Source: Pseudomonadaceae bacterium
GTDB lineage: Bacteria > Pseudomonadota > Gammaproteobacteria > Pseudomonadales > Pseudomonadaceae
Assembly: GCA_007692485.1 (NCBI GenBank)
Contig: REBY01000077.1
Location: forward strand, 1-34,572
Length of the DNA: 34,572 nt
Direction: 5' to 3'
Numbering within the stretch: the stretch's first letter is position 1; each line of letters begins with the position of its first letter. Below, in pieces: positions 1 through 34,572 of this stretch. Under the pieces are notes generated by a model, which was not told the origin of the DNA, did not search any database, and saw only the letters and a program-made list of their open reading frames with translations. A program made the translations under genes and the position numbers.

Positions 1-60
1 TCGATGCACATGGACGTGCATCGACGAGCCCCAGGGACGGCTCGTAGCGTGTCTGCGACA
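1..60. repeat. Intergenic inverted-repeat sequence at the left edge
   Basis: Two perfect hairpins are visible back to back. The first has arms TCGATGCAC (1-9) and GTGCATCGA (16-24) around a 6-nt loop. The second has arms ACGAGCC (24-30) and GGCTCGT (39-45). The string ACATGGACGT within it recurs inside the long inverted repeat at 3299-3403, followed in both places by a GCGTGTC. This suggests a dispersed intergenic repeat family cut by the window edge. No gene is seen between base 1 and the mutM stop at 137. Confidence 0.45.
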
Positions 61-136
61 GGTGGCTGGCAATACCGCTCTGCACGCAAAAAAGTATCTA
101 CCCCCCGCGTGCAATTATTCCCTGAACTGCACCTAA

Positions 137-949
137 TTAACGCTGACAACTAGAACAGTAAACACTCGACCGTTGACCCAACCGGCACTCTGACAGGGTG
201 CGCCCGCAGACCTTGCACAACTCGCCACCACGGCCGTAAACAAACAACTCCTGTTTGAAGTAGCCCGGCTGCCCGTCGCCACCCGTGAAATCGCGCAAGG
301 TCGTACCGCCACGCTCAATCGCATAAGCCAGGATGCGCTTGATCTCCAGCGCCAACTGCACATAACGCGCCTTACTGATGCGCCCCGCCTCACGCCGCGG
401 GTCAATCCCGGCCGCAAACAACGCCTCGCTGGCGTAAATATTCCCAACCCCGACCACCACCGCGTTATCCATGATGAACGGTTTTACCGCTGAGCGTTTG
501 CCACGTGAACGCGCAAATAACAGCTCACCATCAAAGGCATCACTCAAGGGTTCCGGCCCCAGCCGGGCCAGCAGCGGGTGCGCCAACGGATCGGTACTCC
601 ACAGCATGGCGCCAAAGCGGCGCGGATCGGTATAACGCAGCGCCAGCCCGGAATCCAGCTCGATATCCACATGCTCGTGCTTGGCCGCCGGCGTCCCCAC
701 CGGTACCAGGCGCATATTGCCGGACATGCCCAGGTGCCCGATCAGCACGCCGCCCCCAATATGCATCAGCAAATACTTGGCCCGCCGCTCAATACGGGTA
801 AACACCTGGTCCTCAATCTGAATCGCCAGATCGTCCGGAATCGGCCAGCGCAAGCGCCGGTCGCGCACAATCAAGCGCATCACCCGCTTGCCTTCCAGGT
901 GCGGCGCGATACCTCGGCGGGTCGTTTCTACTTCAGGTAATTCAGGCAT
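137..949 (-). CDS. mutM: Formamidopyrimidine-DNA glycosylase (Fpg/MutM)
   Basis: Base-excision repair enzyme that removes 8-oxoguanine and formamidopyrimidines and nicks the abasic site. The start is set at 949 rather than at the upstream ATG (1036) because the family requires [10 protein letters not shown] at the N-terminus, where Pro2 is the nucleophile and Glu3 is essential. This gives 270 aa, the normal family length. Lys58 lies in the expected beta-strand motif (RRAKYLL). The C-terminus has the zinc finger with Cys245, Cys248, Cys265 and Cys268, and the GQRSSVYC segment typical of the DNA-binding hairpin. It ends in CQR like most orthologues. It lies downstream of the sulfatase gene on the same strand, but a terminator at 1015-1047 separates them, so it is probably transcribed on its own. 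Confidence 0.96.
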
Positions 950-1014
950 GCAGCGCTTCGCTCTCTGGCATACAAGGGGGCGGTAATCCGGCAGGCGCCA
1001 TGGTAGCAAGAGAA

Positions 1015-1047
1015 CAAAAAAGGGGCAGCAACTCACGCTGCTACCCC
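1015..1047 (-). terminator. Rho-independent terminator of the sulfatase gene
   Basis: On the minus strand the arms GGGGTAGCA (1047-1039) and TGCTGCCCC (1030-1022), with one G-T pair, enclose an 8-nt loop and are followed by a run of Ts (1021-1015). It lies 19 bp past the sulfatase stop codon at 1066. Confidence 0.8.
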
Positions 1048-1065
1048 CGGGCTTTTATGTAACTG

Positions 1066-3030
1066 TCAACGCACCGGCTCAACAATCGGAAAGTCATGTG
1101 GCGGCTCTTCCAGCATTTGCAGCAAGCCGAAGAAGGCATTCGGATCACCCTCAAGCGTGATCTGACCGCCCTGCACCGCTTCCGGGAATGTTGTTTTCGC
1201 CAGCAGAATCTGATCCAGGGTGTCGCGCGTCATGCTTACGCTAACGTGCGGCTGCTCGGCCAGGGAGCCCGCCCGATGGGTCAGGGTCGAGTTTTCCAGG
1301 TTCAGCCGGAAATCTTCCTCAATGTCGGTCAATGACCAATTGATCACGATGTGCTTGCCGTCGGCTTTTTCCGGGACCAGACGCACCGCCAACAGGTCAA
1401 AAAACATACCCGCTTCCAGCGCTTGCAGCATATCCGGCTGCAGACCGCCACGCGGCAACTCACCCACGCCATCGCGCAACTCCTGGGCACCGGTCAGATA
1501 AGCACCGCGCCAGGTACCCGCTTCCGCCTGATAACCCAACTGCTCCAAAGCATCAGCCGCCAGCTCACGTGCCGCTTGATTATCCGGCTCGGCAAACACC
1601 GCCTGATTCATTACCCAGGCCACCCAGCGGTAGTCACCTTGCGCAAAGTCTTCACGGGCGCGTTCGATTACCTGCTCAATACCGCCCATATAGGCAATGG
1701 TGCGCGCAGCATTGTCTCGCGGTGGTAAGGGGTCAAGATTGGCCGGATTGGCATCGTACCAACCCATATAACGTTGATAGACGCCGCGGGCATTGTGCTT
1801 GAGCGTGCCGTAATAGCCGCGCGAAAACCATTCCTGGTCCAGGCTGGCTGGCAGGCTCAGGTTCTCGGCAATATCACCTGACAGCTCACCGCGATTCATC
1901 CGGCGCACCACCTGATCGTGGATGAACTTGTACAGATCGCGTTGCTTGGCCAGAAAATGCTTGGCCTCTTCACGCTCCCAGATCGGCCAATGGTGCTGCG
2001 CAACCAGAATATCCGTGCGATCCCCGAAGCGCTCCAGCACCTTGTCGATATAATGCGACCAGGCACTGGCATCGCGGATTGCCGCACCTCGGATGGTGTA
2101 GATATTGTGCAGGTGCTGACTGGTGATCTCCGCCGTATTCAGCACATTGAACTGCGGGAAGAACATCATCATTTCCGACTCGGCTTCAGTGCCGTGGGCC
2201 ATCTGGAACTCAATGGTGATGCCGTCAATGTCCAGGGTCGCGTTATCCGGCACGGTATGTGTCGGGGCAATCAGCGAAAGAGGGCCACTAGCCAGCGCCT
2301 TGCCCAGCCCGGTATCCACATGCCCCCGCTCACCTGGCGGCAGGCTGCTGCCAAACTGGTAAATCGCCCGGCGCGCCATGGCATTACCGGCAATCACATT
2401 TTCTGCCACGGCATGCTCCATAAAACCGTATGGCGCATAGATTTTCACCTTACCGGCGCGCACGTCCTCCTCACTGGTGACCCCTTTCACCCCACCAAAG
2501 TGGTCAACGTGATTATGCGTATACATCACCGCCACCACCGGCTTTTCCGGGCGGTGCTGGTAATACAGCTCAAGCCCGGCCTTGGCCGTCGCCGGGGTCA
2601 ACAATGGATCAATAATGATCAGTCCGGTCTCGCCCTCGATAATGGTCATATTGGCCAGATCCATACCGCGAATCTGGTACATGCCTTCCACTACTTCGAA
2701 CAAACCGTGAATGGCGTTCAGACGCGCCTGGCGCCACAAACTTGGATTGACTGTTTCTGGTGCCGTTTCGCTTTGCAGAAAAGTATAAGGTGCCATATTC
2801 CAGGCCGTATGCCCGCTGTCATCGACCACCAGACCATCAGGCAGCGCACCCATAAAACCGCGATGGGCAGCATCAAAGGCCCGGGTATCGGCAAAAGGGA
2901 GTTGTTCAAGTACCGCAGCATTTGCCGCAGCCGTCGCCGGTTCAGCCGCTTTCGGACCTGCCAGAACGGCCCCGGCGAGAGCCAGCCCGAACAGGCCTGC
3001 GCCCATCCGGCAGTAAAGGGAGTTTTGCAT
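1066..3030 (-). CDS. Secreted MBL-fold alkyl sulfatase (SdsA1/BDS1 type)
   Basis: Predicted zinc-dependent alkyl sulfatase that hydrolyses primary alkyl sulfates such as SDS to alcohol and sulfate. The start chosen at 3030 (654 aa) is preceded by an AGGAA ribosome-binding site. It gives a clean signal peptide (charged start, then hydrophobic GLFGLALAGAVLAG), so export is expected; the in-frame ATG at 3060 would bury it. The metallo-beta-lactamase motif THNHVDHFGG is at residues 171-180 (His172, His174, Asp176, His177). The dimerisation domain follows, and the last ~120 residues look like the SCP2-like sterol-carrier fold (VRLVPEKADGKHIVINWSL region). The length matches SdsA1 of P. aeruginosa (about 658 aa). 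The gene stands alone, with its own terminator downstream and a 426-bp gap upstream. Its alcohol products would feed fatty-acid oxidation, but no operator like those of the catabolic genes is seen in front of it. Confidence 0.9.
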   Translation of the reverse strand: MQNSLYCRMGAGLFGLALAGAVLAGPKAAEPATAAANAAVLEQLPFADTRAFDAAHRGFMGALPDGLVVDDSGHTAWNMAPYTFLQSETAPETVNPSLWRQARLNAIHGLFEVVEGMYQIRGMDLANMTIIEGETGLIIIDPLLTPATAKAGLELYYQHRPEKPVVAVMYTHNHVDHFGGVKGVTSEEDVRAGKVKIYAPYGFMEHAVAENVIAGNAMARRAIYQFGSSLPPGERGHVDTGLGKALASGPLSLIAPTHTVPDNATLDIDGITIEFQMAHGTEAESEMMMFFPQFNVLNTAEITSQHLHNIYTIRGAAIRDASAWSHYIDKVLERFGDRTDILVAQHHWPIWEREEAKHFLAKQRDLYKFIHDQVVRRMNRGELSGDIAENLSLPASLDQEWFSRGYYGTLKHNARGVYQRYMGWYDANPANLDPLPPRDNAARTIAYMGGIEQVIERAREDFAQGDYRWVAWVMNQAVFAEPDNQAARELAADALEQLGYQAEAGTWRGAYLTGAQELRDGVGELPRGGLQPDMLQALEAGMFFDLLAVRLVPEKADGKHIVINWSLTDIEEDFRLNLENSTLTHRAGSLAEQPHVSVSMTRDTLDQILLAKTTFPEAVQGGQITLEGDPNAFFGLLQMLEEPPHDFPIVEPVR

Positions 3031-3456
3031 TGTTATTGTTCCTGACGTTATTAAACGCAATCAGCCTGGCGCGTGGCAAAGCTGCTGATCAGGTAAAACG
3101 TGACAATTCGGTAGGTAGCGACGTTGGCAGAAACAAGGGGGTAGCTGACACCGCATGGAACTCACGTTGACCGGTATTGAGTATGCCGGCTGGCCAGCAA
3201 AGAGAACGTGGCCGAAGAGGCCGAAAGAATGGTTTTGGCGGACAGTCAGGTCACTGCGCGTGTTTCACTGTTTAATTACTCTGAAGGATTAGGAGCGAGG
3301 GTATTGCCTTGGCCCTATCCGGGACCGTCTGTGGAAGGGAAGCCACAGACGAGCTACATGGACGTACTCGCCGCGTGTCCCGGATAGGGCCAAGGCAATA
3401 CCCGAAACAAACTGGCTATAAGCACCCTACCCCTAGACAAACTTGCCGCTAAAGCA
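3031..3456. other. Intergenic region, no gene seen
   Basis: A 426-bp gap between the sulfatase start and the permease stop, both on the minus strand. It must hold the sulfatase promoter (near 3031-3150), but I cannot pick a convincing -35/-10 pair. The main content is the 105-bp inverted-repeat element at 3299-3403. The short open frames here have no recognisable product or ribosome-binding site. Confidence 0.6.
3299..3403. repeat. 105-bp element with 27-bp perfect inverted ends and nested hairpin
   Basis: The left arm 3299-3325 (begins GGGTATTGCCTTGGCC) and right arm 3377-3403 (ends GGCCAAGGCAATACCC) are exact reverse complements over 27 bp. The 51-bp centre holds a second perfect hairpin, CGTCTGTGG (3326-3334) with CCACAGACG (3343-3351), which directly continues the outer stem. 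The remainder carries the ACATGGACGT string also seen at the left edge of the window. There is no coding potential. It could be a REP/MITE-like mobile repeat or an unusually strong transcription stop; it has no T-run on either strand. Confidence 0.75.
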
Positions 3457-4800
3457 TTACCCATACAACCAATAAGTAAACAGAAGCAGAAGCAACAGCA
3501 AGGGCATCACGCTCAACACAAAACGCCCGTTCCAACCAAAGGCCACCTGCATCGGCGGCACACCGCTGTAGCGAGACAGAATCAACGTTGATGGGCCGAA
3601 GGGTGAGAAAATCATCGCCAGTGAGAAGCCACACATCAACCCCACCGCCGGCGTCAGAATCGGCACACCCAACACATTCAACTGCGCCAGCAAGCCCGCA
3701 ATCAACGACAATGACACAATCGGCGCCACCCCGATAACCGCCAGGGTAATCGTACTGAACAGACTGGCAATCGCCAGCAGCACATTGTATTTCGGCTCCT
3801 GCGCCAGCCAGGCCGCCAACTGCTCCAATGGCGCCACCGCACCCAGAACACCGCCCAGCAGCGCCGCACAACCAAAGATAAACATCTCATTGTGCATGCT
3901 CATCATATTCTCACCGACCTGACGCACCGCCAGCGCCGGCGAGCGGTCACGCCAGAGCAGATAGCCAATCACCCCCACCGGCACCAACACCATCGCCGAC
4001 TGCGACGCCGACAAGCCGGAAAAAGTCGCCAACACCCCGATCGCCAGCAAACCCAGCAGACTGCCCAGCAACAGGGAAATCATGCCGTCAGCCTTGGTCG
4101 CATCGCCGATGCTGTCACGCAGTGCGATCAAACCTTGGGTTTCGCGGTACCAGCCAACGCCGATCATCATGACCGCCGCCACAATGCCGAACGGCACCAT
4201 GATGCTCCAGGAGAGTTCTGGCATCTCACGGGTAATAATCGCGATAGTGACACTGGTCGGCGCCAGCAGCGGGACCAGCGCAAAGCCACGCAAGGTTGTT
4301 ACCATCACACTGCGCAGCCCCGCAATACGGTCCGCCTCGGACAGCGAATAACGCTTCAGGTGCTCCACCAGGGTGCCGCAGAGCAAATTCATCATGCCGA
4401 AATTAAGGATCGAACCAATACTGCCGGCCGTCAGCACATAGCGCGGATAGAGCACCACGCTGGGGCCGGTTAGCAGCGCCTTGTGCAAATCCCGCAGTTG
4501 CGGCAAGCGCATCGCCAGCAACTGCATCAACCCCAGGGCACCGAGAAATGACGTATAAAACGCTGCCGAACTGGCCAGCCGGGGCCATAGTTCAGGCGTG
4601 GTACGCGGGCTGAAAATCGCTGCAACCAAAATGGCCAGCGTAATAATGCCCAACCAACGCGGATACGGATTGAGGCGCGAAAAATGCAGCAGAAAATAGA
4701 CCACAAAAACCGCTGCCGCCGTCCAGCTCAGCGGCGGCAAGCGCAGCAATAATGCCAGCAGCTCGAGAGCAACCCCGAGCGGCAGCAGCGCAACTTTCAC
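3457..4800 (-). CDS. Multi-pass membrane permease of unknown substrate
   Basis: I do not recognise a characterised family with confidence. The 447-aa protein is almost entirely hydrophobic, with roughly ten to twelve membrane spans and short loops. The halves look similar, with a polar re-entrant segment in each (a Gly/Ser/Asn-rich stretch near TAGSIGSILNFGMM, and FSPFGPSTLILS near the C-terminus). This recalls ion-transporter-superfamily carriers of organic anions. The start is taken as GTG at 4800: a GAGG ribosome-binding site precedes it and it begins 10 bp after the thioesterase stop, whereas the longer frame to 4965 would overlap that gene and adds a non-membrane, Arg/Cys-rich extension. 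It is co-directional with the thioesterase and probably in one operon with it. Confidence 0.7.
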   Translation of the reverse strand: MKVALLPLGVALELLALLLRLPPLSWTAAAVFVVYFLLHFSRLNPYPRWLGIITLAILVAAIFSPRTTPELWPRLASSAAFYTSFLGALGLMQLLAMRLPQLRDLHKALLTGPSVVLYPRYVLTAGSIGSILNFGMMNLLCGTLVEHLKRYSLSEADRIAGLRSVMVTTLRGFALVPLLAPTSVTIAIITREMPELSWSIMVPFGIVAAVMMIGVGWYRETQGLIALRDSIGDATKADGMISLLLGSLLGLLAIGVLATFSGLSASQSAMVLVPVGVIGYLLWRDRSPALAVRQVGENMMSMHNEMFIFGCAALLGGVLGAVAPLEQLAAWLAQEPKYNVLLAIASLFSTITLAVIGVAPIVSLSLIAGLLAQLNVLGVPILTPAVGLMCGFSLAMIFSPFGPSTLILSRYSGVPPMQVAFGWNGRFVLSVMPLLLLLLLFTYWLYG

Positions 4801-4810
4801 GCCGACAACC

Positions 4811-5239
4811 TCATGGCAGGTCCTTGCGGAAGGCACCCTTCTTGAACACACCCTCACCAAAGCCAAGCAGCTTGCCGTGCTCATCGAGCAAATCACAGCT
4901 GGCCATGAATATTTTGTGCCCGTTGTTACGGCAGGTCGCCACCGCGCGAACCCGCGTGCCGGCACCAGCCACAGCGGTGAAGTTCACATTCATCGACAGC
5001 GTAATCGCCACGCGGCGCTCGTCGGCCTTTTCCGCCCAGGTGCCGCACAAACCCATGGCGATATCCAGCAAGGTTGCCGTCACCCCACCGTGCAGATTGC
5101 TCGCATTGTTCAGATGCTTTGGCGCGAGTGTAAGCCCGACTACAGCACGGTTCTCACTGTATTCCTCGAGCTCGCAACCGATGTCCTGGAAAAACCCGGT
5201 CACACTGCGCGCTACCGCCTGACGTTCTGCTTGATCCAC
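4811..5239 (-). CDS. PaaI-family hotdog acyl-CoA thioesterase
   Basis: Predicted cytoplasmic hotdog-fold thioesterase that hydrolyses acyl- or aryl-acyl-CoA. At 142 aa it has the usual length. The signature HLNNASNLHGGVTATLLDIA (residues about 42-61) carries the conserved Asn and HGG turn followed by the hotdog helix, and the second half has the strand N-V-N-F-T-A followed by G-H-K-I-F-M-A as in PaaI/YdiI-type enzymes. The start is GTG at 5239, with GGTGGAG as ribosome-binding site 8 bp upstream. It is the first gene of a two-gene unit with the permease. It is divergent from the PaaH-type dehydrogenase, sharing the 251-bp gap that carries a predicted IclR-type operator. It may recycle CoA when the pathway stalls. 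Confidence 0.87.
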   Translation of the reverse strand: MDQAERQAVARSVTGFFQDIGCELEEYSENRAVVGLTLAPKHLNNASNLHGGVTATLLDIAMGLCGTWAEKADERRVAITLSMNVNFTAVAGAGTRVRAVATCRNNGHKIFMASCDLLDEHGKLLGFGEGVFKKGAFRKDLP

Positions 5240-5397
5240 GCTGTTACTCCACCGTTATAAAAGATGACTAGACTGACAGTTTGCGTTGGACAGGCCTTGT
5301 CCGGGTACCTGCGTTCCACTGATGAACCAGCCCTGAGACATAACTTCAGCAGGCGAAGGCATTGTGCGCAAGTCGGCCAAATAGGCAAGGCTCGAAC

Positions 5398-5426
5398 TTG
5401 CACTGATACAGCGCAGGATTTAATCT
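5398..5426 (+). promoter_or_regulatory. Predicted sigma-70 promoter of the dehydrogenase/thiolase operon
   Basis: TTGCAC (5398-5403), a 17-bp spacer, then TAATCT (5421-5426). Transcription would start near 5433, placing the operator at 5449-5463 just downstream, a position suited to repression by roadblock. Assigned by eye from consensus spacing only. Confidence 0.4.
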
Positions 5427-5448
5427 CGCACACTTAAACGAAATATTA

Positions 5449-5463
5449 TTCCGCTATGCGAAA
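5449..5463 (+). promoter_or_regulatory. Predicted IclR-type operator, site A
   Basis: TTCCGCTATGCGAAA, a near-palindrome with 6-bp arms (TTCCGC and GCGAAA) around a 3-bp centre. The centre of the site is 35 bp upstream of the ATG at 5491. The same 15-mer with few changes occurs at 12426-12440, 13571-13585, 13599-13613, 22566-22580 and 22597-22611, always before a gene of uptake or acyl-CoA catabolism. This arm pattern and spacing are typical of IclR-family binding sites. No good second copy is visible here, only a CGAAA half-site at 5439-5443. Confidence 0.7.
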
Positions 5464-5490
5464 CAAATAGGGTAAACGAGGAGGCAATGC

Positions 5491-7005
5491 ATGTTCAACC
5501 GGATTGGCGTAATTGGCGCTGGGGCCATGGGCCGAGGAATCGCCCAACTGTTCGCCACCAGCGGCCAGCAAGTGCAGCTCTACGACACCCGTAGCGAAGC
5601 CATTGACGAGGCGCTGGCCTTCAATCGCAAGCTGCTGGAGCGCTCAGTCGCCAAAGGCAAGCTGAGCCAGGATGAACTGGACGCCATCATGGCGCGCATG
5701 CAACCCGCCCATGACCTGAAAGACTTCAAGGACTGCGATCTGGTGATCGAGGCCATCGTCGAAATCCTCGACGTGAAGCAGAAAGTCTTCGACGAACTGG
5801 AAGGCATCGTACGCACAGACTGCGTGCTGGCCACCAACACCTCCTCCCTGTCCGTTACCCGCATTGCTGCCGGCTGCCAACACCCGGAACGGGTTGCTGG
5901 CTTCCACTTTTTCAACCCGGTACCACTGATGAAAATCGTTGAAGTGGTGCGCGGCGCACGGACTGACGAGCGCTATATCCAGGGCCTGGTTGAACTGGCC
6001 GACAAGGCCGGCCACTTCCCGGCGATTACCCCGGACACCCCCGGCTTCCTGGTCAATCATGCCGGCCGCGCCTTCGGTACCGAAGCCCTGCGCATGCTGA
6101 GTGAAGGGGTTGCCACGCCGCAACAGATCGACCGTATTCTGCGCGATGGCCCAGGCTTTCGCATGGGCCCGTTCGAGCTGTTCGACCTCACCGGCCTAGA
6201 TGTTTCCCATGCGGTCATGGAGTCCGTCTACGAGCAGTTCTACCAGGACCCCCGCTACACGCCTTCTTTTATCGCGGCGCAGCGGGTCGCCGCGGGCCTG
6301 CTGGGTCGCAAGACCGGTCAGGGTTTTTACCGTTATGAGGACGGGCAAAAAGTCGAAGCCCCGGAGCCGGTGGTCGACACCCTGCTGATCACCCGTCCGT
6401 TCTGGCTCGATAGCCATGATGCTGCCGTACGCAGCGATGTGCATGCCGTGCTGGCCGCCGCTGGCGCGACCCTGGAAACCGGTAACCTACCCAGTGACGA
6501 GGCTATCTGCCTGGTTACCCCGCGCGGTGAAGACTGCACCAGCGCACTGGTGCATCAAGGCCTGGATGCCAGCCGCACGCTGGCACTGGATACCTTTGCT
6601 ACCTGGGAAAAGCGTCGCACGCTGATGCGCAACCCCGCGACCCACCCCGAAGTCGCCGCGCAGGCCCGTCAGGCCCTGGGCGCTGACGGGGTGCCGGTAG
6701 AACTGATTAATGATTCGCCTGGCTTTGTTATCCAGCGGCTGATCGCCAGTGTGATCAACCTCGGCTGTGAAATCGCCCAGAAAGGCATTGCCACCCCGGA
6801 AACGCTTGATCGCGCCCTGCAATTGGCGCTCGGCTACCCGAAAGGCCCGCTGGCCTTTGGTGAGCATTACGGCAAGCAGGCCGTGCTGGAGGTTCTCAAC
6901 AATATGCAGGCGGTGTATGGCGAGCCGCGCTACCGCCCCAGCCCATGGCTGCGCCGTCGAGTACAACTCGACCTGCCACTGACCACCCCGGATTCTCAGG
7001 AGTAA
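5491..7005 (+). CDS. paaH: 3-hydroxyacyl-CoA dehydrogenase, PaaH/PaaC (3-hydroxyadipyl-CoA) type
   Basis: Predicted NAD-dependent oxidation of (S)-3-hydroxyacyl-CoA, in this subfamily typically 3-hydroxyadipyl-CoA, to the 3-oxo thioester. Residues 4-18 hold the Rossmann motif GVIGAGAMGRGIAQ, and His139 in HFFNP is the catalytic histidine. The first C-terminal dehydrogenase domain (about 185-285) ends in LGRKTGQGFYRY. A second, partly degenerate copy occupies about 310-495, giving 504 aa, the double-domain size of PaaH/PaaC rather than the ~285 aa of simple enzymes. A GAGGAGG ribosome-binding site precedes the ATG. The thiolase follows 6 bp later, so they are an operon. The rest of a phenylacetate pathway is absent, so the likely job here is the terminal oxidation of dicarboxylyl-CoA. 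The symbol reflects family, not proven substrate. Confidence 0.9.
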   Translation: MFNRIGVIGAGAMGRGIAQLFATSGQQVQLYDTRSEAIDEALAFNRKLLERSVAKGKLSQDELDAIMARMQPAHDLKDFKDCDLVIEAIVEILDVKQKVFDELEGIVRTDCVLATNTSSLSVTRIAAGCQHPERVAGFHFFNPVPLMKIVEVVRGARTDERYIQGLVELADKAGHFPAITPDTPGFLVNHAGRAFGTEALRMLSEGVATPQQIDRILRDGPGFRMGPFELFDLTGLDVSHAVMESVYEQFYQDPRYTPSFIAAQRVAAGLLGRKTGQGFYRYEDGQKVEAPEPVVDTLLITRPFWLDSHDAAVRSDVHAVLAAAGATLETGNLPSDEAICLVTPRGEDCTSALVHQGLDASRTLALDTFATWEKRRTLMRNPATHPEVAAQARQALGADGVPVELINDSPGFVIQRLIASVINLGCEIAQKGIATPETLDRALQLALGYPKGPLAFGEHYGKQAVLEVLNNMQAVYGEPRYRPSPWLRRRVQLDLPLTTPDSQE

Positions 7006-7011
7006 TCAATA

Positions 7012-8211
7012 ATGACTGCCTATATTTATGATGGTTTGCGTTCCCCCTTCGGTCGCCACGCCGGTGCACTCGCCAGTGTGCGTCCGGACGACCTGCTGGC
7101 TGACGTGATGCGCGCGCTGGTCGCCCGCAACCCCTTTGCCGGCGAAGACTATGAAGATGTCGTCATCGGCAACACCAACCAGGCGGGTGAAGATGCGCGC
7201 AACGTTGCCCGCCACGCCGGGCTGTTGGCGGGTTTGCCGCCGGAAGTTGCGGGGCTCACCGTCAACCGCTTGTGCGGTTCCGGTCTGGCAGCAATTCTGG
7301 ACGCCTCACGCGCGGTAAAGAGCGGTGAAGGCGAGCTCTTTGTCGCCGGTGGTGTCGAAAGTATGAGCCGCGCGCCCTTCGTTATTGCCAAAAGCGAAAG
7401 CCCCTATTCACGCGACTTCCGCGCCTTTGACAGCACCATCGGCGCACGCTTCCCCAACCCCAAGGTGGAAAAGGCCTTTGGCGACGACACCATGCCGCAA
7501 ACCGCGGACAACGTAGCCGCGGAACTGGGTATCGGCCGCGAAGAAGCCGATACTTACGCCGCACGCAGCCAGGCGCTGTACGAAAAAGCCCGCAGTGAGG
7601 GTTTCTTTACCGATGAAATTCTGCCGATCGAAGTCAGCCAGGGTCGCAAAAAGCCCGCCAAGCTGGTCGATCAGGACGAACACCCGCGCCCGCAGAGCAA
7701 CTTCGAAGCCCTGTCTGGCCTGCGCCCCTTGTTTGATGGCGTAGTCACCGCGGGCAATGCCTCCGGGGTGAATGACGGCGCGGCGGCGCTGATTATCGGT
7801 AGCGAAGCTATGGGGCAAAAGTATGCCATCAAGCCGCGTGCACGCATCCTCAGTGGCGCCGTATCCGGTGTGGCCCCGCGCGTGATGGGTCTGGGCCCGG
7901 TCGAGGCCTGCAAGAAAGCCCTGAGCCGCGCGGGCCTGAGCCTGGCCGACATGGATGTGATCGAGATCAACGAAGCCTTTGCCTCACAGGTACTGGGCTG
8001 CTGCAAGCAACTGGGTATTGCTTTCGATGATCCGCGCCTGAACCCCAATGGTGGCGCCATTGCTGTCGGCCATCCGCTGGGTGCCTCCGGCGCCCGCCTG
8101 ACACTGACTGCCCTGCGCCAACTGGAACGCACTGGCAAACGCTATGCACTGGTCAGCCTGTGCATTGGCCTGGGTCAGGGCGTCGCGGCAGTTATCGAAC
8201 GTCTGGATTAA
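7012..8211 (+). CDS. Thiolase, 3-oxoadipyl-CoA thiolase (PcaF/PaaJ) type
   Basis: Predicted CoA-dependent cleavage of a 3-oxoacyl-CoA, in the PcaF/PaaJ group 3-oxoadipyl-CoA to succinyl-CoA and acetyl-CoA. The 399-aa sequence has the nucleophile Cys88 (NRLCGSG), His354 (GGAIAVGHPLGASGARL) and the acid/base Cys384 (CIGLGQG). Stretches such as NQAGEDARNVAR, GGVESMSRAPFV and TAGNASGVNDGAAALI are those of 3-oxoadipyl-CoA thiolases rather than FadA or PhaA. A CAGGAG ribosome-binding site overlaps the end of the dehydrogenase gene. Paired with a PaaH-type dehydrogenase, it would complete the last round of oxidation of an even-chain dicarboxylate; longer-chain activity is possible. Confidence 0.9.
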   Translation: MTAYIYDGLRSPFGRHAGALASVRPDDLLADVMRALVARNPFAGEDYEDVVIGNTNQAGEDARNVARHAGLLAGLPPEVAGLTVNRLCGSGLAAILDASRAVKSGEGELFVAGGVESMSRAPFVIAKSESPYSRDFRAFDSTIGARFPNPKVEKAFGDDTMPQTADNVAAELGIGREEADTYAARSQALYEKARSEGFFTDEILPIEVSQGRKKPAKLVDQDEHPRPQSNFEALSGLRPLFDGVVTAGNASGVNDGAAALIIGSEAMGQKYAIKPRARILSGAVSGVAPRVMGLGPVEACKKALSRAGLSLADMDVIEINEAFASQVLGCCKQLGIAFDDPRLNPNGGAIAVGHPLGASGARLTLTALRQLERTGKRYALVSLCIGLGQGVAAVIERLD

Positions 8212-8220
8212 TAACCCTAC

Positions 8221-8258
8221 AGCGGCAAGCGGCAGGTTTTACCCTGTCGCTTGCCGCT
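8221..8258 (+). terminator. Hairpin after the thiolase gene
   Basis: The arms AGCGGCAAGCG (8221-8231) and CGCTTGCCGCT (8248-8258) match perfectly and continue inward as GCAGG/CCTGT with one G-T pair. It begins 10 bp after the stop codon. No T-run follows, so it may be an attenuated or Rho-assisted terminator or an mRNA 3'-end stabiliser. Confidence 0.5.
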
Positions 8259-8324
8259 AGAGGCTGCCGTTCGGGCTTTCTGTTAAGGTAGGCGGCTGTA
8301 TCCAGCACAGAGGCTATTCAGCGT

Positions 8325-8621
8325 ATGACCACCACTTCCAACCCGTTTGAATGGCTGGGTGCCGCTCTGGGCACCGTTATCCGGGTCATTATCGATAGCC
8401 TGATGTGGCTGTTCGATATGATCACCGGCGCCAGCGCAGCCTTTATCAACGGCTTTTCCCGGGCACTCGGGGTCGACAGCGGTATTCTGACCATTGCTGC
8501 CGTGATCCTTGGCTTGTTCCTGATCTATCTGGGCGTGCAGCGCATGCTGCGCAAGCGTTTCGTCGCCGGGGTGATCTGGATTCTGCTCGGTCTCTGGCTA
8601 CTCAGCGCACTGATCCGCTGA
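8325..8621 (+). CDS. Small inner-membrane protein, function unknown
   Basis: A 98-aa protein not assigned to a named family. Residues about 8-38 form a hydrophobic or amphipathic segment (LGTVIRVIIDSLMWLFDMI). Two clear membrane spans follow (about 53-70, ILTIAAVILGLFLIYLGV, and 79-96, FVAGVIWILLGLWLLSALI), separated by a short Arg/Lys-rich loop (QRMLRKRF) that should face the cytoplasm. No cysteine and no catalytic motif. It lies alone between the thiolase hairpin and the PEBP gene, without the operator seen before the catabolic genes. The ribosome-binding site is poor (no clear GGAG), but the composition is coding-like and the frame fills the gap. I assign no function. Confidence 0.65.
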   Translation: MTTTSNPFEWLGAALGTVIRVIIDSLMWLFDMITGASAAFINGFSRALGVDSGILTIAAVILGLFLIYLGVQRMLRKRFVAGVIWILLGLWLLSALIR

Positions 8622-8642
8622 CACGATGACTACCCACAGCGG

Positions 8643-8672
8643 TTGCCGCGATCGACCGCAAAGGGCTAGGCT
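8643..8672 (+). promoter_or_regulatory. Possible promoter of the PEBP-family gene
   Basis: TTGCCG (8643-8648), an 18-bp spacer, then TAGGCT (8667-8672), 45 bp before the ATG. A weak match, given because the gene needs a promoter in this 95-bp gap. Confidence 0.3.
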
Positions 8673-8716
8673 AAAGACGTTTTCCAATCGCGCTATCCAT
8701 CTGCAAGGAGACGATT

Positions 8717-9199
8717 ATGGGTTTTGCCTTTTCCAATGAATTGAGCCTTAACAGCAGCAACTTCAACCCCTCCAGCCCAATCCCCAAGCGGCATACCGGT
8801 GAAGGTGTTGATGTATCACCGCAGTTAAGCTGGGCCAACGCCCCGGCCGAGACCAAAAGCTACGCCATCATCTGTCACGACCCCGATGCACCGCTGATTT
8901 CACCGCGCGGCACCTATGGTTTCGTGCACTGGACGCTCTACAACATTCCCGGTTCGGTGAATGCGCTTAGTGAAGGCACCCAGGATTTTACCCGTGGCAA
9001 GAATGACTTCGGCAACAACAGCTACAACGGCCCGATGCCGCCGGAAGGCCACGGCATGCATCAATACTATTTCTGGGTAATCGCGCTCGATGAAGACCTG
9101 CAACTGCCACCAGGCCTGACCCTGTGGGAATTGCTGGCCAAGATCGAGCCGCACGCGCTGGCGATGAACCGTTTGATCGGTACTTACAAGCGCGGCTGA
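8717..9199 (+). CDS. YbhB/YbcL-family (PEBP/Raf kinase inhibitor-like) protein
   Basis: Member of the bacterial phosphatidylethanolamine-binding-protein family; the cellular role of these small single-domain proteins is unclear. The 160-aa sequence has the ligand-pocket motif DPDAPL near residues 55-60 (CHDPDAPLISPRG), the segment GFVHWTLYNIPG at about 68-79, and the later NSYNGPMPPEGHGMHQYYFWVIALD, which forms the rest of the pocket (PP.GHG.H.Y.F). There is no signal peptide, so it is cytoplasmic like YbhB. A strong AAGGAGA ribosome-binding site sits before the ATG. A separate thioesterase gene follows 68 bp downstream; the two may be co-transcribed but show no clear functional link. Confidence 0.9.
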   Translation: MGFAFSNELSLNSSNFNPSSPIPKRHTGEGVDVSPQLSWANAPAETKSYAIICHDPDAPLISPRGTYGFVHWTLYNIPGSVNALSEGTQDFTRGKNDFGNNSYNGPMPPEGHGMHQYYFWVIALDEDLQLPPGLTLWELLAKIEPHALAMNRLIGTYKRG

Positions 9200-9267
9200 T
9201 TGCACCCCTGTGGGTGGCACGGCGCCTGTCGTGCCACCTTGCCTGTCAACGCAGTTCGGAATCCCCG

Positions 9268-10071
9268 ATGACGACCCCCACTCCCCATGCCCTCGATCAG
9301 GCCATCCGCCTGCAGATGACCGCGGAAAACTGTTTCAGCGGCCATTGTGATGAAACCTATCTGAATATGGTTGGCCCCTTTGGTGGCATGACCGCTGCCA
9401 CCCTGCTCAATGCAGCCCTGCAACACCCTGAAAGCCTGGGTGACCCGGTATCGCTGACGGTGAACTTTGCCGGCCCGGTGGCTCTGGGTGACTTCGAGGT
9501 CGAAGCTACCCCGCTGCGCACCAACCGCTCGACCCAGCACTGGTTGCTCTTGTTGCGCCAGAACGGCGAGGTCATGACCAGCGCCACGGCCTTCTTTGCC
9601 AATCGTCGGGAAACCTGGTCAGAGCAGGTGCTCGACCGCCCGCAAGCGCCTGCCGTCAGCGAACTGCCGCGCATGCAGCGACATGAACGGGCCTGGTTCA
9701 AGCACTACGACATGCGCTATATCAGCGGCGGGTTCAAGCCGGGCGGCGAAGAAACCAACGATAGCCTGCTGTGGGTGCGCGACGAGCCACCCAGGCCGCT
9801 GGACTATGCGGCACTGACCGCTATCGGTGATATTTTTGCCCCGCGCATTTTCAGCCGTCGCCAGGCCTTCACCCCGGCCGGCACCGTGTCCATGACGCAT
9901 TACTTCCATGCCAGCCAGGATGATTTACAGCGTGCCGGCAGTGATTTTCTGCTCGGCCAGGCAACGGCCAGCCGCTATCACCACAACTATGCCGACCAGA
10001 GTGCGCACCTGTGGGCAACCGACGGTACCCTGCTGCTAAGCAGTACCCAGGTGGCTTACTTCAAGGAATGA
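9268..10071 (+). CDS. Double-hotdog thioesterase family protein (TesB-like)
   Basis: Predicted acyl-CoA thioesterase of the two-hotdog type. The start at 9268 (MTTPTPHALDQ, 267 aa) is preferred over an in-frame ATG at 9124, which would overlap the PEBP gene. The N-terminal hotdog has VGPFGGMTAATLLNAALQHP (about 31-50), the glycine-rich turn and helix of this family. It is followed by LTVNFAGPVALGDFEVEATP, typical of the central strands. The second hotdog covers about 150-265 and includes the Asp/Gln/Thr-type residues expected of TesB-like proteins only loosely (TVSMTHYFHAS). It is convergent with the crotonase, with a shared hairpin at 10079-10101. It may adjust acyl-CoA pools for the neighbouring oxidation genes; the substrate is unknown. 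Confidence 0.82.
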   Translation: MTTPTPHALDQAIRLQMTAENCFSGHCDETYLNMVGPFGGMTAATLLNAALQHPESLGDPVSLTVNFAGPVALGDFEVEATPLRTNRSTQHWLLLLRQNGEVMTSATAFFANRRETWSEQVLDRPQAPAVSELPRMQRHERAWFKHYDMRYISGGFKPGGEETNDSLLWVRDEPPRPLDYAALTAIGDIFAPRIFSRRQAFTPAGTVSMTHYFHASQDDLQRAGSDFLLGQATASRYHHNYADQSAHLWATDGTLLLSSTQVAYFKE

Positions 10072-10078
10072 GCGTGGC

Positions 10079-10101
10079 CAGGCCACCCCTAGGGCGGCCT
10101 G
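10079..10101. terminator. Bidirectional hairpin between convergent genes
   Basis: The arms CAGGCCACCC (10079-10088) and GGGCGGCCTG (10092-10101), with one mismatch, are closed by a 3-nt loop and lie in the 34-bp gap between two convergent stop codons. No T-run on either side. Confidence 0.4.
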
Positions 10102-10105
10102 CCGA

Positions 10106-10777
10106 TCAAGGCTGCAACCAGGGCAGCACGGCTGCGCGCAAGGGCGCATTCAGCAAAGCGCGAGTTTCCCGGTAAGCCGTGCGTGGCAGCGCCGCGAGGC
10201 GCTGCAAATGACTGCGTGCTTCCAGCAGCACATGCTCGCTGGCATGCAGCTCGTCGAGAAAGCCGGCTTGCACCGACTGATCGGGATTCAGTCCTTGTGC
10301 CTGCAGCGCGCAACGGGACAGCCACTGGGGTGCAATCCGGTCGCGGGCAATCGCCATGGCGGCTTCGGGCATGGTCATGCCGATAGCCACTTCGTTGAGT
10401 GCGACCTGCCAGTCACCGGTCGTGCCCACACGGTAGTCGGCCAGCAAAAGCATAAAGGCGGCCTTGGCCATGGCATGGCCGGTACTGGCGATCACCAGTG
10501 GGGCCGGATAGTCCAACATAGCCAGGGTCAGGCGGTCACCCGCGGCACGCATGGCGTCACATTCCGGGCCGCCGGCAGCAATCAGCTTGCGGTCATAGCC
10601 GGCACTGAAGCACCCCGGGCGCCCGCTGATCAGCAACGCGGCATCGGCTGCGGCAGCCTCAGCCATGGCCGCCAGCAAGGCTTCCAACATGGCCTCGGAC
10701 AAGGCGTTGACCTTGCCGTCATCCAGAATTATTTCGGCCAGGCCGTCATGCAGGCTGAACTGCAGGCGCTGGCTCAT
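10106..10777 (-). CDS. Short crotonase-family protein with an incomplete catalytic pair
   Basis: Crotonase-superfamily acyl-CoA enzyme, 223 aa, somewhat shorter than the usual ~260. The CoA/oxyanion region is recognisable (SGRPGCFSAGYDRK, residues 51-64), as is LADYRVGTTGDWQVALNEVAIGMTMP at 112-137. Glu129 lies where the second catalytic glutamate of enoyl-CoA hydratase is found. The position 20 residues earlier, Glu144 in rat hydratase, is Met109 here, so a normal two-glutamate hydration is unlikely; an isomerase, hydrolase or accessory role is possible. Its start codon overlaps the acyl-CoA ligase stop by 4 bp (ATGA), so it is translationally coupled and belongs to the same operon. In position it parallels PimE, but the missing residue argues against equal function. 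Confidence 0.82.
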   Translation of the reverse strand: MSQRLQFSLHDGLAEIILDDGKVNALSEAMLEALLAAMAEAAAADAALLISGRPGCFSAGYDRKLIAAGGPECDAMRAAGDRLTLAMLDYPAPLVIASTGHAMAKAAFMLLLADYRVGTTGDWQVALNEVAIGMTMPEAAMAIARDRIAPQWLSRCALQAQGLNPDQSVQAGFLDELHASEHVLLEARSHLQRLAALPRTAYRETRALLNAPLRAAVLPWLQP

Positions 10778-12402
10778 GCCGCACCCGCTTGCGCGCGTGC
10801 TTCATCGCGCAGCACCCGACGCAGTAGTTTGCCGACCGTGGACTTTGGCAGATCCTCGCGAATTTCCACCTGCCGGGGGATCTTGTAGCCCGTCAGGTGC
10901 TCGCGGCAATGGGCAATGATACCGGCGGCATCCAGCGCAGCATCGTGGAGGCTGACATAGAGCTTGATGGCTTCCCCGGTGCGTTCATCAGGAATACCGA
11001 CGGCGACGCACTCGCGGACACCAGGATGGCGCATCACTGCATCCTCGATATCGTTCGGGTAGACGTTGAAACCGGAGACCAGAATCATGTCCTTCTTGCG
11101 ATCGACCAGTTTGAGGAAGCCTTCCTCGTCAATCACCCCGACATCACCGGTTTTCAGCCAACCGTCAGCACTGAAGGTCTTGGCAGTCTCATCGTCACGC
11201 TGCCAGTAACCCTGCATCACCTGCGGGCCCTTGATCAGCAATTCACCCGGCTCGCCGCGCGGGGTCGGATGCCCATCGTCATCCACGGTTTGCAGCCAGG
11301 TGTCGATCACGGCCTTACCGATATAGCCTTCGCGGTAGGGGGTGTTGGCCGTCGAGGCGACAACCACCGGTGAGGTTTCGGTCAACCCATAACCCTCGCG
11401 AATCACACTGCCGGTGCGAGCCTGCCAGCGCTTGGCAATTTCGGTATTCAGAGGCGCGCCACCCGAATTCACCCACTTCAAGCGGCTGAAATCGATGTTA
11501 TCGAATTCCGGATGCGCCATCAGCGAGACAAACAAGGAGTTGATCCCGGTCAGCAGGGTAAAAGGATGGCGCTTGAGGTCGCCGATCATGCTGTCCAGAT
11601 CACGCGGATTGCTGATCAATATGCTGTGGAAGCCGGTAAATACCGAGGCGATGCAGTTCGCGGTAAAAGCGAAGATATGATAGAGCGGCAGCGGCGAGAC
11701 ACGCACTTCATTGCCATATTCCACTTCGCCCGGCTTGAGGATGCTGACCGCCTGCAACACATTGCAGAGGATATTACTGTGGGTCAGCATGGCGCCCTTG
11801 GAAACCCCGGTCGTGCCGCCTGTGTATTGCAACAGGGCCAAGTCATCCGGGGTTCGCTCGGGGCTGACGGCAGGCAGCTCGGCGCCTGCCTGCAGGGCGT
11901 GCATAAAGCGGGTTTCGTCGGGTGCTGTGGCCGCCAGCTGCGGGTTTTGCAGGTCGTCCATGCTGGTCACGATCAGGTGCGTGATCGCAGTATCCGCCTG
12001 CACGCCGCGAACCAACGGCACCAGTTTATCCAGCACCAGCACAGCCTTGGCGCCGGAATCACTGAACTGATGGCGCGCTTCGCTGGCGGTGTACTGTGGG
12101 TTGGTATTGACGATCACCAAGCCGGCCTTGAGCGCAGCAAAGATTCCGATGGTATATTGCAGCAGGTTGGGCAGCAGGATCGCCATGCGATCACCGGGTT
12201 GTAACTTCAGTTGGTGTCGCAGGTAACGCGCCAACTGGTCTGCACGATCATCCAGATCAATAAAACTCAGGGTATCCGTACCACAAGAGAACGCCGGCTT
12301 GTTGCCATAATCCTGCCGAGCCTTGGCGAGAATGTCGTAAATGCTGCGGTGCCCGAGCTCAGCCAATTGCGAGCTGACCTGATATTGACCGGGTGACGTC
12401 AT
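10774..12402 (-). CDS. Acyl-CoA ligase (AMP-forming), FadD/PimA-like
   Basis: Predicted ATP-dependent activation of a free fatty or dicarboxylic acid to its CoA thioester. At 542 aa it has full length. The P-loop-like motif YTGGTTGVSKG is at residues 193-203, followed by the GYGLTETSP adenylate motif and GWLKTGDVGVIDEEGFLKLV. The hinge DRKKDMILVSGFNVYP and the catalytic lysine motif near the C-terminus (DLPKSTVGKLLRR) are also present. The ribosome-binding site AAGAGG precedes the ATG. It is the first gene of a two-gene operon with the crotonase, and is divergent from the IclR regulator; a predicted operator lies 24-38 bp upstream of its start. By context it would activate the acid brought in by the TRAP transporter. 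FadD-type use of monocarboxylic fatty acids cannot be excluded. Confidence 0.9.
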   Translation of the reverse strand: MTSPGQYQVSSQLAELGHRSIYDILAKARQDYGNKPAFSCGTDTLSFIDLDDRADQLARYLRHQLKLQPGDRMAILLPNLLQYTIGIFAALKAGLVIVNTNPQYTASEARHQFSDSGAKAVLVLDKLVPLVRGVQADTAITHLIVTSMDDLQNPQLAATAPDETRFMHALQAGAELPAVSPERTPDDLALLQYTGGTTGVSKGAMLTHSNILCNVLQAVSILKPGEVEYGNEVRVSPLPLYHIFAFTANCIASVFTGFHSILISNPRDLDSMIGDLKRHPFTLLTGINSLFVSLMAHPEFDNIDFSRLKWVNSGGAPLNTEIAKRWQARTGSVIREGYGLTETSPVVVASTANTPYREGYIGKAVIDTWLQTVDDDGHPTPRGEPGELLIKGPQVMQGYWQRDDETAKTFSADGWLKTGDVGVIDEEGFLKLVDRKKDMILVSGFNVYPNDIEDAVMRHPGVRECVAVGIPDERTGEAIKLYVSLHDAALDAAGIIAHCREHLTGYKIPRQVEIREDLPKSTVGKLLRRVLRDEARAQAGAA

Positions 12403-12425
12403 AGAAACCTCTTAACGGACTATTG

Positions 12426-12440
12426 TTTTGCAGAGCGGAA
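12426..12440 (-). promoter_or_regulatory. Predicted IclR-type operator, site D
   Basis: On the minus strand it reads TTCCGCTCTGCAAAA, 13 of 15 bases as in site A. It lies in the gap between the acyl-CoA ligase (minus) and the IclR gene (plus), closer to the ligase. A TATTTT hexamer just upstream on the minus strand (12447-12442) could be the ligase -10. The same TATTTT-then-operator order occurs in front of the fused hydratase/dehydrogenase. Confidence 0.65.
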
Positions 12441-12593
12441 TAAAATACCAAAAAGATGCTATTCTATCCCCATTGACTGTGCAATGATTGAGACGATCAG
12501 TGGCACTAAAGTCGAAATGAGACTCGGACTCGTCCGTAATAATAGACTCCCGGAGACCGCAACGCCGGCCCGGCCAGACAGCAAGCAGACCGT

Positions 12594-13391
12594 ATGAACG
12601 ACGACCTGGAAACCAGCCCAGCTACGACCGCAGCGCCCAAGGACCGGAAATTTGTCGAGGCGCTGTCGCGCGGTCTCGATGTGTTGCGCGCCTTCAGCCA
12701 GGGCTCGGTGGTCATGGGCAATCAGGATATCGCCCGCATCACGGGTCTGCCCAAGCCCACTGTCTCACGCATGACCTACACGCTGACCAAGCTCGGCTAT
12801 CTCAGCTACTCGCCACAGCTGGAAAAGTACCAGCTGGATTCCGGCGTGCTGGCGCTGGGTTATGCCTATGTGTCCAATCTGCGTGTACGCCAGCTGGCCA
12901 AGCCCTATATGGATGAGTTTGCGCGTTCAACCAATACCTCGGTCGGACTGACCTGCCGCGACCGCCTGTCGATGATCTATGTCGAAAACTGCCGCCCCGC
13001 TGAGACCACCTCACTGCGTATGGACGTCGGCGTGCGCCTGCCCTTGGCCACCACAGCCGCTGGCCGCGCCTACCTGGCGGCGATGAAGGATGAAGAGCGC
13101 GCCCACGTGCTGGCAGCGATCGAAGCGCGTAACCCCGAGCAGTGGCCCGAATGGCGCGCTCAGCTGGACGATTGCTTTGACGACTTCCGCCAACATGGCT
13201 TCTGCCTGTCTTTGGGTAACTGGGACCGCAATGTGAATGCTGCTGGCGTGCCTTTGTACCTGCAGGACGGCACCATCATGGCTCTGACCTGCGGCGCCCC
13301 CTCTTATCTGGTCTCCGAAGACAAGGTAAAAAACCAGCTCGCGCACCAGCTCGCCATGCTCGCCCGCGATATCGAACGCCTCGGGGTTTAG
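12594..13391 (+). CDS. IclR-family transcriptional regulator
   Basis: Predicted local regulator of the acyl-CoA and transporter genes. The 265-aa protein has an N-terminal winged helix-turn-helix (about residues 20-80: VEALSRGLDVLRAF, then DIARITGLPKPTVSRMTYTL as the recognition unit). The C-terminal IclR effector domain (about 95-262) includes TSVGLTCRDRLSMIYVE, RLPLATTAAGRAYLAAM and the C-terminal GAPSYLVSED region that in relatives lines the ligand pocket. It is divergent from the acyl-CoA ligase, with one predicted operator between them; five further copies precede three other units in the window. The azelate-responsive regulator AzeR of Pseudomonas nitroreducens is also an IclR protein, so a dicarboxylate ligand is a reasonable guess. 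Whether it represses or activates is unknown; operator positions near predicted start sites favour repression. Confidence 0.93.
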   Translation: MNDDLETSPATTAAPKDRKFVEALSRGLDVLRAFSQGSVVMGNQDIARITGLPKPTVSRMTYTLTKLGYLSYSPQLEKYQLDSGVLALGYAYVSNLRVRQLAKPYMDEFARSTNTSVGLTCRDRLSMIYVENCRPAETTSLRMDVGVRLPLATTAAGRAYLAAMKDEERAHVLAAIEARNPEQWPEWRAQLDDCFDDFRQHGFCLSLGNWDRNVNAAGVPLYLQDGTIMALTCGAPSYLVSEDKVKNQLAHQLAMLARDIERLGV

Positions 13392-13401
13392 CGATCCACC
13401 A

Positions 13402-13462
13402 GATCAATGGGGTCAGAGTCAATTGAAAAACAACGTTTCAATTGACTCTGACCCCATTGATC
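13402..13462. repeat. 61-bp perfect palindrome (27-bp arms, 7-nt loop)
   Basis: The left arm 13402-13428 (begins GATCAATGGGGTCAGAGTC) and right arm 13436-13462 are exact reverse complements, with loop AACAACG. A further partial copy, CCCCGTTGATC, follows at 13468-13478. It starts 11 bp after the IclR stop, so it would also act as a strong hairpin at the 3' end of that mRNA. It has no T-run. The GGGGTCAGAGTCAATT core looks like a dispersed palindromic repeat of the REP kind rather than a gene-specific terminator; this is inference. Confidence 0.8.
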
Positions 13463-13545
13463 GCTGGCCCCGTTGATCGGGCGTGATGGCGGACTGCTGA
13501 CACATCATCTTTACTGATAAATCCTCATTCCCCGCAAAGCAGGCA

Positions 13546-13574
13546 TCGACAAGCCGCTTTATTTTTTGTATTTT
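13546..13574 (+). promoter_or_regulatory. Predicted promoter of the hydratase/dehydrogenase operon
   Basis: TCGACA (13546-13551), a 17-bp spacer, then TATTTT (13569-13574). The -10 overlaps operator B1 and transcription would start near 13581, between B1 and B2. Assigned from spacing and consensus. Confidence 0.4.
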
Positions 13575-13585
13575 GCCTAGCGGAA
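13571..13585 (-). promoter_or_regulatory. Predicted IclR-type operator, site B1
   Basis: Reads TTCCGCTAGGCAAAA on the minus strand, 13 of 15 bases as in site A. It overlaps the predicted -10 of the downstream operon and is 28 bp, centre to centre, from B2. Confidence 0.6.
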
Positions 13586-13598
13586 TATGATTTCATTA

Positions 13599-13613
13599 TT
13601 TCGCATAGTGGAA
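13599..13613 (-). promoter_or_regulatory. Predicted IclR-type operator, site B2
   Basis: Reads TTCCACTATGCGAAA on the minus strand, 14 of 15 bases as in site A. It lies 31 bp before the ATG at 13645 and downstream of the predicted transcription start, in tandem with B1. Confidence 0.7.
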
Positions 13614-13644
13614 TAACGAAGACACACCCCAACGGAGGTTACGC

Positions 13645-15738
13645 ATGTCGGACGTGGTCACACTGGAACGCCAGGGCCCCATTGCAGTCATTCGGGTCAA
13701 CAATCCCCCGGTCAATGCGCTGGGTATTGCCGTGCGCGAAGGCTTGCAGAACAGCTTCAAAGCAGCCGAGGCCGATGCCGAGGTCAAGGCGATTGTTCTG
13801 GTCTGTGAAGGTAATACCTTTATTGCCGGTGCCGACATCAAGGAATTCGGCAAGCCGCCGAAGAGCCCGGGCCTGCCCGAGGTGGTCAACGACATCGAAG
13901 CCGGCAACAAGCCAAGCATTGCCGTGATCCATGGCACCGCCCTGGGTGGCGGTCTGGAAGTGGCGCTGAGCTGCCATTACCGGGTTGCACGCAAAGACGC
14001 CAAGGTCGGCCTGCCGGAAGTCAAGCTCGGCCTGCTGCCGGGCGCCGGTGGTACTCAGCGCCTGCCCCGCGTGGTTGGTGTTGGCAAGGCCCTCGATATG
14101 ATTGTCAGCGGCGCGCCGATCAGCGCCGTGGAAGCCAACGAGCTGGGTGTGGTCGACGAATTGTTTGAAGGCGACCTGCTGGCGGCCGGTAAGGCGTTTG
14201 CAGAGCAGCTGATTGCTGACGGCAGAGGCGCACGTCGCACTGGCGAGCGTACCGACAAGCTGGAAGGTGTCGACAATGCTGCTCTGGTTGCGGCCAAGCG
14301 CGCCGAGATCGAGAAAAAAATGCCCGGCCTGTTTTCACCACAGCGCTGCATTTCGGCTGTGGAAGCCTCGTTTACTCTGCCGCTGGCCGATGGCCTCAAG
14401 CGTGAGCGTGAGCTGTTCGGCGAATGCCTGGTTTCACCGCAGCGCGCGGCGCTGGTACACGCGTTCTTTACCGAGCGCCTGGCCTCCAAGGTGGATGACC
14501 TGCCAAAAGACACCCCCGTGCGTGAGATCAAGTCCGCCGGCGTGATCGGCGGCGGCACCATGGGTGTTGGTATTGCCATGTGCTTTGCCAATGCCGGTAT
14601 TCCAGTAAAGATTCTGGAAATCAGCAACGAAGCACGCGACAAGGCGATCGAACGCGCCCGTGACACTTACGGCATGAGCGTCAAGCGCGGCAGCCTGACC
14701 GAAGCGGCGCTGGAAAAGCGCATGGCACTGGTCAGTGGTATTACCGACTATGCCGATCTGTCTGATGTCGACCTGGTCGTTGAAGCCGTATTTGAAGAGA
14801 TGGGCGTCAAGCAGAAGGTGTTTGAAGCACTGGATGCCAACTGCAAGCCCGGCGCTATTCTCTCGTCCAACACCAGCTCGCTGGACCTGAACGAGATTGC
14901 CAACTTCACCAAGCGCCCGGAAGACGTCGTTGGCCTGCATTTCTTCAGCCCGGCCAACGTCATGCGCCTGCTGGAAGTGGTGCGCGGCGCCAAGACCAGT
15001 AATGAAGTGCTGGCCACCGCCATGGCGATTGGCAAGAAGCTGAAGAAAGTCGCGGTGCCGGTTGGTGTTTGCGACGGCTTTGTCGGCAACCGTATGGTGT
15101 TCCAGTACGGCCGCGAGTCCGAATTCCTGCTGGAAGAAGGCGCTACCCCGGCTCAGGTCGATGGCGTACTGAAAAAGTTTGGCATGGCCATGGGGCCCTT
15201 CGCCATGCGTGATCTGTCCGGCCTGGATATCGGCCTGGCCATCCGCAACCGTCAACGCGAAACCCTGAGCCCGGAATTCAAGCTGCCGACCATTCTCGGC
15301 AAGATGGCAGACGCCGGCATGCTCGGTCAAAAGACCGGCAAAGGCTTCTATATCTACGAAAAAGGTTCGCGCACACCGCTGGAAAACCCTGAGCTGCCAG
15401 CCATTCTGGAAGCGGCCTCCAAGGAGCAGGGAATTCAGCGCCAGCAACTCTCGGATGAGTACATTCTTGAGCGTTGCATGTATGCATTGATCAACGAGGG
15501 CGCCAAGATCCTCGAGGAAGGCATTGCCCAGCGGGCAAGTGACATCGACGTAATCTACATCAATGGTTACGGCTTCCCTTCGCATCAGGGTGGCCCGATG
15601 TTCTATGCTGACAGCATTGGCTTGGACCGTGTCTATGCCCGCATCTGCGAATTCCATGAGCAGCATGGTGCCTGGTGGAAGCCCGCACCGCTGCTGGAAA
15701 AGCTGGCCAAGGAAGGGCGCAAGTTCGCTGATCTGTGA
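13645..15738 (+). CDS. Fused enoyl-CoA hydratase / 3-hydroxyacyl-CoA dehydrogenase (FadB/PimF-like)
   Basis: Bifunctional beta-oxidation enzyme that hydrates trans-2-enoyl-CoA and oxidises the 3-hydroxyacyl-CoA with NAD. The N-terminal crotonase domain (about 1-190) keeps the oxyanion motif FIAGADIKEF and both catalytic glutamates, Glu105 (GGGLEVALSC) and Glu125 (GLPEVKLGLLPGAGG). The NAD domain begins with GVIGGGTMG (residues 299-307) and has the catalytic His432 in HFFSP. Two C-terminal dehydrogenase domains follow, to residue 697. Size and layout match PimF of Rhodopseudomonas palustris and FadB alike. A GGAGGT ribosome-binding site precedes the ATG. It heads a unit with the two acyl-CoA dehydrogenases (63-bp gap). 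Two operators sit at its promoter. No FadA-type thiolase follows it, unlike canonical fadBA operons, which supports a dedicated rather than general fatty-acid role. Confidence 0.93.
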   Translation: MSDVVTLERQGPIAVIRVNNPPVNALGIAVREGLQNSFKAAEADAEVKAIVLVCEGNTFIAGADIKEFGKPPKSPGLPEVVNDIEAGNKPSIAVIHGTALGGGLEVALSCHYRVARKDAKVGLPEVKLGLLPGAGGTQRLPRVVGVGKALDMIVSGAPISAVEANELGVVDELFEGDLLAAGKAFAEQLIADGRGARRTGERTDKLEGVDNAALVAAKRAEIEKKMPGLFSPQRCISAVEASFTLPLADGLKRERELFGECLVSPQRAALVHAFFTERLASKVDDLPKDTPVREIKSAGVIGGGTMGVGIAMCFANAGIPVKILEISNEARDKAIERARDTYGMSVKRGSLTEAALEKRMALVSGITDYADLSDVDLVVEAVFEEMGVKQKVFEALDANCKPGAILSSNTSSLDLNEIANFTKRPEDVVGLHFFSPANVMRLLEVVRGAKTSNEVLATAMAIGKKLKKVAVPVGVCDGFVGNRMVFQYGRESEFLLEEGATPAQVDGVLKKFGMAMGPFAMRDLSGLDIGLAIRNRQRETLSPEFKLPTILGKMADAGMLGQKTGKGFYIYEKGSRTPLENPELPAILEAASKEQGIQRQQLSDEYILERCMYALINEGAKILEEGIAQRASDIDVIYINGYGFPSHQGGPMFYADSIGLDRVYARICEFHEQHGAWWKPAPLLEKLAKEGRKFADL

Positions 15739-15801
15739 TGACTCGGGGTGGCTCGCCGCAAGGTGAACCGCCCGCTACCTGTATTTAAACGAGGAAAACC
15801 C

Positions 15802-16998
15802 ATGGAAATCCATTTCACCCAAGAACAAATCGCCTTCCGCGATGAAGTGCGTGAATTTCTCAAGCAGGAACTGCCTGCTGATATCGCAACCAAGGTCAAG
15901 CTGGGCAAAAATATGTCCAAGGAAGACCATGAGCGCTGGCAGAAAATCATCTCGAAAAAAGGCTGGTATGCACCCGGCTGGCCGGTCGAGCTCGGCGGCA
16001 CTGACTGGGGCCCGATCGAAAAGCATATTTTTGACGAAGAGTCAGCGGCTTATGGTGCCCCGCGCCTGGTACCCTTCGGCGTCAACATGGTTGCTCCGGT
16101 AATCATCAAGTTTGGTACCGAAGAGCAAAAGCAGAAGTACCTGCCACGTATTCTTGATGGCACCGATTGGTGGTGTCAGGGTTATTCCGAGCCGGGCGCT
16201 GGTTCTGACCTTGCTTCGCTGAAAACCCGCGCCGTACGTGATGGTGACCACTACATCGTCAACGGCCAGAAGACCTGGACTACATTGGGTCAGCACGCCA
16301 ACTGGATTTTCTGTCTGGTCCGCACCGATCCGGAAGCCCAACAGCAGCGTGGGATTTCCTTCCTGCTGATCGACCTGGACACCCCCGGCATCACCATGCG
16401 CCCGATCCACACGCTGGACGGCGAGCATGAAGTCAACGAAGTCTTCTTCGACGACGTTAAAGTACCGGTCGAAAACCTGGTCGGCGAAGAAAACAAGGGC
16501 TGGACCTGTGCCAAGTACCTGCTGACCCACGAGCGTACCGGCCTGGCCGGCATTGGTGCCTCCAAGGCGGCGCTGAGCAGCCTCAAGCGGATTGCCAGCA
16601 AGCAACTGAAAAACGGTCAGCCGCTGATTGAAGATGTAATGTTCCGCAGCCAGATCGCTGAAATCGAGATGTCGTTGATGGCTGCCGAAATGAGCACCCT
16701 TCGCATTGTTGCCTCCGCATCCGAAGGTGGTGTGCCCGGTGCTGAAAGCTCGATCCTCAAGGTTCAGGGTACTGAAATCCGTCAGACCATCACTCATCTG
16801 ATGCGCAAGGCGCTGGGGCCATACGCCCTGCCCTTCCTGCCGGAAGAAATGGAATATGACTATGATGGCGATGTGTTGCTGGCCGATTACAGCCCGTCAC
16901 TGGCTGGCTCGTACTTCAACATGCGCAAACTGTCGATCTTCGGCGGATCCAATGAGATCCAGAAGAATATCGTTTCTAAAATGATTCTTGAACTGTAA
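15802..16998 (+). CDS. pimC: Acyl-CoA dehydrogenase, PimC-like (large subunit)
   Basis: FAD-dependent alpha,beta-dehydrogenation of an acyl-CoA, with electrons passed to ETF. The start at 15802 (MEIHFTQEQ, 398 aa) follows a GAGG site; an in-frame ATG at 15748 would add 18 unrelated residues. Family motifs are present in order: N-terminal helical domain, GYSEPGAGSDLASLKT in the FAD/substrate strand region (about 130-145), KTWTTLGQHANWIFCLVRTD, and the C-terminal FGGSNEIQKNIVSKMIL. The sequence has the character of the protein annotated as pimeloyl-CoA dehydrogenase large subunit, and it is followed by its usual partner 11 bp later, so a heteromeric PimCD enzyme is likely. The pairing is strong; the exact chain length and diacid specificity are inferred. 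Confidence 0.88.
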   Translation: MEIHFTQEQIAFRDEVREFLKQELPADIATKVKLGKNMSKEDHERWQKIISKKGWYAPGWPVELGGTDWGPIEKHIFDEESAAYGAPRLVPFGVNMVAPVIIKFGTEEQKQKYLPRILDGTDWWCQGYSEPGAGSDLASLKTRAVRDGDHYIVNGQKTWTTLGQHANWIFCLVRTDPEAQQQRGISFLLIDLDTPGITMRPIHTLDGEHEVNEVFFDDVKVPVENLVGEENKGWTCAKYLLTHERTGLAGIGASKAALSSLKRIASKQLKNGQPLIEDVMFRSQIAEIEMSLMAAEMSTLRIVASASEGGVPGAESSILKVQGTEIRQTITHLMRKALGPYALPFLPEEMEYDYDGDVLLADYSPSLAGSYFNMRKLSIFGGSNEIQKNIVSKMILEL

Positions 16999-17009
16999 GG
17001 AGGTCGACC

Positions 17010-18143
17010 GTGGACTTCAAATTGACTGAAGAGCAACAGATGTTGAAGGAAACTGCGGAGCGACTGGTACGCGACGTATACACCTTTGACAAGCGCCTTA
17101 AATTCAGCGACAGCGAGGCCGGTTACAGCACCGAGTTCTGGCAGCAAATGGGCGAACTGGGCCTAACCGCCATTCCCTTCCCGGAAGAGCTGGGTGGTTT
17201 TGGTGGCAAGGGCGTGGAAACCATGCTGATCATGGAACAGCTGGGTGCCGGCATCTGCCTGGAGCCCTACATGGAATCCGTTATTCTGGCCGGTGGCCTG
17301 ATCACCCAACTGGGCAGCGATGCACAGAAAGACGAGCTGCTGGGTCAGATCGCCACGGGCGAACTGCAAGCTGCCGTTGCCTTGGACGAGCTGCACAGCC
17401 ATTACAACCTGCACGAAGTTCAAACCACTGCCAAGCAGTCTGGCGACAAGTGGACCCTGAACGGCCGTAAAGGTGTGGTGATTGGCGGTCATACCGCGGG
17501 CAAGATTCTGGTTTCTGCGCGAACCGCCGGTGACGTGCGCGACCAGCAAGGCATCAGCCTGTTCCTGCTCGACCCAACCACTGCTGGTGTGACCCGTCGC
17601 GCTTACTCCACAGTAGACGGTCGCAAAGGTTGCGAGCTGTTCCTTGACAATGCTGAAGCCGAGCTGCTGGGCAGCGCTGGCAATGCCTACGATGCCATCG
17701 CCTATCAGGCCGGCCGTGGTGTCGCCGCGCTGTGTGCCGAAGCCGTTGGTGCCATGCGCGTAGCCTGTGACATGACCCTGGATTACCTGAAGACTCGCAA
17801 GCAGTTTGGCGTGCCGATCGGTAAATTCCAGGTGCTGCAACACCGTATGGTCGATATGATCAGCGAGCTGGAGCGTGCCACGTCGATGACCATCCTGGCT
17901 GCGTGCCTGGCTGATGACGAAGACAGCGCTGAACGCACCGCCAAGCTGTCGGCGGCCAAGTTCATCGTTAACAAGGCTGCGCAGTATGTGGCTGAAGAAA
18001 GCATTCAGCTGCACGGTGGTATTGCCATGACCTGGGAATACAACGGCGCGCACTATGCCAAGCGTCTGGTAACCATCAGCCACCAGCTGGGTGATGATGA
18101 CCATCATCTGCAAGCTTATGCAAAAGGCTTGAGCCTGGCCTGA
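17010..18143 (+). CDS. pimD: Acyl-CoA dehydrogenase, PimD-like (small subunit)
   Basis: Partner of the preceding acyl-CoA dehydrogenase, 377 aa. It starts at GTG 17010, with a perfect AAGGAGGT ribosome-binding site 5-6 bp upstream that spans the preceding stop codon. The N-terminal helical domain carries FPEELGGFGGKGVETMLIME. The middle region ALDELHSHYNLHEVQTTAKQ is divergent from canonical GSD motifs, as in other PimD-type subunits. The C-terminal helical bundle has RKQFGVPIGKFQVLQHRMVD and LHGGIAMTWEYNGAHYAKR. Tight spacing argues for stoichiometric co-expression. A terminator begins 15 bp after the stop, so the operon ends here and etfBA is separate. As with PimC, the chain-length preference is inferred only. 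Confidence 0.87.
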   Translation: MDFKLTEEQQMLKETAERLVRDVYTFDKRLKFSDSEAGYSTEFWQQMGELGLTAIPFPEELGGFGGKGVETMLIMEQLGAGICLEPYMESVILAGGLITQLGSDAQKDELLGQIATGELQAAVALDELHSHYNLHEVQTTAKQSGDKWTLNGRKGVVIGGHTAGKILVSARTAGDVRDQQGISLFLLDPTTAGVTRRAYSTVDGRKGCELFLDNAEAELLGSAGNAYDAIAYQAGRGVAALCAEAVGAMRVACDMTLDYLKTRKQFGVPIGKFQVLQHRMVDMISELERATSMTILAACLADDEDSAERTAKLSAAKFIVNKAAQYVAEESIQLHGGIAMTWEYNGAHYAKRLVTISHQLGDDDHHLQAYAKGLSLA

Positions 18144-18157
18144 TTGTGATCGAAACT

Positions 18158-18196
18158 GCCTGCTTCGGACGAAATGTGACCGGAGCAGGCGTTTTT
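18158..18196 (+). terminator. Rho-independent terminator of the acyl-CoA dehydrogenase operon
   Basis: The arms GCCTGCTTCGG (18158-18168) and CCGGAGCAGGC (18180-18190), with one G-T pair and an 11-nt loop, are followed by GTTTTT. Confidence 0.85.
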
Positions 18197-18225
18197 GTCA
18201 CAGAAATCTGTTAAATTGCACTATC

Positions 18226-18249
18226 GGATAGCGGCTTCGACCGTTATCC
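18226..18249 (+). other. Hairpin in the region upstream of etfB
   Basis: The arms GGATAGCGG (18226-18234) and CCGTTATCC (18241-18249), with one G-T pair, enclose the loop CTTCGA, 66 bp before etfB. It could be a 5' leader stem or a regulatory dyad. No T-run follows, so it is not a simple terminator. Confidence 0.4.
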
Positions 18250-18314
18250 TATGCACCCTTTTGAATGTCATGCGCCCGCCGGGCGTCTCATAGACCTGTG
18301 GAGGACGAACGTCC

Positions 18315-19064
18315 ATGAAAATCCTCGTCGCCGTTAAGCGCGTGGTCGATTACAACGTAAAGATTCGTGTCAAAGCGGACAATTCCGGTGTAGACCTCGC
18401 CAACGTCAAGATGTCGATGAACCCCTTCTGTGAAATTGCCGTCGAAGAAGCCGTGCGTCTGAAAGAAAAAGGCGTGGCCACTGAAATCGTCGCAGTTTCC
18501 GTTGGCACGACCGCTTCGCAAGAACAGCTGCGTACTGCCCTGGCACTGGGTGCTGACCGCGCCGTGCTGGTTGAGTCCGCTGAAGAGCTGAGCTCGCTGA
18601 ACATCGCCAAGCTGCTCAAAGGTGTTGTCGATAAGGAAGAGCCGCAACTGGTTATCCTTGGCAAACAAGCCATCGACTCCGACAACAACCAGACTGGCCA
18701 GATGCTGGCAGCACTGAGCGGCTACGCTCAGGGCACCTTCGCTTCTGAGGTTGCCATTGATGGTGACAAAGTTAAGGTCATCCGTGAAATTGACGGCGGC
18801 CTGCAGACCGTTGATCTGAAACTGCCTGCCATCGTAACGACCGACCTGCGTCTGAACGAGCCACGCTACGCTTCGCTGCCGAACATCATGAAAGCGAAGA
18901 AGAAGCCGCTGGAAGTGCTCAAGCCGGAAGATCTGGGTGTAAGCATCAACGCTTGCGTCAAGACCCTCAAGGTTGAAGCTCCTGCCGCCCGCAGCGCCGG
19001 TATCAAGGTGAAGACCGTGGACGAGCTGGTCGACAAACTCAAGAACGAAGCCAAGGTGATCTAA
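18315..19064 (+). CDS. etfB: Electron transfer flavoprotein beta subunit
   Basis: Small subunit of the FAD/AMP-containing ETF heterodimer that takes electrons from acyl-CoA dehydrogenases and passes them to ETF-ubiquinone oxidoreductase. The 249 aa begin [20 protein letters not shown], the standard EtfB N-terminus. AMP-binding features follow ([20 protein letters not shown], about 115-134), then the docking segment [19 protein letters not shown] near 193-211, which in this family contains the recognition loop for dehydrogenases. A GAGGA site lies upstream (18301-18305). The etfA start follows the stop codon immediately. It is placed directly after the acyl-CoA dehydrogenase operon but behind a terminator, so it is likely expressed constitutively and serves all acyl-CoA dehydrogenases. 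Confidence 0.96.
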
Positions 19065-19994
19065 ATGACAATTTTGGTTATTGCTGAACACAACAACGCC
19101 GAACTCAACGGCGCTACCCTGAACACCGTGGCTGCGGCCAAGGCCATCGGCGGTGATATCGCTGTTCTGGTCGCTGGTGAAGGTTGCTCTGCTGTCGCAG
19201 ACGCGGCTGCCAAGGTCGAAGGCGTTAGCAAGGTCCTGTTGGCTGATAACGCTGCCTACGGCCATCAGCTGCCGGAGAACATCTCCCTGCTGATCGCTGA
19301 GCTGGGCAAGGACTACAGCCACGTACTGGCCCCGGCCAGCACCAGCGGCAAAAACTATATGCCGCGCGTTGCTGCCCTGCTGGACGTTGATCAGATCTCG
19401 GAAATCATCGCCGTTGAAAGCGCTGATACCTTCAAGCGTCCGATCTATGCCGGTAACGCCATTGCCACCGTGCAGTGCACTGCTGACACCAAGGTCATTA
19501 CTGTGCGCCCGACAGGCTTTGATGCTGTTGCCGCCGAAGGTGGCAGCGCCAGCGTAGAAGCCGTCTCTGCTGCCCACGACGCTGGTATCTCCAGCTTTGT
19601 TGGTGAAGAGCTGGCCAAGTCTGACCGTCCTGAGCTGGCTTCAGCCAAGATCGTCATCTCTGGCGGCCGCGGCATGCAGAATGGCGACAACTTCGAAATG
19701 CTGTACACACTGGCTGACAAGTTGGGCGCAGGCGTTGGTGCCTCGCGTGCAGCGGTTGACGCCGGCTTCGTACCCAACGACATGCAGGTCGGCCAGACCG
19801 GTAAGATCGTTGCACCGCAGCTCTACGTTGCCGTGGGCATTTCCGGTGCTATCCAGCATCTGGCGGGCATGAAAGACTCCAAGGTGATCGTTGCGATCAA
19901 CAAGGACGAAGAAGCCCCGATCTTCCAGGTTGCCGATTACGGCCTGGTAGCTGACCTGTTCGAAGCGGTACCCGAACTGGAAGGCAAGGTGTAA
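19065..19994 (+). CDS. etfA: Electron transfer flavoprotein alpha subunit
   Basis: Large ETF subunit that binds the redox FAD. It is 309 aa, of normal length. The C-terminal FAD domain carries [55 protein letters not shown] and [20 protein letters not shown], which together contact the flavin (the VGISGA and HLAGM segments are family hallmarks). The N-terminal domain pairs with EtfB. The ATG begins on the base after the etfB stop, so the two are translationally coupled for equal output. A strong terminator follows 37 bp after the stop. Function within the window: electron sink for PimCD and any other acyl-CoA dehydrogenases of the cell. Confidence 0.96.
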
Positions 19995-20031
19995 CGGCAG
20001 CGTCAAGCCGCAAGCCTTAAGCTTCAAGAAG

Positions 20032-20058
20032 ACCCCGGCTCTCGAGTCGGGGTTTTTT
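20032..20058 (+). terminator. Rho-independent terminator of etfBA
   Basis: The arms CCCCGGCT (20033-20040) and AGTCGGGG (20045-20052), with one G-T pair and loop CTCG, are followed by TTTTTT. Confidence 0.9.
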
Positions 20059-20131
20059 ATTGCCTGAGTCACAGTAAATACACTAGCCTTTCAGCATCCC
20101 CCTCCACGGCATTGCGCGTTATCCAGGGACC

Positions 20132-20735
20132 ATGCTGAAACTACTCTTTATCGGTGCCGGCGGTATTGGTGGCTATTATGCCGCGCGTCTGCTCCGTGCC
20201 GGCCATCAGATCACCTTGAGCGCGCGTGGCGAGCATCTTGCTGCATTGCAACGCAACGGACTCCGCGTGCATTATCAGGGCGACACATGGCACCACCAGG
20301 TCACCGCCCTGAGCCATGGCGACTTGATCGCCCGGCACAAGGCCAAGGACTTCACAGCCATCGTACTGACCCTCAAGTCCTCGGCCACCGCCGCTGTCAT
20401 GCAGGAACTGGCCGACTGGCTGCGAGCGGCTGACGCATCACCCCGAACATGGCCCCGTCGTCTATGCCATGATGGCTGAGACCCTGCAGGCAGCCCGGAC
20501 CGATGGCGTTGAGCTGAGCACCGAGGATCTCGACGAAATGCATGAACTGATCCGCTCGTTCAATGCCATCAAGACCTCGATGCTGGTTGACCGCGAGAAA
20601 GGCCGGCCGCTGGAGCTTGAGAGTATTGCCGGTGCTGTGCTGCGACGCTGCAAACAGCAGCAGCTGGCGGCGCCCCATACCGAACGGGTGATGAGGGCAT
20701 TGCAAGCGGAATACCCCTGGCAGCATAATGGTTAA
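20132..20735 (+). pseudogene. 2-dehydropantoate 2-reductase family gene, internally deleted and frameshifted
   Basis: Two frames in a row encode the two ends of a PanE/ApbA-like reductase. The first (20132-20479) starts MLKLLFIGAGGIGGYYAARL, a perfect NADP-binding Rossmann motif, and runs in family register for about 100 residues before turning to PRTWPRR and stopping. The second frame (from about 20433, stop at 20735) carries GPVVYAMMAETLQAARTDG and then TSMLVDREKGRPLELESIAG, the conserved C-terminal substrate-binding signature. Intact members have about 300 residues; here only about 200 codons remain and the middle, including the catalytic lysine region, is missing. A deletion with a frame change near 20420-20445 explains it. 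The product cannot be functional. It lies between etfA and the diguanylate cyclase gene. Confidence 0.82.
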
Positions 20736-20761
20736 ACCCAGTGTGTTCAGGATGAACCTGT

Positions 20762-22450
20762 GTGAGCTTGAAAACCCGTTTTCAATTGCTGATTGCCGCC
20801 CTGCTACTGATCGCTTCAGTCGCCACCTGGACTGTTTTCGAGCGCATTGCCGAAGGCATTGTCGAGCAATGGGGGCTGCGGGTAGCGGAAATCCAGGTAC
20901 GCTATGACAGTGCCCGGCTGCTGCAACCCCTGGAACGGGAAATCGCCCTGGCCATGCAGATGGCCGACTCTACCGTCCTGCGCCGCTGGTCACGCAACCC
21001 TGACGATGCCGACTTGCTGGCTGCGGCCACCGAGGAAATGGAGAGCTTTCGCCGTAACTTCCGCGATCAGAACTACTTTGTCGCACTGCGCGAGTCCGGC
21101 GCCTACTACCACAACAATGCCGCCGATGAGTATGCCGACGAGCCCTACCGTTACAGCCTGAACCCGGACAACCCTGATGATGCCTGGTTTTATCTGCTGG
21201 TTGAACAGGGCAAGCAGTTCCACATCAATATCAACCCGGACGTGGAACTGGATGTCACCAAACTGTGGATCGATGTGCTCATGTATGACAATGGCGAGAT
21301 TACCGGCATGGTCGGTACCGGCCTCGAACTGGAGAGCTTCCTGCAGGAGATTGTCGATATTGGCCAACCCGGTATCACGACCCTATTTCTCGATCACAGC
21401 GGCGCGATTCAGCTGCACCGTGACCCGGGTATCATCGACTACGCCAGCCTGATCAAACCCGAAGGTCAGAAAAGCACGATAGAGCTCTTGCTCAGCGGTG
21501 GCGAATCCCGGGTTCGCGACATGATGGAGCAGCTACGCACTCAACAGGCCGGCCCCGAACAGGTGCTGACGGACTTTGTCAGCATGGATGGCCAGCGCCA
21601 CCTGGCAGGCATCGCCTACCTGCCTGCCATTGACTGGTTTGAAGTCACCCTGATTGACCTCGACGAGCTGATGCCGGTCAGCCGCTTTGCCTCGGTGGCG
21701 ATAGTGTTCAGCCTGATGCTGCTGGCGGCCTTGCTGATCATGCATATTGCCCTGCGCCGCTTGCTGCTGGACCCCTTGCTGGCACTCGAACAGTCCATGC
21801 TCAAAGTGCGCGACGGCAACTTTGATGCGGCCGACGAACTGCCTGCCAGCAGCGGCGAAATTGGCCGCGTCATCAATCACTTCCGCGGTATGGCCAGCGC
21901 CATTCGTGACAATACACGTAACCTCGAGGCCAAAGTTCACGAGCGTACCCTGGCCCTGGAGCGGCTGGCCCGCCACGATGACCTGACCGGCCTGTTCAAT
22001 CGCCGCGGCATGAATGAACTGCTGCACGAGGTACAGGCCCGCTGTCAGCGTGAAAACCAGAGTTATGGCCTGATCTGGCTTGACCTGGACAACTTCAAAG
22101 ACCTCAATGACAACCATGGTCACAGCATGGGTGATCACGCTCTGAAAGCCGTTGCCGAACAGCTGCGCGCCGGCATTCGCCCGTATGATCATGCCGCGCG
22201 CTGGGGTGGGGACGAATTTCTCGTGCTGCTCACCCCCTGCGACCCATCTACCCTGGCGCGCACTGCCGAACGCCTGCGCGCCATGATCGCTGAAGCATCA
22301 GGCCAGCAAGGTCCGATGTTTACTGTCAGTGTCGGCGCCTGCCTGGCCAGCGCCGACCGCCCCCTGCATACCGTGCTGCAGGCCGCTGACGAAGCCCTGT
22401 ATCAGGCCAAACAAGCCGGGCGCAACCAATACCGCGTGACGACTGACTGA
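20762..22450 (+). CDS. Membrane diguanylate cyclase with periplasmic sensor, HAMP and GGDEF
   Basis: Predicted synthesis of cyclic di-GMP in response to a periplasmic signal. The start is GTG at 20762 (562 aa); AGGA lies 8-11 bp upstream. The order is: membrane span about 7-25; periplasmic double-Cache-like domain about 30-310, rich in aromatic and acidic residues (NPDNPDDAWFYLLVEQGKQF); second span about 313-336; HAMP about 340-385 (LLDPLLALEQSMLKVRDGNF); coiled linker; then the GGDEF domain from about 405. The active-site motif is intact, GGDEF at residues 482-486. An RxxD inhibitory site (RPYD, 473-476) lies at the canonical five-residue spacing, so product inhibition is expected. There is no EAL domain. 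It lies between the panE remnant and the transporter, but the transporter has its own promoter. Confidence 0.92.
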   Translation: MSLKTRFQLLIAALLLIASVATWTVFERIAEGIVEQWGLRVAEIQVRYDSARLLQPLEREIALAMQMADSTVLRRWSRNPDDADLLAAATEEMESFRRNFRDQNYFVALRESGAYYHNNAADEYADEPYRYSLNPDNPDDAWFYLLVEQGKQFHININPDVELDVTKLWIDVLMYDNGEITGMVGTGLELESFLQEIVDIGQPGITTLFLDHSGAIQLHRDPGIIDYASLIKPEGQKSTIELLLSGGESRVRDMMEQLRTQQAGPEQVLTDFVSMDGQRHLAGIAYLPAIDWFEVTLIDLDELMPVSRFASVAIVFSLMLLAALLIMHIALRRLLLDPLLALEQSMLKVRDGNFDAADELPASSGEIGRVINHFRGMASAIRDNTRNLEAKVHERTLALERLARHDDLTGLFNRRGMNELLHEVQARCQRENQSYGLIWLDLDNFKDLNDNHGHSMGDHALKAVAEQLRAGIRPYDHAARWGGDEFLVLLTPCDPSTLARTAERLRAMIAEASGQQGPMFTVSVGACLASADRPLHTVLQAADEALYQAKQAGRNQYRVTTD

Positions 22451-22533
22451 CGGCGAACGCTCAACCCCAACCAAGCCTGCCCGCCCCTCCCTGCAGTCCG
22501 TCTAAAAATAGACTTAACTGTGCCTACGACCTT

Positions 22534-22561
22534 TTGCATTGTGTCTCATGATGAGTAAAAT
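22534..22561 (+). promoter_or_regulatory. Predicted sigma-70 promoter of the TRAP transporter operon
   Basis: TTGCAT (22534-22539), a 16-bp spacer, then TAAAAT (22556-22561). Transcription would start near 22568, inside operator C1. Confidence 0.5.
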
Positions 22562-22565
22562 GGTA

Positions 22566-22580
22566 TTCTGACAAGCGAAA
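22566..22580 (+). promoter_or_regulatory. Predicted IclR-type operator, site C1
   Basis: TTCTGACAAGCGAAA, 11 of 15 bases as in site A, with the right arm GCGAAA intact. It overlaps the predicted transcription start and lies 31 bp, about three helical turns, upstream of the stronger site C2. Confidence 0.5.
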
Positions 22581-22596
22581 CATAACAACAGTTTAA

Positions 22597-22611
22597 TTCC
22601 GCTGTGCGAAA
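22597..22611 (+). promoter_or_regulatory. Predicted IclR-type operator, site C2
   Basis: TTCCGCTGTGCGAAA, 14 of 15 bases as in site A, 25 bp before the ATG of the TAXI binding protein. The flanks also agree with site A (ATTCCGC at left, GAAACAAA at right), which extends the match beyond the core. Confidence 0.7.
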
Positions 22612-22635
22612 CAAACATAAGACAGGCATTACACT

Positions 22636-23796
22636 ATGCGCATGCGTTTTCGTCACCTTGCCGGCAGCCTGGCCCTGGGCCTGACTTTGCCGCTTACTGC
22701 CCTCGCCGAATCTGCCTTACCGCGGGTTATGGTCTGGACTGCCTATGGCACCGGCGCTGCCGGCTATGCCCAGGCAGCCGCCCTCGGCGGTATGCTGAAA
22801 CACAAGGAAGGCAGCAATATTCGTATTCTGCCCGGTCGCAATGACGTATCACGGATGATCCCGCTGAAGAATGGCCGCGCCGACTATTGTCTGTGCGGTA
22901 TCGCCAGCTATTTCGGCCAGGAAGGCATCTTTCTGTTCAATCGCCCGACCTGGGGGCCACAACCAATTCGTATGGTGCTGGCCAGCCAGGGCACGCAAAG
23001 CTTTGGGCTGGCTGCGGCAGCGGATACCGGGCTGGACTCGCCCGCGGACTTGCGCGGTCAGCGCATCATCTTTATCCGCGGGGCGGACTCGATCAATATG
23101 ATCACTACCGCCATCCTTGCCTATGCCAACCTGACCTGGGATGACGTACGCCGGGTCGATGCCGCCGGCACCAACGAGGCCATTGAAGCGCTGATCAACG
23201 GCCATGCCGATGTCATGCCGATGTCCACCCGTACCCCCTTGATGGAGCGCATCGCTTCCAGCCCGCGCGGAATTAACTGGCTGGACATGCCCAATGAAAC
23301 CGAAGAGGAACAGGCAGCCTGGGAACGCGCGCAGCAGGTCATCCCCTACTACCTGCCTCAGGTGGAAACCCGCGGGGCCGGGGTATCCGAAGCCAACCCT
23401 TGGCAAGGCGGCGGTTATGCACTCCCGATCCTGGTGACCAACTCAGATCGCGATGCCGATGAGGTCTACGCACTGACCCGTTTTGTCGACGAGAACTTTG
23501 CTGACTTCAAGGATCTCGCGCCAGGCGCAGAAGGCTGGGAGCTGAGCCGTCAGGTGTTTGACTGGGTCATGCCTTATCACGAAGGGGCGATTCGTTACTT
23601 TCGTGAGGTCGGCGTCTGGACAGATAAGCATCAGGCGCACAACGACAGCTTACTGGAGCGGCAGGCCATTCTGATGGATGCCTGGGCCGAGTACCTGCCC
23701 AACCCCAATGAAGATGATTTCGCCGCCGGCTGGATGCGCATGCGTGCCCAAGCCCTGAGCGCCAAGGGGTTTGACCCGGGGTTCCGCCGCAATTGA
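22636..23796 (+). CDS. TAXI-family TRAP transporter solute-binding protein
   Basis: Periplasmic binding protein of a tripartite ATP-independent transporter. The 386 aa begin with a signal peptide (MRMRFRHLAGSLALGLTLPLTALAES; cleavage probably near 25). The TAXI fold is recognised from the N-terminal strand with a glycine-rich ligand loop (TAYGTGAAGYAQAAALGGML), then LPGRNDVSRMIPLKNGRADY, the RIIFIRGADSINMIT segment after the lobe crossing, and AGTNEAIEALINGHADVMPM. At 386 aa it is longer than common TAXI proteins (about 320-330), the extra length being in the C-terminal third. The fused permease follows 46 bp later. Known TAXI ligands are mostly organic acids and amino acids; here the operators tie it to acyl-CoA catabolism, so a carboxylic acid is the likely cargo. 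Confidence 0.9.
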   Translation: MRMRFRHLAGSLALGLTLPLTALAESALPRVMVWTAYGTGAAGYAQAAALGGMLKHKEGSNIRILPGRNDVSRMIPLKNGRADYCLCGIASYFGQEGIFLFNRPTWGPQPIRMVLASQGTQSFGLAAAADTGLDSPADLRGQRIIFIRGADSINMITTAILAYANLTWDDVRRVDAAGTNEAIEALINGHADVMPMSTRTPLMERIASSPRGINWLDMPNETEEEQAAWERAQQVIPYYLPQVETRGAGVSEANPWQGGGYALPILVTNSDRDADEVYALTRFVDENFADFKDLAPGAEGWELSRQVFDWVMPYHEGAIRYFREVGVWTDKHQAHNDSLLERQAILMDAWAEYLPNPNEDDFAAGWMRMRAQALSAKGFDPGFRRN

Positions 23797-23842
23797 GCGC
23801 CGGACCCGAGCCAACTACCGTCACCCGAATTGAGTACACCGC

Positions 23843-25795
23843 ATGACAGATCCACAAGAAGCCTTGCGTAACCCCGTTGCCGGGATGTTACTGCGCATTG
23901 TTGCCGTACTGACCGCCGCGCTGGCCATCTATCACATTTTCAACCTGGGCAGCTTCACCGGCTACACCATGCTCACCGGCCAGTACATTTATGGCCTGTT
24001 GGCAATGATGCTGCCGATGGTATACATCGCCATCCCAGCGGGTCGTGGCCGCCGCATCAGCAGCGTGCCCTGGTATGACTGGGTCATGGGCATCGTCAGC
24101 TCTGCCTGCTGCATAAGCTTTATCTATCACTCTGAGGCGGCTGTCGAACAGGGCTGGGAGTACGAAGCGCCGCAATACGTGGTCTATGTCAGCTTGCTTA
24201 CCTGGGCACTGGCGCTGGAAGCCACCCGGCGCTGTGGCGGCTGGCCGATCTTTACCGTGGTGTTTCTCGCCTCCATTTTCCCCATGTTTGCCGGCAAGCT
24301 GCCGGACAGCTTTGCCGGTATCCACACGCCGATTGATCTGGTCGCCATCTATCACACCAACAGTGACGAGAGTCTACTGGGGATTCCCTCGCAAGCCTTT
24401 GCCAACCTGGTGATCGGCTTCCTGTTGTTCGGGATTGCACTGCAACGCACCGGTGGCGGCAAGTTCTTTATCGACCTGGCCTTTGCCCTGCTCGGCAAAG
24501 TGCGCGGCGGCCCGGCCAAGGTGTCGATCTTTTCCAGCGGCCTGATGGGCTCGATGTCCGGTAGCGTGGTGACCAACGTGTTAACCACCGGCCCGCTGTC
24601 GATTCCGGCCATGCGCAAGGTCGGCTTCTCCCGGCCCTATGCCGCCGGGGTAGAAACCTGTGCTTCGACCGGGGGCGTCCTCATGCCACCGGTCATGGGT
24701 GCTACCGCCTTCGTGATGGCTACCTTCCTGGATATACCTTACGGCGAGATTGCTCTGGCTGCCGCCATCCCCTCGGCGTTGTATTTCTTTGGTCTGTTCG
24801 TACAGATCGATTTCTATTCCGGGCGCAATGGCCTTAAGGGCTTGCCGGAAATCGAACTGCCGAGCGTGCGCCAGACCATCAAGGAGGGCTGGCACTATAT
24901 TTTTGTCTTTGTCTTCCTGATCTGGATGCTGCTGTTCATGAAGCAGGAGGCGATTGCGCCCTTTTATGCCACCGCCCTCTTGCTGGTAATCAACCAGTTG
25001 CGCAAGCACAGCCGTTGGGTCTGGAAGGACTTCAAGGACTTTGCCGAGTCCTGCGGGGCACTCTTTGCCGAGCTGACCGGGCTGATGGCCGGGGTGGGCC
25101 TGATCATGGGTGCGCTGGCAGTCTCCGGCATGTCCGGCACCATCGCCAATGATCTTCTGTTTATTGCCGGTGGCGATATGTTTGTCCTGCTGCTGATGGG
25201 CGCGCTAACCAGCTTTATTCTGGGTATCGGTATGCCGGTCACTGCGGCCTATATCTTCCTCGCCATTGCCCTGGCGCCAGCGCTGGTCAACGGCGGTATG
25301 AACCCGCTGGCGGTGCACCTGTTCATCCTCTACTGGGGCATGCTCAGCTTTATCACCCCACCGGTTGCGATTGGTGCCTTTGCCGCCGCCTCGGTGGCGG
25401 GCTCCAGCCCGATGAAGACCAGTTTTGTATCCATGCAGATGGGTAGCATCATCTACTTCATTCCGTTCTTCTTTGTGCTGGAACCGGCGCTGATATTACA
25501 AGGCACGCCGCGCGAAATCATCGTCGCTATTGGCTGTGCGGTCGGCGGGATTCTGATGATTGCCGGAGGCTTGCAGGGTTACTTGCCAAAACTCGGCAAC
25601 CTGACCCATCGTGGCTTCCTGCACTGGCCGTTACGGATCATGCTGGTCATCGGTGGCCTATTGCTGGCCATGCCACACAACCCACTGGTGGCCATGACTG
25701 AGCTGCAGTTGTTCGTGCTGTCGATCAGCATCCTCGTAATGGCTTTTGTCATGGCGGGATTGCACAAGAAGTTCTTGCCAGCCAACGTCAGCTAA
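23843..25795 (+). CDS. TRAP transporter permease, fused small and large subunits (4TM/12TM)
   Basis: Secondary symporter that works with the TAXI binding protein, driven by an ion gradient. The 650-aa protein combines a DctQ-like N-terminal part (about 1-130, four spans: GMLLRIVAVLTAALAIYHIF to the LLTWALALE region) with a DctM-like part. The DctM features are seen in order: IGFLLFGIALQRTGGGKFFIDLA, SSGLMGSMSGSVVTNVLTTG with the conserved GS/SGS and N residues, and TGGVLMPPVMGATAFVMA. The later re-entrant GIGMPVTAAYIFLAIALAPAL and FITPPVAIGAFAAASVAGSSPM follow. Such fusions are the rule for TAXI systems. The ribosome-binding site is weak, so translation may depend on the upstream gene. A terminator closes the operon at 25801-25830. 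Confidence 0.93.
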   Translation: MTDPQEALRNPVAGMLLRIVAVLTAALAIYHIFNLGSFTGYTMLTGQYIYGLLAMMLPMVYIAIPAGRGRRISSVPWYDWVMGIVSSACCISFIYHSEAAVEQGWEYEAPQYVVYVSLLTWALALEATRRCGGWPIFTVVFLASIFPMFAGKLPDSFAGIHTPIDLVAIYHTNSDESLLGIPSQAFANLVIGFLLFGIALQRTGGGKFFIDLAFALLGKVRGGPAKVSIFSSGLMGSMSGSVVTNVLTTGPLSIPAMRKVGFSRPYAAGVETCASTGGVLMPPVMGATAFVMATFLDIPYGEIALAAAIPSALYFFGLFVQIDFYSGRNGLKGLPEIELPSVRQTIKEGWHYIFVFVFLIWMLLFMKQEAIAPFYATALLLVINQLRKHSRWVWKDFKDFAESCGALFAELTGLMAGVGLIMGALAVSGMSGTIANDLLFIAGGDMFVLLLMGALTSFILGIGMPVTAAYIFLAIALAPALVNGGMNPLAVHLFILYWGMLSFITPPVAIGAFAAASVAGSSPMKTSFVSMQMGSIIYFIPFFFVLEPALILQGTPREIIVAIGCAVGGILMIAGGLQGYLPKLGNLTHRGFLHWPLRIMLVIGGLLLAMPHNPLVAMTELQLFVLSISILVMAFVMAGLHKKFLPANVS

Positions 25796-25800
25796 GCAGC

Positions 25801-25830
25801 AAAAAGGTCACCTTCGGGTGGCCTTTTTTT
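25801..25830 (+). terminator. Rho-independent terminator of the TRAP operon
   Basis: The arms AAGGTCACC (25804-25812) and GGTGGCCTT (25817-25825), with one G-T pair and tetraloop TTCG, are followed by Ts. An A-run on the left makes it possibly bidirectional. Confidence 0.9.
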
Positions 25831-25990
25831 ATCCACGCCCAAACCCGCCCACACTGTATGCAAAGCTTGTCGCTTCGTCGCAAGCGCCTGTTCCAGAGCC
25901 TACGCACTGCGTAAATAGCGTAAAATAGCGCCTTTTTCGACCCGACGCTGCTCACAGCAGCCAGCAATCGACTAAAGGATATGACATCGC

Positions 25991-28117
25991 ATGAGCTTGC
26001 GCAGCGAACAGATGGCCCTCACCAGCCAGGAACGCACTTGGTTACCCTGGTTCGGTAATGCCGGAAAATTCCGCATGGGCTGGGCCTGCCGGGTCAATCG
26101 CAACCGACGCGCGCAACTGGAAGCCATCTTTACCAGCCTTGCCGCTACCCGGGTACGCCTGCTGCAACAGTGGTGTGACAACCAGTGGGAAAGCCTGGAC
26201 GAGATTGCTCGGGAACTGGCGCTCACCCTAGCTGCTGACAGCACAGACTTACGTGATTGGCAGCGCAAACTACCGGATGCCAGCGAACTGGTGTTGCTCG
26301 ATACCCAGGGTCAACCCACCCTCAGCAGCGCCAAGACGCTGCCGCGAATGCCGGATGCCAGTGCCGTTAAACGCGGCCTGCAAGAGCGCTTTCTGCACGG
26401 ACCTTACATCGATCCACGCACTCTGGAGTTGGGGCCCAGCAGTTCCAGCTTCCATGATGCCGTGACGCTGATGTTTTACCTGCCCCTGGAACAGGGTGGC
26501 GCGCTCTGCGCGCGGGTGCCCAATGACGTACTGGGTGACCTGATTCAGCGTGAGGCCGGGCACATCTATCAGGAGTCCGGTGATAATTACATTTTCATGG
26601 TTGAATCGCGCTTTGACCCGACCATCGAAGTTGGCCGGGCACTGTCGCGCTCACGTTTTGAAGACAACACCTTTAACCACGGCGACAACCTGAAGGACGG
26701 CATCAAGACGGACTGGGGTACGGTCAGCGTCAAGGCCCACACCGAGTTCGAAATCCGCTTCACTGACCCGGCTACCAAGCAACTGCATCCCGGCGTACGG
26801 GAGACCATCCGCAAGGGCAGCAACCTCTTTGTATCCTATCCCGGCTACTCTGATTATCGTCACATCCCCGTTATTGGGGTTGGCGTTACTTTCAACCTGA
26901 CCGGTTCACCTGATCGCTGGGGCATGATGTGTGAAGCCGACCTGGAGGAAGTGTATCGCTACCGTTCGCTGAGCTACCGTCTGATGCAGCAATTCCTGCT
27001 GGTCATGCTGCTGATTGCGACCACTCAGGTAGCGCTGCGTTATTCCGGTCTCGGCCCCTTGCCGGAAACCGTGCTCAATCTTGGTGTGATTACCGGCGCA
27101 GCACTGTGGTTCTGGCAGCGCGGCACCCGACGCCTGGCCCGCCGCATGGGGCGCATGACCGAAATCATCCGCACCATTGCCGAAGGCGAAGGCAACCTGC
27201 GCCAGCGCCTGGATACCAGCCGGCTGGTCGCTGATGAAACCGGTGAACTGGGTCGTTGGGTCAATAGTTTCATCGACAATCTGGATACCATCGTAGGCCG
27301 GCTGAAGCAGGCCAGTCATAGCGCGCTGCACAGCAGCGACCAGATGCTGTCGCACAATCAACAAGCAAGCAGCACAGCCAAAGCCGTCACTGAGCGTATC
27401 GAACAGATGCTCGGCATGATTGAGGCCCAACTGCAGACGATCGACACCACCGCGTCTACCGCCAACGAAATGCAACAGCGGATCAGTCAGGTGATGGAAG
27501 CTGCCCGTGAACGCTTGCATACGGTCAGCCAAGGCACCCAGCGCATCCGTGACAGCGTCGCAGAGTCCGCCGCCAGCGTGCAGGCCGTTGACCAGCGCTC
27601 GCAGGATATTGTCGGCATGGTCAGCCTGATCAGCGACATTACCAGTCAGACCAACCTGCTGGCACTGAACGCCGCCATTGAGGCGGCTCGGGCCGGTGAG
27701 CATGGCCGTGGCTTTGCTGTGGTTGCCGATGAAGTACGCGCCCTCGCCGCCCGTACCGCAACGGCAGCGGATGATATCAGCCAGGGGATTGAAGGCATTC
27801 GTGACGCAACCCATGCCGCCGTTGCCCTGATGGAACAAGGCGTCAGCGATGTTGATCGACAGCTTCAGACCGCCAGCAACGCCAGCCAGGACAACGACCA
27901 GCTACAGCTCACCCTGGAAGAGCTGTTTGAACTGATCCGGGTGATCGATACCAACAGCAAGGAACAGGGGCGCCAGGCACACCAGGTAGCCAGTGCCACC
28001 GCTGAAATGAGCAGCGTGATCGATGGCCTGCGCAGCAGCTCCGGGCAGGTAAAAGACAGCGCCAATCACCTGCATCAACTCTCCGCCAGCTTCAAGGTCA
28101 GTCGCGATCAGGACTGA
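25991..28117 (+). CDS. Methyl-accepting chemotaxis protein with a large N-terminal domain and no N-terminal membrane span
   Basis: Predicted chemoreceptor signalling through CheW/CheA. The 708 aa start with about 330 residues without signal peptide or hydrophobic span. Parts read like a Cache-type sensor ([18 protein letters not shown] at 94-111). The only membrane segments are a close pair at about 331-351 and 361-378, a hairpin, followed by HAMP at about 381-440. The signalling domain has the highly conserved tip near residues 546-585 ([20 protein letters not shown]), and there is no terminal CheR-binding pentapeptide. Taken literally, the sensor would be cytoplasmic, as in Aer-type receptors. 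The ATG at 25991 follows AAGGA by 11 bp. It is placed directly after the TRAP transporter but beyond its terminator, and I see no operator in front of it. Confidence 0.9.
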
Positions 28118-28131
28118 CCTTGTCTGACCGA

Positions 28132-29157
28132 TTACACCAACGCCACCGGGCTGACCGGCGAGCCCACGGCACCCGGCAAACGCAAGGGTGGCGCCGTCAG
28201 CATAAAGCGTGAGCGGTTATGGGCGCGCAAATAGTGCGCCAGCTCGGTCAGGTACCACAGCTCGCCCAGGTGAATCCCCAGCTTGAACAAGCAATGCTCA
28301 TGCAGCGGCAAAGCGGCGCAGCATTGCTCGCTGGCACCCGGGCGCGCCGGATAGGCTTCCACCGCATAGTTGTCGGCGATCAGTACACTGAGGCCGCTAT
28401 CAGTGATCCACTCCAACAGCGCCGGGTCACGCCCATCCAGCACCGCGCAGCTGTTTTCCAGGGTGTGCGCATCCGGCTCGCGCTGCATGCCGAGTACCAC
28501 ATCAGCAAAACCGGTATAGAGACAGACCATGTCACCGGGCTCAACGCTGATGCCATCGGCCTGCATGATGGCCTGCAGCCGGGTGAAATCGATCAACTCA
28601 CGATGGTGACCACAATGCTTTTCCAGATCGATCATCACTGCGCGGCCACTGACCGCCGTTTCAGCCATTTTTTCGATACCCAGCCGCCGCGCTTCGACGC
28701 CTTCAAGCGCATCCTCAGCACCCGCCGGGCCGACAATATCCTCGCCAGCGCGCCAGCCGTTGTAATACAGCGGCTCAGCCACGCCATCATCGTCGGCATC
28801 GAACAGACCGCCAACATGCGAGAGCGCATCCCACTGGGTCGAGTACTGGGTAAATAAAAGCACGGCATCATCGCTGACCACGTCGGTGAATTGCGGATTC
28901 AGGCGCTGTAGCGGGAAGTTGTAATTCGGCGTTGCTGCGCGCCCGGAGGTAAAACGCCGGGGTGGATGGCGCAGCTTGTTCAGCGCATTACCACCCGGAT
29001 AATCCAGCGGCAGGCTGAGGCAGAAGCTGCGCCCGTCACGCACTTCAGCTACCCCTTGCAGCACCTTGTCTGCAGTCAGCAGGTTGAGCCGGCCAACTTC
29101 GTCATCAGGGCCAAAGTCTCCCCAATTGGAGCCCGGTGGGCGGTTTTTCCAGCGCAT
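28132..29157 (-). CDS. Cyclase-family (kynurenine formamidase-like) metal-dependent hydrolase
   Basis: Member of the cyclase family (Pfam PF04199), which holds formamidases, isatin hydrolases and many enzymes of unknown substrate. It is 341 aa. The metal motif usually written HxGTHxDxxxH is QYSTQWDALSH here (residues 104-114): Asp110 and His114 are kept, while both early histidines are Gln. That is a recognisable subfamily pattern rather than random decay, because the surrounding sequence is well preserved (LPLDYPGGNALNKLRHPP; GDMVCLYTGFADVVLG). There is no signal peptide. AAGGAGA precedes the ATG. It is convergent with the chemoreceptor gene (14-bp gap) and divergent from trhP. The substrate cannot be told from sequence; aromatic amides or lactones are typical of relatives. 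Confidence 0.87.
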   Translation of the reverse strand: MRWKNRPPGSNWGDFGPDDEVGRLNLLTADKVLQGVAEVRDGRSFCLSLPLDYPGGNALNKLRHPPRRFTSGRAATPNYNFPLQRLNPQFTDVVSDDAVLLFTQYSTQWDALSHVGGLFDADDDGVAEPLYYNGWRAGEDIVGPAGAEDALEGVEARRLGIEKMAETAVSGRAVMIDLEKHCGHHRELIDFTRLQAIMQADGISVEPGDMVCLYTGFADVVLGMQREPDAHTLENSCAVLDGRDPALLEWITDSGLSVLIADNYAVEAYPARPGASEQCCAALPLHEHCLFKLGIHLGELWYLTELAHYLRAHNRSRFMLTAPPLRLPGAVGSPVSPVALV

Positions 29158-29347
29158 GCTGTCTCTCCTTGCCAGGTTTTTATTGTGCTTTCACCATGCC
29201 ACGAAGCGCCCCATCAGGGCAGCTGTATTGATCTGGGTGTTGCTGGCCGATCAAAAAACCACCAGGTAACTGACCCTGATCAATACCTCAATTAGCCAAG
29301 TCTTTATCCTGCGCGGCCATGATCTTGTCTTGTTCACAGGAGCAACC

Positions 29348-30646
29348 ATGACCCTCAAAGCCCCGGAGTTGCTGGCCCCTGCCGGCACCCTGAAAGCCAT
29401 GCGCTATGCCTTTGCCTATGGCGCTGATGCCGTGTATGCCGGCCAACCCCGCTACAGCCTGCGCGTGCGTGAAAACGACTTCAACAAGCCCGAAGTGATG
29501 GCGACAGCCATCGCCGAGGCCCATGCATTGGGCAAGCGCTTTTACCTGGCGAGCAATATTGCCGCGCACAATAACAAGGTAGATACCTATCTACGCGACC
29601 TGGAACCGATCATCGCCATGGGCCCGGATGCGCTGATCATGTCTGATCCCGGCCTGATCATGCTGGTACGCGAAAAATGGCCGGATTTACCTGTACATTT
29701 ATCGGTGCAGGCCAATGCGGTCAACTGGGCCACGGTGAAGTTCTGGCAGCAGATGGGTATCGAGCGGGTCATTCTGTCACGCGAACTGGCGCTGGAAGAA
29801 GTTGCAGAAATTCGCCGCCGCTGCCCGGATATCGGGCTGGAGGTCTTTGTTCATGGCGCGCTCTGCATCGCTTACTCCGGACGCTGTTTGCTATCGGGTT
29901 ATTTCAATCACCGGGACGCCAATCAGGGCGCCTGCACCAATGCCTGCCGCTGGCAGTATGACGTGAAACCGGCGGTGGAAACCGCCGAGGGCAATATCGA
30001 GGTACTGGAGCAGCCGCTGCATATCGTGCAACAGCACGATAAGCCGGATGAACCCATGGCCATCGAAGAGGATGAACACGGCACCTACATCATGAACTCC
30101 AAGGACCTGCGCGCCGTACAGCATGTCGAACAATTCGTGCAGATGGGCGTGGATTCACTGAAGATCGAGGGTAGAACCAAAACCCATTTCTACGTGGCGC
30201 GCACCGTGCAGACCTACCGCCGCGCGATTGATGATGCCGTCGCGGGCAAACCCTTTGATCTTAGTTTGATGGATGACCTGGAAAGCCTGGCCAACCGCGG
30301 TTATACCGAAGGCTTTTACCGCCGCCACCCACATGGGGTATACCAGAACTACGAGCAGGGCAGCTCGCGCATGAGCCGGCACCAGTTTGTCGGTGAAGCC
30401 TTGCGGCGCGAAGGGGACTGGTTGCTGATCGAGGTGAAAAACCGCTTTGAACTGGGCGACGAGGTGGAACTGATGAACCCGGCAGGCAACCATGTATTTC
30501 GTCTGGATGCGCTACAGGACAAGCACCGCAATGATATTCAAGTCGCGCCGGGTACAGGGCATCAGGTATGGATATCGACGCCGGTGGATATACCGGTAGA
30601 GATGACCCTGTTGTTGCGCCGGCTGCCGGAACCTCAAAGCACTTAG
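29348..30646 (+). CDS. trhP: U32 family tRNA hydroxylation protein TrhP (YegQ)
   Basis: Predicted to take part in prephenate-dependent hydroxylation of uridine 34 in tRNA (ho5U, the first step to cmo5U). The start at 29348 (MTLKAPELLAPAG, 432 aa) has CAGGAG 7 bp upstream; an ATG at 29330 would add six residues without such a site. The U32 signature HGALCIAYSGRCLLSGYFNH carries Cys173 and Cys180, followed by GACTNACRW with Cys196 and Cys200, the cysteine pattern of YegQ and its relatives. The N-terminal barrel motif GADAVYAGQPRYSLRVREN is also family-specific. The C-terminal 90 residues form the small beta domain typical of this branch. It is not a protease despite the family name. Single-gene unit. 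Confidence 0.9.
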   Translation: MTLKAPELLAPAGTLKAMRYAFAYGADAVYAGQPRYSLRVRENDFNKPEVMATAIAEAHALGKRFYLASNIAAHNNKVDTYLRDLEPIIAMGPDALIMSDPGLIMLVREKWPDLPVHLSVQANAVNWATVKFWQQMGIERVILSRELALEEVAEIRRRCPDIGLEVFVHGALCIAYSGRCLLSGYFNHRDANQGACTNACRWQYDVKPAVETAEGNIEVLEQPLHIVQQHDKPDEPMAIEEDEHGTYIMNSKDLRAVQHVEQFVQMGVDSLKIEGRTKTHFYVARTVQTYRRAIDDAVAGKPFDLSLMDDLESLANRGYTEGFYRRHPHGVYQNYEQGSSRMSRHQFVGEALRREGDWLLIEVKNRFELGDEVELMNPAGNHVFRLDALQDKHRNDIQVAPGTGHQVWISTPVDIPVEMTLLLRRLPEPQST

Positions 30647-30741
30647 GTGACGACCACCGCCGCTGGCCGAGTTGGAACTCAGCCTTCCACCGTAATAGGC
30701 AGGCTGGGAATGTCGAGCTCTTGCTCGACAACCACCACGGC

Positions 30742-30770
30742 TGGCCTTGCCCCGATCGATTCTCTATAAT
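30742..30770 (+). promoter_or_regulatory. Predicted promoter of mgtE
   Basis: A perfect -10 TATAAT (30765-30770) with TGGCCT (30742-30747) at 17 bp as a poor -35. Predicted start near 30777, giving an unusually long leader before the ATG at 30964. Confidence 0.5.
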
Positions 30771-30821
30771 GTGCCCGCCGCGCTATGTCGGCGCCAACAC
30801 GAGGCCAGTAATGGACCTTCC

Positions 30822-30945
30822 CAGTAGATGCTTTACCGCTGAACACAACATCTTGACCCGCCAGGGTCAAATTGCCCGTGTGTCCACGCCAGGACATCTG
30901 CCCCGGTAACTTTCCCGGGTAGCTCCGGCGTGCACCCAGGCACGC
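30822..30945 (+). promoter_or_regulatory. Candidate cis-regulatory RNA leader of mgtE
   Basis: Several stems can be drawn in order: TTGACCC/GGGTCAA (30853-30859 with 30864-30870); TGTCC/GGACA (30881-30885 with 30892-30896); CCCGG/CCGGG (30902-30906 with 30915-30919); and GCGTGC/GCACGC (30928-30933 with 30940-30945), the last ending 7 bp before the GGAG. A longer-range AGATG (30826) with CATCT (30849 or 30895) offers two alternatives, as in a switch. It does not match the M-box or yybP-ykoY consensus as I know them. A Mg2+-sensing role is inferred from position alone. Confidence 0.35.
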
Positions 30946-30963
30946 ATGATCAGGAGCTACACT

Positions 30964-32310
30964 ATGAAATACGACCGCCTTGCTGCATCACTGCGCGCTG
31001 CCATAGCGCGTGAAGATCCGGCCGCAATCGGCAAACTACTGCATGATATGCAGGATGCCGACCTCGCAGATTTTCTGCGTAACGAGGATGCCGAATCCAC
31101 CCTCGCTCTGCTCAACTACCTGCCGTTGAACGAACGTGCGGATGTCTTCGGCTACCTGGAAGATGACGCGCAACTAGACCTAAGCCGTTTGCTGGATGAT
31201 CGGGAATTGGCGCAGCTGGTTGACCAAATGGACGCGGACGAACGTGCCGATTTGTTCAACTTGCTGAGCACCGGCCGCCAGCAGGCCATTTTGCGCTCCA
31301 TGGCCCAGGAAGAACGTGAGGACCTGCGGCGCCTGTCCAGCTATGCCGAAGGCACGGCCGGTGCGATCATGACCAGCGACTATGTCGTCGTACCCGCAGA
31401 TGCCAGCGTCGATGACGCGCTACAGATCATCCGCACCTCAGCGCCGGATGCTGAAACCATCTACCAGGTGTATGTCCTCGATGAACAACAGCGCATTGCC
31501 GGCGTTATCTCCCTGCGCGACCTTATCCTGGCTGCCCCACAAAAGGCCGTCAGTAAACTGATGGCTCGGGAAGTTGTCTCTACCACGGTCGAAACAGCTC
31601 AGGAAGAGGTGGCCAAACTGATTGCCCGCTATGACCTATTGGCGCTTCCCATCACCAATGGCGGTGACCGCCTGGTGGGCATCGTGACCTACGATGACGC
31701 CATGGATGTGGTCGAGGAAGAAACGACCGAAGACATCCACAAGGGTGGCACCATCGGTAAGCTGGACGGTAGCCTGCGTGGCGCCAGCCTATTTACCCTG
31801 TATCGCAAGCGGGTCGGCTGGTTGGTGCTACTGGCTTTTGCCAACATCATTTCCGGTGCCGGCATTGCCTACTACGAAGATACAATCGCCACCTATGTGG
31901 TGCTGGTGTTCTTCTTCCCGCTTCTGATGGCCAGTGGGGGTAACGCTGGCGCCCAAGCGGCGACGCTGATGGTGCGTGGCTTGGCGACGGGCGATGTCCA
32001 CCTGCGGGATTGGGGCAAATTACTCGGCAAGGAATTGCTGGTCGCCGGGGCACTGGGTCTGACCATGAGCGCTGCCATCGCGACTATTGGCGTGGTGCGT
32101 GGTGGTTCCGATGTTGCTCTGGTCGTTGCCCTGAGCATGTTTATCATCGTCATCCTCGGCAGCCTGATCGGCATGTGTCTGCCCTTTGTACTCAACCGCC
32201 TGAAACTGGACCCGGCAACAGCCTCAGCGCCGCTGGTAACTACCATTGCTGACGTCACCGGGGTGATCGTCTACTTCAGTATTGCTACTGCAATCCTGAC
32301 AATGCCATGA
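30964..32310 (+). CDS. mgtE: Magnesium transporter MgtE
   Basis: Inner-membrane Mg2+ channel gated by cytoplasmic Mg2+. The start at 30964 (MKYDRLAAS, 448 aa) is preferred to an ATG at 30946, because GGAG at 30954-30957 then has correct spacing. The N-terminal alpha-helical superhelix covers about 1-130 (LLNYLPLNERADVFGYLEDD, MDADERADLFNLLS). A CBS pair spans about 130-255 (SDYVVVPADASVDDALQIIR and VSTTVETAQEEVAKLIARYD), then a plug helix and five membrane spans from about 280 to the end. The pore segment includes FFFPLLMASGGNAGAQAATL, with the conserved GGN/GAQ and a downstream PLVTTIADVTGVIVYF holding the Asp of the ion pathway. It lies behind a long structured leader and is followed by a terminator. 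Confidence 0.95.
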   Translation: MKYDRLAASLRAAIAREDPAAIGKLLHDMQDADLADFLRNEDAESTLALLNYLPLNERADVFGYLEDDAQLDLSRLLDDRELAQLVDQMDADERADLFNLLSTGRQQAILRSMAQEEREDLRRLSSYAEGTAGAIMTSDYVVVPADASVDDALQIIRTSAPDAETIYQVYVLDEQQRIAGVISLRDLILAAPQKAVSKLMAREVVSTTVETAQEEVAKLIARYDLLALPITNGGDRLVGIVTYDDAMDVVEEETTEDIHKGGTIGKLDGSLRGASLFTLYRKRVGWLVLLAFANIISGAGIAYYEDTIATYVVLVFFFPLLMASGGNAGAQAATLMVRGLATGDVHLRDWGKLLGKELLVAGALGLTMSAAIATIGVVRGGSDVALVVALSMFIIVILGSLIGMCLPFVLNRLKLDPATASAPLVTTIADVTGVIVYFSIATAILTMP

Positions 32311-32341
32311 GCCTGACACCGCACTAAACGATACTCGCAAC

Positions 32342-32381
32342 GGCGGCCAAGTCATGCTTAACTTGGCCGCCTAAATTTTTT
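32342..32381 (+). terminator. Rho-independent terminator of mgtE
   Basis: The perfect arms GGCGGCCAAGT (32342-32352) and ACTTGGCCGCC (32361-32371), with an 8-nt loop, are followed by TAAATTTTTT, ending 16 bp before uppP. The uppP promoter must therefore lie upstream of or within it, or uppP relies on read-through. Confidence 0.92.
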
Positions 32382-32396
32382 GCTAGCGGAATCCCC

Positions 32397-33194
32397 ATGG
32401 ATTGGATACAAGTCATCGTCCTCGCCATTGTGCAAGGCCTCACCGAGTTCCTCCCGATTTCCAGCTCTGCCCACCTGATCCTGGTGCCGGTACTGACCGA
32501 CTGGGAGGACCAAGGGCTGGCGTTTGACGTTGCCCTGCATCTGGGTAGTCTGGCCGCGGTCGTCATTTATTTCCGTGGCGACCTGATCAATATGACCCAC
32601 AGCTGGACCCGCTCATTGGCCACGCGGGAACTGGATGCCGACGCCAAACTGGCCTGGGCGGTGATCCTCGGCACTATTCCGGTCGGCCTGGCCGCATTGG
32701 CGTTCAAGGATGTCATCGAAACCACCCTGCGCTCGCCGATTTATCTGGCCTTTGGCCTGATTGGTTTTGGTTTGCTGCTTGGCTGGGCCGATTGGCGCCA
32801 TCGCGGGCAGCGCGAAGTGACCCAGATGACCTGGAAAGATGTCGCCGTCATCGGCATTGCCCAGGCCATCGCGTTATTTCCCGGCACCTCGCGCTCGGGC
32901 ATCACCATGACGGCAGCCTTGCTACTGGGCCTGAACCGGGAAGCCGCTGCCCGCTTTTCCTTCCTGCTGTCGATCCCGGTCATCTTTCTTGCCTGCGCCC
33001 TCGAAGCCAAGGGGCTGCTGACAAGCGGCGAGGAGATTCAATGGGCCTTTATGGCCGGCGGCATCTTGATGTCGGGGATCAGCGCCTATCTGTGCATTCA
33101 CTATTTCCTGGCCTTTATCAAACGTATCGGCATGCAGCCCTTTGTGATTTATCGCTTGGTACTGGGTGCTATGCTGCTGTGGATCTTTCTCTAA
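32397..33194 (+). CDS. uppP: Undecaprenyl-diphosphatase (UppP/BacA)
   Basis: Integral-membrane enzyme that recycles undecaprenyl diphosphate to the monophosphate carrier for peptidoglycan synthesis; extra copies raise bacitracin resistance. It is 265 aa with about eight spans. Both catalytic regions are intact: the N-terminal QGLTEFLPISSSAHLILVP (residues 14-32) with the (E/Q)xxxE-type glutamate and the SSSAH motif, and LFPGTSRSGITM (about 161-172) with PGxSRSG. Other family features are FDVALHLGSLAAVVIYF and the C-terminal YRLVLGAMLLW. The ribosome-binding site is weak (GCGGA). apbE follows 11 bp later and is probably co-transcribed, though functionally unrelated. Confidence 0.96.
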   Translation: MDWIQVIVLAIVQGLTEFLPISSSAHLILVPVLTDWEDQGLAFDVALHLGSLAAVVIYFRGDLINMTHSWTRSLATRELDADAKLAWAVILGTIPVGLAALAFKDVIETTLRSPIYLAFGLIGFGLLLGWADWRHRGQREVTQMTWKDVAVIGIAQAIALFPGTSRSGITMTAALLLGLNREAAARFSFLLSIPVIFLACALEAKGLLTSGEEIQWAFMAGGILMSGISAYLCIHYFLAFIKRIGMQPFVIYRLVLGAMLLWIFL

Positions 33195-33205
33195 GGTAAT
33201 CATTC

Positions 33206-34255
33206 ATGCTGACTCTGCCACGTTTGCTGCTGCCCTTTCTTGCCCTGCTGTTGCTGAGCGCCTGTAGCACTGACCCCGAGCCCCAACAGCACCGCCTGCA
33301 AGGCAGCATCTTTGGCAGCTTTTATCAGATCACTCTGGCCGGCGCCTTTACCGAGGCGGAGCTGGATGAGCTGCACCAGGGTGTGCTGGAAGAGATGCGT
33401 GCTGTGGATGCCAGCATGTCGACGTACCGGGACGACTCTGAACTCAGCCAGCTCAACCAGGGTGAAACCGGCGAATGGGTCGACGTATCCCGCTCCCTGC
33501 TGACCGTCCTGGAGGCCAGCGACAAGATCGCCCGCGCCAGCGATGGGGCTTTTGATGTCACCATTGGCGGCCTGGTCAACCTGTGGAGCTTTGGCCCCGA
33601 GGCCCGTCCACTGGAAACACCCAGCGACAGCGAGCGCGAACAGCGTCTGGCTGAAGTCGGTTACCGTTATCTTGAGCTCGATAGCGAAGGCCAACGGGTA
33701 CGTCGCCAGCGAGATGTGTTCGTTGACCTGTCCGCAATTGCCAAAGGCTATGCCGTAGACCGTGTTTCCCAATGGCTGTTGGAGCAAGGTGTCGATAACC
33801 ATCTGGTCAATCTGGGTGGTGACCTGCTAGCCATGGGTGTACGCAGCGACGGTGAGCCCTGGCGTATCGGCGTAGAGCTGCCAGACAGCGATCAGATGGA
33901 AGTCGCGCAGCACATATTGCCAGTGCGCGATATGTCGATCGCTACCTCAGGTGATTACCGCAACTATTTCGAAGCCGACGGCCAGCGCTACTCGCACACC
34001 ATCGACCCACGCACCGGCTTGCCGGTCAGCCACAAACTGGCCTCGGTCACCGTGCTGCACCCCGCGAACATGATTGCCGACGGCTGGGCCACCGCGCTGA
34101 TGGTCGTTGGTACTGAGGCCGCCCAAGCCATGGCCGAGCAGCATGAGCTAAAAGTCCTGCTGCTCAGCCGGAGCGAAGCGGGTGGCTGGGACAGCTGGGC
34201 CTCACCCGCGATGCTCGCACTCTATGGCGAAGAGGCGTTGCAGCCGGTGGAGTGA
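33206..34255 (+). CDS. apbE: FAD:protein FMN transferase ApbE, lipoprotein
   Basis: Periplasmic Mg2+-dependent transferase that attaches FMN to threonines of Na+-NQR and RNF subunits. The 349 aa start with a lipoprotein signal (LALLLLSAC, Cys20 as the lipid site). The family motifs follow: GSFYQITLAG; the conserved MSTYRDDSELSQLN (about 72-85); GAFDVTIGGLVNLWSFGP; the FAD-binding VDLSAIAKGYAVDRVS; and NLGGDLLAMG. The DPRTG active-site loop has His264 and Asp267 in HTIDPRTGLPVS. The ribosome-binding site AAGG lies 9 bp upstream. It closes the plus-strand series and is followed by a strong hairpin. Its targets (nqr or rnf genes) are not in the window. Confidence 0.95.
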   Translation: MLTLPRLLLPFLALLLLSACSTDPEPQQHRLQGSIFGSFYQITLAGAFTEAELDELHQGVLEEMRAVDASMSTYRDDSELSQLNQGETGEWVDVSRSLLTVLEASDKIARASDGAFDVTIGGLVNLWSFGPEARPLETPSDSEREQRLAEVGYRYLELDSEGQRVRRQRDVFVDLSAIAKGYAVDRVSQWLLEQGVDNHLVNLGGDLLAMGVRSDGEPWRIGVELPDSDQMEVAQHILPVRDMSIATSGDYRNYFEADGQRYSHTIDPRTGLPVSHKLASVTVLHPANMIADGWATALMVVGTEAAQAMAEQHELKVLLLSRSEAGGWDSWASPAMLALYGEEALQPVE

Positions 34256-34267
34256 GTGTAAGGTTGC

Positions 34268-34527
34268 CCCCCTCTCCCCAACCCCTCTCCCGCGAAGGGG
34301 AGAGGGGCTTTAACGTGCAGGGTTATGGCAATGAGTACTGCTCAGGCTCTGGGTTCGTCTCGAGGTTAAAGTTTAATCACCCCTCTCCGTTCGCGGGGTG
34401 GAGGCGGCAAGAGCGAAGCATGCTTCTCCCGGCGAAACGCCCTGAACTCTGCGAAGGGCTGGGGACCGTAAGGCGGGGCACCGATAGCCCCTCTCCCCTT
34501 CGCGGGAGAGGGGTTGGGGAGAGGGGG
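34268..34527. repeat. Composite inverted-repeat (REP-like) cluster downstream of apbE
   Basis: A 42-bp sequence at 34268-34309 recurs exactly, inverted, at 34486-34527. Each copy contains its own hairpin (CCCCTCTCCC with GGGAGAGGGG around GCGAAG or its complement). The first is followed by TTT and can serve as the apbE terminator. Between them at 34378-34410 lies a degenerate relative (CACCCCTCTCCGTTCGCGGGG). The apparent reading frame across this region (34366-34563, minus) translates repeat sequence (LPNPSPAKGRG) and is not a gene. Confidence 0.85.
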
Positions 34528-34535
34528 AATCCCCC

Positions 34536-34572
34536 CTACAAACTCATATCCAACTTGACCCACCAGGTCCGC
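34536..34572 (-). CDS. Possible last codons of an outer-membrane protein gene (partial)
   Basis: On the minus strand the edge reads RTWWVKLDMSL followed by TAG (34538-34536). Alternating aromatic/hydrophobic residues ending in a hydrophobic last residue resemble the final beta-strand of TonB-dependent receptors or porins. Twelve codons are too few for a firm call. Confidence 0.25.
   Translation of the reverse strand, partial: RTWWVKLDMSL

Follow-up and report, generated by a model that had tools for sequence, protein, structure and literature searches.

A probable palindromic operator shared by putative genes for dicarboxylate uptake and beta-oxidation in a Halopseudomonas-like bacterium, probably recognised by an IclR-family repressor

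In Rhodopseudomonas palustris the pim genes are organised as the pimFABCDE operon. The PcaR/PcaU/PobR subfamily of IclR-type regulators includes activators among its members, and Pham et al. are said to have described dicarboxylate ligands of PcaR in 2024. For the IclR group-1 motif, Suvorova and Gelfand 2021 (PMC8222616) give the subgroups WTTYCRYW3RYGRAAW and GTTYCRYW3RYGRAAC; in the family the centres of the sites fall between -20 and -80, and tandem sites separated by about three turns form a minor class. Furthermore, a dicarboxylate-responsive IclR-family regulator has been described as AzeR in Pseudomonas nitroreducens and in the azeTSLR cluster of Phycobacter (PMC7398563, PMC10945470). 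In Phycobacter azeR is grouped with TRAP transporter, thioesterase and acyl-CoA ligase genes, and its tie to beta-oxidation genes is one of co-expression; according to PMC10945470 it was unknown which genes azeR targets in P. nitroreducens.

The window analysed here is a stretch of 34,572 nt (contig REBY01000077.1, assembly GCA_007692485.1) from a Halopseudomonas-like Pseudomonadaceae bacterium. The initial annotation had listed six copies of a 15-mer in it. A direct check confirmed the coordinates of all six and their intergenic position, 24-74 nt upstream of the starts at 5491, 12402 (minus strand), 13645 and 22636. These sites are very probably operators, as predicted from sequence and conservation:

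5449 to 5463, plus strand: operator 1, TTCCGCTATGCGAAA, 28-42 nt upstream of the paaH-like start codon
12426 to 12440, minus strand: operator 2, TTCCGCTCTGCAAAA (minus-strand reading), upstream of the acyl-CoA ligase gene
13571 to 13585, minus strand: operator 3a, TTCCGCTAGGCAAAA (minus-strand reading), distal member of the pair of the pimF-like gene
13599 to 13613, minus strand: operator 3b, TTCCACTATGCGAAA (minus-strand reading), proximal member of this pair, 28 bp from 3a
22566 to 22580, plus strand: operator 4a, TTCTGACAAGCGAAA, distal member of the pair of the TAXI gene, weakest of the six
22597 to 22611, plus strand: operator 4b, TTCCGCTGTGCGAAA, TAXI gene, 31 bp from 4a

Compared with TTCCGC-N3-GCGAAA on the better strand, the sites at 5449 and 22597 show no mismatch, those at 12426, 13571 and 13599 one each (all on the minus strand) and the one at 22566 two. 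This weakest site scores 9.8 when its own contribution to the matrix is removed, and is conserved in relatives as TTCTGAnnnGCGAAA. Operator 2 lies between the ligase gene and the divergent iclR gene, as had been claimed, 154 nt ahead of the iclR start. The proposed IclR-type pattern of arms and spacer was borne out as well, since RTTYCGCNNNGCGRAAY fits the group-1 class (PMC8222616), with a central W3 that is often not A/T in the sites found here. The arms, the 3-bp centre, the distance to the start codon and the tandem use are common to these sites and the WTT-11-AAW and GTT-11-AAC classes of that paper, whose commonest tandem spacing is 18-22 bp, whereas the 28 and 31 bp observed here are near the rarer three-turn class. 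Its supplement may already contain this orthologous group.

The regulator gene and the genes following the operators are:

12594 to 13391, plus strand: IclR-family regulator, the proposed repressor, with HTH_IclR (residues 23-72) and IclR_C (residues 91-261) domains (Pfam)
5491 to 7005, plus strand: PaaH-type 3-hydroxyacyl-CoA dehydrogenase (NF006124, above cut-off)
7012 to 8211, plus strand: 3-oxoadipyl-CoA thiolase in the unit of the 5491 gene (NF006001, above cut-off)
10106 to 10777, minus strand: enoyl-CoA hydratase (ECH_1), overlapping the ligase end
10774 to 12402, minus strand: acyl-CoA ligase of the fatty-acid/dicarboxylate type (AMP-binding; FadD-type models best, below cut-offs)
13645 to 15738, plus strand: PimF-like fused enoyl-CoA hydratase/3-hydroxyacyl-CoA dehydrogenase (ECH_1 and 3HCDH)
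15748 to 16998, plus strand: PimC-like acyl-CoA dehydrogenase (pimeloyl-CoA dehydrogenase large subunit; TIGR03204 best match, 492.9 bits, below the cut-off of 623.85)
17010 to 18143, plus strand: PimD-like acyl-CoA dehydrogenase (pimeloyl-CoA dehydrogenase small subunit; TIGR03203 best match, 351.3 bits, below the cut-off of 652.7)
22636 to 23796, plus strand: TAXI-family TRAP solute-binding protein (TIGR02122, 166.4 bits, above the cut-off of 84.35)
23843 to 25795, plus strand: fused TRAP permease (TIGR02123, 562.4 bits, above the cut-off of 320.65)

Both domains of the regulator exceed their cut-offs (HTH_IclR 58.2 bits against 22, IclR_C 90.1 bits against 24). Its closest NCBIfam model is the PcaR/PcaU/PobR model (TIGR02431), which it matches with 138.8 bits, below the cut-off of 284.75. 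PcaR, the Pca regulon regulator (PDB 8eju), belongs to the subfamily of the best model, and its operator is near-palindromic and of similar length; the P. putida PcaR operator WWWRKTCGATWATCGSAYRRW (PMC8222616) differs, however, from RTTYCGCNNNGCGRAAY, and the solved chain nearest to the 12594 protein is not PcaR but a different IclR protein, 5whm.

Based on the gene families, the targets resemble a set for beta-oxidation and transport of dicarboxylates (pimeloyl-CoA). The NCBIfam models of PimC and PimD are the best ones for the acyl-CoA dehydrogenase pair, and PimA also matches the ligase (325.9 bits against a cut-off of 705.6), with all three matches below their cut-offs. The fused enzyme is called PimF-like by analogy, its best models being FadJ and FadB, below cut-offs. 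In contrast to the single R. palustris operon, the counterparts in the window form separate units with separate operators. Since the hydratase gene overlaps the ligase end, the two appear to form one transcription unit; an operator upstream of the hydratase gene itself was detected in 0/26 loci.

Conservation in other genomes is the decisive independent test of the predicted sites. A site was called at a score of at least 12 within 220 nt, which is reached by 2.1% of random first-order Markov regions (7.3% reach a score of 10). The upstream counts use the best match alone per gene and locus, cover matches of at least 50% identity that start no later than residue 60 and have at least 150 nt upstream, and leave out two loci (L010 and L011) with regulators 98% and 96% identical to that of the window. 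In Halopseudomonas the site was found upstream of paaH in 20/20, of the ligase in 25/25, of pimF in 24/24 and of taxiS in 3/3 cases, and in Stutzerimonas/Pseudomonas upstream of paaH in 3/3, the ligase in 15/15 and pimF in 21/21. Only 2 of the 157 control regions of Halopseudomonas carried it (mutM 0/17, thl 0/22, tesB 0/19, ech 0/25, pimC 0/23, pimD 2/21, etfB 0/13, etfA 0/8, five rarer genes 0/9). The check for conservation upstream of orthologues that had been suggested initially was positive, with near-empty controls. The counts for orthologues are not independent, since the species share ancestry. Spacing is kept as well: the pimF pair lies exactly 28 bp apart in 23 of 24 Halopseudomonas loci (second site scoring at least 10), and each of the 11 TAXI orthologues whose 5' end is intact, that of the window among them, is preceded by two sites 30-31 bp apart. 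The arm columns are more conserved than the flanks, an outcome toward which the choice of sites by score is biased.

In Marinobacter, where the IclR protein is 72-75% identical, the pattern is looser (pimF 2/16, iclR 0/18, thl 8/8, pimC 4/9). The gene iclR may or may not be autoregulated. Of its loci, 15/25 in Halopseudomonas and 28/34 in Stutzerimonas/Pseudomonas have a site no more than 220 nt upstream, mostly the ligase operator of the shared divergent region; a site close to iclR occurs in some genomes only (-62 in L020, -61 in L028). Among TAXI homologues of at most 28% identity 3/9 scanned score at least 12 (L266, L269, L272), in stretches that are extrapolated and probably coding, since the matches begin at residue 110. 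The EtfBA genes (18315-19994) were considered as a direct target and rejected, based on the empty etfB and etfA counts.

Taken together, we hold with good confidence that the palindrome is the operator of the IclR protein encoded at 12594-13391, which would repress four dicarboxylate units and be released by a diacid or its CoA ester. What the analysis shows directly is where the sites lie, that they are conserved, that they are linked to the regulator gene and co-occur with it, and to which families the genes belong; from this we infer binding by the 12594 protein, repression rather than activation, the operon limits and the inducer. In the absence of inducer an IclR dimer would sit on each of the six sites, near the transcription start, with two dimers side by side and about three helical turns apart at the paired sites of pimF and TAXI, and the units paaH-thiolase, ligase-hydratase, pimF-pimC-pimD and TAXI-TRAP transporter would be repressed. 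Binding of a medium-chain diacid, free or as its CoA ester, to IclR_C would release the sites, and uptake, CoA activation and beta-oxidation would be switched on together.

Promoter-like elements are best at pimF and TAXI, where the operators lie over or after the -10. These calls are weak; the ligase has two equal candidates, and no candidate was found upstream of paaH. The same operators and the same protein might instead serve activation in the style of PcaR, PcaU or PobR, or a dual role, with the dicarboxylate signal raising transcription. Such a role would agree with the closest curated model, with the presence of activators, repressors or both in the IclR family (PMC12543098) and with one ligase promoter candidate, which places the operator at -25 to -11. 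However, taking into account the distance of 24-74 nt to the start codons, the position relative to the best -10 candidates at pimF and TAXI and the repressor role described for AzeR (PMC7398563), it seems unlikely. An AzeR-like repressor of dicarboxylate uptake and beta-oxidation is the best reading, the likeness being one to published descriptions of AzeR. In Phycobacter, three TRAP genes adjoin azeR, whereas the transporter of the window is of the TAXI type and lies about 9 kb from iclR.

The link between iclR and the motif is one of co-location and co-occurrence, and two further HTH_IclR matches were detected in the genome (47.7 and 33.2 bits, both above the Pfam cut-off), only one of which matches the 12594 protein in a whole-protein search (23% over residues 20-208). 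A regulator encoded elsewhere might bind the motif, with iclR as a mere neighbour. Against this stand the IclR-like motif class, the site at the locus of an IclR paralogue (66-67% identity) in two genomes and the distribution across the order. Among 194 genomes sampled, nine besides that of the window hold an IclR of at least 69% identity; pimF is present in all nine, with upstream scores of 10.7-17.2 (at least 12 in four). None of 20 scanned pimF-like loci in genomes that lack such an IclR scores above 10.2; the pimF homologues at these loci are also more distant. The scan covered 29 of the 58 non-window entries, and little separates the lowest positive (10.7) from the highest negative (10.2). 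We regard a different regulator as improbable; the single IclR-linked regulon proposed at the outset is strongly supported by conservation, motif class, linkage and co-occurrence of iclR with the sites.

In Halopseudomonas, where the consensus is approximately RTTYCGC-N3-GCGRAAY (17 bp), the exact palindrome occurs 69 times in 37 genomes and the reversed pattern 15 times; 42 of the 69, across 35 of the 37 genomes, lie at most 15 kb from iclR. Of the other 27, 19 are located upstream of paaH (4) or TAXI (4) on other contigs, of AraC (8) or DctP TRAP (1) genes or at the paralogue locus (2); the remaining eight, within frames of at least 267 aa, look like chance.

Counts of the motif as such discriminate less. 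Within the window 49 matches with up to three mismatches compare with 41.3 (sd 6.7) in shuffles, 14/100 of which reach at least 49, and loose counting was rejected as uninformative. The genome-wide count of RTTYCGCNNNGCGRAAY with up to one mismatch, 14 distinct places against 15 for the reversed control, was likewise rejected as evidence, and only location is informative: five of the 14 are intergenic sites of the window, which makes up 1.2% of the genome, and the other nine all lie inside stop-free frames of at least 271 aa. This strict scan is partly circular, as the motif was derived from these same sites. A raised genomic frequency was hence not found, and the intergenic location was confined to the window. 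The statement that no comparable intergenic match occurs elsewhere in the window holds at one mismatch, since the unlisted near match TTCTGCAAAGCGAAA (2766-2780, minus strand, one mismatch) sits inside the alkyl-sulfatase frame 1066-3060; at three mismatches intergenic matches do occur (for example at 25900 and 32377). Despite these counts it is hardly credible that the six matches merely reflect chance or base composition and have no function, given that position, sequence and the 28/31-bp spacing are kept across many species with controls at 2/157.

The four targets named initially apply to the window and fall short for its relatives, where the site also precedes the gene of an AraC regulator and further genes for transport, namely those of an MFS carrier, a DctP TRAP protein and a DcaP-like porin. 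Among the AraC orthologues of the genus (53-100% identity, intact 5' end) 23/28 score at least 12 and two score 10.4; no site was detected in three (L227, L228, L231), whose genomes (G016, G021, G024) hold a second IclR of 66-68% identity. L246 and L259, with the 5' end cut off, and L247, with a 44% AraC homologue, are outside the TAXI and AraC counts. The AraC gene with a site is present in 23 of 37 genus genomes and, where scanned, divergent from a DUF1302 outer-membrane gene; its best homologue in the genome of the window is only 45% identical. The transport gene that carries the site is of the TAXI-TRAP type in the window and in ten or more relatives, of the DctP-TRAP type in one genome and of the MFS type in Stutzerimonas, and at a paralogue locus it is the DcaP-like porin gene.

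It is about evenly balanced whether these genes form a medium-chain dicarboxylate IclR regulon in which the enzymes are fixed and transporters of unrelated families are swapped under one operator, with AraC-DUF1302 extending it as a cascade that leads from dicarboxylate sensing to a system at the cell surface. In the literature outside the PMC8222616 supplement and Bez et al. 2020, no description of the regulon in Halopseudomonas was found. The proposed circuit is ordinary in kind, though solid. For the use of dicarboxylates by Halopseudomonas and Stutzerimonas it provides probable operators, their targets and a candidate sensor; it makes the TAXI gene a candidate dicarboxylate transporter and would give the AraC-DUF1302 genes a regulatory link.

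All six 15-mers reported in the initial annotation are present, with 0, 1, 1, 1, 2 and 0 mismatches, in order of position, to TTCCGC-N3-GCGAAA on the better strand, and all are intergenic, each 24-74 nt upstream of a start codon. They lie among the following genes:

5449-5463: site before a PaaH-type dehydrogenase gene (paaH), found together with a 3-oxoadipyl-CoA thiolase gene (thl)
12426-12440: site before a FadD/PimA-like ligase gene (lig), which overlaps an enoyl-CoA hydratase gene (ech)
12594-13391, + strand: IclR-family regulator gene (iclR), divergent from lig
13571-13585 and 13599-13613: paired sites before a fused hydratase/dehydrogenase gene (pimF); then, at gaps of 9 and 11 nt, two acyl-CoA dehydrogenase genes with best models PimC and PimD (pimC, pimD)
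22566-22580 and 22597-22611: paired sites before a TAXI solute-binding protein gene (taxiS), found together with a fused TRAP permease gene (taxiM)
EtfBA genes (etfB, etfA), also in the set around the sites

Since every match to the pim models is below its curated cut-off, dicarboxylate beta-oxidation is a reading at family level and not a substrate assignment.

The window is contig C198 of an assembly of 2.8 Mb in 209 contigs, and by its IclR protein the nearest named species is Halopseudomonas, ranking after two MAGs. Allowing three mismatches, 49 matches were found in the window versus 41.3 expected, and loose counting therefore proves nothing. In a whole-genome scan, RTTYCGCNNNGCGRAAY with at most one mismatch occurred at 14 distinct places versus 15 for the reversed control pattern. 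The intergenic location did stand out: five of the 14 places are window sites, all intergenic (22566, with two mismatches, is absent from these), versus nine of nine others inside frames that run without a stop for 271 aa or more.

The principal evidence comes from relatives. With a 15-column matrix built from the six window sites alone, the 220 nt preceding each orthologue were scored in 78 of 80 loci, the two nearest being dropped; when 4000 random regions were drawn from a first-order Markov model of these upstream stretches, 2.1% reached the calling threshold of 12. In the Halopseudomonas clade a site precedes paaH in 20/20, lig in 25/25, pimF in 24/24 and taxiS in 3/3 cases, versus 2/157 for control genes of these loci (mutM 0/17, tesB 0/19, ech 0/25, thl 0/22, pimC 0/23, pimD 2/21, etfB 0/13, etfA 0/8, and the rarer dgc 0/1, taxiM 0/3, mcp 0/2, cyc 0/2 and U32 0/1), which bears out the predicted conservation. 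Stutzerimonas/Pseudomonas gave paaH 3/3, lig 15/15 and pimF 21/21, and in the same scan no site before pimC (0/22), pimD (0/27) or ech (0/1). The arm columns are better conserved than the flanks, although choosing the sites by score favours such an outcome: the majority base accounts for 0.94-0.96 in the arms versus 0.72-0.79 in the flanks in Halopseudomonas, and for 0.99 versus 0.70-0.89 in Stutzerimonas/Pseudomonas. For Marinobacter the counts were thl 8/8, pimC 4/9, pimF 2/16, pimD 0/10 and iclR 0/18. Outside these counts, one Marinobacter locus (L078) has a one-mismatch site at 9680, some 45 nt ahead of a 2-hydroxyacid dehydrogenase gene (8706-9635) adjoining iclR.

The pimF pair keeps its 28-bp spacing in 23 of 24 Halopseudomonas loci (second site scoring at least 10) despite changes in site sequence, and the two TAXI sites stand 30-31 bp from each other in all 11 orthologues (78-100%) whose 5' end is intact, the window included; in homologues of about 43% the site was found in 0/3. 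Left out of the matrix, site 22566 scores only 9.8, yet its TTCTGA arm is retained in all 11 orthologues, which argues that it is real.

Several further features were observed nearby. A chemoreceptor gene (25991-28117) directly follows the TAXI-TRAP genes, as in three other loci (L200, L208, L211), and may sense the transported acid. Between it and the permease gene, TTACGCAGTGCGTAG at 25900-25914 is a near-perfect palindrome, three mismatches from the operator, and perhaps the site of another regulator. The diguanylate cyclase encoded at 20762-22450 matches the SiaA model in its N-terminal and the SiaD model in its C-terminal part, both below cut-offs, and is putatively a SiaA-like sensor joined to GGDEF. 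Just 3' of the iclR stop lies a perfect inverted repeat (13402-13462; 27 nt with a 7-nt loop) built from TGGGGTCAGAGTCAATTG, which has 22 genome copies (at most one mismatch), several as inverted pairs; it may derive from a mobile or REP-like element and may act as a divider between iclR and the pimF promoter.

With regard to the proposed regulator, the window's genome holds three HTH_IclR matches, all above cut-off, and a full-protein search with the 12594 product matched one other gene there, at 23%. A survey of 194 genomes from the order found an IclR of at least 69% in nine, not counting the window's, and a pimF of 54-68% in each of these. When 29 non-window pimF loci (of 58 rows) were scanned, these nine scored 10.7-17.2 (four at 12 or above), versus at most 10.2 in the 20 loci without such an IclR. 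The margin is thin, five of nine positives falling below 12 and the negatives also being more distant pimF homologues. The best match of four of these five stands at a common position (-44); G055 differs (-202). Seven of eight aligned orthologues share the helix segment LPKPTVSRMT; the three paralogues and L071 have LPKATVSRMT.

In 37 genomes of the genus, exact copies of the palindrome total 69, versus 15 of the reversed pattern (from a summed table); 42 of the 69 have iclR no more than 15 kb away, and these are spread over 35 of the 37 genomes. Among the 27 others, four precede paaH and four TAXI genes on other contigs, one precedes a DctP TRAP gene, eight lie inside frames of at least 267 aa, and two belong to loci that carry an IclR paralogue of 66-67%. 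One of these two, in L206, marks the 5' end of a DcaP-like porin frame (3001-4488), with a second IclR gene, 67% identical to that of the window, and its ligase (about 31% identity) some 6 kb away; the other, in L198, is inside a 247-aa frame. A further eight precede an AraC-family gene (five by Pfam scan, three by alignment). Within 300 nt upstream of 28 genus orthologues of this gene with intact 5' ends, 23 score at least 12 and 25 at least 10; most of these matches lie between -108 and -118. The divergent gene is a DUF1302 gene in L199 (711-4151), the one locus scanned for this, and DUF1329 and DUF1302 genes lie further on in L278 (8727-15445); no AraC orthologue of this type was found in the window's own genome. 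In Stutzerimonas/Pseudomonas an MFS carrier gene near iclR has a site 96-137 nt upstream in 20/20 orthologues (family assigned by Pfam for L038, 12493-13851; the other 19 loci as orthologues).

Promoter-like elements before the sites are weak. The best candidates are TCGACA-17-TATTTT for pimF and TTTGCA-17-TAAAAT for TAXI; with either element, the distal operator of the pair would cover the stretch from -10 to +12, and its proximal partner would occupy +18 to +32 (pimF) or +29 to +43 (TAXI). For the ligase two candidates are equal, placing the operator at +9 to +23 or -25 to -11, and for paaH the rule used gave no candidate. These positions lead us to lean towards a regulator that would repress by blocking, with two dimers possibly cooperating at paired sites about three turns apart. 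PMC8222616 places the centres of IclR sites between -20 and -80 and gives tandem sites a usual spacing of 18-22 bp, a less frequent class being about three turns apart. Judged by gene content, the inducer would be a medium-chain dicarboxylate or its CoA ester.

A literature search whose reach stopped short of the supplement of PMC8222616 and the original AzeR paper (Bez et al. 2020) found no paper on this regulon. The motif falls into IclR motif classes already described. Furthermore, AzeR is described as an IclR regulator whose targets, serving a dicarboxylate, include ligase, beta-oxidation and TRAP genes (PMC10945470, PMC7398563), a PcaR-type IclR repressor limits glutarate use in a Ralstonia strain (PMC12543098), and an IclR gene lies within an adipate beta-oxidation cluster of P. 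jessenii (PMC6061476). The kind of system is therefore already known; what is fresh here is the set of operators, the swapping of transporters and the extension to the AraC-family gene.
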